From assembly GCA_019925095.2 (NCBI GenBank), contig CM034407.1:62001-126000 (forward strand): DNA of 64,000 nucleotides, written 5' to 3'. How positions within the stretch are numbered: position 1 is the first letter of the stretch; each line of letters starts with the position of its first letter. The notes beneath the pieces were generated by a model that had not been told where the DNA came from, did no database searches, and saw nothing but the letters and a program-made list of their open reading frames with translations. The translations under genes were made by a program, and so were the position numbers. Source of the stretch: Dendrolimus kikuchii (Eukaryota > Arthropoda > Insecta > Lepidoptera > Lasiocampidae). Below are positions 1 through 64,000 of this stretch, piece by piece.

Positions 1-560
1 AAGAACTCCCCGGGGGCTCCCAGGAGAGCCCAAGCTCCGATATTTTCGCTCAAGAAGAGCCCGAGTTTTCGGACTTTAAAATTTCACAGCCGCCATCTTG
101 GATTTCTTCGAGTCCCAATATCTCGGGAACTATTGACCTCACAGGAGTGAGACTTTTTTAGGGGGCATCAGGGCAACTCGTACTACACGATAAGCCCTGA
201 AAAACGATAAAAATTTTCGGAAAAATCCAAGTACGTGGCGACCTAGATCTAACTTGGGGAGTTCGTACGAGCCCAATCTTGGGTAATTTTGACTTAAAAA
301 CCCCCAAGTTAGAGCTAGTCAAAGTTTGGTCGGCGGCCATATTGGAATTTTTGTTTCGCCCATATCTCGGGCCCTATTTATTTGAGGAAGACCGGGTTTC
401 CTCTAGAGGAACCCTTGGGACTCCCTCTATCGATTGGACCCCCTCTGGACCCAATCGGAGTTGTAAGGTCGACCCCCCCATTTTCCTCCCCTATTCGATA
501 GAGCTCGTGGAGGCGAGAGGAATAAGCCCAAACACAGTCCTCTAGCTGCAGTATTGAGTG
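1..560 (+). repeat. Modular 5' region of element A with YY1/Pho-like motifs
   Basis: Two degenerate modules about 240 bp apart begin with GCCGCCATCTTGGA (89-102) and CGGCGGCCATATTGGA (331-346). Each is followed by a TATCTCGGGNNCTATT block. The GCCGCCATCTTG core is the reverse complement of the AAGATGGCGGC-type YY1/Pho site. Spacing and order recur in elements B-E. Confidence 0.55.
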
Positions 561-1182
561 AACAGTGAAGGGTCGAAGTTTGAGAAGTTTTATTTCGGTA
601 AAACTTCGGACACCACTGCTCCCTCAATAAGACAGATAGGTAGCTCGTGCTTGGGGTTAAACAACTCGGCTCGACGAGACCTATCTTCCTACACCCCCTC
701 CACTCCCCTATCCCCACCCCTATTTTTCAACCTACCCTATTTCACTTACCTGTGTTCCTATTTCCCCGTTCTTGGTGTCTTCGGATTCTCCGTGACGCGG
801 CGGACTCGTCGGCACTGCTGGAACGCTCCCTGCTCCTCCCCCCTCCTCTCCATTGACCTGAAACAAAAATTAGATTAGAAATTGTAAATAAAAAATTATA
901 GTAATAAGAAAGAACTTACCTTGACGCTGTAGTTGGCACGCCGACATTACCTGTAGAAAATAAGATAATATTAGTTATAGTTGACAGCAACATAGTTGCG
1001 TATTGTATTAATATTACTTTTGACTGTTGACTGGTTCAATATATTTTATTTTATTCTTTATTTTTAGTAATTTGACCCTTCGATTCTGTGTTTTACGCGC
1101 TAATCGAATAAATTAGGACCCACACTAGTTATAGGACACATACTTTAGGACAGTAAACCACCCCTTTTGACGATCAAACAAG

Positions 1183-2703
1183 ATGTTCAGGACACCGGCA
1201 AAGCTGAAGCGGGCGGAAGCGGTGGCTTTCGAAGACGTAGAGTTTGAGGATAGCCCATCTTGTTCATCTGCTAGCCCGAGCCCAATTACATCTAGGCCGG
1301 GACAAAAGAAAGGGGGGGTTTCACTTAAATTCTCCCCGCCTTCCAAGAAGGTCGTCCAAGCAGTCGCTGGTCCCAGCAAGGAACCAGTAAATAAAACCTA
1401 TACAAAGCGGACGCCACCGAAAGAAACTAAGAAAGTGGCAGTAAGGGGAAAGAGAGAGGACAGGATGCTGGAGGCCAGAGAATGCTTGGACAAATTCAAC
1501 GAACACTTGTCCAATTCGAGAAATCTCAAAACGGAGATTAAGCAGGGCGCATCGTACGCGGTGGGACGTATATACGTCCTGTTAACCCACTGCAACAGGG
1601 AACTCGAAGAGGCAACAGAAGCCCTAGCGGCTAAGGTGGGGAAGGACCCGGGCGAACCTAAAAGAGAATACAAAGACGTGCAAACACAGGCAACGATGCA
1701 GGATCCTGTGCAGAGCAAGCTCCCTACGGATAGAGAAGATAGGGAAGAGCTCAACAGAAAATGGGAAATCCTCGCTGGACGCATGGAAGAGCACTCCAAA
1801 CTCTTGAAACAAAACCTGGAAAGTACGAATAACCTGGAAAGGGTTATTCTAAAGCACAGGGAAAATGTGAGCGAGGAGTGCGAGCCGAGAAAGAGCTACG
1901 CGAGAGTAGTGTCCGAAGGGTCTGGGGCGAGGCCACAAACCTATAGGACACTACATTCAGTGGCGATAACCGCAGAGTCGGGCGACTGCACGGCCGATGA
2001 GACCCTCAAAGGTATCAGAGTGGCGCTAAACGCCAAAGAAGGGGGGGTTGAGGTCGAGCGAGTCAGGAAGGCCAAGGACGGTAGGGTTATCGTCAGCTGT
2101 AGGACAGTGGAGGAGCGCGAAAAGCTCAAGGCCAGGTTGAAGAGAGAAAGGGCGGACTTTGTGGCAGAGGACATCACCAACAAAAGACCTATGGTGATGA
2201 TAACGGGTGTCCTCAAAGCGCATACGGACGACGACCTCCATAAAGCCCTCAGAAACCAGAACAAAGCGGTATTTGAGGGCCTTGGGGAGGAAGACGACCT
2301 TATGGAAATCGCGTATAAGATCCGAGGACGAAACCCGAACACGCACAGAGTAGTGTTCAAGGTGTCACCGGCCCTTTGGAAACGGCTCACGGAAGTAGGT
2401 ATGGTGAGGATCGACCTACAGAACCTGCACGTGACGGACAGGTCACCACTGACGCAGTGCACCATCTGCCTGGGCTTCGGGCACGGCAAAAAGCTATGCA
2501 CGGAGACCCAGGTGATGTGTAGCCACTGCGGTGGCCCCCATACAAAAAAGGTGTGCGAAGAGTATGCGGTGGATGCGCCACCCAAATGTAAAAATTGTGT
2601 AAAGGAGAAAAGGGCAGAGGCAGGACACAACGCGTTCAGCGAGGCCTGCCCAGTAAGAAAAAGATGGGATGAGATAGTGCGCACAACCGTGGCCTACTGC
2701 TAA
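1183..2703 (+). CDS. Gag-like ORF1 protein of element A (506 aa)
   Basis: Nucleic-acid-binding gag protein of R1-clade/TRAS-SART type, expected to package element RNA. Residues about 1-95 are basic and proline-rich (MFRTPAKLKRAEAV start). Residues about 95-225 are helical with a conserved SRNLKTEIKQG motif. About 245-420 form two alpha/beta blocks that look RRM-like (YRTLHSVAI; MVMITGVL). Three zinc knuckles close the protein: C-x2-C-x4-H-x4-C (426-439), C-x2-C-x3-H-x4-C (446-458) and C-x2-C-x9-H-x6-C (469-489). The terminal TVAYC is shared by all five copies. The ATG context (caaacaagATG) and the alignment with the other copies set the start. The frame is intact. No partner ORF2 follows. Function is inferred from family architecture. 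Confidence 0.85.
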   Translation: MFRTPAKLKRAEAVAFEDVEFEDSPSCSSASPSPITSRPGQKKGGVSLKFSPPSKKVVQAVAGPSKEPVNKTYTKRTPPKETKKVAVRGKREDRMLEARECLDKFNEHLSNSRNLKTEIKQGASYAVGRIYVLLTHCNRELEEATEALAAKVGKDPGEPKREYKDVQTQATMQDPVQSKLPTDREDREELNRKWEILAGRMEEHSKLLKQNLESTNNLERVILKHRENVSEECEPRKSYARVVSEGSGARPQTYRTLHSVAITAESGDCTADETLKGIRVALNAKEGGVEVERVRKAKDGRVIVSCRTVEEREKLKARLKRERADFVAEDITNKRPMVMITGVLKAHTDDDLHKALRNQNKAVFEGLGEEDDLMEIAYKIRGRNPNTHRVVFKVSPALWKRLTEVGMVRIDLQNLHVTDRSPLTQCTICLGFGHGKKLCTETQVMCSHCGGPHTKKVCEEYAVDAPPKCKNCVKEKRAEAGHNAFSEACPVRKRWDEIVRTTVAYC

Positions 2704-3375
2704 AACGGCGACCGGCGACAACAAAATAGCAATGGACCGAAAGCCGTACCTCGTTGAAACAAATGTTCAACAAACGGTGACATGTCAGTAAGACTGAAAC
2801 AGACAACGAGGGCGGCCAACGGCCCCACTATTTTGCGTGGAACCGGAAGCTGAATTTAGACAGTAGGTTGCTTCGTACGGGGAATCACAAGATGATTAGT
2901 GGTGACACAAAAGAGGTCGGGTACCTGCAACTGAGGTCACACATAGAACACAATAAATAACACAACATACAAATACACGTCGAGTAACACACAACACAAT
3001 AACACAACCCACACAAACCAAATTCACCAATCATAATGAGGAAAACACACAAGAAAACATAGACAACAAACATGCACACACGATGCAACAAACTACTTTT
3101 AGTGTTAAAAGCAGTTGGTTCGAGTAACACCATATTCAAGCACAACACTAACACGCACTAGAAGACAGTTTGATACATGCAGATACAAACATACATAAAA
3201 ACACACACAAGAAACACACATAATATACACACAAAGAATAAAGAACACTTACCAGTTGCAGCCACCCGAAGGTAGTAGACAACCTGTAACAAAGTAAAAT
3301 ATTAGCATATAAACAGGGGAATAAGTATATATGAACCAGTAACATAAGATAGTAATATAAAATTGTATAAAAAAT

Positions 3376-3419
3376 GAACACTGCAGATATATACTTGAGT
3401 ATATTTACTGTCAGCGTCA
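3376..3419 (+). other. Conserved 3' palindromic stem-loop, element A
   Basis: An outer GAACACTG/CAGCGTC arm pair encloses the inner palindrome ATATACTTGAGTATAT. Elements B-E have the same layout with different but still complementary inner arms. Confidence 0.5.
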
Positions 3420-4001
3420 GAAATAGGCAATAAGTAGAATATATACAGTAAGTAAAAGAATAGATTAGAAACTACCTTAAGATAAAAGTTGTTAGCACGT
3501 AGAACATAAAATAGAAAATAAAACTACACTAGAAACATAGACATATAGCTACTAGAATAATTAAGACAGTAAGAGCAGAACTACATAAGCATAAGATTAG
3601 AACAAAATTGTAATAAACTGTATTAGTAAAATATTATTGTATAAAAAGATTGGCGTATAAAACCTGTAAAGAAAAATAAAATACACAAGAAATATGTAAT
3701 TAGAAATTAAGCAACAAATGTACGTACAATAAGGTTAAATAAAGAAAATAGTACCAACCCCACCCAGCCTATCCCAACCTTGACCAACAACCATCACCAA
3801 CCTTACTCAATTCCCGCAACATTCCCAAACACCAATCACCAAACATCCTATAATACAAATACCTGGTACTTACCATACTAGCATCACCCAATCCATACAA
3901 CCCGTGTAGTAGTGTTATGCATGTAATAAAGATAGTAGCTATGAGATGGGAAAAAACGGAAACCCATAAATAGTAAAAAATAAAAATAAAGAAAAGATAA
4001 G

Positions 4002-4024
4002 CTCCGTCATGTCCTAAGATGGAG
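4002..4024 (+). other. 3'-terminal RNA hairpin, element A
   Basis: Stem CTCCGTC/GATGGAG (7 pairs with one G-U) with a 9-nt loop, 12 nt before the poly(A). The hairpin is kept in all copies with changed stem sequence. Related SART-type LINEs need a 3' stem-loop for RT recognition, so a similar role is inferred. Confidence 0.55.
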
Positions 4025-4035
4025 AGCCCGGGCGA

Positions 4036-4067
<32 letters not shown>

Positions 4068-4070
<3 letters not shown>

Positions 4071-4124
4071 AACCTAACCTAACCTAACCTAACCTAACCT
4101 AACCTAACCTAACCTAACCTAACC
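4068..4124 (+). repeat. Telomeric (CCTAA)n tract 1
   Basis: 57 bp of uninterrupted CCTAA (11 units plus CC) between the poly(A) of element A and the 5' end of element B. C-rich on the plus strand, as expected for a left chromosome end. Confidence 0.97.
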
Positions 4125-4126
4125 CA

Positions 4127-4139
4127 GTTCCGCTCGAAC
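4127..4139 (+). other. 5'-terminal hairpin, element B
   Basis: GTTC-CGCTC-GAAC directly after the CCTAACC junction. The same hairpin is in C and D. E has GTCT-CGCTCC-AGAC, so two pairs are compensated. The short stem limits confidence. Confidence 0.35.
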
Positions 4140-5379
4140 CGCGCTCGGAAACGGTCGATTTTCTCAGAGCTCCTCGGGAAAAAATTCAGAAAAATAGGTT
4201 TTTTGATAGCTACAGTGCAGTGCGACATATCAGTGCGTGCGCGAAAGTGAGGCGCAGGTGCCTGAACAAAATCTAGATTCGTAGCAGTTCGAATAAAAAA
4301 GTTATGGTGAAAAAACAAAATTTGTAAACTTTGAAAAATCATAACTCCGAAACCGAATCGGTGACACCCGGTTTTTAAGGGCGGCTTTTGTGGGGCCCCG
4401 TTGCCCCCATCCCCCAAAAATATAATAAACAATTTCCCAATTCGACCGAAGAAGTTATAGTGTAAAAAGTGAAAAAACGTGGACCCAAGTTGGCCGTTTT
4501 TGGACCTATTCCAAATTCAAAATTACAAGTGAATAGAGCGTCGAAAACTAAGACATATTGGCCAGAAACGACCTTAGGATTTTGGATAGTTTTTCTGTAA
4601 AAAATTAAAAAGTGAGTAAAATTTTTGGACTTTTTTGTTTTCCGGCCTTAAGTCGAAAAATTTCTTCGAGACTTAAAATTCGGCCACGGTAGCCAGCGAG
4701 AGCCTGCCGAGACGCGTCGTCCGACACCCCACTCTTGGGAATCGGAAGAAACCCGGAGCTGCCAGGATCAAAAAAACAACTTCCTAACCTCAAAATTGCT
4801 CCGGAACTACTGGAGCAATTGACTTGAGGTTAGGGAGGATTGAAGACCATCTGGAGGACGGCGCAAAACCGGTTCCAGCAGAATTTTATGATAAGTAGTT
4901 TTAAGTTATTTTTAATTAGAATATTAAACTTTGACCCCCCATATCTCCGAAACTATTGGAGGCGCGCGGGATTTGAGACTACCAGTTTGTGCGCGCTAGG
5001 GAGCTCTACCTAGCCGTACCCAAATTCCATAGGATTGTACTAGAAAAAATCCGGAAAAATTTCAAAAATTTAAAATTTTCAAAATTTTCTAAGTCAAAAA
5101 ACTTTTTAGTATTAGGGCAATTTTATTAAAAATCATAATAAATTAGAGCACCTTTTAGCGGACTTTCCGGATATTTTTCGGCATTTTTATCTCCAATACT
5201 TTCGGAAATATCGATTTTTAAATAGTTTCTTGTAAATATATAAATATATATAATAGGTAAAATTAAGATAGTTGCAGAATCGGACAGGTCTCTTCAAGAC
5301 CTACGCCCTGACCCCAAACTCGGCTGTCCTAGGCCAAACCAGGCCTGAGAACCAGGTATTTACTGGATTTTGGCCAAGG

Positions 5380-6010
5380 GCCGCCGCCATTTTGAAATTT
5401 TTGTTTTGCCTATATCTCCGGATATACTGATCCGATTTTGACGCGGTTTGGACTGGGACGTAGAACTTGACCTAGCGGACAGTATCCGGGGGTAAAAAAC
5501 GGCAAAATTTTTTGACATAAACCCCCCCCAGAAACGGGTAGGGAAGGTAATCGGACTAACCTTAGTCGAAATCCGGCGCCGCTGAGACGATTTTTGGCTG
5601 AGTTACAGCTGTTTCTCGCCGAAATCTGACAGCTAGCCGCCATCTTGGAAAACCTTTAAACCCCGATAGCTCCGTAGCTATTGGGCGGACGAAATCGGGA
5701 TTTCGACTAGGGCCTTTCTAAGGGGCTACTCTATCACATAAGACCAAAAAATTGACAAAAAATTTGAGAAAAAACTGAGCACGTGGGGACGTAGATCTAA
5801 CTTGGGGAGACCTTACGAACCCAAACACGGGTAATTTTGACCCTCAAACGCCCAAGTTAGAGCTACTCAAAGTTTAGTCGGCGGCCATCTTTAATTTTTT
5901 GTATTGCCCATATCTCGGGCCCTATTAGGCTTAGGAAGACCGGGTTTCCACTAGGGAGACACCCAGGACTCTAGTTACCGATTAGATCCCTTCAGGATCA
6001 AATCGGAGTT
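5380..6010 (+). repeat. Modular 5' region of element B with YY1/Pho-like motifs
   Basis: Three modules spaced about 254 and 244 bp start at about 5381 (CCGCCGCCATTTTGAA), 5636 (GCCGCCATCTTGGAA) and 5879 (CGGCGGCCATCTTTAA). Each is followed by a TATCTCCGG/CGG block and an ACTATTGG-like or CCTATT-like element. Confidence 0.55.
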
Positions 6011-6680
6011 GCATGGTCAACCCCCCCATTTTTACCCCCCATCCGATAGAGCTCGTGGAGGCGAGAAGAATAAGCCCAAGCACGGTCGTCTGGCTGCAAT
6101 ATTGCGTGAGCAGTGAAGGGTCGAAGTTTGGGAAGTTTTATTTCGGTAAAACTTCGGACACCACTGCTCCCTCAATAAGGCAGATAGGTGGGTCGTGTTT
6201 GGGGTTGGACAACTCGGCTCGACGAGACCTACCATCCTACATCCCCCCCACCCCTCTATCCCCACCCCTATTTTTCAAACCTTCCTATTTTACTTACCTG
6301 TGTTCCAATCTCCTCGTTCTTGGTGTCATCGTGCTCCTCGCGACGCGGCGGACCCGTTGGCACTGCTGGAACGCTCCCTGCTCCTCTCCTCTCCACTCCA
6401 TCAGGACCTGAAACAGAAAATAGTATTAGAAAAGTGTATATAGCAATTAGATATAAGGACAGTACTTACCTAGTATATAGTAGCTGGCACGCCGACGCCT
6501 TCTGTAAAGAAATAAAAATAGTTTTAGTCAATTTGACCGCAACTAAGTTGTTTTTGTTTTTTTATTTGACTGTAATTTATACGATTGACTGGTTCAATAT
6601 ATATTGTTTATCTTTTATTATTTGACCTTTCACCTGGTGTTATTGCGCCAGGCGAATAGTATAGATAGAAAGTAAGTTAC

Positions 6681-6717
6681 CTTCCCAGTGAACTAGTGAT
6701 CTCCTTTCACTGGGAAG
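6681..6717 (+). promoter_or_regulatory. Perfect 12-bp inverted repeat touching the ORF1 start, element B
   Basis: CTTCCCAGTGAA (6681-6692) and TTCACTGGGAAG (6706-6717) with a 13-nt loop. The 3' arm ends on the base before the ATG at 6718. In RNA this would put a stable hairpin against the initiation codon, suggesting control of Gag translation. It is present in B and C only. Confidence 0.6.
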
Positions 6718-8364
6718 ATGCATAGAACACCAGTAAGACCCCGCGCACCAGCGAAGGTAGTTTTGACGCCGCCGGAAAAGGTACCACTACCTCCGGGGTT
6801 AATCCCCGTCGTGGGACCCGACACGGTGAGAAGGGAGAGGATTAGGAACCAGATCAACAGGGACTGGTCCCCAGTGACAGATGACGTGGAAGAGACGGTG
6901 GCGGAATCCCCTCCCGCAAAAGAAGAAGCAAGACTGGAAGTCAACATAAATAAGAGCCCCCTAAGTATAGGAACCCAACTAAGAAAGAAGGTGACCCTGA
7001 CTTTCTCCCCTCCTACTGCAAGGGTTGTGAATAAAACCTTCACAAAGACGACACCAACGAAAGGAGGGAAAGAGACAAGTAGAGAAACAGAGGCGCAAAA
7101 ATGTATCACCAAGGCCACAATCCACCTTAACGACTCTCGAAATTTGAAAACGGAGATCAAACAGGGCGTACAAAACGCGGTAGACCGTCTGTACGCCCTG
7201 TTTAAAGAGTCAGAAAGGGAATTGGAGAAGACCCGGGAAATGGTGAAAAAAGGGGGCGTGGCTCAGGACGAACGGGAGAAGAGCACTAATGATGCTGAGA
7301 CCCAAATACAGAAGGGTGATTTGGAGGAGGCGACACCGGAGACGGTAAGAGTCGATCCAAATCAAACTATGTATGGGATTATGAATGTGGATGACAGAGC
7401 CTTTCTTAAAGCAGGTTGGGCCAAGCTTGAGGACAAAATGGAAGTGCAGGCCAAACTCCTCACGGAAGCAACCGAAGCGATGAATAACTTCCAGAAAGTT
7501 ATTCAGAAGCACGCATCGGAAGCGAGCGAGGTCTGCGCTCCAAAAATGAGCTACGCGAGTGTGGCGGCTGTAAGACCCGGGGCTAAACCCCTGACTTACA
7601 GGACGCTACACTCAGTAGCCATAACATCAGGGGAAGGGAAAAGCTCGGCTGAGGAAACCCTCAAGGAGGTTAGGGTGGCATTAAATGCCAAGAAAGGGGG
7701 GGTGGAAGTCGAGCGAGTCCGTAAAGCGCGAGATGGCCGAGTGATAATCAGCTGCAGAACCACAGAGGAGAGGGAGAAGCTCAAGCAAAAGCTGAGCAAA
7801 GAAAGAGCAGACCTGGTGGCAGAAGACATCATCAACAAACAACCTATGGTGATGATAACGGGTGTACTAAGGGCTCATACAGACGACGACCTCTTCGGGG
7901 CCCTCAGAAACCAAAATAGATTGGTTTTCGAGGGCCTGGAGGAGGACGGCGACTGTATGGAAGTCGCTTATAAAATCCGAGGTAGAAATCCTAACACCCA
8001 CAAGGTAATAATGAGGGTCTCTCCCCCCCTCTGGAGAAGGCTGATGGATGTGGGCACTGTCAGGGTCGACCTGCAAACATTGCAGGTGACGGATCGGTCG
8101 CCTTTAGTGCAGTGCACCACCTGCCTGGGCTTCGGGCACGGCAAAAAGCTGTGTACGGAGACCCAGGTGATATGCTGCCACTGCGGAGGTCCCCACACAC
8201 GGGGTGAGTGCGAAGACTACCTAGTTGGCGCACCGCCAAAATGCAAAAATTGCGTCCGAGAGAGGAGGACGGGACCAGAGGCAGAACACAACGCCTTTAG
8301 TGAGGCGTGCCCGGTACGCATAAGGAGAGACGCAATGGTGCGCGAAACCGTAGCCTACTGTTAG
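6718..8364 (+). CDS. Gag-like ORF1 protein of element B (548 aa)
   Basis: Same family as the element A protein but with a different N-terminus (MHRTPVRPRAPAKVV), which is rich in Pro/Arg up to about residue 125. It keeps the helical SRNLKTEIKQG block (about 142), the two RRM-like blocks and three zinc knuckles. The first knuckle starts near residue 466. The third is C-x2-C-x11-H-x6-C, two residues longer than in A. It ends in TVAYC. The N-terminal 125 codons are almost identical to element C, then identity drops sharply, marking a recombination edge. The frame is intact despite wide divergence from A, D and E, which suggests selection on the protein. Confidence 0.85.
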   Translation: MHRTPVRPRAPAKVVLTPPEKVPLPPGLIPVVGPDTVRRERIRNQINRDWSPVTDDVEETVAESPPAKEEARLEVNINKSPLSIGTQLRKKVTLTFSPPTARVVNKTFTKTTPTKGGKETSRETEAQKCITKATIHLNDSRNLKTEIKQGVQNAVDRLYALFKESERELEKTREMVKKGGVAQDEREKSTNDAETQIQKGDLEEATPETVRVDPNQTMYGIMNVDDRAFLKAGWAKLEDKMEVQAKLLTEATEAMNNFQKVIQKHASEASEVCAPKMSYASVAAVRPGAKPLTYRTLHSVAITSGEGKSSAEETLKEVRVALNAKKGGVEVERVRKARDGRVIISCRTTEEREKLKQKLSKERADLVAEDIINKQPMVMITGVLRAHTDDDLFGALRNQNRLVFEGLEEDGDCMEVAYKIRGRNPNTHKVIMRVSPPLWRRLMDVGTVRVDLQTLQVTDRSPLVQCTTCLGFGHGKKLCTETQVICCHCGGPHTRGECEDYLVGAPPKCKNCVRERRTGPEAEHNAFSEACPVRIRRDAMVRETVAYC

Positions 8365-9174
8365 GCGGGCCTCCGGCAACAACACAATAGTAATGGATCG
8401 GAAGTCGGGCATCGTTGGTGAAAAATGGATTTACAAACTGGTGGTAAATACGCGACAATGGACCAGTCAACGATGCACGGCCAACGATTCGGCTATCGTG
8501 CGTGGAGCCGGAAAGTCTTGCCTGGCAGTAGGATCGCTTTCACCGTGGGACACCACAAATTAGGAAAAGGCGATGAGTAGACAAGTAGGAACACGGGCAT
8601 CTGTGACAGCATACACAATAACACACACACATACATCTAAACACAAATCTAACCCATAAAAATGGGAGCCAATACAAACCAACACAAACCAACTCAAACC
8701 AGCACATAACAACATACAAACGTAAACTCTAAGGCATAAGCACAAAATAAACATACACCAACATACATTAACATGCACCAACACAAACCAACACACACTG
8801 ATACAAACCAATACAGACAAACACGACCAACATAAACCAACACAAGCCAACACTAACAAAACTTGACAACATGCACAAATATACACAAAAACACTAATAA
8901 ACTACAGTACACAGAATAGTAACATACACAGAAACAATCCACTTTTATTGAAAAAATGGATAGTTTAAGTAAACACGTATAACTGCAATACACGGTACAT
9001 ATACTAAAAACAAAAAACAAAATACAATAACAAACAAAATAAATACTTACATATTGCAGAAGCCCGTGCATAGTAGCACACCTGTAACAAAAAATCGCAT
9101 TAAGAACTGTAGAAGTGTAAACATATATATTGACCAGATATAAATATAAGGTAAAAATAAAATTGTATAATCAA

Positions 9175-9218
9175 TGACACTATAATAATATACTTAAGTA
9201 TATATATTGATAGCGTCA
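9175..9218 (+). other. Conserved 3' palindromic stem-loop, element B
   Basis: Outer arms GACACT and AGCGTC enclose a perfect ATATACTTAAGTATAT palindrome. It is the positional equivalent of 3376-3419 in A. Confidence 0.5.
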
Positions 9219-9700
9219 ACAATAGTATAGTAAGATAATATATATTGTATAACAAACTAGAACAAGAAGTACTACTATGGTAAGAAGGACAGAATTAGTT
9301 AAGCATCAAATAGTGTAAGAAAATAGATATGCCATTAATTAATTAAAACTAAACAGAAAAATGTAAATATTCAAAATTCAAAATTATAAAAATATTGTAC
9401 TAAACAGGGCAAAATTGTAATTTGGAAATAATTTTAAGTAAATTGTAAAACTTATTAATAAAGAGCAAAAGAGAACAAATAAATAAAAATCCTACGATCC
9501 CATCCTAACCAATTAACAAAATCCCGTTGATATAATATATACGTAAAAATAAAATTCTATATCTAAATAGTATAATATCGATACATAAATAAGAAATATG
9601 TAGTATATTAAAATATATACATAAATATATACACATATAAATAAATATCTATGTTATACATGCACAAGAACAAATACACTTGATACATATAAAGTATCTA

Positions 9701-9797
9701 TGTACGCGACTGATCATCTTCCCCGGTCCAACACAAGCTACGTAAACACAAATCTCGTGGAAGGTGTTGGATCGAGAAAGGCAACGCGGGCGCGTAT
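9701..9797 (+). other. Large structured RNA motif, element B 3' region
   Basis: Outer stem TACGCG (9703-9708)/CGCGTA (9791-9796), asymmetric internal loop CTGATCATC/GGCAACGCGG, long middle stem around GGTCCAACAC/GTGTTGGATC, inner stem CTACG/CGTGG and apical loop AAACACAAATCT. Loop sequences match element C while the stems differ but still pair. Confidence 0.55.
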
Positions 9798-9973
9798 GCA
9801 GATATAATACAAATAAAATACAATAATATATAGTAATAATATATAAAGTATCTAAAATAGTATGTAATTTAATATAAACATATGCATAAAAATATAAAGT
9901 ATACTTACCTAACCCACTTCCTTTACCCCAGTAATATATATATATAAACAAGTAGGAAAAACAGGCAAATTGA

Positions 9974-9998
9974 CTCGGGCATATCTTGTTCGCCTGAG
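9974..9998 (+). other. 3'-terminal RNA hairpin, element B
   Basis: Stem CTCGGGC/GCCTGAG (one G-U) with loop ATATCTTGTTC, 10 nt before the poly(A). The loop is shared with C and nearly with D. Confidence 0.6.
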
Positions 9999-10035
9999 CT
10001 GAAAGGAGAAAAAAAAAAAAAAAAAAAAAAAAAAA

Positions 10036-10107
10036 CCTAACCTAACCTAACCTAACCTAACCTAACCTAACCTAACCTAACCTAACCTAACCTAACCTAA
10101 CCTAACC
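10036..10107 (+). repeat. Telomeric (CCTAA)n tract 2
   Basis: 72 bp, 14 units plus CC, uninterrupted, between elements B and C. Confidence 0.97.
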
Positions 10108-11359
10108 AGTTCCGCTCGAACCGCGCTCCCGGTCAGTCGATTTTTTGAGAGCTCCTCGGGAAAAAATTCAAAATAATAGGTTTTTTGATAGCTACAGTGT
10201 TGTGCATAGTGTCATTTTGTGCGGGAAAGTGAGGCGCAGGTGCCTGTGCAAAAAGTAAATCCATACCTATTCGGACAAAAAAGTTATTCGGAAAAAATCA
10301 AAATTCAAAATTTTAAAAATTCATATCTCCGAAACCAAATCGGTGACACCCGATTTTTAAGGGCGGCTTTTGTGGGGCCCTATTGCCCCCATCCCCCAAA
10401 AATATAAAAACCAGTTTCCCAACTCGACCCAAAAAGTTAGAGTGTAAAAAGTGGAAAAACGTGGACCCAAGTTGGCCGTTTTTGGACTTATTCCAAATTC
10501 AAAATTACTAGTGGATAGAGCGTCGAAAACTAAGACATATTGGCCAGAAACGACCTTAGGATTTTGGATAGTTTTTGTGTAAAAAATTAAAAAGTGGGTA
10601 AAAATTTCGAACTTTTTTGTTTTTCGGCCACAAGTCGAAAAATCCCTTCAGGACTTAAAATTCGGCCACGGTAGCCAGCAAGAGCCTGCCGAGACGCGTC
10701 GTCCGACACCCCACTCTTGGGAATCGGATGAAACCCGGAGCTGCCAGGATCAAAAAAACAACTTCCTAACCTCAAAATTGCTCCGGAACTACTGGAGCAA
10801 TCGACTTGAGGTTAGGGAGGATTGAAGACCATCTGGAGGACGGCGCAAAACCGGTTCCAGCAGAATTTTATGATAAGTAGTTTTAAGTTATTTTTAATTA
10901 GAATATTAAACTTTGACCCCCTATATCTCCGAAATTATTGGAGGCGCGCGGGATTTGAGACTACCAGTTTGTGCGCGCTAAGAAGCTCTACCTAGCCGCA
11001 CCCAAATCCCATAGGGTTACAATAGAAAAAATCCGAAAATTTTTCAAAAAACTAGATTTTTCAAAATTTACTAAGTTAAAAATTTTTTTATTATTAGGGC
11101 AAATTTATTAAAAATAATTATAAATTAGAGCACCCATTAGCGGACATTTCGGATATTTTTCGGTATTTTTATCTCCAATACTTTCGGAGATATTGACTTT
11201 CGAACAGTTTTTTGTAAATATATAAATAAATATAATAGTTACAATTAGGATAGATATAGCATTGGATAGGTCTCCTCAAGACCTACGTCCTGACCCCAAA
11301 CTCGGCTGTCCTAGCCCAAACCAGGCCTGAGAACCAGGTGTTTACTGGATTTTGGCTAA

Positions 11360-12000
11360 GGGCCGCCGCCATTTTGGATTTTTTGTTTTGCCGATATCTC
11401 CGGATATACTGCTCCGATTTTGACGCGGTTTTGACTGGGACGGAGTGCTTGACTTAGCGGACAGTGTCCGGAGATAAAAACGGCAAAAAATTTTTGACGT
11501 GAACCCCCCCCGGAAACGGGTAGGGTAGGTAAGGGGTCTAACCCTAGTCGAAGTCCGGCGGCGCTGTGACGATTTTTGGCCGAGTTACAGCAGTTTCTCG
11601 CCGAAATCTGACAGTTGTCCGCCATATTGGAAAATCTTCAAACCCCGATAGTTCCGTAACTATTGGGCGTACGGGACTGGGATTTCGACTAGGGTGATTC
11701 TTTAGGGCTATTCTGTCGTATGAGCCTAAAAAATTGACAAAAATTTTTACAAAATTCTGTGCACGTAGGGACTTAGATCTCACTTGGGGAAATTGTACAA
11801 GCCCAATCTTGGGTAGCTTATGACCAAAAACCCCCAAGATAGAGAGTGTCAAAGTTCAGTCGGCCGCCATCTTGAAATTTTTGTAAGGCCTATATCTCGG
11901 GCCCTATTAGGCTTAGGAAGACCGGGTTTCCACTAGGGAGACACCCAGGACTCTAGTTACCGATTAGATCCCTTCAGGATCAAATCGGAGTTGCATGATC
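11360..12000 (+). repeat. Modular 5' region of element C with YY1/Pho-like motifs
   Basis: Modules begin at about 11363 (CCGCCGCCATTTTGGA), 11617 (TGTCCGCCATATTGGA) and 11861 (CGGCCGCCATCTTGAA), with spacing of about 255 and 244 bp. Confidence 0.55.
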
Positions 12001-12658
12001 AACCCCCCCATTTTTACCCCCCATCCGATAGAGCTCGTGGAGGCGAGAAGAATAAGCCCAAGCACGGTCGTCTGGCTGCAATATTGCGTGAGCAGTGAAG
12101 GGTCGAAGTTTGGGAAGTTTTATTTCGGTAAAACTTCGGACACCACTGCTCCCTCAATAAGGCAGATAGGTGGGGCGTGCTTGGGGTTGGACAACTCGGC
12201 TCGACGAGACCTACCATCCTACATCCCCCCCACCCCTCTATCCCCACCCCTATTTTTCAAACCTTCCTATTTTACTTACCTGTGTTCCAATTTCCTCGTT
12301 CTTGGTGTCATCGTGCTCCTCGCGACGCGGCGGACCCGTTGGCACTGTTGGAACGCTCCCTGCTCCTCTCCTCTCCGCTCCACCAGACCTGCAACAAAAA
12401 AGAAAATTAGAAATTGTACACATAATAAATAGATATAGGACAGTACTTACCTAGTGTATAGTAGCTGGCGCGCCGACGCCTCCTGTAAATAAATAAAAAT
12501 ATTTTAGTTAAGTTGACCGCAACAAAGTTGCATTTTGTTTTAATTGACCTTATATTAGATATTTGACTGGTTCAATATATATTGCTTATCTCTTATTAAT
12601 TGACCTTTCACCTGGTGTTATTGCGCCAGGCGAATAGTATAGATAGAAAGTAAGTTAC

Positions 12659-12695
12659 CTTCCCAGTGAACTAGTGATCTCCTTTCACTGGGAAG
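12659..12695 (+). promoter_or_regulatory. Perfect 12-bp inverted repeat touching the ORF1 start, element C
   Basis: The same arms and 13-nt loop as in element B, ending immediately before the ATG at 12696. It lies in the block shared by B and C. Confidence 0.6.
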
Positions 12696-14285
12696 ATGCA
12701 TAGAACACCAATAAGACCCCGCGCACCAGCGAAGGTAGTTTTGACGCCGCCGGAAAAGGTACCACTACCTCCGGGGTTAATCCCCGTCGTGGGACCCGAC
12801 ACGGTGAGAAGGGAGAGGATTAGGAACCAGATCAACAGGGACTGGTCCCCAGTGACAGATGACGTGGAAGAGACGGTGGCGGAATCCCCTCCCGCAAAAG
12901 AAGAAGCAAGACTGGAAGTCAACATAAATAAGAGCCCCCTAAGTATAGGAACCCAGTTAAGAAAGAAGGTGACCCTGACTTTCTCCCCTCCTACTGCAAG
13001 GGTTGTGAATAAGACCTTCACAAAGACACCACCGAAAGGAGGGAAAGAGACAAGCAGAGAGACAGAGGCGAAAAACTGTATCACCATGGCCAAACTCCAC
13101 CTTAACGACTCTCGAAACTTGAAAACGGAGATCAAACAAGGCGTGCAAACAGCGGTGGAGAGGTTGTACGCCTTGTACAAGGAAACAGAGGAGGAGTTGG
13201 GCAGAGCTTTGGTGAAAAATAGGGGAGGCCCGGGCGAACGAGAAAGCAGCTGCAAAGAAGTGCAGACAGAAGCTCAAATGCAGGAACCGGACCGGGGAAG
13301 AAGCACAGAAGAGGAAGAAAAAATCAGAAAAATGGAAGAAGGTCAGTCGAAGATAATGGGCAAAATAGAGGAGCAGACTGCGCTCATACAGAAAAGCCTG
13401 GAGAGAATGAATAACCTAGAGCAGGTTATTCAGAAGTACGGGTCTGAATCGAGCAAGGAAAGCACTCCAAAAATGAGCTACGCGAGTGTAGCGGCGGCAA
13501 GGCCGGCGGGTAAGCCGCTGGTCTACCGTACGCTACACTCCGTAGCCATAACCAGTAAAAAAGAAGACAGCACAGCCGATGAAACCCTCAGGGAGATACG
13601 GACGGCGCTAAACGCCAAGGAGGGGGGGGTGGAGGTTGAGCGAGTAAGAAAGGCCAGAGATGGGCGGGTCATCATCAGCTGCAGGACGGCAGAGGAAAGG
13701 GAGAAGCTGAAATGCAAACTGAGAAACGAGAGAGAGGACCTAACAGCAGAGGACATTGCCAATAAACAACCTATGGTAATGGTAACGGGGGTACTCAGGA
13801 TCCATACCGACGAAGACTTCTTCAGGGCCCTTAAGAACCAGAATAAACTGGTTTTTGAGGGCCTTGAGGGTGTCGACGAAGGGATGGAGATTGCGTACAA
13901 GATACGTGGAAGAAACCCGAACACACACAAAGTGGTCCTAAAGGTGACGCCGCCCATCTGGAGGAGACTGACTGAGGCAGGCATTGTAAGAATCGACCTG
14001 CAAACTCTGCAGGTGACGGATAGGTCGCCATTGACACAATGCACCATCTGCCTGGGCTTCGGACACGGCAAGAAGCTGTGTACGGAGACCCAGGTGATGT
14101 GTAGTCACTGTGGTGGACCTCATACTCGCAACGAATGCGAGGAGTATACGGTGGGCGCACCACCAAAGTGCAAAAACTGCGTACGTGAGAAAAAGGCAGA
14201 AGCGGACCATAATGCCTTTAGCGAGGCGTGTCCCGTAAGAGCAAGGTGGGACGCGATAGTGCGCGCAACCGTAGCCTACTGCTAG
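12696..14285 (+). CDS. Gag-like ORF1 protein of element C (529 aa)
   Basis: Gag protein with the N-terminal ~115 residues nearly identical to B (MHRTPIRPRAPAKVV), a middle helical region closer in layout to A, two RRM-like blocks and three zinc knuckles. The knuckles are CTICLGFGHGKKLC, CSHCGGPHTRNEC and C-x2-C-x9-H-x6-C, followed by TVAYC. Expected to coat element RNA and target it to telomeres, by analogy with TRAS/SART and HeT-A Gag. The start is fixed by the shared hairpin and by B. No stop codons or frameshifts are seen. Confidence 0.85.
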   Translation: MHRTPIRPRAPAKVVLTPPEKVPLPPGLIPVVGPDTVRRERIRNQINRDWSPVTDDVEETVAESPPAKEEARLEVNINKSPLSIGTQLRKKVTLTFSPPTARVVNKTFTKTPPKGGKETSRETEAKNCITMAKLHLNDSRNLKTEIKQGVQTAVERLYALYKETEEELGRALVKNRGGPGERESSCKEVQTEAQMQEPDRGRSTEEEEKIRKMEEGQSKIMGKIEEQTALIQKSLERMNNLEQVIQKYGSESSKESTPKMSYASVAAARPAGKPLVYRTLHSVAITSKKEDSTADETLREIRTALNAKEGGVEVERVRKARDGRVIISCRTAEEREKLKCKLRNEREDLTAEDIANKQPMVMVTGVLRIHTDEDFFRALKNQNKLVFEGLEGVDEGMEIAYKIRGRNPNTHKVVLKVTPPIWRRLTEAGIVRIDLQTLQVTDRSPLTQCTICLGFGHGKKLCTETQVMCSHCGGPHTRNECEEYTVGAPPKCKNCVREKKAEADHNAFSEACPVRARWDAIVRATVAYC

Positions 14286-14914
14286 AAGGGATACCAAGGA
14301 CAACACAATAGTAATGGACCGGAAGTCGTACCTTGCTGCAGAAAAATGGATTTAGACACTGGTGTCAGTAAAGCAACAACAGGCCAGTCAGCAAGGTACG
14401 GCCTACGGTTCCGCTATCGTGCGTGGAACTGGTACCCACTTCTAGCACTAGGACAACAGCTGGTGTGGGGACCACACCAAGAAGAATTAGCGACCTTTGC
14501 TTCAAGAAGGGCCTTGGGAACCTGCAGTGGAGAAACACAACACACATAAAGCAAAACTACACATGCGCTAACACGGACAAGCATAACACATAAGCATAAA
14601 CACTAACAACACACAAGCACCACAAACACAGCAACAAGAAAATGAGCAACTTTTAATGTAAAAGTTGTAAATTTGAAATAAACACATACACAAGCAAAAC
14701 ACAATCAGCACAAATCCATCTCCGCAACACACACAGATACACGGAACAGTTAGAAACTGGAAAAACAAATAAATAACAACTCACCACACTGCAGGCACCG
14801 GGGGATAGTGGTACCTAGAACAAATAAAAGTATTTACAAATTAAAACGTAGGAATGCAACACAATATATATTAACCAGCAATAGACTAATAGTAAAAAAC
14901 TAGTGTATATGATG

Positions 14915-14957
14915 TGACACTGCAGAAATATACTACAGTATATTTACATACAGCGTC
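14915..14957 (+). other. Conserved 3' palindromic stem-loop, element C
   Basis: GACACTG/CAGCGTC outer arms around AAATATACTACAGTATATTT. Confidence 0.5.
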
Positions 14958-15424
14958 AGCAATTACGTAAAATAAATATATATAATGTAAACAAGTAATA
15001 AATAGTAAATATATGTAATAAAAAACTTTAGGTTACCTACTATTAGGGAATGTACTAGATTAATACTGTGCGACCTTTAAGAGTAAATAACAACAATTAA
15101 TGTAAATAAGAGTGGTACTACTTTTAAATAAGACAAACATGTAACATTAAACATATAAGTAAACAAAACAGAAATATTATGAAAGGTATAACATGTAAAA
15201 ATTTAGTAATAAGAATAAAAATGTAATACTTAAATATAAGAACAAATGTAATAGGTATAAGAGAAATGAAATAAATAAATAAAAATATATATCCAAAAAC
15301 TCCCAACCTAACCCAACCAACTTCCAATATAAACCAACATCCTAATATCCACATAAGTATATAAAAAGTATATAAGTATGTATAAGCAGTATATAACAAA
15401 GTATTAGCTAGAAATAGGGAACCA

Positions 15425-15525
15425 TATAGGTGAGTCGCTGATCATCTCCCCCGAGCCAAGACAACCAACTCAAACACAAATCGAGTTGGGGGTCTTGACT
15501 TGGGAGAGGCAACGCGGTTGCTCAC
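15425..15525 (+). other. Large structured RNA motif, element C 3' region
   Basis: Outer stem GTGAG/CTCAC, internal loop CTGATCATC/GGCAACGCGG identical to B, a long stem CTCCC..GCCAAGAC/GTCTTGAC..GGGAG, inner stem CCAACTC/GAGTTGG and apical loop AAACACAAATC. Arms differ from B yet stay complementary, which is strong by-eye covariation. Confidence 0.55.
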
Positions 15526-15698
15526 GTATATGTAAGTAGTATATATATATTAGTAAAGAAATATTTAGTAAGTAGTATATGTAGTATATAATATGTTGGC
15601 CAATATAAGCCAACTAGCACCAACTCCCATCCAAATCCCACAAATCCACCTGAATATAGTATATATATATAAAATGGTAAAAAATAAGTAGTACATGA

Positions 15699-15723
15699 CT
15701 CGGGTATATCTTGTTCGCCCGGG
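15699..15723 (+). other. 3'-terminal RNA hairpin, element C
   Basis: Stem CTCGGGT/GCCCGGG (with G-U pairs) and loop ATATCTTGTTC, 13 nt before the poly(A). Confidence 0.6.
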
Positions 15724-15757
15724 CTAAAGCAGCTATAAAAAAAAAAAAAAAAAAAAA

Positions 15758-15789
15758 CCTAACCTAACCTAACCTAACCTAACCTAACC
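15758..15789 (+). repeat. Telomeric (CCTAA)n tract 3
   Basis: 32 bp (6 units plus CC), the shortest tract in the array. Confidence 0.96.
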
Positions 15790-16959
15790 AGTTCCGCTCG
15801 AACCGCGCTCGGAAACAGTCGATTTTTTCAGAGCTCCGTAGAAAAAAATTCGGAAAAATAGGTTTTTTGAGTGATACAAACAAGTGCGATACGTCGTTGT
15901 GTGCGCGTTCATGCGGCGCATACGCCTGTGAAGTTAGAACAGTGATAGGACACATAACAAAAAAGTTACAGTGAAAAAACTGAATTTTAAAACTTTAAAG
16001 TGTTTTTTCTCCGAAACTAAAGCGGTGACCCCCCTAAAGATAGACCATCGGAAGTGAAAACACGTGGACCGAAAATCTGAAATATAAACCGGGGAGCAGA
16101 ACAAAAAATACGGGTCGATAGAGGACAAAATTCTAAGGCATCTGGCCAGATGCGAACTTAGAAAAGTCCAAACCCGAATTTTTTAAAAAATAAAAACCGG
16201 TAAAAATTTTTGTCGTTTTTTGTTTTTTGACTATAAGTCAAAAAATTTCTTTGAAGGGAGAAAATCCGGCGCGGTAGCCACCGAGGGATTCCAGAGACGC
16301 GTCGTTTGACACCCCATTCGCAAGAATCGGAGAACATTTGGAGGAACCAGACCCAAAAAAACAAGATTCTAACCTCAAAATTGCTCCGGAATTACTGGGG
16401 CTAGAGCTTTGAGGTTAGAGCAGTTTCAAGACCTTCTGGAGGACGGCGCGAATCCGGTCCCAGCGGAATTTTATGTTAAGTAGTTTAGAGTTATTTTATA
16501 TTAGAAGTTTAAACTTTGACCCCTTATATCTCTGGACCTATTTATAGCGCGTGGGTTTTAAGATTGCAGAACTGTGCGCGCTGGATAGCTCTATCCAGCC
16601 GTACCAAAACCCATTCAAGTCTTGAGGAAAAATCTCGAATAAAAATTCTAAAACTATAAATTTCAAAATTTTTTGTCTTTTTTCCAAATTTTTATATTGG
16701 AGAAAATTATTTTTTAGTAATATAAAATAGAGCACCTTTTTGGACACATTTTGGCTATTTTCTGGCATTTTTAGCGTTAATAGGCACAGAGATACTGATT
16801 TTAGAAGTGTTTTTTGTAAATATATAGTTAGTTATATAAGTTAGCGTAAGTCTAGGAGCAGAGGCGTCCAAGGCTCGTCGCGCTCTTTCATCCGAGCCCA
16901 AGAACGGCGAAATCCGGCCCATAGGGGCCGAGATACGGTTTTTTCCGACCTTTTGGCCA

Positions 16960-17560
16960 AGGGCCGCCGCCATCTTGGATATTTTGAACTTCCGATAACT
17001 CGGAAAGTATTTAACGTACAGCGACGGGGTTTTCGGTGTAGCTGTTGCCTGGGCTTACTGCAGCCGACCAGACGGGAAAACAGGGTCAAAATTTTTGACT
17101 TCAACCACCCATAGGGCAGGGTGCCTAACGACCGGGGAATAACCCCAGACGAAATCCGGTTCAAATCGGATACATATCGACGGAGATATAGCCAAAACTC
17201 GCCGGACATTGACAGTTCGGCGGCCATATTGGATAATTTAGAACTGGCATATCTCCGAAACTATTGGTCCTAGGAGGACGGGGATTTCTTTATAGACATC
17301 TGCCCCTTAAGGAGCATCGGATCCGGGGGTTAAATCCCGGATATCTCGCCACCGAAATTTGGGCCTAGATTTTGGTCTAGGTACATAGAGGACCTCAAGG
17401 GTACCCTAGAGAACCCAAAAACCAGGGCTCTGGGGCCAATAGGACCGGAGATATCGGCCTGCAAAGTTTGACTTTGACAGTTGGTCCGCCATTTTGAAAA
17501 GTTTTGAAAGGCCATATCTCCCAAACTATTGGGCGCACAGAATAGCGGTTTTCTTAGGAG
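16960..17560 (+). repeat. Modular 5' region of element D with YY1/Pho-like motifs
   Basis: Modules at about 16963 (CCGCCGCCATCTTGGA), 17219 (CGGCGGCCATATTGGA) and 17484 (GGTCCGCCATTTTGAA). Each is followed by a CATATCTCC(G/C)AAACTATTGG block. Confidence 0.55.
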
Positions 17561-17999
17561 TGTTGCCCTACCTCCCCGCTATCGATTGCGCTCATAAAAT
17601 TTAGTTTTTAAGTTCAGAAATTTTTGTGCAATTTTCCACCGGATTCTGATAGAGCTCGCGAAACCCAGTGAAACAAGCCCAAACACGCCCATTTTTGGGT
17701 TACCATTGACGACTTATAGGGATTTCAAAAATCCAGACACAAATTTCAGAAATTTTTCTGAAATTTTGAAACGCATCTGACAGCGTATTATACCACCTAA
17801 GGTGGTCGACCTTGGGCTTGTTTTCATTGGCATCCCGAGCTCTTTCAACAGGAGCCCCTCCCCACCCCCTACCCCACCCCTAAAACTATTCCGCCCGTAA
17901 CTCAGTTGTTGTTGGTCTTGGGCTAGCCGAGTTTGGTATTGCCGGAATCGGCTCGTCTAGACCAACGATCTGGGCCTGGCAGAATAGCGGAAATCCCAT

Positions 18000-18296
18000 A
18001 CTTACCTCACTCACCTCACAAAAACACTGCACATTCACTGCTTTCACACACAGTTACACACAAACACACATACCGGGTACCTACCTTGAGTATAACACAT
18101 ACTTACCTTACTTACCTTACACTTACCTGTACCTTTACCTTCCTTACCTTACCATTACCTTACCAGTACCTTACCCGTAGCCAATTTACCTTACCGTACC
18201 TTACCCCACCCTACTTACCTTGTCCACTTACCTTACCTTACCTTATATACCTTACCTCACCTTACCTTATCATACTTACCTTGTTCCTATACTTAC
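18000..18296 (-). repeat. Simple-sequence patch of 5' splice-site-like motifs (GGTAAG)n
   Basis: The plus strand is dominated by ACTTACC/CTTACCTTACC units. On the minus strand this reads as many imperfect copies of G|GTAAG(T), directly following the donor of the 43-nt antisense exon. The other elements have only a single donor here. Confidence 0.7.
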
Positions 18297-18577
18297 CCAT
18301 CCTTAAATCTTGACTCCCGGCGCCTCCCTCCTGGGTTACCTGAAAAATAAAAATTTCTGTAATTAGTATAAGTTAGATTAAGGATATTGTAAAAATATTT
18401 TTGACTATAAAATTATTGTTTTGTTTTATTTTATTAACCTTGACTATTGACTGGATCAATATATATTGTTTTGACGTTATTTTATTTTTGACCACTCGAT
18501 ACTGTGTTATTGCACAAATCGACTAGTTTAGGACCCACACTTAGGTATAAGATTACACTTAGGTCACAAACCTCAAA

Positions 18578-20272
18578 ATGTTTAGGACACCAGCAAACAA
18601 ATCGTGGAAGGCCTGTGAAGTAACGAAGTCGGAAGAACAGGAAATTTGGCGAGAGTCTGGAGATAGTAGTACGAGATATATGGAGTTGCTTTCAGCAAAA
18701 AGAAAACAGAAGCGGGCTGAGGCAGGCTATGTGACCCCTCCCTCAGATATTATATCTCCTGGGCGGACCGAGGTGATTAAAGACAGGGCGAAGGAGCTAG
18801 AACGCACCTCTCTCACTCCAACGAGCCCTGTTACCTCAAGGCAGCACCAGGAAGTAAGGAAAAAGCCGTTAACGCTGAAGTTCTCGCCCCCCCAGAAGAA
18901 GAAGGTGATTCTAAACATCTCCCCGCCCCCTAGGGTAGCCCGGAAAGTGTTTCCAGGGCCCAGTAAAAACGTAGGAAACACGACCTACAGAAAGGAAACA
19001 CCACCAGAGGCGACAAAGAAAGTGGTGACTGAGCAAGACAGGATGACAGAGGCCAAGAAGTCTTTTGACAAAGCCAACGATCTCCTGTCGAACTCTAGGA
19101 ACCTGAAAACAGAAATAAAGCAGGGTGTACAGAATGCGGTGGGTCGGCTGTACACTCTGCTCAAGGAGACTGACGGGGCCCTAAGGGAGGCCTTACTTGG
19201 CAAAGAGGGGAAGACTGCAGACGAACCAACCAAGACGTTTTGTAACGCGCAGACGCAGGTGGAAAAAGTAGATCCATTGCAGAGCAGACACCCTATGGAC
19301 GAGGAGGATAGGGAGACGCTCCGCAAGAGATGGGACGTCCTTACCGAGCGGATGGAAGAGCACTCCGAGCTCCTTAGAAAGAACTTAGAGAGCACGAATA
19401 ACCTTGAGAAGGTAATTCTGAAACACAGCATGAATGAGAGCGAGGAGTGTAACCAAAAACGGACATACGCGAGTGTGGCGGCCGAAAGATCGGGGGTCAA
19501 GCCTCCGAACTATAGGACGCTACACTCCGTACTTGTGGCTAATTTTAAAGAGGACCGCACATCCGAAGAAACCCTCGATGAGGTTAGAGCGGCATTGAAC
19601 GCGAAACAGGGGGGGGTGGAGGTTGAGCGAGTCCGGACATCCAGGCAACGGCAGGTAATTATTAGCTGCAAGACCATTGAGGACAGAGAGAAGGTAAAGC
19701 GTAAGCTAAGAGAGGAAAGGGCTGACTTAACAGCAGAGGACATCACCAACAAAAAGCCGATGGTGATGATAACGGGTGTACTCAGGGCTCATACAGACGG
19801 CGACCTCTTTGAGGCCCTCAGAAACCAGAACAAGCTGATTTTTGAGGGCCTGGGAGAGGAAGACGGCTGTATGGAAGTTGCATACAAGATCCGAGGTAAA
19901 AACCCGAACACCCAGAAGGTCATATTGAAAACCTCGCCAGCCCTTTGGAAAAGACTTACGGATTCAGGCACGGTAAGGGTCGACCTGAAAACATTGCAGG
20001 TCACGGACCGGTCACCGCTTACGCAGTGCACTATCTGCCTGGGATTTGGGCATGGCAAGAAGCTATGCACAGAGTCCCAGGTAGTGTGCAGCCACTGTGG
20101 CGGACCCCACACTCGTAGCGAGTGCGAAGAATATGCTGTCGGCGCACCGCCAAAATGTAAAAATTGCACAAGAGAGAGGAAAGCAGAGACGCGGCACAAT
20201 GCGTTTAGCGAGGCGTGCCCGATAAGGGCGAGATGGGACGCATTGGTACGCGCTACAGTAGCCTACTGTTAG
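18578..20272 (+). CDS. Gag-like ORF1 protein of element D (564 aa)
   Basis: Longest Gag of the array. The N-terminus resembles A/E (MFRTPA) but carries an insertion of about 60 residues. It keeps the SRNLKTEIKQGVQNAV helix block, two RRM-like blocks (YRTLHSVLV; MVMITGVLRAHTD) and three zinc knuckles (CTICLGFGHGKKLC, CSHCGGPHTRSEC, C-x2-C-x9-H-x6-C), and ends TVAYC. The start ATG sits in the same context as in A. The open frame, with domain-by-domain conservation against a background of diverged UTRs, suggests function. Confidence 0.85.
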   Translation: MFRTPANKSWKACEVTKSEEQEIWRESGDSSTRYMELLSAKRKQKRAEAGYVTPPSDIISPGRTEVIKDRAKELERTSLTPTSPVTSRQHQEVRKKPLTLKFSPPQKKKVILNISPPPRVARKVFPGPSKNVGNTTYRKETPPEATKKVVTEQDRMTEAKKSFDKANDLLSNSRNLKTEIKQGVQNAVGRLYTLLKETDGALREALLGKEGKTADEPTKTFCNAQTQVEKVDPLQSRHPMDEEDRETLRKRWDVLTERMEEHSELLRKNLESTNNLEKVILKHSMNESEECNQKRTYASVAAERSGVKPPNYRTLHSVLVANFKEDRTSEETLDEVRAALNAKQGGVEVERVRTSRQRQVIISCKTIEDREKVKRKLREERADLTAEDITNKKPMVMITGVLRAHTDGDLFEALRNQNKLIFEGLGEEDGCMEVAYKIRGKNPNTQKVILKTSPALWKRLTDSGTVRVDLKTLQVTDRSPLTQCTICLGFGHGKKLCTESQVVCSHCGGPHTRSECEEYAVGAPPKCKNCTRERKAETRHNAFSEACPIRARWDALVRATVAYC

Positions 20273-20902
20273 GCGGAATGCCGGGAACAACATAATAGTA
20301 ATGGGTCGGAAATCGAGCATCGTTGGTGAAAAACAGATTTAACAACTGGTGGTTATTAACGCATCAAAGGACCAGTCAACGATGTTCGACATACGACTCG
20401 GCTATTATGCGTGGTACCGGCATATCACGTCTAGCAGTAGTAAACAACGAGGTGGGGAAGTAGATAGTAGTGACCTCCGGAGTTTAAGGTGGAACCGGAA
20501 GCCTGCATAGGTATGCACAAAACACACTAACGAGCGAAACACGACAAGCACCAATACACAACATGCACTAAACATGACAGAAAGCACAAATACACTCACA
20601 ACACACTAAGCACAAACAAAACTAACAAAAATTAAACTGGCAACTTTTAATAAAAAAGTTGTCAGTTTGCAAAACACAAAACATACACAACGCACATATA
20701 AGTACACAAAACTAAAAAAAGAACACTAAAATTGGCATAAATACATTACAAAAAATAGTAACAAAAATATCACTTACCAGACTGCAGGCGCCCGGAACGC
20801 AGAGAAATCTGAAAATTAAAATTAATAGTAAAAGTTCATAGAATAAACAAGATATATGTTGACCAGTAATAGCCAAGGGTAAAACACACGTGTATAATAA
20901 AT

Positions 20903-20946
20903 GAACACTGTAGGAATATACTAAGGTATATTCTTTTAACAGCGTC
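20903..20946 (+). other. Conserved 3' palindromic stem-loop, element D
   Basis: GAACACTG/CAGCGTC arms around GAATATACTAAGGTATATTC. The inner arm differs from A-C but is still self-complementary. Confidence 0.5.
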
Positions 20947-21560
20947 CAAAGAAATGTAAAAATAATAATATATATACTAGTATTAATAAATAGAATATTG
21001 TAGAAAGCAGAAATAAGAAACCTACTGCAATGTTGTAAATTAAACTCTAAAATACATCAGCGCTCAGCGACATAACAACGCATAGAAATAAGATAGAATA
21101 AAAGTAATAATAGATAGCTACTTACGTAAATAACAAAATATATATATATACATATAGACAAATAGATAAAAATCAGATTAGGGAAAAACAGTAGAAGATA
21201 CAGTATTATATAAACTTAGTCATAATCCTAACAGAACTATAAAAAAAAACTAGAAATTACATTGTATAAAGTTAAATATATATAAACAAGGCAAACTATA
21301 TAATAATGTAAACTATTTGGCAATATTTTTCTTAAAAAAATAAATAAAGAAGTTATGCATACCTTACCATTCCTATCCCACACTCCACCCCCACTATTTC
21401 CTTCCTATTATACCCTGATCACACTTCCTAAACACACTTCCAACCTAGACCAACCACAACCAACCTATTCCCAAAGTGCAAAATTATTTGTGTTTATTAG
21501 AAAATAAGTAGCATTAAGACAGAAATTGTAGACCAATAAAGTGAAAACAAAAAGATAATA

Positions 21561-21584
21561 TGCGGACAATCTTGTTCGTCTGCG
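21561..21584 (+). other. 3'-terminal RNA hairpin, element D
   Basis: Stem TGCGGAC/GTCTGCG with loop AATCTTGTTC, 9 nt before the poly(A). The stem is fully changed relative to B/C while the loop ATCTTGTTC is kept. Confidence 0.6.
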
Positions 21585-21593
21585 GTTAAACTG

Positions 21594-21622
<29 letters not shown>

Positions 21623-21625
<3 letters not shown>

Positions 21626-21699
21626 AACCTAACCTAACCTAACCTAACCTAACCTAACCTAACCTAACCTAACCTAACCTAACCTAACCTAACCTAACC
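21623..21699 (+). repeat. Telomeric (CCTAA)n tract 4
   Basis: 77 bp, 15 units plus CC, uninterrupted. Confidence 0.97.
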
Positions 21700-22954
21700 A
21701 GTCTCGCTCCAGACGCGTCCGGAACCAGTCGATTTTCTAAGTGCTCCGTAGTTTTAAATCCAAAAAAATAGGTTTTTTGGACGCTAGACACCCGTGTGTT
21801 ATATCAAACTGTGCGCGTAAGCGAGGCGCATACGCCAGTGGTTTCAGACTGTTTGTGACACAAGTGACCGTGAAGATATTCACAAAAAACAAAAAACAAA
21901 ATCGGTTTTTCGGCCGGCGTTCGAGATTTCGATCGGGCCGAAGAAATTCTGTGAATAGGGTCAGGTAGGCCCTAAGGACCCGCAACATCCCTGCGAGTTT
22001 GCCTTCGAGCGCGTAAGAAACGGACGAGTTAGAACAGCGAGAAGGCGCGGCACGTGGTCACCACGTGGCATCAACTTGGCCAATTCTCGTCCGATCTTCG
22101 CGCTCAAGGTGTCAGAAGACGCGGAACGACGAGGCCAGCACGCAGACACATCGACAGCAGCCGTCCGAGTTATAACCAGTGAGTTATCCAATTTTTTCTG
22201 CGAAAACGCAAACTTGGAAACCAAGAAAAATAATTATAACTCGGGAAAACGATCGTGGACACCTAGTTTTTATTGCGCCATAAAAGAAGACATCAAAAGC
22301 CTTACGTTTCCACACTATCGGGGACTTCGCGCCGCTGATAGAAAATGAGATATAGCAGTTTTTCAAGAAAATGAAAAATTGCTAACTCACTCAATAAGCA
22401 ACCTAGAGGGAAGTACAACGCATCGTCCAGACGGCTACTCAACGGACATCTAATAACTGTAAGAAACAGATTTTTAGCTTTAATAGTTTCCAAAATTTTC
22501 TAATTAGTTCTTTTTAAGTTGCGAGTTTAATAAATAGTTCAATAGTAATTTCGCGTGGGTTTTAAAATTATTAGTAGGTGCGTCTCGCGGCGCTCTACAA
22601 GTACATATTTTTTCCAAAATTTTTCTTAATATAAAATTGTTCAGGGGACCAGAAAAACTAAAAATCTGTAAAATAGTCAATAGTTCATTTTAGTTTTAAG
22701 TTTTGTTTTATGTGTAATACGGGACTCGTAGAGACGGAAATCTAATAGGCTTTTGACATTTTTTCGAAATTTTTAGGCCAATATTAGAATTAATAGAATA
22801 AATTTTCTAGTTTTTTTACTTTTTTCTCTTTTGTCTTAGTTAAAAATTTAAAAATAGCGGTACTATTAGAAGCACAACAAGATTTCCGACCTACGGACCC
22901 CAAACTCGGGCTAATTCGGACCAGTAGTTCCTGAGCAATTGAGATTTTCTTTTT

Positions 22955-23680
22955 TCGGCCGCCATCTTGAAAAATTTTCAAACTCAATTTGCTCGGAAAC
23001 TATTGCGCGGAAAAAATCGGGGTTTTGATTTTAGACCTTAGGGGCATCAGCACCAACCGATCCGACCAAAAACCCAACACCGTTTTTCGGGTTGGATTTT
23101 AAAGGCTTGCGGACAAGAACTCCCCGGGGGCTCCCAGGAGAGCCCAAGCTCCGATATTTTCGCTCAAGAAGAGCCCGAGTTTTCGGACTTTAAAATTTCA
23201 CAGCCGCCATCTTGGATTTCTTCGAGTCCCAATATCTCGGGAACTATTGACCTCACAGGAGTGAGACTTTTTTAGGGGGCATCAGGGCAACTCGTACTAC
23301 ACGATAAGCCCTGAAAAACGATAAAAATTTTCGGAAAAATCCAAGTACGTGGCGACCTAGATCTAACTTGGGGAGTTCGTACGAGCCCAATCTTGGGTAA
23401 TTTTGACTTAAAAACCCCCAAGTTAGAGCTAGTCAAAGTTTGGTCGGCGGCCATATTGGAATTTTTGTTTCGCCCATATCTCGGGCCCTATTTATTTGAG
23501 GAAGACCGGGTTTCCTCTAGAGGAACCCTTGGGACTCCCTCTATCGATTGGACCCCCTCTGGACCCAATCGGAGTTGTAAGGTCGACCCCCCCATTTTCC
23601 TCCCCTATTCGATAGAGCTCGTGGAGGCGAGAGGAATAAGCCCAAACACAGTCCTCTAGCTGCAGTATTGAGTGAACAGT
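22955..23680 (+). repeat. Modular 5' region of element E with YY1/Pho-like motifs
   Basis: Modules at about 22958 (CGGCCGCCATCTTGAA), 23203 (CAGCCGCCATCTTGGA) and 23445 (CGGCGGCCATATTGGA), spaced about 245 and 240 bp. Confidence 0.55.
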
Positions 23681-24296
23681 GAAGGGTCGAAGTTTGAGAA
23701 GTTTTATTTCGGTAAAACTTCGGACACCACTGCTCCCTCAATAAGACAGATAGGTAGGTCGTGCTTGGGGTTAAACAACTCGGCTCGACGAGACCTATCT
23801 TCCTACACCCCCTCCACCCCCCTATCCCCACCCCTATTTTTCAACCTACCCTATTTCACTTACCTGTGTTCCTATTTCCCCGTTCTTGGTGTCTTCGGAT
23901 TCTCCGTGACGCGGCGGACTCGTCGGCACTGCTGGAACGCTCCCTGCTCCTCCCCCCTCCTCTCCATTGACCTGAAACAAAAATTAGATTAGAAATTGTA
24001 AATAAAAAATTATAGTAATAAGAAAGAACTTACCTTGACGCTGTAGTTGGCACGCCGACATTACCTGTAGAAAATAAGATAATATTAGTTATAGTTGACA
24101 GCAACATAGTTGCGTATTGTATTAATATTACTTTTGACTGTTGACTGGTTCAATATATTTTATTATATTCTTTATTTTTAGTAATTTGACCCTTCGATTC
24201 TGTGTTTTACGCGCTAATCGAATAAATTAGGACCCACACTAGTTATAGGACACATACTTTAGGACAGTAAACCACCCCTTTTGACGATCAAACAAG

Positions 24297-25814
24297 ATGT
24301 TCAGGACACCGGCAAAGCTGAAGCGGGCGGAAGCGGTGGCTTTCGAAGACGTAGAGTTTGAGGATAGCCCATCTTGTTCATCTGCTAGCCCGAGCCCAAT
24401 TACATCTAGGCCGGGACAAAAGAAAGGGGGGGTTTCACTTAAATTCTCCCCGCCTTCCAAGGTCGTCCAAGCAGTCGCTGGTCCCAGCAAGGAACCAGTA
24501 AATAAAACCTATACAAAGCGGACGCCACCGAAAGAAACTAAGAAAGTGGCAGTAAGGGGAAAGAGAGAGGACAGGATGCTGGAGGCCAGAGAATGCTTGG
24601 ACAAATTCAACGAACACTTGTCCAATTCGAGAAATCTCAAAACGGAGATTAAGCAGGGCGCATCGTACGCGGTGGGACGTATATACGTCCTGTTAACCCA
24701 CTGCAACAGGGAACTCGAAGAGGCAACAGAAGCCCTAGCGGCTAAGGTGGGGAAGGACCCGGGCGAACCTAAAAGAGAATACAAAGACGTGCAAACACAG
24801 GCAACGATGCAGGATCCTGTGCAGAGCAAGCTCCCTACGGATAGAGAAGATAGGGAAGAGCTCAACAGAAAATGGGAAATCCTCGCTGGACGCATGGAAG
24901 AGCACTCCAAACTCTTGAAACAAAACCTGGAAAGTACGAATAACCTGGAAAGGGTTATTCTAAAGCACAGGGAAAATGTAAGCGAGGAGTGCGAGCCGAG
25001 AAAGAGCTACGCGAGAGTAGTGTCCGAAGGGTCTGGGGCGAGGCCACAAACCTATAGGACATTACATTCAGTGGCGATAACCGCAGAGTCGGGCGACTGC
25101 ACGGCCGATGAGACCCTCAAAGGTATCAGAGTGGCGTTAAACGCCAAAGAAGGGGGGGTTGAGGTCGAGCGAGTCAGGAAGGCCAAGGACGGTAGGGTTA
25201 TCGTCAGCTGTAGGACAGTGGAGGAGCGCGAAAAGCTCAAGGCCAGGTTGAAGAGAGAAAGGGCGGACTTTGTGGCAGAGGACATCACCAACAAAAGACC
25301 TATGGTGATGATAACGGGTGTCCTCAAAGCGCATACGGACGACGACCTCCATAAAGCCCTCAGAAACCAGAACAAAGCGGTATTTGAGGGCCTTGGGGAG
25401 GAAGACGACCTTATGGAAATCGCGTATAAGATCCGAGGACGAAACCCGAACACGCACAGAGTAGTGTTCAAGGTGTCACCGGCCCTTTGGAAACGGCTCA
25501 CGGAAGTAGGTATGGTGAGGATCGACCTACAGAACCTGCACGTGACGGACAGGTCACCACTGACGCAGTGCACCATCTGCCTGGGCTTCGGGCACGGCAA
25601 AAAGCTATGCACGGAGACCCAGGTGATGTGTAGCCACTGCGGTGGCCCCCATACAAAAAAGGAGTGCGAAGAGTATGCGGTGGATGCGCCACCCAAATGT
25701 AAAAATTGTGTAAAGGAGAAAAGGGCAGAGGCAGGACACAACGCGTTCAGCGAGGCCTGCCCAGTAAGAAAAAGATGGGATGAGATAGTGCGCACAACCG
25801 TGGCCTACTGCTAA
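24297..25814 (+). CDS. Gag-like ORF1 protein of element E (505 aa)
   Basis: Near-twin of the element A protein. By eye the ORF1 differences from A are one in-frame 3-bp deletion (one Lys in the PSKKVV stretch), three synonymous changes and one Val-to-Glu change inside the second zinc knuckle spacer (KKVC to KKEC). All three zinc knuckles, the RRM-like blocks and the TVAYC end are intact. It follows the usual conserved start context. Function as for the other copies: RNA packaging and telomere targeting, inferred. Confidence 0.85.
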   Translation: MFRTPAKLKRAEAVAFEDVEFEDSPSCSSASPSPITSRPGQKKGGVSLKFSPPSKVVQAVAGPSKEPVNKTYTKRTPPKETKKVAVRGKREDRMLEARECLDKFNEHLSNSRNLKTEIKQGASYAVGRIYVLLTHCNRELEEATEALAAKVGKDPGEPKREYKDVQTQATMQDPVQSKLPTDREDREELNRKWEILAGRMEEHSKLLKQNLESTNNLERVILKHRENVSEECEPRKSYARVVSEGSGARPQTYRTLHSVAITAESGDCTADETLKGIRVALNAKEGGVEVERVRKAKDGRVIVSCRTVEEREKLKARLKRERADFVAEDITNKRPMVMITGVLKAHTDDDLHKALRNQNKAVFEGLGEEDDLMEIAYKIRGRNPNTHRVVFKVSPALWKRLTEVGMVRIDLQNLHVTDRSPLTQCTICLGFGHGKKLCTETQVMCSHCGGPHTKKECEEYAVDAPPKCKNCVKEKRAEAGHNAFSEACPVRKRWDEIVRTTVAYC

Positions 25815-26486
25815 AACGGCGACCGGCGACAACAAAATAGCAATGGACCGAAAGCCGTACCTCGTTGAAACAAATGTTCAACAAACGGTGACATGTCAGT
25901 AAGACTGAAACAGACAACGAGGGCGGCCAACGGCCCCACTATTTTGCGTGGAACCGGAAGCTGAATTTAGACAGTAGGTTGCTTCGTACGGGGAATCACA
26001 AGATGATTAGTGGTGACACAAAAGAGGTCGGGTACCTGCAACTGAGGTCACACATAGAACACAATAAATAACACAACATACAAATACACGTCGAGTAACA
26101 CACAACACAATAACACAACCCACACAAACCAAATTCACCAATCATAATGAGGAAAACACACAAGAAAACATAGACAACAAACATGCACACACGATGCAAC
26201 AAACTACTTTTAGTGTTAAAAGCAGTTGGTTCGAGTAACACCATATTCAAGCACAACACTAACACGCACTAGAAGACAGTTTGATACATGCAGATACAAA
26301 CATACATAAAAACACACACAAGAAACACACATAATATACACACAAAGAATAAAGAACACTTACCAGTTGCAGCCACCCGAAGGTAGTAGACAACCTGTAA
26401 CAAAGTAAAATATTAGCATATAAACAGGGGAATAAGTATATATGAACCAGTAACATAAGATAGTAATATAAAATTGTATAAAAAAT

Positions 26487-26530
26487 GAACACTGCAGATA
26501 TATACTTGAGTATATTTACTGTCAGCGTCA
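26487..26530 (+). other. Conserved 3' palindromic stem-loop, element E
   Basis: Identical to the element A structure at 3376-3419. Confidence 0.5.
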
Positions 26531-27112
26531 GAAATAGGCAATAAGTAGAATATATACAGTAAGTAAAAGAATAGATTAGAAACTACCTTAAGATAAAAGT
26601 TGTTAGCACGTAGAACATAAAATAGAAAATAAAACTACACTAGAAACATAGACATATAGCTACTAGAATAATTAAGACAGTAAGAGCAGAACTACATAAG
26701 CATAAGATTAGAACAAAATTGTAATAAACTGTATTAGTAAAATATTATTGTATAAAAAGATTGGCGTATAAAACCTGTAAAGAAAAATAAAATACACAAG
26801 AAATATGTAATTAGAAATTAAGCAACAAATGTACGTACAATAAGGTTAAATAAAGAAAATAGTACCAACCCCACCCAGCCTATCCCAACCTTGACCAACA
26901 ACCATCACCAACCTTACTCAATTCCCGCAACATTCCCAAACACCAATCACCAAACATCCTATAATACAAATACCTGGTACTTACCATACTAGCATCACCC
27001 AATCCATACAACCCGTGTAGTAGTGTTATGCATGTAATAAAGATAGTAGCTATGAGATGGGAAAAAACGGAAACCCATAAATAGTAAAAAATAAAAATAA
27101 AGAAAAGATAAG

Positions 27113-27135
27113 CTCCGTCATGTCCTAAGATGGAG
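27113..27135 (+). other. 3'-terminal RNA hairpin, element E
   Basis: Same hairpin as in element A (CTCCGTC/GATGGAG). Confidence 0.55.
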
Positions 27136-27147
27136 AGCCCGGGCGAC

Positions 27148-27175
<28 letters not shown>

Positions 27176-27178
<3 letters not shown>

Positions 27179-27252
27179 AACCTAACCTAACCTAACCTAA
27201 CCTAACCTAACCTAACCTAACCTAACCTAACCTAACCTAACCTAACCTAACC
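27176..27252 (+). repeat. Telomeric (CCTAA)n tract 5, boundary with non-telomeric DNA
   Basis: 77 bp of pure CCTAA (15 units plus CC), followed directly by non-telomeric sequence. It is the most internal telomeric tract in the window. Confidence 0.97.
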
Positions 27253-27257
27253 CAACC

Positions 27258-28150
27258 CTAAGCATGTTTGGTATCTCCCACATTTTGGTGTAGACAACCC
27301 TAATAAACAAAAATTGCGCTTAGTATTTGATGCGGCGGCAAAATGTAAAGGAATGAGTTTGAATGATTTTTTAATACAAGGTCCCGACCTACTTATTTCC
27401 TTATATGGCATAATGCTAAGATTCAGAGAAAGAAAAGTAGCCGTCACGGGTGACATTAAAGACATGTTTTTGAGAGTTAAAATACACAAGGAAGACAGAG
27501 ATGCATTTCGATTTTTATGGAAAGAAGCTGCAGATAAACCAGTAAAAGTTTTTACTATGAGTTCACTAATATTCGGAGCGAACTGTTCACCATTTATAGC
27601 TCAATTTGTAAAGAATAAAAATGCTACGAGATTTGCATCGATGTTTCCGGATGCAGTCAATGCTATATGGAAACAGCAATACATGGACGATTATATAGAT
27701 AGTTTTGATAATGAAGAAATTGCCATTAAACTTGTAAAGGACGTTACATACGTCCACCAACAAGCTGTCACCTTCAAGAACGGTCAACAATTATCATGGA
27801 AATTGAAGTATATTATGTTATATTTATTTACTAAATGGAAAGAGCGTATCGAAAATACTACTATACTAAACTGGTGCTTGGAAAACTCTTCATGTAGAAA
27901 TCTGATATGTGTCATGAGGTACAGAGGTAATTAGAAGTAGGAGATTAAATTATTGTTTGTTTGAATAATAGATATATAGCTAGCACCCCTAGAAATGTTT
28001 GGCCAAAGGGTCTTGTTCTGACAGCAGTAGCTGAGAAAAATGGTCGCACAAGAGTTGTCGATGTCAAAACGGAATATTGTGGCGATCAGCAGCGCGTGTG
28101 GCGCGGATTGACCTGAGGAGTGAGTGCTGTTCCAGCACTGGGGTGGGGAG
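27258..28150 (+). pseudogene. Bel-Pao LTR retrotransposon remnant (RT fragment, integrase tail, polypurine tract)
   Basis: Starting right after the telomeric repeats, an open frame reads through the Bel-Pao RT motifs LRLVFDAAAKCKG, SLNDFL, GPDLL, DIKDMFLRV and the catalytic box YMDDYIDSF, degenerating after about 27790 and stopping at 27934. At 27988-28116 a second piece matches the Bel-Pao integrase C-terminal signature PRNVWPKG...RVVDVKT and ends in a stop. Everything between RT and integrase tail is deleted. A purine-rich tract (ACTGGGGTGGGGAG) precedes a probable 3' LTR start at 28151. It is a broken retrotransposon, truncated on its left by the telomeric repeats. Confidence 0.8.
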
Positions 28151-29440
28151 TGTTGGCGACGGAGAAACTCCTTAAAAATTATACTCTTTGTTTCTTTTTT
28201 GAATTGTGAGATTGTCTGAAAAATATTGAAAAAATTCGAATATACGTTTTTGCTATCGAAAACTGTTTTAAGTTTATTCCGCCTCGTCCGCTATAATATT
28301 ATTATAAATTTCAGAGGTTTTAGATCGTTCGTTCGTTAGATCTATTTATATTTTGATAATATATATCCATTACTTAATGTGAAAACAACAATTATATTGA
28401 CCAAACAAATTTATATAAATACTTAAAATTAAATTGTCACTCCTTCATTAATCTGCTAAATGTGTCTATATTTTTACCAAGTATCGTAGCTAAGTTATCT
28501 TTACGAAGGTATAGAGCCTATACGTATTTGAATTTTTTGTATCTGGCAAAATTCCGAGTTTCCATAAACAATATGTTTACTTCGGGCGATAAATTCTCAG
28601 CGACATAGTTCCTATGTGGTGCACCAGGAATCCCAAGATGTCCTGAGTGTAAAGGACGATCGTTGTGACATTTATTGAAGCGATGTACGGCTGAAATGAC
28701 CGAGTCACGCTCGCGAGACGATTTCACACTTCGGGCTCTAGAAGAATCCGTATCGCTCTTCGCAACACGGCGACAGGCTTGAAACGTATATATTATGAAT
28801 AGATCCGAACTTTTTTTTTTTAAATATAGGTTAGAAGGTTTTTAGAAGGCCTTAGACATTGTGGTTTTTTTTTTTTTTTATAACCACCCAAAGTAAACAC
28901 AGACACTTTAATTTGATTTATATGTATGGATGTGAAATAACGGGCTGAAGCGTCGATTTATCTGCTTGCGCTGACTAAACAGTGGACAAGTCCCAGGGCC
29001 AAACACTCTCGCTGGTGGAATGTTCTTGCTATGGGGAAAGAAAGAAAGAAAAAACGTTTGTTTGGTCATCACACAACGAGACATATAGCAATGAATGAAT
29101 TGTACGGTGATATATACCAAAAAGTCTCGCAATGGTACCAAATAGGTGCAGTTCAGCATTTGCCAGGCAACAGGTGCCTGACGCTGGTTTTCAACTGCAC
29201 CCTGGGACGGACGGATGTCGCACTGTTATTTATATATATGCATATATATAGCATGAATAATATAAATTACATACATAGATATACATACAATTAATATAAA
29301 CATAATAACAATTAGTACACAGAAAATTAGAAACAAATATTGTGGGGATATGATATGATACTGCGGTTATGATGTGTATCGAGGAGCGCCCAGCGAAGTG
29401 GGCGTGGTCATGGCTCACCTAGTAATATAATATTTATTTT
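28151..29440. other. Probable degraded Bel-Pao 3' LTR and AT-rich non-coding sequence
   Basis: Begins TGTTGGCGACGG, a plausible LTR start after the polypurine tract. I could not place the LTR end. The rest is AT-rich with homopolymer runs (28810-28880) and no convincing coding, RNA or repeat structure. Confidence 0.3.
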
Positions 29441-29443
29441 CAG

Positions 29444-29501
29444 GAGGACAAGCTTCGCAGGGTGTTCGGAAGCATGAACGGAGCTAGCGTTCGCGACGAA
29501 G
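29444..29501 (+). CDS. Internal coding exon of an unidentified gene
   Basis: A 58-nt exon with a strong acceptor (TATTTATTTTCAG) and donor (G|GTAAGG). It encodes EDKLRRVFGSMNGASVRDE plus one base of the next codon. Its phase joins correctly to the terminal exon at 30007. I do not recognise the gene. Earlier exons must lie to the left in AT-rich sequence or be lost. Confidence 0.5.
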
Positions 29502-29614
29502 GTAAGGAGGCGAGTATGTTGCGTCACGTTTCATCCACCAATTTATTGATGTGCTCAAGACTATGATCAATGTATGAACGTGATGCTGTGTAAATACAGA
29601 TAGAAATATAATAT

Positions 29615-29852
29615 TGTTACAACCTACACGCCGACAAAAACAAATTCACACCTGTAAAAAAAACCACATTTAATTACCACATTTAGTACAAACTGATTCT
29701 AGGAAATTCAGTCACGTGGCCGAACGGACATATTGCATCTCTGCAGTATAAAGCAATCGCCCGATGGAGGGACGAGGCAGTCGAGCGATAAGTTATAATA
29801 AATTCTATAGTAATTTTAACGGCATTTTAATTCGAGTCTCGCGACTCGTAAC
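29615..29852 (+). mobile_element. Probable solo LTR (238 bp) in an intron
   Basis: TGTTAC...GTAAC inverted ends, flanked by AATAT on both sides (29610-29614, 29853-29857). It contains a TATAAA (about 29750) and poly(A)-signal-like AATAAA/ATAAAT sequences. It sits between the two exons of the unidentified plus-strand gene. Confidence 0.55.
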
Positions 29853-30006
29853 AATATTTATTAATGATTAGGATATTGGTGTGCACATTACGTAGACGAC
29901 AAGAGTTTTGTATATTATAGTCTAAGTTAAATTAAGAAAGTTATATACTACAAGAGAACAACCGTTTGCTACGCGCAACGCGTACCGGACTCATATTTTG
30001 AATGAG

Positions 30007-30515
30007 GTCGTATTGAAGACACATGCGTGACGCCGATAGGGCCGGATCGCGTGGAGGTGTACCGGTTCGAGCGCGGGTGCGGCGAATATCTGCGCACGGC
30101 GGGAGACGCGCGCGAGGCGGTGTGCTCGCGCGCGGCGCGTCGGCCCGCACGAGCGGCGCGCACCGCGCTCGCCGAGGTGCTGGCGCTGGCGGGGCTGCTG
30201 CTGCGCGCGCCGCTCGCCTCGCTGCTGCTCGTGCAGCGGTGCGCGCTGGAGGTGGCGCGCGACGCGATCGGAGGCTGCGTGCGCGACGTGTCCGATTACG
30301 CGCTCAAGCCCGCGCTCGCAGCGACGTTCAACGCGGCCGCACACCCTGCCCTGGTGTTCGCGGCGAACGCAGGGCACGCGCTGCGCGCCGCCACCGCTCC
30401 TTTCGTAGGGATGGCACTCGACGCGCTCGAGCCCCTCGTGCGCGTGCTCGGGGCCGTACGCCTGGTGGAGGTGCACGTGTACTCGCCCCCACCACCGCCT
30501 GCTCATCCGATATAA
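30007..30515 (+). CDS. Terminal coding exon of an unidentified gene
   Basis: GC-rich exon with strong G/C third-position bias in one frame only. The frame is open from 30006 with no ATG, so it is reached by splicing (acceptor AG at 30005-30006 or 30017-30018; both keep phase with the exon at 29444-29501). It encodes about 165 residues. After a PIGPDRVEVYRFERG segment, most of the remainder is Ala/Leu/Arg-rich helix with short hydrophobic stretches, ending in a VEVHVYSPPPPP tail. A poly(A) signal AATAAA lies at 30582. No family recognised. Confidence 0.55.
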
Positions 30516-30807
30516 CAGACACCCACAGAGCCAAGAAAATCACCGCACTACTGTCGTCACTCCCCTACTGGAGAAGGCAGTAATAAAGTGTTTTGTTTTC
30601 ATAGTAAATAATCCATTGAGCTGCTAAAGATAACTTTTGATTTCATATATTTGCTAAATAACTGTAATCTTTCAGTGTAAACGCACGGTGATTATTTCCC
30701 AATACTCACCATTTGCTTCGTGACCTTAAGAAAAATATACTTTCCATGACGTCGAAGGCTGTAGGCAGTAACAGTGTCAGCCGAAATATGTTTTTCCTGT
30801 CTTAAAT

Positions 30808-31975
30808 GTGATCCTTCTAATCATTACACACATTCTTAATCACTCCTTAATACATAGTGTCTTTCCTAGTAGGTGGAAAGAAGTACAAATACAAATTGGT
30901 ACCTTTCTTTTTAAAGTACTGGAGCGTCTTGTACAAAACCAGCTCAGCATCAGCTCTGGCTTTAGACCTGGGCGCAGCACTGTCACTGCCTTAATGAAAA
31001 TTACTGATGACATGAAACTTGCCGCGGAACTAACAACGCGACACTTGTGAAAACAACTAAGTTAATACCGCACAAAAGGCAATGTGGCGGTTCTCACTTT
31101 ACTGAACTTCAGCAATGCCTTTAATACGGTGGATTTAAACATTCATTGTACAATTTGTACACTTGTTCTTGCTTGTTGTGGTGGAGGCAGGCAGTTGTTG
31201 TAGGAGTGCTGGTGCTTTCTTGTAGTAGAAAATACACCTTGTTGCTTTCAGGGATTTATTCTGGTAGTACTTGGGCTTGGATGCTGATCCCTGGCTTCAA
31301 CTTAGTGGTAGTTGAAGTCGTATGTTACGACTTGATTGCAACTTGTTAGCAACTCAACCGCAAAGTATTTATGAGCATTATTTATACTAATGTTATAATA
31401 TTAAAGTAGCCTAAAGTAGGCCGCAGCGTCAGCAAAACGCTGTAGGTTGAACCGTACATTCATATAGACATTTAATATTCTGCTTGCAATGCTTTGCTCT
31501 CTTAACATATCTCCAACGGTGATTGATTGGTTTCGACTTACCTGTATGGTCGCCGGCAGCGTATCGGAGTTGATGAGACAGCCTCATCTTGGTGTGGGCT
31601 GTTGGCGTGGCTCAAGGTGGCGTCTTATCTCCTCTACTTTTCTCGATTTTTATCAATTCTATCTCGAACAACTTTAGAGTTCCTAACACCTTTACGCAGA
31701 TGATATCCAAATTTACAGTAGCGCACCCATTCATACTTTGTCAGATGCGATATTTATGAATATCTGACTGGAGTAGGAATCATGGATAAAGTGTTAACCC
31801 TAGCAAAACTCAAACCATCACCATTGGGATTAATAAAATGATTTCCAGGGTTAACTGGTCTTTGTTGCCACCAGTCATGTTTGGTGGGGCTGAGATCCCC
31901 AGCAATATGCAAGTAAAAAATATAATGCAGTAAAAAATCTAGGAATTTATTTAGACAAATCACTAACCTGGGGCC
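30808..31975 (+). pseudogene. Decayed LINE reverse transcriptase, interrupted by an insertion
   Basis: Fragments in shifting frames of a jockey/CR1-type RT: FPSRWKEVQI, KVLERLVQNQL, SGFRPGRSTVTAL, LLNFSNAFNTVDLN, then after an insertion SLNISPTVIDWFR, YADDIQIYSSAP (the F/YADD catalytic box, near 31695), NPSKTQTITIG and KNLGIYLDKSLTW (about 31930-31970). Stops and frameshifts make it non-functional. It is a different and older family than the LINE at 33836-38275. Confidence 0.75.
31147..31455. mobile_element. 309-bp insertion in the LINE RT, flanked by an 8-bp duplication
   Basis: ACATTCAT occurs at 31139-31146 and 31456-31463, exactly where the RT reading frame is interrupted and resumes. 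I see no clear terminal inverted repeats, so the class is unknown. Confidence 0.5.
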
Positions 31976-32640
31976 CTCAGTTATAAAAAAATAAAATAAG
32001 TCGGTAATCAGAAAATGTTTGCTTCTCTATAAAGCAAAACAAATCTGAAAGTAAAAATAATTTTGTTTTAGTAATATAGTTTATTAATTATGTTAAAAAC
32101 GAGTTCAGAAAATATTTTACAGTTATATTCACATCATAAACGTTAGAGATATACGTTTGAGCTATAATTTTGCCAGATATTACTGCATTTTCATGATTCC
32201 TGTTTCTTCTACTTCTAAGATATGCCCAGACTCGAAGAGTTTGGCTTTTTGACCTATTCTGGCCACGAAGGCGATAATTGTTAATCGCCCGGAACCCATA
32301 ATATATAATTTGAATCATAATAAAAACGATTTAATTACAATGTAAACATTGGTGGCAACACGACCACAGATCTAGTTTCTATTTTATACCACACTGTGGC
32401 TCTCGTGTCGATTTTTTGCTGCCACCTATAGTTTGTGCACGTTCCCTATAGGCTAAATTGGGAGTGAATGAAATAAAATATTGCATATTTCTCTCTATTT
32501 CACACACCAATTGTGAAAATGAAACAGCAGTGTCTAGGTATGCTGTTGCCATTTTAACACGGTTTCTATGAGAATTCTTGTTCTGAACATATACCTATCG
32601 TTTCCCGACAGCATTCAAAATTGCACCATTTGTAAGTAAG
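31976..32640. other. Intergenic AT-rich sequence
   Basis: No coding or RNA signal convinces me here. It separates two LINE remnants. Confidence 0.5.
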
Positions 32641-33854
32641 TAAGTATAATGAGACCACTCTGCGGGCTTTAGAAGAAAAACATCCACATTCAGATGCAGC
32701 TCTAGGCTCCAGCTTAGTATGTCTGGAAGAAAGCCTAGTTGCAGCACCAAAATCGGTTTTTACATCTGTTATGTCTTTCAGAAGTGGTTCAGCCGGTGGG
32801 CTTGATGGCTTGATCCCCCAACACCTAAAGGATTTGTTGGGAGGAAGTACAGGCACAGCTGGCGAGACTCTTCTGAAAGACATAACAGACCTAATTAACC
32901 TAATGCTTTCAGGTGCAGTAAGTAACGACGTTGTTCCAACTTTATACGGTGCCAATCTATGTGCCCTAAATAAAAAAGACGGAGGCATACGCCCTATAGC
33001 AGTCGGTACTACATACCGCCGCCTTGCCGCCAAGATATGCTGTCGGGAGATAGCGGATTTAAGCTCATCCTATTTTGCAACACGCCAATTAGGCTTTGGC
33101 GTAAAGGGCGGCTGCGAGGCGGCGGTACATTCACTTCGAACCTTTGCGTCCAGAGACTGTTGCCAAGCTCTTCTGAAGGTGGATGTAAAAAACGCTTTTA
33201 ACTCGGTCAACAGGGCCACCTTGCTGGCTCAAGTGCGTGATAAGTCCCCAAGAATTTTCAATTTTATCCACCAATGCTACTGTGATAAATCAATTTTAAT
33301 GTACCAAAATCATAAAGTTTTTTCAGAAACCGGTTGCCAGCAGGGGGACCCCCTTGGGCCGGCCATATTTTCACTCGCCATTCATCCCATTATAGAGAAA
33401 TTAAATTCTAAATTCAACGTATGGTACCTCGACGACGGCACCCTTGGAGGAGACATTGATACTCTTAAAAAAGATATACAATATTTAATTTACGAGTTTG
33501 ATAAAATTGGTTTAGAGCTAAATTATTCAAAATGTGAGATATATTTCAGTGACAAAGTGCCAAATATCCATAATATTATATCAGATTTTCAAAGTTTGGG
33601 ACTAAATTTTAAAATTGTTGACAAAAATAGCCTCAGCCTCCTTGGGTGCCCCGTTTTTGAGGAGTCTTTTTCTACTTTCGTTAGTAACAAAATTCAAAAT
33701 TTCCAGTCAAAGATAGAAAACCTAAAAAGTATAAGTCTACATAGCCCATATTATATTATTCGGTACTGTATTTTTACGCCAAATTTTATATATATTTTGA
33801 GATGCTGTCCTATATGGCAAAACCAAAATATTTTAGTCTCCACCTACTTCATGT

Positions 33855-34670
33855 GTGGCCACGTCAATTGCTCAGCCAACCTCTGAAGAAGTACAGGTTC
33901 GTTACTCCCCATCGTCTCCTATAAGAGGTGAGAGTGAATATGGAGTTTTACGCCGTGAACTCGCCGAGTATATGAATGAAATTCGTAATGAAATGGCTGA
34001 GTTTCGTTCTTCTTTAGCTGGTATAGTATTACGGCTTGATGGACTAGAGCAAAGAATTAGCTCGGTTGAGCAGCGAGAAACAACTTCTGCAATAAAGCAA
34101 GTAGCGGAAATGGAAAATGTGGTGGCCCAGCTTAAACTAGAGCTAAATGATCGAGACCAGGAAGCACTGCTAACGGATTTAGATATTGGTTGCCTTCCTG
34201 AAGAAAATGGTGAAAATATCACACATATCGTTATGGTTCTAGGGTCAAAACTGGGTGTCAAGCTTGAAACCCACGATATTGTATATGCAGAACGTGTAGG
34301 TACGAAACACTCGAGTATTGCGACTGGTAGCGCAGATGTGGGGGTGCGGCCCCGCAGGGTCGTCGTGAGGCTGGCGCGCCGTCATCTGCGAGATGAGTTA
34401 CTGCAGGCTGCTCGGGTACGTCGTAATATTACGACTTTGGATATGGGACTCGGTGGTCTTACACAACGGCTATATATAAACGAAAGGCTTACACATGCGA
34501 ACCGCTTGCTTTTTCACCGCGTCCGGCAAGAGTGTCGTAAGCGCCACTGGCGATTCTCCTGGACCAAGAGAGGGCGCATTTATGCCCGGCAGGGGGAAGG
34601 AATGCAAGCGCACTCAATTAGATCTGACTCCGATCTTTTACGTGTTTTTAATATCAGTACTATTCGATAA
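33855..34670 (+). CDS. LINE ORF1: coiled coil plus FP-type C-terminal domain (5'-truncated)
   Basis: Open frame with no ATG until about residue 38 (near 33966), consistent with 5' truncation of the element. Residues about 25-100 form a coiled coil (RRELAEYMNEIRNEMAEF onward). The C-terminal half has the pattern RRVVVRLARRHLRDELL... RLYINERLT... W.FSW..RGRIYAR. This is the domain seen in ORF1 of many lepidopteran LINEs and related in layout to baculovirus FP-type proteins. The likely role is RNA binding and chaperone activity for the element. It is followed by a 362-bp spacer before ORF2. Confidence 0.65.
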   Translation: MATSIAQPTSEEVQVRYSPSSPIRGESEYGVLRRELAEYMNEIRNEMAEFRSSLAGIVLRLDGLEQRISSVEQRETTSAIKQVAEMENVVAQLKLELNDRDQEALLTDLDIGCLPEENGENITHIVMVLGSKLGVKLETHDIVYAERVGTKHSSIATGSADVGVRPRRVVVRLARRHLRDELLQAARVRRNITTLDMGLGGLTQRLYINERLTHANRLLFHRVRQECRKRHWRFSWTKRGRIYARQGEGMQAHSIRSDSDLLRVFNISTIR

Positions 34671-35032
34671 GACTGTTAATTTTTGTTACATATTCATTAG
34701 GATAAGATTTTTTCTTTTTTCGTGTTTGTATATGTATTTGAACATTACATTATTGTACTTAAGCATAACTTGTATAAGTCACGTAGAAAAATACCTGCTT
34801 AAATTCTTTCAATGGACGGTAATTGCAAATATTTATAGCTTGTTTTCTTATTTCCTAGTAACTATTCTATATTTACACATATTTATATATATATACTTAT
34901 TTTTACGTAGTAAGTTTATTATTTATATGTTTATTAACTTGATCAATAGCTACTGTTTTATAAGCAATACAGGATTTCATATAGAAGAATATCAATATTG
35001 TCCTAAAGTTAGTATTCATTTAAAACCTTTAA

Positions 35033-37888
35033 ATGATTAATAAACAGTTAACTGTTGGTTTGTTTAACGCTGGTTCTCTGGGTACCAATCATGATAATTT
35101 TATAGTGTCAGTTATGCGTCATGACATTGATGTGCTCGCTATAAATGAGACTTGGCTAAGAGAAGGAGAAGAGGGCCGTGCTCCTGCCCTTCCAGGTTAC
35201 AAACTGCGACACATCCCGCGACCACGGGAAATTCGCTCACGTGGAGGAGGTGTTGGTTTTTACGTCAAACGGGATATTAACGTGCGTACTTGGCCACATC
35301 CTGTGAATCCGTTGCACAAATCGGTTGAACAAATGTGGATAACCGTGACTCTTAATGGAAAGAAGTTGTTGATCGGCACAGCATATCGTCCTCCGTGGTT
35401 GGACGTCGATTTATTTCTTGATTGTATTTCAGATTCAATTAACTATAATTCTAATTATGATAATATAATTTTATTAGGGGATTTTAATATTAATGTAGAT
35501 AATAATAAAGATGTAAAAACAGAAAAATTAACAACCTTTTTAATGTGTAATAATCTTTTGCAAATAATACCTTCTTGTACTCATTTTACTCCGACATCTC
35601 AAACCCTAATTGATGTTGTTTGTACGGATTTACGTGCAAAAAACATAAATCTAGAGCCAGTAGGATCTCTCTACGGTCATTACCTTATAGTTTGTAAGTT
35701 TAATATTAAAAAAGAAAAACCCCTGTGTCGTACTATTTTATGTCGCCCATTAAAAAATATTTGTCAGGAAAACTTCAAAAATGACTTAATGTCTCTAAGA
35801 TGGGACGTTATAGAGACACTTGGTGACATTAACGAGATGGTTAATGTTTTCAACCAGAGTGTCGTAGCACTATTTGACTTCCATGCGCCAGTGAAATCTA
35901 TTACAATTAAAAATCACTCGCTTCCATGGCTTACAGACACCATTAAAATCATGATGAGGATGCGTGATAAGGCCGCAGTAGGTTATCATCGAACTCGTGC
36001 GCAAAGTAAAAAGGAATACTACAAAAGCTTAAAATTATTGGTCAATCGTGCACTTTTCTTTGAAAAATCAGCTTTTTTTAAATACAACATTGAAAATAAA
36101 ATTCATCATCCAAAAACTTTATGGAATAATCTTAGAGATACGCTTTTGCCCAAAAATAATATGGAACTACCACCTCACTTTAACGATCCCGATGGTATTA
36201 ACAACAGTTTTCTAAATATAGCGGGCACTGCTGCTGTTAGTATGTCTTTGTTAACTTACTATGCGTACCACAAATTTAGCGATTCAACGTTCCATATTAA
36301 AAACGTTAACCCGGACGCAGTGTACAAAATTATCGGTAGCTTAAAATCTAATGCAGAAGGCTGTGATCTCATAAGTTTGCATATGTTTTTGATGACTCTT
36401 CCTCACAGCCTTAATGCAGTTACGGCCATTATAAATTTATCTATCAGTTCATCAACCTTTCCTGACTCTTGGAAAACCGCTATAGTTCGTCCTTTACCAA
36501 AAATTTCTAATCCATCAGATCTAAAAGACCTTAGGCCTATAAGCATTTTACCTTGTATGTCGAAAATCTTAGAGAAAGTTGTAAGTACCCAGGTGACAGA
36601 ATACCTTGAAAAAAATAACATACTTCCTGATCTACAGTCGGGATTTAGGAAGGGACGTAGCACTGCAACAGCTTTATTAGATGTTACAGATAACATACTC
36701 TGTGCCCAAGATAAAGGATTGTGTACAATCCTGGTATTACTTGATTTTTCCCGGGCATTTGACTCCATCGATATTAATCTACTCATTTCTAAATTAGACT
36801 ACTATGGGTTTGATAGAAACGCAGTTCAATGGTTCCATAGCTATCTTAGTCGACGTTGTCAGTATGTAAAATTAAATAGTAACAATGGCTTATGTCATTC
36901 GTCTGAAAAGTTGCAGGTGTATAAAGGAGTACCTCAAGGATCTATACTGGGCCCAATTCTTTTTATTTTATACTCAGCTGATATTCAAGACCATATAAAA
37001 CATTGTAAATATCACTTTTATGCCGATGATACACAAATATATATATCCTGCAAGCCATCTGATATTGACATTGCAATATCTAAACTAAATGAGGATCTTA
37101 GTCGGATAGCCAGTTGGTCTCAAAATAATTCGTTACTATTAAACCCAACTAAAACTAAATATATCTTATTTGGTACGAAATTTCAACTTTCAGCTCTTAT
37201 GCCAACAATAAAAATCTCGCTAATGGATAAGCCAATCGAGCGAGTTTATAGTGCACGAAATTTGGGCTTGGAAATAGACAGTGAGCTGAGATTTGAAAAG
37301 CATGTGGCTAATTCAGTAAAGAATTGCTTTTACAAACTTAGAGTTCTGTACAAGATGAGGCCTTACTTGTCTGAACAATTGCGTGTTCAGTTAGTGGAAT
37401 CCCTGGTTTTAGCTCGACTAAATTATGCTGACGTCGTTTTTGGCCCACGCTTGCTAACTAAAACTCAGCGGCTCATTCAGCGAGTTCAGAATGCTTGTGC
37501 TCGATTCTGCTACGATATTCCATTAAGAGGTCATGTAACACCATATTTGAATAAGCATTCAATTATGAAAATGCTCCACCTAGCGTGTCTTCTCTTCGGG
37601 GTCATTAAACACAAAACCCCACATTATTTATATGCAAAGCTCTCCTGGGTATCAAGCCGTAGAATGGTCAGTTCTAGGACATGTGCGATACAACTTGCTT
37701 CGCAACGCCATTTTACGGCTGGCTTTCGCGGGAGTTTTCGTTACGCAGCATCAAGGTGCTGGAATAATATTCCACCACCCATTAGAAATCTACAAAATAT
37801 TAATGGGTTCAGAACTCAATTAAAGATATTTTTAAAAGAGCACCAGCTTTCACAACACCACCTAAAACTTGACACAAGTGGTATTTAA
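35033..37888 (+). CDS. LINE ORF2: APE endonuclease and reverse transcriptase (951 aa)
   Basis: Uninterrupted ORF2. The N-terminal APE-type endonuclease spans about 1-225 (FNAGSLG, INETWL, RGGGVGFYVK, GTAYRPPW, LLGDFNIN). Its last motif, usually SDH, reads YGH (GSLYGHYLIV), so the usual aspartate is missing and nicking activity is doubtful. RT spans about 440-720 (LRPISILPCMSKILEKVV, SGFRKGRSTATALL, LLDFSRAFDSID, GVPQGSILGPILF, YADDTQIY). The C-terminal thumb/tail runs to 951 (RLIQRVQNACARF). Layout fits the CR1/Daphne group. The intact frame suggests recent insertion. Confidence 0.85.
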   Translation: MINKQLTVGLFNAGSLGTNHDNFIVSVMRHDIDVLAINETWLREGEEGRAPALPGYKLRHIPRPREIRSRGGGVGFYVKRDINVRTWPHPVNPLHKSVEQMWITVTLNGKKLLIGTAYRPPWLDVDLFLDCISDSINYNSNYDNIILLGDFNINVDNNKDVKTEKLTTFLMCNNLLQIIPSCTHFTPTSQTLIDVVCTDLRAKNINLEPVGSLYGHYLIVCKFNIKKEKPLCRTILCRPLKNICQENFKNDLMSLRWDVIETLGDINEMVNVFNQSVVALFDFHAPVKSITIKNHSLPWLTDTIKIMMRMRDKAAVGYHRTRAQSKKEYYKSLKLLVNRALFFEKSAFFKYNIENKIHHPKTLWNNLRDTLLPKNNMELPPHFNDPDGINNSFLNIAGTAAVSMSLLTYYAYHKFSDSTFHIKNVNPDAVYKIIGSLKSNAEGCDLISLHMFLMTLPHSLNAVTAIINLSISSSTFPDSWKTAIVRPLPKISNPSDLKDLRPISILPCMSKILEKVVSTQVTEYLEKNNILPDLQSGFRKGRSTATALLDVTDNILCAQDKGLCTILVLLDFSRAFDSIDINLLISKLDYYGFDRNAVQWFHSYLSRRCQYVKLNSNNGLCHSSEKLQVYKGVPQGSILGPILFILYSADIQDHIKHCKYHFYADDTQIYISCKPSDIDIAISKLNEDLSRIASWSQNNSLLLNPTKTKYILFGTKFQLSALMPTIKISLMDKPIERVYSARNLGLEIDSELRFEKHVANSVKNCFYKLRVLYKMRPYLSEQLRVQLVESLVLARLNYADVVFGPRLLTKTQRLIQRVQNACARFCYDIPLRGHVTPYLNKHSIMKMLHLACLLFGVIKHKTPHYLYAKLSWVSSRRMVSSRTCAIQLASQRHFTAGFRGSFRYAASRCWNNIPPPIRNLQNINGFRTQLKIFLKEHQLSQHHLKLDTSGI

Positions 37889-39238
37889 TTTAATTGTTAA
37901 TTCGATTCTTTTAATTTATTTTTGCAATACATTATAAAACACTAATATATTTATTCGTTATTATTATTTTCCCTATTTCTTGTATATACTACGTATGTGT
38001 ATGTGTGTGTATGTATGTGTGTATGTATGTATGTATATATATATTATTTAGGATTCCCTTCATGCTTTGCAATGATGTAATGTCTGCCGTGACAGTGCCT
38101 TAAGGGCTCAGCGGAAGATCAGCGCTGGTTTTAAAAGACCAGCATTATGCTGAGTCTGATGCCCCTTTCAGGACAAGATTATGTTGTTAGTTTTAAATTT
38201 GTTAACAATTATACCTACACTACACCAATGTAATTTTTTCCTGAATAAAATGATTTTCTTTCTTTCTTTCTTTCTTTTTAAAAACTTTGGATAATGTTAT
38301 TCGGTACTCGCTCTCATCGATTTTCAACATTCCTTTTGATGACCGTACATGGACTCAAGCCTCCCTACCAATAAGGTATGGAGGTTTGGGTATACGCAAA
38401 ATTTCTGCAGAGAAATGCCTGGTCTGTGGTCTGCCCATATCAAAATTTACCCATAAATTTAAAGTCACAGAAGCTATGGGACGGCCCGCTTTGCTCATTG
38501 GTGCATAAAAATCTTTTGGATACGTGTGCCCATGAGACGGAGCGTGCTCGTCTCCTAGCTGTCTCGCGTTGGGAGTCTGGCTTGTGGCTGCAGGCACTCC
38601 CCTCGGCGAATTTGGGCACTTTTCTAGACGATAACGCGTTTAGAATAAGTGCTTGCATTCGCCTAGGGGCGGCCTGTGTTGTTCCACACCGCTGTCAGTG
38701 CGGAGATAAGGTCGAGCGCCTCGGTCACCATGGGTTATCGTGTAGCAGGAGTGCCGGCAGAATTTCACGTCATGCAACACTTAATGACATAATCCGTCGG
38801 GCTCTTGTCACCGCCGGGGTACCTGCCGTCCTAGAACCGAACGGCCTGTGCCGCGACGATGGCAGGAGACCCGATGGTATGTCATTGGTGCCCTGGAAGA
38901 TGGGTCGCCCCTTAGTATGGGACGCGTCTTGCGTCGATACTTTGGCAGCGTCCCATCTTCCAGCTACTAGCATGTCTGCCGGTACAGCTGCTGCACAACA
39001 GGAGGCCCTAAAACGCCGCAAATACTCAGCCATCGGAAATGGCTACATATTTGCGGCTTTTGGGGTCGAGACCCTGGGACCATGGGGGCCTGAGGCGCAC
39101 AAGCTTTATCGGGACATAGTCAAACGTCTGGTGGATGTCTCACGTGACCAAAAGACTGGTTTATACCTCGCACAGCGCATCAGCATAGAAGTAGTTTACA
39201 TTTTTTTAAAGACAGAGTACAGACAAACAATAGACTAA

Positions 39239-40188
39239 ATACAAAGTGACCACAGACAAGTAATAAAATAGTTTTAACAATTAACATTTACAAAAGTGTA
39301 GTAGTGTTTTTTTTTTGCATTCGATACTTGCATCCCTACAGGCTCGGCATGGCCGAACACCCATGGACCTCTATAATTCATACTTCAGTGCGAATACCAC
39401 ACTCGCATATGTCATGATCGGTCGGAGACAATTTATTTGATAAACGTTAGAAGTATTATTATGTATAAGTTTGCGAACCATATCGTGATGCAATTCGACG
39501 GCGGCGGCATTTAGTCTCGTACAAAAAAAAAAAAAGTACACCTGAATTAACGCATGTAATTAGAAACTGAGCACCTCTTGTGGAACAATTACATCTTCTA
39601 CAACATTTATACTAGCCCCGCTTGTTTGAGGAGTTGGAACTGGTTTTGCAACTTGCTTCTTGGTTTCTAAAAACAATTGTAGCTAACTACCCGTCTAATC
39701 ATGAAAAGGAGAGATATATAATATAATAACAACCCGTAAACGTCCCATAGCTGGGATCAGAAAAAAAAAACGGTTAAGGATAGATCCATAAATTTATCAT
39801 TACACCTGTCTTTTTCTATGACAGTGAAGAGTGGCCTGTACTTGAGTGAAACAGGCAAGACCTACGTGTCACGGAGATGAACTTTCGCAACCGCGGCAGT
39901 TTTCATGTCAGTGACATAACAGTCAAAATAAAAGAAAGTTTCCTCTGAAATGGCCGCGTTTAATAGAGACCAACTACTATGAGGAATATATATAAGGCCC
40001 AAAAATGGTGGCTTCAAGTTGTGAAGGTTAGTCTCAAAACAGGCGATGCCGAAGACTTCGCAAAGGGGAAAAAAAAAAAAAAACATGGCAATGAAACATC
40101 CATCATAGTAACTAAATCACATTTGTATTTCATACAGTTATATTTAAACTATTAAAATTATATACATCGGCTCATAAATGCAAAGCGA
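39239..40188. other. Intergenic region downstream of AIFM1
   Basis: Non-coding, with an A-run at 39524-39535 and another at 40070-40083. No promoter or RNA gene is evident. The right end is the 3' UTR side of AIFM1. Confidence 0.5.
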
Positions 40189-41745
40189 TCAGTCCTCCTC
40201 GTGCAGCGAGAACAGCTTGGCCACCTCGAACAGGTCGTCGAAGTCGCCGTGCGCGAGCACCGCGCGCGCCACGTGCATGCGGTTGAACAGGTTCCACAGC
40301 AGCACGCCCACCACGCGCCGCTCGCGCACGAAGAACACGACGCCGCGCTCGTAGCGGTGCCGCGCCGCCGCCTCCCCCGCCTCCCCCTGCGCCCCCACCT
40401 CCGCCCCCGCCGCCGCCGCCACAGCCACAGCCTCCGACGAGAACACGCCCACGGTGGGCAAGCGCGAGTCGACCAGGCCGATCGCCTCGTACCCGAGCAG
40501 CGGCCCGAGGTCGCTCCAGAACATGCTCTGGTGCGTGTATCGCTTGGGCGGGTGCAGCGCGGCCATGTTCTCGCCCGCGAGCCGCCCGGAGACCACCGCG
40601 TGGTCGTGGTGCTCGACGCGCCGCCGCCCCAACGCCACGTCGTAGAAGCAGGCCGCGTCGCCGGCGGCGAACACGTCGCTGCGCGCCTGCAGCTCCGCGT
40701 TCACCACCAGCCCGCCCAGCTCCGGGTGCGTCTCCAACCCGGAGGAGCGCGCGAGCTCCGAGTCCACCTCGCCGCCGACGCACTCCACCGCGAGGTCGGC
40801 CTCGAGCCGCTCGCCCGAAGCGAGTTGCAACGCGAGCCCCTCGCCCGAGGGCGAGCTCGCAAGCACCTCGGTCGCGGGCCGCAGCAGCACGCCCGCCTCG
40901 GCGAGCCGGCGCGCCGCCTCCGCGGCGAGGTACGGCGGCAGCACCGCCGCCATCGGCGCCTCCTCGCGGAACACCTGCACCACCTCGCGACCGGAGTCGC
41001 GCAGCCGCTCGGCGAGCGCGGCGCTCAGCTCGCACGCGAGGAAGCCCCCGCCGAGGACGAGCACGCGGCGCACGTGCGGCCGCTCGAGCGCCTCGGCGAG
41101 CAGCGCGGCGTCGCGCACCCCGCGCAGCGCGAGCGAGCGCCCGGCGGCGGCGGCGTCGCGCAGCGCCGGCGCGCGCCGCGCCCGCAGCCCCGTCGCAATC
41201 AGGCACTTGTCGTAGCGCACGAGCGCGCGCTCGTCGCCGGGCGCGCGCAGCTCCGCCTCGTGCTTGTCGGGGTCGATGCGCACGACGCGCCAGCCGCGCG
41301 CGATGCTCGCGGCCCCCCCGCTCCGCTCCAGCTCTTCGACCGGGGTGTAGAAGGAGGGGGGTTCGTAGGTGACGCTCCGGCGGCGACCGTTCCACTGGCG
41401 GAAGGCGAGGGCATCGAGGTCGTCCTCCAGGGCCGGCAACCGCGGCTCGCGCCACAGCTCCTTGCTCAGCGGCGGCCTCATGTACGGCAGCTGGGGCTCG
41501 TCGCCGACTATCAGCACCTGCGCCTCGGGCCTCGCGCTGCGGATGGCGCGCATCGCGGCGAAGGAAGCGGTCCCGCCGCCAACCAGCAGGAAGTGCACGT
41601 GGGCGGGGAACGCGGCGGCGTCGGCCGGGATGGCCGCGGGCCCGCGTCCCCGCCTCTCGTCGCCTTCTCGCACCGCAGCGGCCGCGTCGTCCTCCTTCGA
41701 TTTTGACGCTTTCTCATTCTCATTTAACTTTCGATAAAAATACAC
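40189..41745 (-). CDS. AIFM1: AIFM1, large terminal exon (apoptosis-inducing factor, mitochondrial)
   Basis: FAD/NADH oxidoreductase of the mitochondrial intermembrane space, needed for respiratory complex assembly (with CHCHD4) and for caspase-independent death. The exon begins after acceptor TTATGTTTCAG and encodes 518 residues: end of the membrane segment and linker (YFYRKLNENEKASKSK), FAD-binding LLVGGGTASFAAMRAIR, PYMRPPLSKELW, FRQWNGRRRSV, YDKCLIATG, NADH-binding VLVLGGGFLACELSAALAE, FAAGDAACFYDVALGRRRVE, HQSMFWSDLGPLLGYEAIG and C-terminal WNLFNRMHVAR...FEVAKLF. These match AIFM1 in order. It carries no intron over nearly the whole enzyme and has very high GC at third positions. Confidence 0.95.
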   Translation of the reverse strand: MYFYRKLNENEKASKSKEDDAAAAVREGDERRGRGPAAIPADAAAFPAHVHFLLVGGGTASFAAMRAIRSARPEAQVLIVGDEPQLPYMRPPLSKELWREPRLPALEDDLDALAFRQWNGRRRSVTYEPPSFYTPVEELERSGGAASIARGWRVVRIDPDKHEAELRAPGDERALVRYDKCLIATGLRARRAPALRDAAAAGRSLALRGVRDAALLAEALERPHVRRVLVLGGGFLACELSAALAERLRDSGREVVQVFREEAPMAAVLPPYLAAEAARRLAEAGVLLRPATEVLASSPSGEGLALQLASGERLEADLAVECVGGEVDSELARSSGLETHPELGGLVVNAELQARSDVFAAGDAACFYDVALGRRRVEHHDHAVVSGRLAGENMAALHPPKRYTHQSMFWSDLGPLLGYEAIGLVDSRLPTVGVFSSEAVAVAAAAGAEVGAQGEAGEAAARHRYERGVVFFVRERRVVGVLLWNLFNRMHVARAVLAHGDFDDLFEVAKLFSLHEED

Positions 41746-41820
41746 CTGAAACATAACAAGCCACGTAAAGCATGTGGATGAGGAGTGATAATAATGTTAA
41801 ATAGTAATAGGAGCCCTCAC

Positions 41821-41985
41821 CCCTCCCAGGGAGGCGGTCAGCGCGAGAGCGGCGGCGGCGGCGTTCCACGCCCGCCTTGACGGCGGGGGTGGGGGCGGCG
41901 ACGGAGGTGGGGGCGGGGGTAAAGGCGCGACACGCGGCGCAGGGGGCGCGGTGCCATCCCTCCGGCCCTCCCCAGTAAGCACTGT
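41821..41985 (-). CDS. AIFM1: AIFM1, transmembrane-segment exon
   Basis: 165-nt exon between acceptor TATCCTGTTACAG and donor GG|GTGAGG, in phase 0 with the terminal exon. It encodes a proline-rich stretch (PLPPPPPPSPPPPPP) then RRAWNAAAAALALTASLGG, which continues as VYFYRKL in the next exon, forming the inner-membrane anchor expected before the FAD domain. The intron to the terminal exon is only 75 nt (41820-41746). Confidence 0.8.
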
Positions 41986-43874
41986 CTGTAACAGGATAAT
42001 AAATGGTGGATGACTGTTTATTTGCATTATCAGATTGTTTCAACAAAAAAAAAATTACAATTGAATAATTTGGTTTATTGTTACTGTATTTGCATATGAA
42101 ACAACATCCATTATTACTTATGGTTTACCCAATGGGCAGGAACATTGAGGCCCATTGTCAAACACTTAAAGATAATTTGTCTTGTAAGCATCAAGTAAAC
42201 AAAGTAGTCTGCAAAGATCAAAACATGAATCACTAGAGTACTGGATCTTTTTTCCTACAGCATAAATGTTGAATAAAATGCTTTTGCACACTTTCAATGT
42301 GGTCTATATATTTATGATAGTGTGGGTTCCATATATGAGACGCATATTCTAAATGACTTCTAACATAGGTACAGTATAATTGATAACGATTTGGAAAAAA
42401 TTCCCTCATATGAATTTGACAGAAAACCTGTGTTCATATGATATATTTTCTTTTTATTGAGTTACTTTATATCCTACCACAGGGATTGCTATGAGAGACA
42501 GAATATGGGATAATATTCCTAACTAATATTAAATAAGAAAGTTACTTATTACCAGATAGTCCTCATAATCTGAAATGTATGGTTACCCTATGAAATCACT
42601 AAAATACAAAATTAGTCTTGAGTGAGCTTATAATGAAGACTCAGAAAGGGAGCCCCGCATGTACTCCCCCCACTCGCTCAAGGTCACTAGCACTTATCAT
42701 CACTTTAAGTCTATAACAGTGCTAGACAAACAGTTGTGTGTGACAGATCCCAATCCATTTACATTATACTCTCTTCCATGGCAGCCAACAGGAAAGACCC
42801 TTGCCACTTTCCTGCTGGGTGCACTGAATGTGGGCAGAATGTAAATGAGGCAAATTAAGTTTTGACACCTTTGAAACACTAGCAATTAAAATATTTTTCC
42901 ATATAATTGCAGGTATTGATTATCATCCATTGTCAACACTTTCTGTCATAACTGTGCCCTTTTACAATCAGCCTGTGCCACCATGCACCTTTAAAGTGTG
43001 TTCACAGACCAACATTATTAGCAAGCATTGTAAAATGATTTACGTACCGTCCTGTAAGGCCTTATTCTCCTCGAAGGCTTGTAAAATAACATTAATTATT
43101 TCCACAAACAACAATCACAGTTTCTGATTGATTACACAAGCCTACTTGGCTATTAAAATATTCCAATATCTCAAATTATCACTTGGCAGCTCCATCAAAT
43201 TAATGGTGTTTGGTCTGTTTACTGTGTGTAAGGGAGTTTATTTTTATGTGTGGTGCGTTGATGATGTTCCCCCGTTGGATAAGGGTGACACACCACTGGC
43301 GGGAGCCCATGGCTCCATCGCCATTGGACTTAGGCTCAAGCTCTGCAGGGAAGTACAAAATAAGACGACATGTTGTACTCTCTATGTAATTATTGCTTAA
43401 GTAATTTAACTTAACGACTACATATATATACAGAAATCTTAACTGCTATAATGACTATGTTATTAGTAAAAGCAAGCATGTTGATCAGGCAGTGGGTATG
43501 TACCTGGTTCGTGTGATGCTGCTGCTTCTGTTGCCGTGTTGCAGAGCAATACGTACTCACACCTGAAACCAGACATTGAAATGTTGATTCAACTTGTTTC
43601 ATATTGTTCGCCGAGAGATTTTTGTAGTACGAAACTCGCTTGTTCGATGAACACAATATACTCAAGCATGAATCAGCCGTGCTTAATACTTACGGAACAA
43701 TTTAAAACCGTCTCGCCTAGCGGCGACCAGCAGTTCGAAAGCTCTGCCCTCAGTGGAAACCACTGAAACCGCTCTGAGCATCGTTGACACTTCCACTCAC
43801 CCTGATATTAACTAATTATTAAACTTTCTGTTTCAACTATATCTTATCACATTCCCGCGCATTGTAAAACAATT
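41986..43874. other. AIFM1 intron or intergenic sequence
   Basis: AT-rich sequence. A minus-strand patch at about 43257-43345 has splice-like ends and a short open frame but no recognisable family. I see no other gene. Confidence 0.4.
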
Positions 43875-43989
43875 TCAAAAAAATTGGAAATGCGAAACAC
43901 CGCGGCAGCTAAAGGTTAGAAATTTAACTTTGACATTTGTTTTGTTTGACATTAGAATTACATCTTTTACGGCTTTTTTTTTTTTTGAT

Positions 43990-44177
43990 GCGCAAGTAGA
44001 ATACGTTTCGTACCGTGCTAAGTTCTCTCTCAACTGTGGGGTGGCACGGACGTGGCGGTAAGCCGTGCCGCGTATGCGAATACTCTGGCCGGAACTAACT
44101 ACTCCGCTAAACCTAAACCTGCGTCCCATAACCGGTGTTTGTGTGGAAGAATAGATGACGCGCAAAGCTAAATCCAT
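43990..44177 (-). CDS. Candidate first exon of AIFM1 (mitochondrial targeting sequence)
   Basis: ATG at 44177 in good context (aacaATGG) opens MDLALRVIYSSTQTPVMGRR, Arg/Ser-rich with few acids, as expected of a mitochondrial presequence. It lies upstream of, and on the same strand as, the AIFM1 exons. The frame stays open to 43875, but I could not fix a consensus donor, so the 3' limit is approximate. It could also be an unrelated ORF. Confidence 0.35.
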
Positions 44178-46086
44178 TGTTTAGCCGTGCAACAAGCATG
44201 GGTCACCCCGGGATGCAGAGTGACCCACTTCACATACAAAAGAACAGAACCAACAGAGATTGGACCCGTCGCATCCCCACGATACGCGGACTTCTGCGAT
44301 GGAATCATGGGAAGACATTTTTCAACCTATGTCTCCGGTAGCCAATCTAACGGCGGCCAGCTCTCTCCTTTATTCTCTCAGTGGCTTCCTTGCAAGACAT
44401 TACTGCCTTGCAAAAGAAAGAAATCGCTGACCAGTGATCGTCGCTGTGGAGCATGATCTCAATCAATCCCCTCAGCGAATCGATCAGCCCTACGATAGCG
44501 TCGACCTTGAACCTCGGGTTGCCATGCAGCGCGTTCGACCAGCATGTGAAACGCAGTGTCTAGCGCCTGTCTAGAACAGCTACATTCATACTATACCGTT
44601 TGTGTAGACAAACTACATCAGCGCCATTGTGGACGGTTTTTGAACTGTTATTTACAGTTTACAACTGGACACTTCTTCAACTATTTTCCTATATGAGATG
44701 ATTTTCCTTACCTCTACGAAGGACTATTTTGGGCATTGTGTATCACAAGTGAAAGTCATTTAAAATATCACAATGGTGACAAGGATTATGGTCTTGGCGA
44801 AAACGTCATTTTTTTCGATCACATAGCGCTCACAACGACCGATGTCAAGAGCTGGGTCGAAGTTTGCGATGACCACAGAGCATTAATTATCTCTATTGAT
44901 TAAAATTGAAAAGGCGCGATTTTCAAATCAGCCAATGACATTTGTGTATTTCGTTGTTAATGGCATTTATTTGTTTAGATTTATGGCTGGGTAGCTAGGG
45001 CGTAAGCCATATCTTAGATTACAATATCGTTTCTTTATTTTCTTAAGCCTATGTATAGCTCAGCTGAACTGTAAATTATCAACTGACGCCATTCAATGGA
45101 GTTCTTGTGCCAACTCGAAAGGCCATATTTGACTATAAAGTTCACGTTTCTCACAAAACATATAATTACTACTCAAAAATTATCAATATCCTACAACTAC
45201 TGTTAGTTTTAGAGTAATTTTCCCCTTTTTTAGAAAATAAAACTACACAGCATAACATCTTTCAGTTCCCGCCAAAAAGTCTACGTTATGACATCAACGC
45301 TCCATGAACCGTCCCATTAGCACGCCCGCAAGCAGGTGGAAAGTGAATAATCGCGGTCGTGAACGTGGTCATTGTGAGTCCCAGATGGAATGTAGCCGTA
45401 GTATCACCATAATAGTCTGTGGTTAAATTCCGTCAAAGTCATCAATCAAACGTCATTTCAATTGTCGTGCAATTTGTACAGTTGCATAAAAAAAATACCT
45501 ACCTTATAAAACTTTTAGGTAAAAATTACCTAAAAATAGCATAAAACCAATAGTAGTCTGCATAAAACTCATAGATCTCACAAACGTACACTACGAAGTA
45601 TATAAATTCATGATTTTAAACAAGAAATACAATATTTTATTTTAGTCTATTTGAGTTTTTATCCTATAGGATTCAGTTTGTGAATTTATAGCGAGGTTTA
45701 TTGAATCGCATCAAAATTCCTCCGGCTGCAGTGACACAGGAATCTTCTCTCCGCACTGCTAATTGGTGCGTATTTTCTTGTATTCGCCATATTCAGCAGC
45801 TAGTGCTGATAGAGCGACCACTCTAAGATTTGTTTGTTTGCAATATAATAAAATTCCTCGTAAGCCTCAATTGTGTAAGGGCTACACCGCCGCTTGCCGA
45901 TTGCGGGAGTAACTCTATCGACTTTTAATTTTTTAATTTACTCTTTGTATTATCTGCTATAATAATAAAATAATATTTATATTATAATATTTAACTTGTT
46001 GGAGATTCTTCACAAATGTTATTACAATCGTGGAGTTCTCTTTTGAATGGTAAACTGTTAAAATGTCAGCCTCATAGGTACAAATT
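44178..46086. other. Intergenic sequence
   Basis: Nothing I can support as a gene. The left end may hold the AIFM1 promoter. Confidence 0.4.
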
Positions 46087-46985
46087 TTAACATCTTGTAG
46101 GTAGGGATGTGATCCCATTGCTATAAAAATTTTGGGGCTTCTGATCAAAAAACTGCGACAAGTGGTTTTGGCAGTCCTCTCGTGATGTTAACCTGACACT
46201 GCCTAAGGAATTCTGCAGAGACCGAAACAGGTGAAAATCTGAAGGTGCAAGGTCAGGACTATACGGCGGATGCATTAACACCTCCCAGCCAAACTCTCGT
46301 AATTTTTGCTGAGTGGCTAAAGATGTGTGAGGTCTAGCGTTATCATGGTGAAAAACCACACCCCTTCTGTTGATTAATTCCGGCCGCTTTCTCTCAACTT
46401 TTTGCTTTAATCTCATCAGTTGTTCGCAGTACAGTTCAGAATCGATGGTCCTGCCTGGCGGTAACAGCTCATAATGAATAATGCCCTTCCAATCCCACCA
46501 TACACACAGCATCACCTTGTTGCGAGTTAACCCGGGTTTCGCCACAGTCTGTGAAGCCTGACCGGCCTTTGACCACGATCTTTTTCGCACGTTCTTGTCG
46601 TACGTGATCCACTTTTCATCACCAGTTCATGAGGCACCCAAATATCGGGCTATTTTGTGTACCCAGCTTTTTTCAAATGCGCCAAAACCGTTTTGTGGCC
46701 AATTCCCAATTCTCCAGCTACATCACAACTACTAATATGCCGATCTTGGTCCACTTTTTCAAAAATGGCCTCAATTTTGTCCGTAACAGGGCGACCAGAG
46801 CGACGTGCATCTTTGATAACAAAATTTCCGGATTGAAAACACTTAAACCAAATTTGCGCTACTCTCACAGATACTGCATTAGGTCCATAAACATCACAAA
46901 TTTTTTTCGCGGCTTGTGTTTCATTTTTACCTTTTTTGTAGTAAAATTTTAAAATGTATCGAATTTCTTCATTTGATTCACTCAT
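46087..46985 (-). pseudogene. mariner-type transposase with internal deletion
   Basis: The N-terminal helix-turn-helix part starts at 46985 (MSESNEEIRYILKFYYKKGK), with the WFKCFQSG..DARRSGRP linker, and runs to HLKKAGYTK. After IWVPHEL, about 40 codons that mariners normally carry are missing, with a stop. The catalytic half resumes with TGDEKWITYDKNVRKRSW (first Asp), VVFHHDNARPHTS (second Asp) and PYSPDLAPSDFHLF (third Asp), ending at 46087. The catalytic triad is present but the frame is broken. I did not find clean terminal inverted repeats by eye. Confidence 0.85.
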
Positions 46986-47154
46986 TTTAACAATAAGAAA
47001 AACAAATGAAAATCACACATTTTTCCAATTTGAATTTGGAATTGTCTTCTTTAAAATTAAAACTTTTTAATGATACCAAAACCAGCCAGATACAAATGAT
47101 ATAGCCACTATATGCGAAAAGACTTTTTCCCCAACCTATTATATCCTAAGAACT

Positions 47155-47370
47155 ATGGATGGCTACCACCCCTGGTCTTAAAGTATGTCACCATAACAAC
47201 CTTGAGTTATGTTCCGGCATTAGTGACCAGGTTCCAGTCAACCTTAAGAGAGCAGCAGCGCATTTGTACCAATTTTGGTGTTGCAAATGTCCATAGGCGA
47301 TGATAACCGCTTTCCATCAAGTGGGCCGTCTGCCTGTCTGCTGATCTCCTGCAATAAAAAAAAATTAAAT
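47155..47370 (-). repeat. SINE-like dispersed repeat, copy 1
   Basis: Reverse-orientation copy of the family at 56664-56882 and 60385-60610. On the minus strand it starts TTTTTTATTGCAGGAGATCA and continues through a conserved CACTTGATGGAAAGCGGTTA block. Confidence 0.8.
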
Positions 47371-47933
47371 AAAGTATTGCATCACTTGAAAAAGGAACGG
47401 CTATTTATGTTATTTTCATACAGACCACTTTAAATCAATATAAAATACCCACGGGATCCAATGATAAAAAGTACCGCAGATTTCAAGCCCAAACAATAAT
47501 TTACTGTCGGTCAGTGAAAACTACATCGGTCCAATACTTTTTGCATGAAGCCTGAATAAATAGGCAAGAAATCTAAAAAATTGCATTGTGTTCTCCATTG
47601 TTCAATAGTCTACTCTATTTTTTTTAAATAGCTTCTAGCCTTTAATTTGTAGAATTTTACAATATTGTAAATTCTTTGGTTAGTTTGAGAAAAATATAAT
47701 AAATAGTGTAATTAGAGGAGCTATTTTCAACAAAGATTTTTTTCTAATACATATAATGACTGAAATAAGAATATTGCTGTCTGTAGGGGTTATACTGCAT
47801 ATGATGATAATAACAGATGTTTGAATGCTGATGCTGGCACGGCAAGGTATGGTCACTGCCAGCCCCATACATTTTCTCGCACACCTGTGAGTGTAGTGGA
47901 CTAGTGTTGCCAGTAGTCAACGATTTGCATGTG
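47371..47933. other. Region upstream of Tsc1
   Basis: AT-rich 5' flank or 5' UTR of Tsc1. No TATA box stands out. An upstream non-coding exon is possible. Confidence 0.4.
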
Positions 47934-50570
47934 ATGGACAGGTGGTCGGAGATGCTGGCGGCGTGCGAGGCGGGTGACGTGTTTGGGCTGCTGGAGGGCG
48001 GCGCGGGGGGCGCGCGCGACGCTGCCGACGCGTTGCTCGCGCTCTACGGCGCCGTGCGCGACCCTTGGCTGACGCACGCGCTGCTGCTCTACCACGCGCG
48101 CACCGGGTCTGCGCGCGCCGTCGAGCTGTTAGCGCGCGCGCCCGACCCGCATGCGCGCCACTTGCTCGACGCGCTGCGCGACCAGCTGCGCGCCGCCGAC
48201 CCGCATGCGCGCCACCACGCGCTCGCCGCGCTCGCCCCGATCGTCGCGCGCCGCCCCCCTTGGTTGCACCGGCTGCTCGCGCACCCGCTCACGCGCGACC
48301 TGCTCCGGTGTGCGCGCGCCGAGCGCGACCCGTTGCCTCTCGTGCATGCCCTGCTCGCACTCGCGACGCTGCTGCCGGCGGCTCCGGCGCTCGCCGCCGC
48401 GCACCCCGCGGAGCTCGCTGACGCGCTCATGCGGCCCGCGCTCCTCGATCCGCCGCCGGCGGCGTCGCTGCGCGCCCACCTCCACCTCGCGCAGCTGGCG
48501 CTCTTCCGCGCCCTCTACGCGACGCACCCGTGCACACTCGTCGAAGCGCTGCGCGCGCACGGCGCCGAGGCGGGCGTGGGCGCGACGCGCGACGCCTGGG
48601 AGCGCGCCGTCGCCGCGCCCGCGGACTCGGTGCGCCTGCACCCGGCGCTGGTGACGGGGTCGCGGACGCGCGAGGCCGACTCGGCGCGCTGGTCGCGGCT
48701 CGAGATCCACGACGTGGTCGCCGAGGGGCGCCGCCTGTCGCTGACGACGCGCGAGGACGCGCAGCCGTCGCCGGCGCCGGTGGCCGCGCCCGCGGCGACG
48801 CCCGCCCCACGGCGGCGCGGGCCCGCGCCTGGGGCGGGAGCGCACGCGGCCCGAGCCGCCGCCGCCCTCCGGCCGGGCGCCGAACCATGGTTCCCTCTAA
48901 GCGAGCGATGCGCTCTCGACTCGGCGCCGGCGACGCCGCTGCCCGCCGAAGCGGACGCCGCCGCCGAGCCCCCGGAGGCCGCCGTCGAGGCGACCCCCGA
49001 AAACACGCCCGCGAGAGAGCCGCGCGCCCAGTTCCGGTTCCCGGCGGAGTCGGGGGCGGTGCGCGCGATCGGCCGCCGTTCTCCCCCGCCGGCCTCGGCG
49101 CCCGGCGACGCGTACGCGGCGCGGCTGCAGCGCCTCGCCGTCGACAGGAACGCGGCCGAATCACCGGTCGCGTTCGGGGGCACCCCTCCGCCGGTCGGGG
49201 CGCCGGTGGCGCGTCCCGAGCCGAGCAGGCCGGCACCCGCGCCGGAACCGGAGCCCCTCAACGTAGAGGATCGCGAGGTGACCGAGCTCACTAGACGCGC
49301 GCTCGCCGACACCGAGTGGGCCGAGCCGGAGGGGCACGGTGGGTGGCGCGAGCGCGCGCTGGCGCTGGACCCGCGGCGCGGCGACACTGGGCGCCGCGAC
49401 GCCCGCGCCCGCGCCCGCCGCGCGCCGCCCGCCCTGCGATCGGCGTCCTGCGCGCCCTCCGCGAGCGGCGCGCGCACGCGCTGCGCTGCTGCGCAGACGG
49501 TGGACGCGTGGCCCGAGCCATACGAGTTCATAATAGCCGACTACTTCAGGGCCCTCCCGGATGAGGCGCCCCTCCAGAGCGGTGAGGTGGCGCTGCCCTG
49601 CGAGCGCCTCGACGCCTACCTGGTGGAGTTGTACGCCGGAAAGGCGCAGAAGGTGGGCGGGGGCGGGTGCGGGGAACAACTGGCGCTGGTGCACGCGCAG
49701 CTCATGTACGAGCGGTGGCGGCGCGAGGCGCACGCGGAGCGTAACCGGCGGCTGCTCGGCCGCTGCCGGCAGGTGCGCGCGCTCGAGCTGCGCGGCGCCG
49801 CGCTGGAGGAGCGGCTGCGCGCGGCGCGGCGCGAGCGCGACGACCTGCGCGCGCGGCTGGAGCGCGAGGCGCCTGCGCCGCAGCCGGACGCCGCCGCGGC
49901 CGAGCGGGGGGCGCGCCTGGGGGCGGCGCTCGCCGAGGGGCGCGCGGCGCGGGTGCGCGCCGAGGCGGCCCTGCACGAGTCCGAAGCGCAGCGCGCCGTC
50001 GACGCCGCCGAACTGCAGCGCACCCGCGGCGAGTCATTCGAGGCGGCGCGACACGTGGAGGCGCTCGCGCGCGCCGCCCTCGCTGCGGAGCGGCGCGCCG
50101 ACCACGTGCGTCGGCTGCGCCGCGAACTGGTCGTGCTCGCGGAGCGTGAGGCGAGGCTCGAGGAGGCGGCGCGGTCCGGCATGCGCGCCGCCGCCGCCGC
50201 CGGGAGCGCCGCCGCCGACGCGGGCGTGGAGCGCGCGCTGCGGGCGGCGTGCGCGCGCGCCGAGGCCGAGGCGGAGGCCAGCGGCGCCCGCGCCGGGGCG
50301 GCCGCGGCGCGCGCTCACGAGCTCGAGGCGCAGGTGGCGGCGCGCGACGAGACCATCGCGCGGCTGAAGCGCGCCACGCGGATGGCCGCCGACGAGGGCG
50401 CCGCGCGGCTGCGCGCGTTGCACGACAAGTACGCCGCGCTGATGCGCGTGGTGCGCGCCGGGGAGGCGCGGGGCCTCGGGTGGCTGGCGGGGGCCCCGCC
50501 CCCCGCCGCCACCCCCGCCGCCGCCCCCGCCCCCGCCCCCGGCGACGAGCACTCGCCGGTGAAGAGCTAA
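47934..50570 (+). CDS. Tsc1: Tsc1 (hamartin)
   Basis: Hamartin scaffolds the TSC complex with Tsc2/tuberin, a GAP for Rheb that restrains TORC1 at the lysosome. The first ATG in frame (47934, MDRWSEMLAACEAGDVF) aligns with the usual N-terminus. Residues about 60-260 follow the hamartin core (HLLDALRD, PPWLHRLLAHPLTRDLLRC, ALFRALYATHPCTLVEALR, VRLHPALVTGSR, RWSRLEIHDVV). A low-complexity Pro/Ala middle (270-540) is followed by a long coiled coil (about 590-835, EQLALVHAQLMYERWRREAH onward), which binds tuberin and TBC1D7. At 878 aa it is shorter than fly or human Tsc1. It is encoded in one uninterrupted, extremely GC-rich exon. Confidence 0.9.
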   Translation: MDRWSEMLAACEAGDVFGLLEGGAGGARDAADALLALYGAVRDPWLTHALLLYHARTGSARAVELLARAPDPHARHLLDALRDQLRAADPHARHHALAALAPIVARRPPWLHRLLAHPLTRDLLRCARAERDPLPLVHALLALATLLPAAPALAAAHPAELADALMRPALLDPPPAASLRAHLHLAQLALFRALYATHPCTLVEALRAHGAEAGVGATRDAWERAVAAPADSVRLHPALVTGSRTREADSARWSRLEIHDVVAEGRRLSLTTREDAQPSPAPVAAPAATPAPRRRGPAPGAGAHAARAAAALRPGAEPWFPLSERCALDSAPATPLPAEADAAAEPPEAAVEATPENTPAREPRAQFRFPAESGAVRAIGRRSPPPASAPGDAYAARLQRLAVDRNAAESPVAFGGTPPPVGAPVARPEPSRPAPAPEPEPLNVEDREVTELTRRALADTEWAEPEGHGGWRERALALDPRRGDTGRRDARARARRAPPALRSASCAPSASGARTRCAAAQTVDAWPEPYEFIIADYFRALPDEAPLQSGEVALPCERLDAYLVELYAGKAQKVGGGGCGEQLALVHAQLMYERWRREAHAERNRRLLGRCRQVRALELRGAALEERLRAARRERDDLRARLEREAPAPQPDAAAAERGARLGAALAEGRAARVRAEAALHESEAQRAVDAAELQRTRGESFEAARHVEALARAALAAERRADHVRRLRRELVVLAEREARLEEAARSGMRAAAAAGSAAADAGVERALRAACARAEAEAEASGARAGAAAARAHELEAQVAARDETIARLKRATRMAADEGAARLRALHDKYAALMRVVRAGEARGLGWLAGAPPPAATPAAAPAPAPGDEHSPVKS

Positions 50571-51110
50571 TCGCGTTCACGACCCCTTTCCCCCTCTATC
50601 GTATTCGTCTAAGTGTTTAACTAGCTGCCTATGAGGTTACCCAAAATTGCTTTTATTGTTTTATTAAATATATTATATGAATAATTTACTTGTTTGTTTT
50701 ATATACCTGCAGCATTAAACGCATGCTGTTAACCTTCTAATAAGGGAGCCCAAGGGGGTGGGGGTGGCCGAATGAAGGAGTTGAAAATGGGGGGAAAAAT
50801 ATTCGAGCTCGGCAAATATTCAAAAGGGATGTTAAGAAAATCATAAAGGAACTCCTATTCAAAAGACGCGACCAAAAGTCATGACCGATTTTTGAAAATG
50901 CAAAAAAAAGTGACATTGAAATACTCGAGCGCGTCAGATTAATATACGAATGGTTCAGCTTGATGTCATTGTCGTGCTGACCCATAATCTGACAATTATG
51001 TGGGGGATTTTTTTTTATTACCGAATGTAACAAATACAATTAGCAGAAAATAATATAATATGTATTTAGAAGGAAATATTGTAATAAAAAAAATTACGAT
51101 AATAATTTTT
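50571..51110. other. Tsc1 3' UTR and intergenic sequence
   Basis: ATTAAA near 50663 is a plausible poly(A) signal for Tsc1. The rest shows no gene. Confidence 0.4.
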
Positions 51111-51500
51111 TTAATTTTCATCGCCAGTGAAATCATCATAATAGAAGTCCGGTTCGATTTGGTCGTTTTCATCTACATCTTGCGTATCTGCAACAAGTAA
51201 TGGTTATGATACTTACAATCTTTTATTTATTTCATGACATTACAGTATTGAAAGAAAAGACATACCTAAATCTGGAACATCTAAAATATCAGGTGCTATA
51301 ACAACATCTACATACACTTCTGGTAGTTGATTACCAACGAACCAAGTCATCTCCAGTTTTCCATCCACATTTGTTTTTAAAATACATAGTTTTCAGCAGC
51401 TGCACGCACCACACTTTATTGATGATTTTAACTACTCCGGCTTGTGGAAATCGACAGATTATATTATTCCCGTGACCCTTCAATGATTTCCTTCAAAATA
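51111..51500 (-). pseudogene. 3' end of an unidentified intron-bearing coding sequence, probably broken
   Basis: Last exon 51187-51111 encodes DTQDVDENDQIEPDFYYDDF followed by TGDEN and a stop. It joins in exact phase, across an intron with acceptor TTACTTGTTGCAG and donor GTATGT, to an exon ending at 51266 with EMTWFVGNQLPEVYVDVVIA then PDILDVPDL. Further upstream the frame meets a stop near 51392, while a neighbouring frame continues with GHGNNIICRFPQAGVVKIIN. This suggests a frameshift. No family recognised; it could be a host gene remnant or part of a domesticated transposon. Confidence 0.4.
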
Positions 51501-52020
51501 AAATAAAAATGTCTGCGCTCGACAATGACAAGGTGAAGTTTTTTTTTTTGCAACATTGTCTCTTTATATATACAATATACTCTTTGCTTGTGACTCACCT
51601 ATTTCCTTATGTCACGCGCAAATTGTCAGATTATTGAAATGTAGACTTTTCTGCATGTAATTAACTCACCATGTCTTAATCTGACGCGCTTGAGTTTTTT
51701 AATCGATTGATTTTTTTTTTACTATCATGATCGGCTGCCCTAAACGCAGGACCCTGTATGAAGGGTTCATATATGGCGGGGGTACATAATAGGGTGCAAA
51801 GTTTTTCCCCTTATGTTATTCTGCCACGCTCGAGTAAATCCCAAAATCCCCGCTTGGTCTCCCCTACTATTTCCAAGGCATTGGATCAGAAATGTCGTAC
51901 AAATGAATTTCAAAAGACACGGAATCAATAAACATGCTAAAATACAACAACTGTTACTCGAAGTACTCTACCAATTTTTCAGCAACCAAACAAGAAATAT
52001 CTTTTTGAAAGTTTTAATCT
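51501..52020. other. Intergenic sequence
   Basis: AT-rich, no gene or RNA seen. Confidence 0.4.
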
Positions 52021-52021
52021 A

Positions 52022-52126
52022 TACTACATAATCCGTATTAATAATAATTTATAAAAATGCGAAAGTAACTCTGTCTATCTGTTTCGTTTTCAAGGAAAAA
52101 CTATTGGACCGATTTCCCTGAAATTC

Positions 52127-52170
<44 letters not shown>

Positions 52171-52640
52171 TCTAGGGTGGACAAGGGATACTTTTTATCC
52201 CGGATAATGGGATAGATTTATGTAAAGGTTATCCCAAAAAGTAGGATAGGTTTTTATGATTTGCCATTTTCCTCATTTTGGTCATTTCTGTAATTTTGGT
52301 TCTTGTCTTTTTTGTCGTTTTTTGTCCATTAATAGTGACAAAAATGTCATTTATGTAGTTTTCTTAGACAGATAAATAAAACTAGGACAGTTTGAAATGG
52401 AGGATGAAAGTTTGCATGAAACCAATCATTTCTCAAGTTTATAGATATAAAAATTCATCGTCTATAAAAAATGCGATAGTAACTCGATATGTCTTTCTGT
52501 TAACGGTCAACGGAAAACTACTAGGAATGCTGGATCGGTTTTGCTGTAATTTTGTCTCATTGTAGTTTTAATATCGAAAATGGACATAAATACTTTTCAT
52601 GCCAGGAGATGGGATAGTTTGCGATATAAAATGAAATTAA
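52022..52640. repeat. Degenerate dispersed-repeat copies with (TA)n
   Basis: Two related segments (about 52040-52265 and 52465-52630) carry the GCGAAAGTAACTCTGTCT and TACTTTTTATCCCGG type motifs common in arthropod dispersed repeats. A perfect TA microsatellite lies at about 52129-52165. Confidence 0.5.
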
Positions 52641-53831
52641 TCTTCCGGGTGTAAGTAGATTATAACATAAAAATTTTGTACAATGTAACTTGTATTAACG
52701 CCTGCTCTTTAAATAAAAAGCGCGCACTAGAGGTTGACCCGCGGCGCAAAATTAATTATAGTAGCAACATTTGTGTACGTTTTTGATCTGTCACTTTGTC
52801 AAGTCGCAATACATGAATCTAACGGAATGTTGCCCGTCATCAAAATATGTCATGGTTTTTACAATGCTATCTTGCGGCCGGGATTTTTGATATTTTATCA
52901 TAAAGTAGTATGTTGGTGTATGAAATGAGGGAAATACAAAATACCAGACCACTCGGAAAGTATTGCGAAAAAAAGCGTTTATGTATGAGAGACTGATCAG
53001 TTATAATCTATTTTGAAAATATGATTATTTACAACTAAAAATAGGTAGATTCCATTTTTTCACAACTTCCCTCTACGTTATTTGCGAGCTAATTTAAATT
53101 ATCGTGTCTCATTGAACCACGTGCTAACAACGGTAAGGGAGACATCGTGATGCAACCTGCACATCGAGATAACCGATGTGTCAAACCTTGGACAAGTGTG
53201 GCGAGTATACTGTCCATTTCCCTACAATGGTGGGCCCGAGCCTAGCAATGAAAGATTTGTGCGTTGTTATTATAAAGCCTGTTTGTTTTCTATAAAAAAG
53301 AGTTATAATAATCGAGGGTTACTCTCGATTTCCTTGGGATCCACTCATCAGATCAACAAACAAAAAAATCAGCTCACAATTGTTTAAAAAAAAACAGTAG
53401 AGAACCTCCTTTCAGTTGGTTAAAAATCACAGTCATCGGAAGCCAATAGGTGGCGAGATATTTAATGATGTTCCTTTGTTTATGTATTTGAAAAATTCTA
53501 AACAAGATGAAGGTACGAGATGGGTATCGCGGTATCGCGTCTCCACGACGATGGGTGTCCACCCCCACTGCTTCGGGGTTGCCGGGAGGGGGGATGGGGG
53601 GAGGGGCAGGGCAAATGAAACGACCGCTTTGAGTACTTATCATAATTCATGTTTGGGTGTATTGCGCAATACATCATAGTATATTTGGTAGAAAATCGAC
53701 AACAAAGTATAATATTATATAAATAGTTAAAATATCAACAAGTTCGTATTTACAATGTACAAAATATACAAATAAAAACAAATCAACAACGTAACGCTAC
53801 TACGATATGGTATTTGGTGTGTTGGGGTGGC
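52641..53831. other. Intergenic sequence and 3' flank of the Graf-like gene
   Basis: No gene supported. A G-rich run lies at 53582-53610. Confidence 0.4.
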
Positions 53832-54121
53832 TCAGGGCAGGGGCTCCACGTAGTTCTCGGGCACGAGCCCCGCCTTGCCGTTGAGGGTGCCGCGCAGCCA
53901 GCCGGGCTCCCCCGACGCGCACACGTTCGTGATGATCTGGTTCGGCTCGAACGAGAGCTCGCCCTCGCTCTCGCCGAGGCACGCGTACAGCGTGCGCACG
54001 CGCGCGCACCGCGCCGCCGCCGCGCCCGCCACCGCCACCGCCACCGCCCCCGCCGGCGGCGGCGACGCGCTGTGGCTAGACACCGACTCGGCGCTGCTGC
54101 TGCTCGACCTGCCCACGCCCA
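53832..54121 (-). CDS. Graf-like RhoGAP, terminal exon with SH3 domain
   Basis: Exon after acceptor TGTCTGTTTGCAG, stop TGA at 53832-53834. It encodes a Ser-rich then Ala/Pro-rich linker and a C-terminal SH3 domain: VRTLYACLGESEGELSF, EPNQIITNV, EPGWLRGTLNGKAGLVPENY, VEPLP. The ALYAC, EPGW, GTLNGK and PENYVE pattern fits the C-terminal SH3 of Graf/ARHGAP26-family proteins, which act on Rho/Cdc42 at endocytic membranes. Only this end is in the window; BAR, PH and RhoGAP domains are not seen. Confidence 0.75.
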
Positions 54122-54498
54122 CTGCAAACAGACAGACAAATGTTCAACGATCTAGTCATGCAGTTGAAATCAATGAGACCCATATCAAGGCCATTATCGA
54201 TTCAGCTCGACATAACACAACACCTGATGTTGGAAAGAAATTCAATGTATCACCTAAATGCATTGAAAAAAAGACATTTTTAAACAAAAAATTTGAATTT
54301 TTAATCTTATTTGAAATCCGCAATGAATCAGTTGCCAACGGGACGCCCGTTACAATCAAACCATCGCTAAACGGAATTTTCAATTTCTCAGGTGGTACAT
54401 TAAATATAATAGAATCGTTTCACCATACATTGAGTTTATTTTCATTAAATGGCGTTGACATCTCATTGTTGTTTTTTGTATAGTAGTGGTTAGATTGT

Positions 54499-55202
54499 AG
54501 GGGTGTGCGAATATCGTTGGAATCGAATCGATTATTAATATTCGATTCGTAATCAGAATCGAATAATTTGGAACAATTCGCGAATTATCAAAATATTAGA
54601 TTTTCTATTGTTTCCAATTTGAATTCCATTACATCGTGTATCAAAATATTCTGCTTACAAATAATATACTTTTTGATTAAAAATCAATTACCCGGAGAAA
54701 ACAATTGCTCAATTTCAATATATGTACATTTCTGTCAGTAACATAAAAAATTTAGATATTAATATTGGCAAGAGATCTTTTCAATTCATTTTGGTTTTTA
54801 TAATCATTAATTTCCGTTTGAAAAAAACCTATAAAAAAAAGGTTTTTTTTATTATTATTAACATCTCTACAGACTCGAGTTCCGTACCCCTTTTTACTAC
54901 TTAATTTCTATTAAAGATTTTAAAGTCCATCCATACATGCTTAGTGTTTATTTTTGTTACTGTGTGTGACATTAATTCAGTGATTTTTATGCTGTGGTAT
55001 ACCTTAAGAATAAAAAAGGTTACACATGCAAAGTTTTAAAATACTTGAAAATTTGCGAATAATATAATAAATAGCGAATATATCGGAAAATAACAGTTTC
55101 TTTTCGAATAATTTCAATTTTCGAATTATTCGATTCGAATTAATATTCGATTCGGAACGAATAATTCGTAAGTTCAAATTATTCGCACACCCCTACTACT
55201 AC
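54499..55202. mobile_element. hAT-type MITE (704 bp) in a Graf-like gene intron
   Basis: AGGGGTGTGCGAAT at the left and ATTCGCACACCCCT near the right end are inverted repeats. The 8-bp TAGATTGT at 54491-54498 and 55203-55210 is a perfect target-site duplication, the hAT hallmark. The subterminal parts are rich in ATTCGATTCG repeats. No transposase. Confidence 0.8.
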
Positions 55203-55470
55203 TAGATTGTTAGCGCGCGATGCATTGTGAGGCACACTAGAGCTTATTGCCAATGTCGTGTGTAAAATGGCACGGCACGTTCAACACACGTTGTGCTCGC
55301 GTAGTGTCTGGGGATCACAGTTGCATCATGAAGTCTCTTCGTGTCTGTCTATGAAGGAGACAGTCGAGTGAACTCATTCCCCGCGTCTTACGACTTTGGC
55401 CAAGTTGCGAACCGGGGATTGTGGCGAGTTGTGTAACAAATTGAAAGCGTCCCCGTCTGCTCCGACTCAC

Positions 55471-55585
55471 CTCTGTGCGGCGCGAGCGGCGGCGCGAAGT
55501 GCTGCGGCAGCTGGTGGTGGTGCGGGGAGTAGTAGCGCACGCCCACGCCCAAGCCCACGCCCACGCCCACTCGATCGACCACGCT
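55471..55585 (-). CDS. Graf-like RhoGAP, internal exon
   Basis: 115-nt exon with acceptor CTTGTCCCGCAG and donor GAG|GTGAGT. It encodes SVVDRVGVGVGLGVGVRYYS then PHHHQLPQHFAPPLAPHR and one base of the next codon, in exact phase with the SH3 exon. The sequence is low-complexity linker. Membership in this gene rests on strand, phase and position. Confidence 0.6.
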
Positions 55586-55663
55586 CTGCGGGACAAGGGG
55601 AGAATCGTAGTTATGATCGTGTCTGGCCTCGCACCCGGTCCGAGCCTAAGGAAGGGCACTTAC

Positions 55664-55712
55664 AATGTCAGCGCGCGAGGCCACCGCCACCGCCATCGGC
55701 GTCGGGGACGTC
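55664..55712 (-). CDS. Graf-like RhoGAP, small internal exon
   Basis: 49-nt exon with acceptor CGTTTGTTGCAG and donor T|GTAAGTG. It encodes TSPTPMAVAVASRADI in phase with the next exon. The upstream exons of the gene were not found in the window. Confidence 0.5.
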
Positions 55713-55799
55713 CTGCAACAAACGCTTAGTCGTAAATACAAACAATAACTCATTTTCATCATAATAACAATAATAAACAAATTGAACAACATTATGAAA

Positions 55800-55964
55800 A
55801 CTCAACTCAACAAAACGGCTGGACCGATTTGAATGAATTTTTTGTGTGTGTTCAAGTGGATTCGAGGATGGTTTAGATTCACAATTGGACCCGACAGGTG
55901 GCGCTGCAATCGGGTTCTAAATTTTATTTCTTCAGGGCAGAACAACGTCTGCCGGGACAGCTAA
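55800..55964 (+). mobile_element. Helitron-like 3' end
   Basis: Ends with hairpin GGCAGA-ACAACG-TCTGCC (55936-55953), seven bases, then CTAA (55961-55964) followed by T. This matches the hairpin plus CTRR terminus of Helitrons inserted at A|T. The 5' end was not located. Confidence 0.55.
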
Positions 55965-56309
55965 TTTATATATAATATTATAACATTGTAAACATGCCGT
56001 GTCTGTACATTGAGGCTAATGCAAAAAACAACTGGAACAGACTATATAAACGATGGAGAACACGATGCATTTTTTTTTTAATTTCTTGTGTTTGTTCGGA
56101 ATTCATGTAAAATAAATACTAGGCCGATTTCGACGCAGTTTTTGCTAATCGACAGCAAATTCTGAGACTTAAAATCTGCGCTTCTTTTTATCCCGGGAAT
56201 GCCGCCATAATTTTTCTGGGAATGATTTAAAATGTGTTTAGGCTAAGATATTTTCTGCCTCGGGAATTTCAAGTCAAGTGCATTATTTTTTTACAATATA
56301 CTAAACTAA

Positions 56310-56430
56310 GCATGACAAGAGTTATGAATGTCAAAGAAGCAAAGTGAGGTTTGTAAGAATAAGCCTAAATGGCGCTCTGTTGTTCGTGCCTACCCCGCAA
56401 GGGAACTGGCGTGAAGTTATGTATGTATGT
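56310..56430 (+). mobile_element. 5'-truncated LINE 3' tail with target-site duplication
   Basis: 121-bp copy of the 3' end of the LINE at 59828-60225, ending in (ATGT)n. It is flanked by ACTAAACTAA at 56300-56309 and 56431-56440. A frameshifting extra A lies in its short coding part. Confidence 0.8.
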
Positions 56431-56663
56431 ACTAAACTAAACTACAGATTACGAGAGCAAAAACAAATTTCTGCATAATTTAGCGGGCAAATTAAAATAC
56501 GACGGCAAAAATATTTTTGATATGTAAAAATAATTTTAATTGATATTTCAAACGATGATATTGACACTAAGATTAGGCTTTTATCAAAAATGAAAATTCC
56601 TTTTTAATCATTTGACTACGGAACCCTAAAAATATTTGATCTACTTTTAGAAAAAAAAAAAAA

Positions 56664-56882
56664 GATTTTTTTTTATTGCAGTAGATCAGCAGACAGGCAG
56701 ACGGTCCACTTGATGGAAAGCGGTTACCATCGCCTATGGACATTTGCAACACCAAAGTTGCTACAAATGCGCTGCTGCTCTCTTAAGGGAAACTGGAACC
56801 TGATCACTAATGCCGGAACACAACTCAAGGTTGTTATGGCGACATACTTTAGACCAGCGGTGGTAGCCATCTAGTCGGGCAA
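56664..56882 (+). repeat. SINE-like dispersed repeat, copy 2
   Basis: Starts TTTTTTTATTGCAGTAGATC and continues through CACTTGATGGAAAGCGGTTA to a block ending near GGTAGCCATC. Same family as the copies at 47155 and 60385. Confidence 0.8.
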
Positions 56883-59254
56883 ATGCTCTACCACCTGGCA
56901 AAATTTATTTTACAATATATTTCTCGGGAAAACACCAACCGAGTATTATGCGACTGGTGAGTACGGCATGGAGACAAACTTCTCATCTACGAATGAAAAA
57001 GCAACTGTGCTCACTGTGGAGCTGAAACCACCGGGTATTCGAGACCGGCGCAACCGAGCCTCGGGGAAGAGACGGCGACGCAGTCAGCTCAATCAATGTA
57101 CGCGACAGTAAGAAAGGAGACAAACCCGGCGATGACGAACCCGGAGAGGCAGATGATCATTCCGCGCAGCCAGCACTACGATTCCGACGACGAAACGAGT
57201 CTGTCACTACACTGTCACTAGGTACGAACGGCACTACCGGCGGCGCGAGGCGTGCGATCGCGAATGCGCCGCATGCACCCGGGTCACGCGTATATATGGC
57301 GGGCGCGCGGCGCGCTATTGGTGCGCGCCGGCAGATGCGCCGCGACACGTGTGCTCTTGCGCCTGCGCACCTGCCACCTGCCGTCAGCCGCATCTCGCGC
57401 GCCACCTCGAATCACGACCCCCGCGGCCCGACACCACTCTGCCCGATCCCCGAATCAAACAAACAATTACGACACTCGTATGCGGAGAATACTTCTTTGA
57501 CCGCTCGTCGGGTGAATTTACTCCCTCTGAACATGGTTAACAATCAAAGAAATGCTCACATTAATCGCGTTATTAAAAAAAAACGATATTGCTATTAGAC
57601 GACAAGAATTACTACGATTTTTATTTTTTATCATTTTTAGGGTAGATAATCAGAACTACGGTAAAAAAAGAACTTCTACAGAATTGTGTCTCGCTCCGGT
57701 GCGATCTCTATCTGCAGTTGATTATCATGATGATATTTACACAATGAAATTTACGCGAAAATATTTTTTGATATACTGGAAAGGATAACGAACGAGAGGA
57801 TAAAATTAAAAAATGAGCCGCATGACATTTAAAAGAAGGCTGTTAGTGTGGCACATTTCAAAGGATTTTTTTTATTTAGTTTTGCTTTTTACTTTTGTAT
57901 CTATAATGAAAATTTTAAACAATTAAATCAAGATATTATAGGAAGAAGTATTCCCATTTAATCTACATTTTGAATAAAAAAATGCATAAAATTGTTGTCT
58001 AACTATTTATAATTTTCGAGAAATGGCATAGGTAATTAAAATATTTTAAGTAATTAACGTTTACGCCGCCCCAAATTAGTACATTATATTCCTATTTTTA
58101 ATAACTTACCCTGTAGACAAGTGGCATTAGTGCTAAACGAATAGAATAGAACATGTATGGAAATAATTACGGAAAATATTATGTCATTCCCATACATTTC
58201 ACGCTATATGTGTAAAGGGCAAGCTCGTAAATAAAACGTTAGTCAGCGAGTCTCGATCAACGGTAACGCAAGCTTACACTCGTGAGGCCTCTGAATAAGT
58301 TATTCGAACGCAGCGACAGTTGCTCCTGTTCGACGGAGACGATATTGACAACGCCATTGAGATTATGGGTTCGGGTCTCGGCGCAGGCAGGTGCGCATTC
58401 CATCTCGGGCTTCGGTGCGCACGCGCAGCTGCCGCGCGCCGCATTCCTGCTATCTCCCGCCGCCGCATGCGCCCGCGCCGCGAACCGGTGCCACCACTAG
58501 CCGACCGGCCCTGTCTCCCGCGAGACCACCGCGTCTTATCCAAACATAACTGTTTCCAGTTCAAATAATAACGTTCCGAGTGTTGACCCTGACCTACTTC
58601 CGATCGCTGCGAGCGTCACGTTACCGTACACCGACGCGACGCCTACTTGCAGACGGACCGACGCCTCTGTCCGTTCGCAAACAACAATAAGCAGCCGCAT
58701 TGTTGTTCATTTGTCAATCGAAACAATAGATTACAAAAACAAGGACCATTTGAGCTTTAAAAAAAAAACCACCCGCCTTGGAGCTTTCTAGTAGCTCGAC
58801 ATTGTGTAGAATATCCATCCGAAAATTCAACAGGTGCGAGTGCAATAAGGGTCATATTTAGATGAAATCAATGTAAATGATCATTTGTCGTGTTTTTTGC
58901 GCGGCACAGCTGTCGTAGACGAAGTAGGCGCGCCGCCCGCCGTCTGCCGCCGCTATCTCGGCGCGCGGCACCCGACACCTGCCACCTGGCGCACTACGAG
59001 CCCATACAATACCCCGATGCAACGCACTTAAAGTGGCTTCCACACGATAACTTTACTAGATTGACAATCGAATTGTGTAGCATGAATAGAAATATGAAAT
59101 CAAAGGTCCTGGTTGGTCGGGATCACTCGATTCGATTGCATCCAATCAAGTCGGATGTTATGGACGTTAGTTGACCAATTTTTTGACATAGTCATTAGCA
59201 CAGCGGCGTGCAGAGTGAGTGTATCATGTATGCAATGCGATGTCGTGTATTTTA
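56883..59254. other. Intergenic or intronic sequence with GC-rich islands
   Basis: GC-rich patches at 57157-57430, 58370-58530 and 58900-59000 look like promoter-CpG or exon-flank sequence. On the minus strand at 57160 an ATG opens a 23-codon hydrophobic ORF (MIICLSGFVIAGFVSFLTV start), about 130 nt downstream of an ATATATA box at 57290-57297. It could be a first exon, but nothing confirms it. No other gene is supported. Confidence 0.3.
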
Positions 59255-59413
59255 CATACATACATAACTTCACGCCAGTTCCCTTGCGGGGTAGGCACGA
59301 ACAACAGAGCGCCATTCAGGCTTATTCTTACACACCTCACTTGCTTCTTTGACATTCATAACTCTTGTCATGCACGCTCGTCTGTTCTTAAGGCTCCTAA
59401 CATCACCTTCTGC
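59255..59413 (-). mobile_element. LINE 3' tail, reverse orientation
   Basis: Reverse-complement copy of the terminal part of the LINE at 59828-60225, from the (ATGT)n tail to the GCAGAAGGTGATGT point where it is truncated. Confidence 0.75.
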
Positions 59414-59827
59414 TTCGTGTATTTTGTTGTGTTATAATCATGGTTTCAAGATGGAGGACAAGGAGGCAAAGAGGATATATCCATTCGTACCGAACGGCAA
59501 ATATTGGAGATTTTAAATCTTGAACAACCGTTATTTTGCCTATAGTCTTCATGTATTTTCTTCATCGACATTTGTAGTTCAAATCAAACCAAATTTTAGC
59601 TTCTTGTTAAAAGGCATCGTGTTTGACACAAGTTCGTTCATCACAAGCAACGAAATAGAACTAAAATTGGCGAACTTCTTTTGTAGTACATCTGGACGGA
59701 CTCAGATTGTAGCCAATTCAATCGGCAAATCTGATTGGTAATCAAATCGCATCGTGTGAACGACAAATATCATCTCTTTATGCCAACATTTGTACAAAGA
59801 TTCAGTAGTTTGTATTAAATACGTGGC

Positions 59828-60225
59828 TTGATAATGATCGCGCTCGCGGACCGCGTTCGTAATACCGAAGTAAGAAAGAGAGTTGGTCTGGAAGAGAGTG
59901 TCGGGGTGAAGGTAAGGAAAGGAATGCTCCGGTGGTTCGGGCATGTGGAAAGAATGACTAAACAGATATACAATGCAAAAGTGGACGGATGCAGAAGTCG
60001 TGAAAAGGCCACGACACACCTTCCATGATCAAATTGATCGTGTACTAGCAGAAGGTGATGTCAGGAGCCTTAAGAACAGACGAGTGTGCATGACAAGAGT
60101 TATGAATGTCAAAGAAGCAAGTGAGGTGTGTAAGAATGGGCCTAAATGGCACTCTGTTGTTCGTGCCTACCCCGCAAGGGAACTGGCGTGAAGTTATGTA
60201 TGTATGTATGTATGTTGATAATGAT
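59828..60225 (+). pseudogene. 3' end of a LINE ORF2 (RT C-terminus) with (ATGT)n tail
   Basis: Encodes the C-terminal RT signature VRKGMLRWFGHVERM, then after a frameshift near 60000 HDQIDRVLAEGDVRSLKNRR, MTRVMNVKEASEVC and AYPARELA with a stop, then (ATGT)n. The simple-repeat tail suggests an RTE-like or related clade. It is the parent type of the tails at 56310 and 59255. Confidence 0.75.
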
Positions 60226-60384
60226 AACACAACTTTTTGTTAATGTGGACCTTAATGTTAACTCGTGGAAACACAACCTTACAAGAGTATGGCATTCGTC
60301 TATATGCAATTGACGGGTCGTTGCGGAAGTAAAACAACCCCTGCATTATAAATATGTATAATTTTCTCTTTCGTATTTACATAT

Positions 60385-60610
60385 TTTTTTATTGCAGGAG
60401 ATCAGCAGACAGACAGACGGCCCACTTGATGGAAAGCGGTTACCATCGCCTATGGACATTTGCAACACCAAAGGTGCTACAAATGCACTGCTGCTCTCTT
60501 AAGGGAGACTGGAACCTGGCCACTAATGCCGGAACACAACTCAAGGTTGTTATGGCTGTGGGTTGTTTTGTCGCCTCTTACGACAGGCCGCCCCAACGCA
60601 GGAAATTGTA
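60385..60610 (+). repeat. SINE-like dispersed repeat, copy 3
   Basis: Starts TTTTTTATTGCAGGAGATCA, with the same core as copies 1 and 2, and continues to an ACAGGCCGCCCCAACGCAGG end. Confidence 0.8.
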
Positions 60611-63174
60611 TTCTTTCTCCGTTCCTGCACGGATAAAATTACATTACCAAATGAAGAAATATCCTATACACATTCAGATAATGGTGGATATAAATAACAT
60701 ATCCTTTATGACGACTCTTCTCTCTATGTAATGTAATGACAGTTGCCAACCACAAACTCAAAATCTTGGCCTGCCAGCCACTAAGCGGAAAGGTTTGTTT
60801 CGCCACATCATTACGTATGCCTGAGTCATAATAAAATTGATCAAGGCATAATAGGTTAATATTTGAAATATTGAAAAGATGTTGTGTTCCGTATGGCGCT
60901 ACACAGCAAAAATCCGATGTCCGAGGCTGCTGTAAATACAAGTACACTTTCTAGTGGCGCACGGCGGGGTTTTTTGACAATAAATAATAGTTTAAAAAAA
61001 CTAAAAAATACGCTTTTTAGAAAATCCAACTAAAAAATTGAAAATAAATTTGAATTAAAAATAATGTAAGAAAAAAATGATTTTATTGTAAAAAAAAAGC
61101 ATGGGGTGCATCATCAGATCAGCTCCATGGCACCATATTATTGAATTGTCACGCGATATACACATACGTGCAAAATTTCAGCTCAATCTGAAACCGGGAA
61201 ATCGATCAAATTTAACTTGAAAGATTCCGTTACTAACATACATATGAAGCTAATAAAAGTTACTCTTAATTTTCCACCTCTCTACTATCAACCCCTATTT
61301 TTCCATCGCGATATTTTTTTTAACTATCAATCGATCAGTTATCCCCGCTAGATGTCTACCGTTGTCACCTCTCATCCAGCATCACAATATGACCTCCGGC
61401 ATTTATGTAAACATCACGGAGTAGGGATGAGTTCCTAAAATTTTAACATCCTTGAATTCATACTTAATAAGGGCATAGAAGGACATACGTACCTTTCATT
61501 ACAAAAATTTACTGTTTCTGACAAAAAAAAAACTACTTTTAGACGATCTTTGTACAAACACAATTAAATGATTGGATAAAATCTACATTAAAGTGAGCGA
61601 AGTCGCGGGATAACCAGTAGTTGATATTGAGGCCATTCACGGAGCTTGCGAATCGGCCTCGACTTGAACACTGCCGCACTAAGAACGCTTATTTGATCAC
61701 TCGTTATAATTGTCGAGAGATATGTTGAAGCGACACATAACGTATCAACTGTCAACGATTTTAACGCTAAGTTTATAGAAACTTTGTAACTTCTTTTTAA
61801 TACGCAAATAATAAAATGAACCCTTACATAGAGCAGACGTGAATATTCTAAGCCATCGTTGCTCAACCTGGGCGGCGACCCTTGCGGGGGTCGCGTTTGA
61901 TGTTAAACGAGGTCGCAGTCTCTTATAACAAAATCTACGTATAAAAGAATATCTGCCTTAAGTGTATACAGATAGAGCTAAAATTCTTTTGAAATCTTTT
62001 AAGTTTTATTTAAATTGAAAATCAATACTAACGGGTAAAGAGAAATGTTTTATTTCGAATTAAATAAGGTTGAATTTTATGTGTGTTTCTCTTTTTAGTG
62101 TCTCTTTTTCGTGTCATTGATTTTCAAATCACAACGATCTTTCCCCAACTTATACATCGCATGGATAAAATCAATTAAAGCCAAGAGCAGGCAAGGAACG
62201 GCAGATGCTTCGTCGAGCCGGCGCTGCCCCCCCCCTCCCCTCCCCTGCACTTGCCCCCAAATCACGTGCAACCATAACCAACAAACAAAAAGTTGAAAAG
62301 CTCTACGGCGGGAACAGATCTGCGTGTACTGTTGTTTGCGTATACCTGTAGGGGAGACGGCACACTTGAACCGGCTCAAAGACACAATACTAAGTTACTG
62401 TAGCGACTAACCCTTTAGAAAGAAAGAAAATATTTTATTTAGGACAAAATCTAAGTTAATATATATAGAAAAAGAAAAAACAAAATAAGTCCTAAATTGG
62501 AGTCAGTCTCAGCATAATGCTAGCTAACAAGGACTAGCGCTGTTCTTCCGTCTGGGACCAGAAAGTGAAGTCACGGTGGACAATACAACACATAACAACA
62601 ACAAAATATATAGTATAATGCAGTCTGATAAAGTTTAATCTATCTATAAATTAACCAAATTTCATTAAATTAAAATAAATAAATTCATAAAATCATATAG
62701 CACTTGTGTCCTGCCTGAGATCACATTGTGCGTTTTGATGAGCATTTAGAAATATAATGAGTTTGAACCTAAACAACGATATTGACGTTACATTTAAATG
62801 CAAAAATGTAAACAAAAATATTTTTCAACACACTTGCTCATAAAGTGGCTCTATGGTCATCGCAATTAGGCACAGAATGACACCCATAATCCAACTGTGA
62901 CTAAAAAACATTATAACTCACTAGTGAGTTATAGATTCTTTTTTTAAATTTTATTGGTTGAGTTGCTTTGTTCTTAAAAAAGTTTTTATTCAAAAAAAAA
63001 AAGATCGTGTTCTATAGAACAAATAAATTAATGTTCCTATTGCTTGCTCATTTCTTTCAACTTCTTATTTAAATAGATAATTTTAACTCGTACGTGTTTA
63101 ATAAATAAAACTTTCACTCGTATATAACTTTTTTTATCTACTAGTTACACACTAGTACCATAATGTACTATTAT
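60611..63174. other. Intergenic sequence
   Basis: AT-rich. A C-rich run lies at 62226-62245. No gene, RNA or structured repeat that I can support. Confidence 0.4.
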
Positions 63175-63940
63175 ATTTCAACATGATCTCCCTCCAATGC
63201 TATGATGCATTTAGAATTATTCCTTGCGAAAAAAAAGTGTATTTCTTCAGTCTCGAAAATCTCCTCTACGGCAGCCATAACCGCGTCACTGTCGTGAAAA
63301 TTTCCACCAATTTCCTCCTTTAATTTTGGAAATAAGTAAATATCACTCGGGGCTAAGTTCGGAGGTTATGGTGGGTGGTCATGGAGATTGAAGTATTGGC
63401 CTTTTGGCGTGTAATCAATAAAAAGGATTCCTTCACTATCCCAAAACAACTGAGGCCATAACTTTGCCAGCGGTAGGAGCAACTCGAAATGTCTTAATCG
63501 ATGGAGAGGATGGTCGATAAGACATGCTTTATCTGTTAGTTTCAGGATCGAGGTGGTAGACCCACGTTTCATCCATGGTGATAAGACGATAGCAAAAATT
63601 ATGCAAATCGCACTGGAACATTTTGAGATTACGCCTAGAAATTTCCAAACGTCGCTTCTTGTTTTCGTCGGTTGACATTCGTGACACCCATCTTGCCGAT
63701 ACTTTTCTGAACCCCAATGCATCAATTAAAATGAACTGATTGAACGCTAGCAAAATATATCTTTAGGATCTTAGTGACATGTTTTATAGTTATTCTTCTG
63801 TCTTCCAAAACAAGATTCCCAACCTTTTTTTAACATTTTTACCCGTAACGGAGGACGAAGGCCGCCCAGAACGCGGGTCAACTTTACAGCTTGATCTACT
63901 TCTTTGAAATTCAGCCACCTAGCACGCAACCGTAGAATAG
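63175..63940 (-). pseudogene. mariner-type transposase remnant, second family
   Basis: Fragments in shifting frames from right to left: PRSGRPSSV linker (about 63870), LGFRKVSARWVSRM, ITMDETWVYHLDPETNR (first catalytic Asp, about 63565), GILFIDYTPKGQ, then a jump from LHDHPP to LSPSDIYLFPKL (third Asp) and AVEEIFETEE...CIIALEGDHVEI. The segment with the second Asp is deleted. The protein differs from the mariner at 46087-46985. Confidence 0.8.
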
Positions 63941-64000
63941 GGTACAGCATCATCCCCTAATGTCCCCTAATTGTCCGGAAAAAATATTTCGTAGACATTT

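Follow-up and report, generated by a model that had tools for sequence, protein, structure and literature searches.

The window, the 64,000-nucleotide stretch analysed here, begins 62 kb inward of one end of Dendrolimus kikuchii contig CM034407.1 (assembly GCA_019925095.2, the one assembly on which the genome searches were run). It opens with five elements, A to E, that lie in the same orientation and are separated by CCTAA tracts (Table 1). The gag ORF is intact in all five. The poly(A) stretches of A to E (31, 27, 21, 29 and 28 nucleotides, respectively) directly abut CCTAA in 5/5 elements, and the tracts that follow are pure and comprise 6 to 15 whole repeats. Elements B to E are bordered by CCTAA on either side and begin right after (CCTAA)nCC, with one extra C in B. 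A first-pass annotation, made from the sequence alone, had described four complete elements and a partial one; B to E are indeed complete, but A is partial only by the window edge, and in the assembly it is complete, its 5' end (C21:60583) lying 1418 bp outside the window. The ORF1s had also been called mutually diverged, which holds for most Gag pairs (57–63% identity, and 76% for B/C) but not for A and E, which are 99.7% identical over 5.6 kb.

Table 1. Positions of the elements and of the repeat tracts between them (window coordinates).
Feature	Position	Strand	Details
Element A (3' 4.07 kb in window)	1..4067	+	gag 1183-2703 (506 aa), class II 3' hairpin 4002-4024, poly(A) 4037-4067
ORF1/ORF2 junction relic, element A (example)	2704..2790	+	ATG at +29 after gag stop, MDRKPY..., stop after 19 codons
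CCTAA tract A/B	4068..4124	+	
Element B	4125..10035	+	gag 6718-8364 (548 aa), class I 3' hairpin ~9974-9998, poly(A) 10009-10035
CCTAA tract B/C	10036..10107	+	
Element C	10108..15757	+	gag 12696-14285 (529 aa), class I 3' hairpin ~15699-15723, poly(A) 15737-15757
CCTAA tract C/D	15758..15789	+	
Element D	15790..21622	+	gag 18578-20272 (564 aa), class I 3' hairpin ~21561-21584, poly(A) 21594-21622
CCTAA tract D/E	21623..21699	+	
Element E	21700..27175	+	gag 24297-25814 (505 aa), class II 3' hairpin 27113-27135, poly(A) 27148-27175
Innermost CCTAA tract, then non-telomeric sequence (RVT_1-bearing ORF)	27176..27257	+	

The ORF1 product contains three C-terminal Cys/His motifs (knuckles), and a Pfam search with the Gags of A to E gave no match above the cut-offs. 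Adenine accounts for 43–45% of the 3' regions of A to E. When a TRAS1 EN fragment, a SART-type ORF2 and a Jockey-like ORF2 served as tblastn queries, neither strand of A to E yielded a match at E < 1, and an EN/RT concealed on the opposite strand or in the UTRs was rejected on these grounds. The initial description of these elements, with intact gag ORFs, poly(A), CCTAA flanks and no EN/RT, is thus borne out by the ORF read-out, the junctions and the tblastn searches. Likewise, no forward ORF longer than 135 aa occurs within ~1.5 kb 3' of gag in any of 30 loci that were read directly.

The position expected for the start of ORF2 is occupied by a short relic, whose ATG and MxRK in A recur in B, C and D; in B, the relic begins at 8365. 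The remnant frame spans 9–19 codons in 11 of 13 gag-only elements examined, and in B and T it is still open at 30 codons, the point where the script stopped. In these 13 elements, which are not independent of one another, the in-register identity of the post-gag relic to autonomous type 1 is invariably higher than that in each of 239 other registers, and against autonomous type 2 it tops all other registers in only 4/13. When the post-gag stretch is aligned locally to type 1 with gaps allowed, the match is weak, with 2–89 of 300 shuffles scoring equally high. The best explanation would be that ORF2 was deleted just past its start in the gag-only lineage. Since A to E lack the ORF2 with EN and RT that characterizes TRAS, they are best regarded as TRAS-derived and non-autonomous, not as TRAS in the full sense.

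A genome-wide comparison places the array in a wider family. The Gag of element E gave 1191 candidate matches, of which 85 were scored, 81 of them without internal stops, and none of these 85 is followed by any of the 150 scored EN matches (of 1798 candidates). By contrast, 43 of the 81 scored matches to a related autonomous ORF1 (of 1313 candidates) have a TRAS-type EN on their 3' side, every one at a distance of 332–341 bp; as ORF1 and EN candidates were scored only in part, an EN more diverged than the scored ones could escape at the 115 EN-less loci. Judged by this difference in EN adjacency, the gag-only elements are a separate lineage that exists beside intact autonomous TRAS. The search for relatives with ORF2 that the first-pass annotation had proposed thus recovers them, and the situation that it had named as fatal to its reading, in which most genomic copies have ORF2 and only this array lost it, is contradicted by the adjacency data for the scored copies and by the 30 loci devoid of a long ORF. 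The ORF1 phylogeny that it had also suggested (53 sequences) joins the gag-only elements in one group with support 100/99. Their ORF1 is 44–49% identical to the ORF1 adjoining a TRAS-type ORF2, the comparison sequence being from this genome and not a named TRAS ORF1. As to the description of the array as gag-only, it applies to A to E, but the same contig end also harbors, upstream of A, a further pair of gag-only TRAS along with SART units that are gag-only, truncated autonomous TRAS pieces and a 5'-truncated SART with ORF2.

TRAS elements belong to the R1 clade and are found in Lepidoptera. The gag-only elements resemble them in their insertion in TTAGG/CCTAA, the poly(A) joined to CCTAA, the single orientation near contig ends, the ORF1 with its Cys/His motifs, a related 5' terminus and a 3' hairpin, and differ in the absence of ORF2 save for the short remnant. 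An intact autonomous TRAS lies on C25, with open frames for ORF1 (543 aa) and ORF2 (1243 aa; EN, RT and RNase H). The 3' end of this copy reads N, and its 5' end is preceded by an A-rich stretch rather than CCTAA, with the first few bases seemingly missing. The EN of the helper candidates is ~48–56% identical to that of TRAS1Bm. The 5' end of autonomous TRAS is 73–76% identical to those of B, C and T over ~850–910 aligned bases, and in B and C the homology sets in a few bases at most from the 5' end; in the 5' UTR of B, it starts at the first bases.

The 3' ends were compared in two ways. Plain alignment identifies a helper clearly for A and E only, whose 3' ends match that of the autonomous element on C14 (0/500 shuffles score equally); the 3' ends of the class I gag-only elements B, C, D, T and F are not clearly above shuffles against autonomous 3' ends, and those of B and C score equally against the other autonomous type. 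A structural comparison was therefore used. Two classes of 3'-terminal hairpin, picked out by eye, occur in the gag-only elements, and both are present in autonomous TRAS. Class I, compared across 7 sequences, has 98% of its cells paired (0/500 shuffles) and two-sided changes in 4/7 pairs (17/500 shuffles); slid controls remain at or below 50% pairing. Class II, in which no pairs are changed on both sides, is found in 22/30 loci, including A and E, and in autonomous C14.

Class I tails with the loop ATCTTGTTCG joined to poly(A)-CCTAA number 26 genome-wide (control 0): 17 have a scored gag-only ORF upstream, 9 have none scored and 0 have an autonomous one. Those with the loop AATCTCGTTCG number 13 (control 0) and belong to 6 autonomous elements with EN, 5 gag-only elements and 1 truncated autonomous copy, with 1 unassigned. 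Class II tails joined to poly(A)-CCTAA were found in at least 3 places (control 0), an undercount that misses element A itself, because long poly(A) exceeds the permitted gap. Given the result of the plain alignments, it is the structure and the loop that support the class I pairing. The occurrence of each hairpin class in both an autonomous type and gag-only elements suggests two donor–helper pairings.

Gag is under purifying selection, with dN/dS medians of 0.06–0.14, far below the values near 1 that the first-pass annotation had considered the other damaging outcome. Within 150 kb of contig ends, the orientation is uniform for 58/58 gag-only and 29/29 autonomous placed loci. Both kinds occur together at 14 of 35 contig ends, and autonomous copies alone at 3/35 (scored copies). 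In contig interiors, 33 gag-only and 3 autonomous copies were located, some without CCTAA, so telomere targeting is not absolute. Near-identical gag-only copies sit on several contigs, and one poly(A)-tailed copy (L021) lies 3.6 Mb inside C22 with no CCTAA after it.

These data bear on the possibility that A to E are dead, ORF2-deleted TRAS copies whose spread from telomere to telomere is passive, through recombination or gene conversion, and involves no current retrotransposition. The near identity of A and E on one chromosome end is in line with such spreading, as is the module that B, C and T have in common while B and C differ in another, a pattern that points to exchange or template switching. 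The Gag frames without internal stops in 81 of 85 copies and the low dN/dS medians, however, argue against it, as do the variable poly(A) lengths, the precise CCTAA junctions and the near-identical copies on several contigs, L021 among them. We consider this explanation improbable.

A SART-type gag-only family shares the chromosome end with A to E, as ~3.45-kb units (3.4–3.5 kb, read directly) in an orientation reverse to that of the TRAS-type elements. SART-type ORF2s are abundant, and 41 of the 44 that were scored (of 20006 candidates) have no internal stops. None of 55 gag-only SART units adjoins a SART ORF2; as the ORF2 query came from a related family and 44 of the 20006 candidates were scored, the case for gag-only SART rests mainly on the units read directly. 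The genome also contains a TERT-like gene: a 709-aa open frame at C26:8071945 matches PF12009 with 52.7 bits (cut-off 25). The lepidopteran-like genome with TTAGG that had been surmised is that of a moth with TTAGG telomeres and this TERT-like gene. Both the plentiful SART-type ORF2s and the TERT-like gene offer a conceivable alternative source of RT for the TRAS-derived elements, be it a SART ORF2 protein, another LINE or telomerase. Yet the orientation and the poly(A)-to-CCTAA junction are TRAS-like, with SART-type elements reversed, and the 3' hairpins are common to autonomous TRAS, whereas the SART 3' ends that were inspected look different. A source of this kind is very unlikely.

The reading that we regard as highly probable is that of a gag-only, TRAS-derived lineage without ORF2 that is moved in trans by the TRAS ORF2 protein through the shared 3' hairpin; the gag-only elements would probably depend for their copying on an enzyme supplied by complete relatives in the vicinity. 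A to E would be full-length copies of a lineage that descends from a TRAS telomere-specific non-LTR retrotransposon and retains its 5' terminus, its gag gene and its 3'-terminal hairpin followed by poly(A). The element RNA would be packaged by its own Gag, as the purifying selection suggests. The presumed helper is the ORF2 protein (EN, RT and RNase H) of intact autonomous TRAS, often located at the same chromosome ends. It would bind the common 3' hairpin in trans, nick the TTAGG/CCTAA repeat and copy the RNA in place by target-primed reverse transcription, steps that the precise junctions and the hairpin matching argue for. The EN/RT acting in trans that had been postulated thereby gains a concrete candidate, an intact autonomous TRAS with common 5' ends and 3' hairpins, with the trans step itself still conjectural. 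A related element provides a precedent: according to PMC7265360, the proteins of SART1Bm recognise their own 3' UTR in trans, and SART1 is related to TRAS.

Partial domestication of the gag-only lineage would differ from this in that its Gag gives telomere targeting to all TRAS-type particles, making helper and donor interdependent. The targeting of TART is described as requiring the HeT-A Gag (PMC5537684), and purifying selection on Gag and the contig ends with both kinds of copy would fit. However, the autonomous elements have their own open Gag frame, selection for cis-packaging accounts for the data equally well, and some contig ends carry autonomous copies only, all of which leaves interdependence a slim prospect.

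The gag-only arrangement, known from fruit-fly chromosome ends, is found here inside ordinary telomere repeats, in a genome that has a telomerase-like gene. The elements had been called HeT-A-like, a comparison that fits their way of working but not their kinship, as they derive from TRAS and insert within repeats. Drosophila HeT-A, a companion of TART and TAHRE, is likewise described as gag-only with a long 3' UTR, in need of RT from another element, and arranged head-to-tail in one orientation at chromosome ends (PMC5537684, PMC4700185). A 2017 review gives the source of the HeT-A reverse transcriptase as unknown (PMC5537684), although another review credits TART with supplying it (PMC4700185). 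By the usual account, HeT-A joins directly onto the bare end of the chromosome, in a fly that has neither telomerase nor its repeats. The moth elements, in contrast, sit within tracts of CCTAA, their genome has a TERT-like gene, and shared termini point to a likely helper. A further trait of HeT-A is a sense promoter in its 3' UTR.

Mammalian HAL1 (half-L1) is also reported to be a LINE derivative that retains ORF1 alone, ends in poly(A) and relies on the full-length LINE (PMC5322556). It is derived from L1 and has target-site duplications, unlike the TRAS-derived moth lineage with its hairpin-tagged 3' ends and mostly chromosome-end location; given the relation to TRAS-type ORF1, an origin from L1 ORF1 is unlikely. 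In SINE/LINE pairs, the non-autonomous partner retains the LINE 3' stem-loop for recognition in trans. The gag-only elements similarly keep the TRAS 3' hairpin, but SINEs encode no protein, whereas the moth elements have retained a gag that is under selection.

In this genome, a telomeric element with gag alone coexists with its likely helper, the two having recognisable 3' hairpins in common, and for SART1 an assay of trans-retrotransposition in moth cell culture has been published (PMC7265360), so both the helper–donor idea and the reason for keeping gag are directly testable. If the idea is true, the persistence of TTAGG repeats and of a TERT gene is no bar to the emergence of a HeT-A-type arrangement. 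We would advance only tentatively, as a rather unlikely extension, that TRAS and SART each split independently into gag-only donors and ORF2-bearing helpers (matched in TRAS by hairpin class), the gag-only Gags acting at telomeres on behalf of all these elements in a division of labour convergent with that of HeT-A and TART, with TTAGG and the TERT gene retained.

Beyond the outermost element, the contig continues into a 14.5-kb array of a 5-mer. A genuine CCTGG satellite in these first 14.5 kb of C21 was rejected, nanopore miscalling of CCTAA being the more likely origin.

The first-pass annotation described five Gag ORFs with poly(A) tails and CCTAA tracts in the gag-only elements A–E, a description borne out by the sequence, and no match to EN or RT was found in them at E < 1. 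Element A, called partial, is indeed cut at the window edge and is complete in the assembly, with its 5' end at C21:60583. The elements start directly after (CCTAA)nCC, with one additional C in B; at the other end, their poly(A) runs straight into CCTAA. Their 5' starts are related, reading AGTTCCGCTCGAACC in B, C and D and AGTCTCGCTCCAGAC in A and E, the latter two being 99.7% identical. Two further gag-only TRAS elements, T and F, and SART-type elements lie upstream on the same contig end, which also holds two truncated pieces of autonomous TRAS. B, C and T share their 5' UTR and the beginning of gag (mostly 82–99%, lower in places), past which the similarity of B to C falls to 61–76%; element A shares with them mainly one 5' UTR module. 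This patchwork among A, B, C and T reflects modular exchange or template switching. B and C (window 4125–15757) appear chimeric, being close until about 330 bp into gag.

Features on contig C21, at interior loci and in the rest of the window (window positions where so marked)
Feature	Position	Strand	Remarks
T, gag-only TRAS	C21:14508-20410		upstream on same contig end
F, gag-only TRAS	C21:47466-49046 (Gag)		upstream on same contig end
Truncated autonomous TRAS	C21:54410-55497		ORF2 residues 1077-1242 at 85.5%
Truncated autonomous TRAS	ends C21:31479		same contig end
SART-type gag-only unit	C21:24533-28034	opposite	3.4-3.5 kb, ORF1 alone
SART-type gag-only unit	C21:31703-35125	opposite	3.4-3.5 kb, ORF1 alone
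SART-type gag-only unit	C21:35221-38740	opposite	3.4-3.5 kb, ORF1 alone
L018/L046, gag-only copy	C29:1.59 Mb		interior, no CCTAA beside 3' end
L021, gag-only copy	C22:3.64 Mb		interior, no CCTAA beside 3' end
L041/L047, gag-only copy	C3:16.7 Mb		interior, no CCTAA beside 3' end
TERT-like gene	C26:8071945-8072307		open frame 709 aa
LINE	window 33972-37888		open ORF1 232 aa with Baculo_FP domain; EN-RT ORF2 951 aa
AIF-type oxidoreductase ORF	window 40189-41754	-	gene-like, inside chromosome
Hamartin (TSC1) homologue ORF	window 47934-50570	+	gene-like, inside chromosome

The window spans C21:62001–126000 of an assembly with 705,495,508 bases in 49 contigs; PMC8589036 gives 705.51 Mb for the published D. 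kikuchii assembly, built from Nanopore, HiFi and Hi-C data. Contig C21 opens with a 14.5 kb array of 5-mers (C21:1–14500; L009, L010) of CCTGG/ACAGC type, with CCTGG dominant (10,746 of about 14,600 positions) and CCTAACTTCTTC at its inner edge. Because CCCTGG and CTTCTT appear in passages of PMC9414165 as known nanopore miscalls of CCCTAA, the array is most likely a miscalled telomere (CCTAA) and a true chromosome end. Scanning this assembly for TTAGG would miss telomeres that read as arrays of this kind.

The scored genomic relatives of these elements do not mostly carry ORF2. The Gag of element E yielded 85 scored matches of 1191 candidates, 81 of them without internal stop, and a Bombyx TRAS1 EN fragment yielded 150 of 1798, the best of which belong to open ORF2s of about 1233–1253 aa, many close to contig ends. 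When an EN match was sought in the 900 bp 3' of each ORF1, on its strand, none of the 150 followed any of the 85 scored element-E-type loci. In the positive control with an autonomous ORF1 query, EN follows in 43 of 81 scored loci, each at 332–341 bp; widening the distance to 3 kb still gave 0 of 85 for gag-only versus 44 of 81 for the autonomous query. The union of both queries comprises 158 ORF1 loci, of which 43 have an EN and 115 lack one. Conversely, within 63 of the 150 EN matches, a found ORF1 precedes 39 of the 49 whose open ORF2 spans at least 1000 aa. At 30 directly read loci, forward ORFs in the roughly 1.5 kb past gag reach 135 aa at most; a poly(A) run of at least 12 lies 1.0–1.35 kb past gag in 18, and a CCTAA tract in 13.

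dN/dS between copies, which the first-pass annotation proposed as a check, is far under 1. NG86 values are 0.13–0.22 for most of the diverged Gag pairs, among which dS is partly saturated and for two pairs incomputable, and 0.32 (B/T) and 0.095 (A/E) at low dS. Pairwise comparison of 35 gag-only ORF1s, sorted into four dS bins spanning 0.05 to 1.3, gives medians of 0.064, 0.142, 0.111 and 0.097 (384 non-independent pairs, A and E counted twice; range 0.039–0.284). A 53-sequence ORF1 tree, whose root serves drawing only, unites the gag-only sequences with four annotated D. kikuchii proteins in one group (100/99). The neighbouring set (82/71) holds two autonomous ORF1s, one more D. kikuchii protein and three other sequences, and other lepidopteran relatives fall outside both groups. 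Given the low dN/dS and the single gag-only group, Gag has been under constraint following ORF2 loss.

The type 1 autonomous TRAS on C25 has one open frame of 543 aa and another of 1243 aa, with EN, RT and RNase H. Its 5' end aligns to B, C and T at 73–76% over about 850–910 bases, beginning no more than a few bases from where B and C start; it adjoins an A-rich stretch, not CCTAA, and its first few bases are seemingly missing. The 5' UTR of the type 2 autonomous element on C14 aligns at 70–72%. Just past the gag stop, all 13 gag-only elements compared match type 1 best in register, at 22–30 of 48 bases, with each of the 239 alternative registers scoring lower; many are closely related, so these outcomes are not independent. 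With type 2, the in-register match is the best one in only 4. Gapped local alignment of the stretch to type 1 is weak, with 2–89 of 300 shuffles scoring as high. An ATG stands at +29 after the gag stop in 12 of the 13 (GTG in one), corresponding in position to the type 2 ATG that opens the ORF2 frame, and is followed by MDRKPY/MERKP versus KERKPY in type 1. The relic frame ends after 9–19 codons in 11 elements and is open in B and T at 30 codons, the end of the scan. The in-register relic with its kept ATG and MxRK points to loss of ORF2 from just beyond its initial codons in the gag-only lineage. These post-gag bases, at window 2704–2760 and at the equivalent positions of B, C and D, are similar across all 13 and may be a retained translation signal or short peptide.

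The 3' ends carry one of two hairpins, whose stems were picked by eye ahead of counting. In class I, the stem has 7 bp and encloses (A)TATCTTGTTC, AATCTTGTTC or AATCTCGTTC. This class occurs in B, C, D, T and F, in two truncated pieces and at the 3' end of type 1 autonomous TRAS; its cells are 98% paired, and 4 of 7 pairs change on both sides (matched by 17 of 500 shuffles). F carries it despite a 3' region (C21:49047–54365) that, at 5.3 kb, is far longer than in A–E and contains direct repeats about 270 bp in length. Class II (CTCYGTC...GAYGGAG) is present in 22 of 30 loci, including A and E, and in the C14 element and its truncated kin; its stem is fully paired, but with zero two-sided changes. 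Genome-wide, 26 class I tails with a TTG loop run into poly(A)-CCTAA; a scored gag-only ORF precedes 17 of them, no scored ORF the other 9, and an autonomous ORF none. The TCG loop is found in 13 such tails: six lie 3.55–3.60 kb past an autonomous EN, all in one subfamily with ORF1 65–66% identical to that of C25, and five follow gag-only ORFs. The remaining two are that of the truncated autonomous copy on C21, which automatic labelling counts as gag-only on account of F, 6.4 kb before it, and a tail without scored ORF. Reversed-pattern controls for both loops gave 0 genome-wide.

Passages of PMC7265360 report that SART1Bm proteins recognise the 3' UTR in trans and moved a reporter RNA into telomeric repeats, and passages of PMC4700185 that SART and TRAS both require both ORFs plus the 3' UTR. 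TRAS ORF2p probably acts similarly in trans on gag-only RNAs via the hairpin, and Gag would be retained as it works on its own RNA. Since a TERT-like gene is present, the gag-only system would not obviously be a telomerase replacement. The closest known ideas are HeT-A/TART and HAL1; a weak negative is that no gag-only or ORF2-less TRAS or SART was found in the literature searched, largely without subscription papers but with PMC4700185, PMC5563155, PMC7265360, PMC12036569, PMC13338207 and PMC5537684 among it.

All 58 gag-only and all 29 autonomous loci placed within 150 kb of contig ends share a single orientation. Interior loci number 33 and 3, respectively (placement was impossible for 24 and 11), a difference in share with Fisher p = 0.003 among best-scored copies only. 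Scored copies occur at 35 contig ends, both kinds at 14, gag-only alone at 18 and autonomous alone at 3. The interior gag-only copies in the table are off-target insertions or relics. Some of them keep poly(A), and one stops about 8 bases short of the tail.

A second gag-only family is of SART type. The three C21 units have their 5' and 3' ends in common, with ORF1 broken in two and open over 828 aa in one. Genome-wide, 55 of 4006 candidate ORF1s were scored, none preceding one of 44 scored SART ORF2s. Neighbours are spaced 3.39–3.64 kb apart in 7 of 11 same-strand pairs less than 12 kb apart, which leaves no space for ORF2, and 36 of 38 placed near a contig end share one orientation. At their 5' end, the tandem units of C21:24533–42500 (L011–L013, minus strand) carry CCCCCAGGGGG, a short inverted repeat.

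The rest of the window holds a LINE, presumably Jockey-like, and two gene-like ORFs, of AIF type and a hamartin homologue, both GC-rich by eye.
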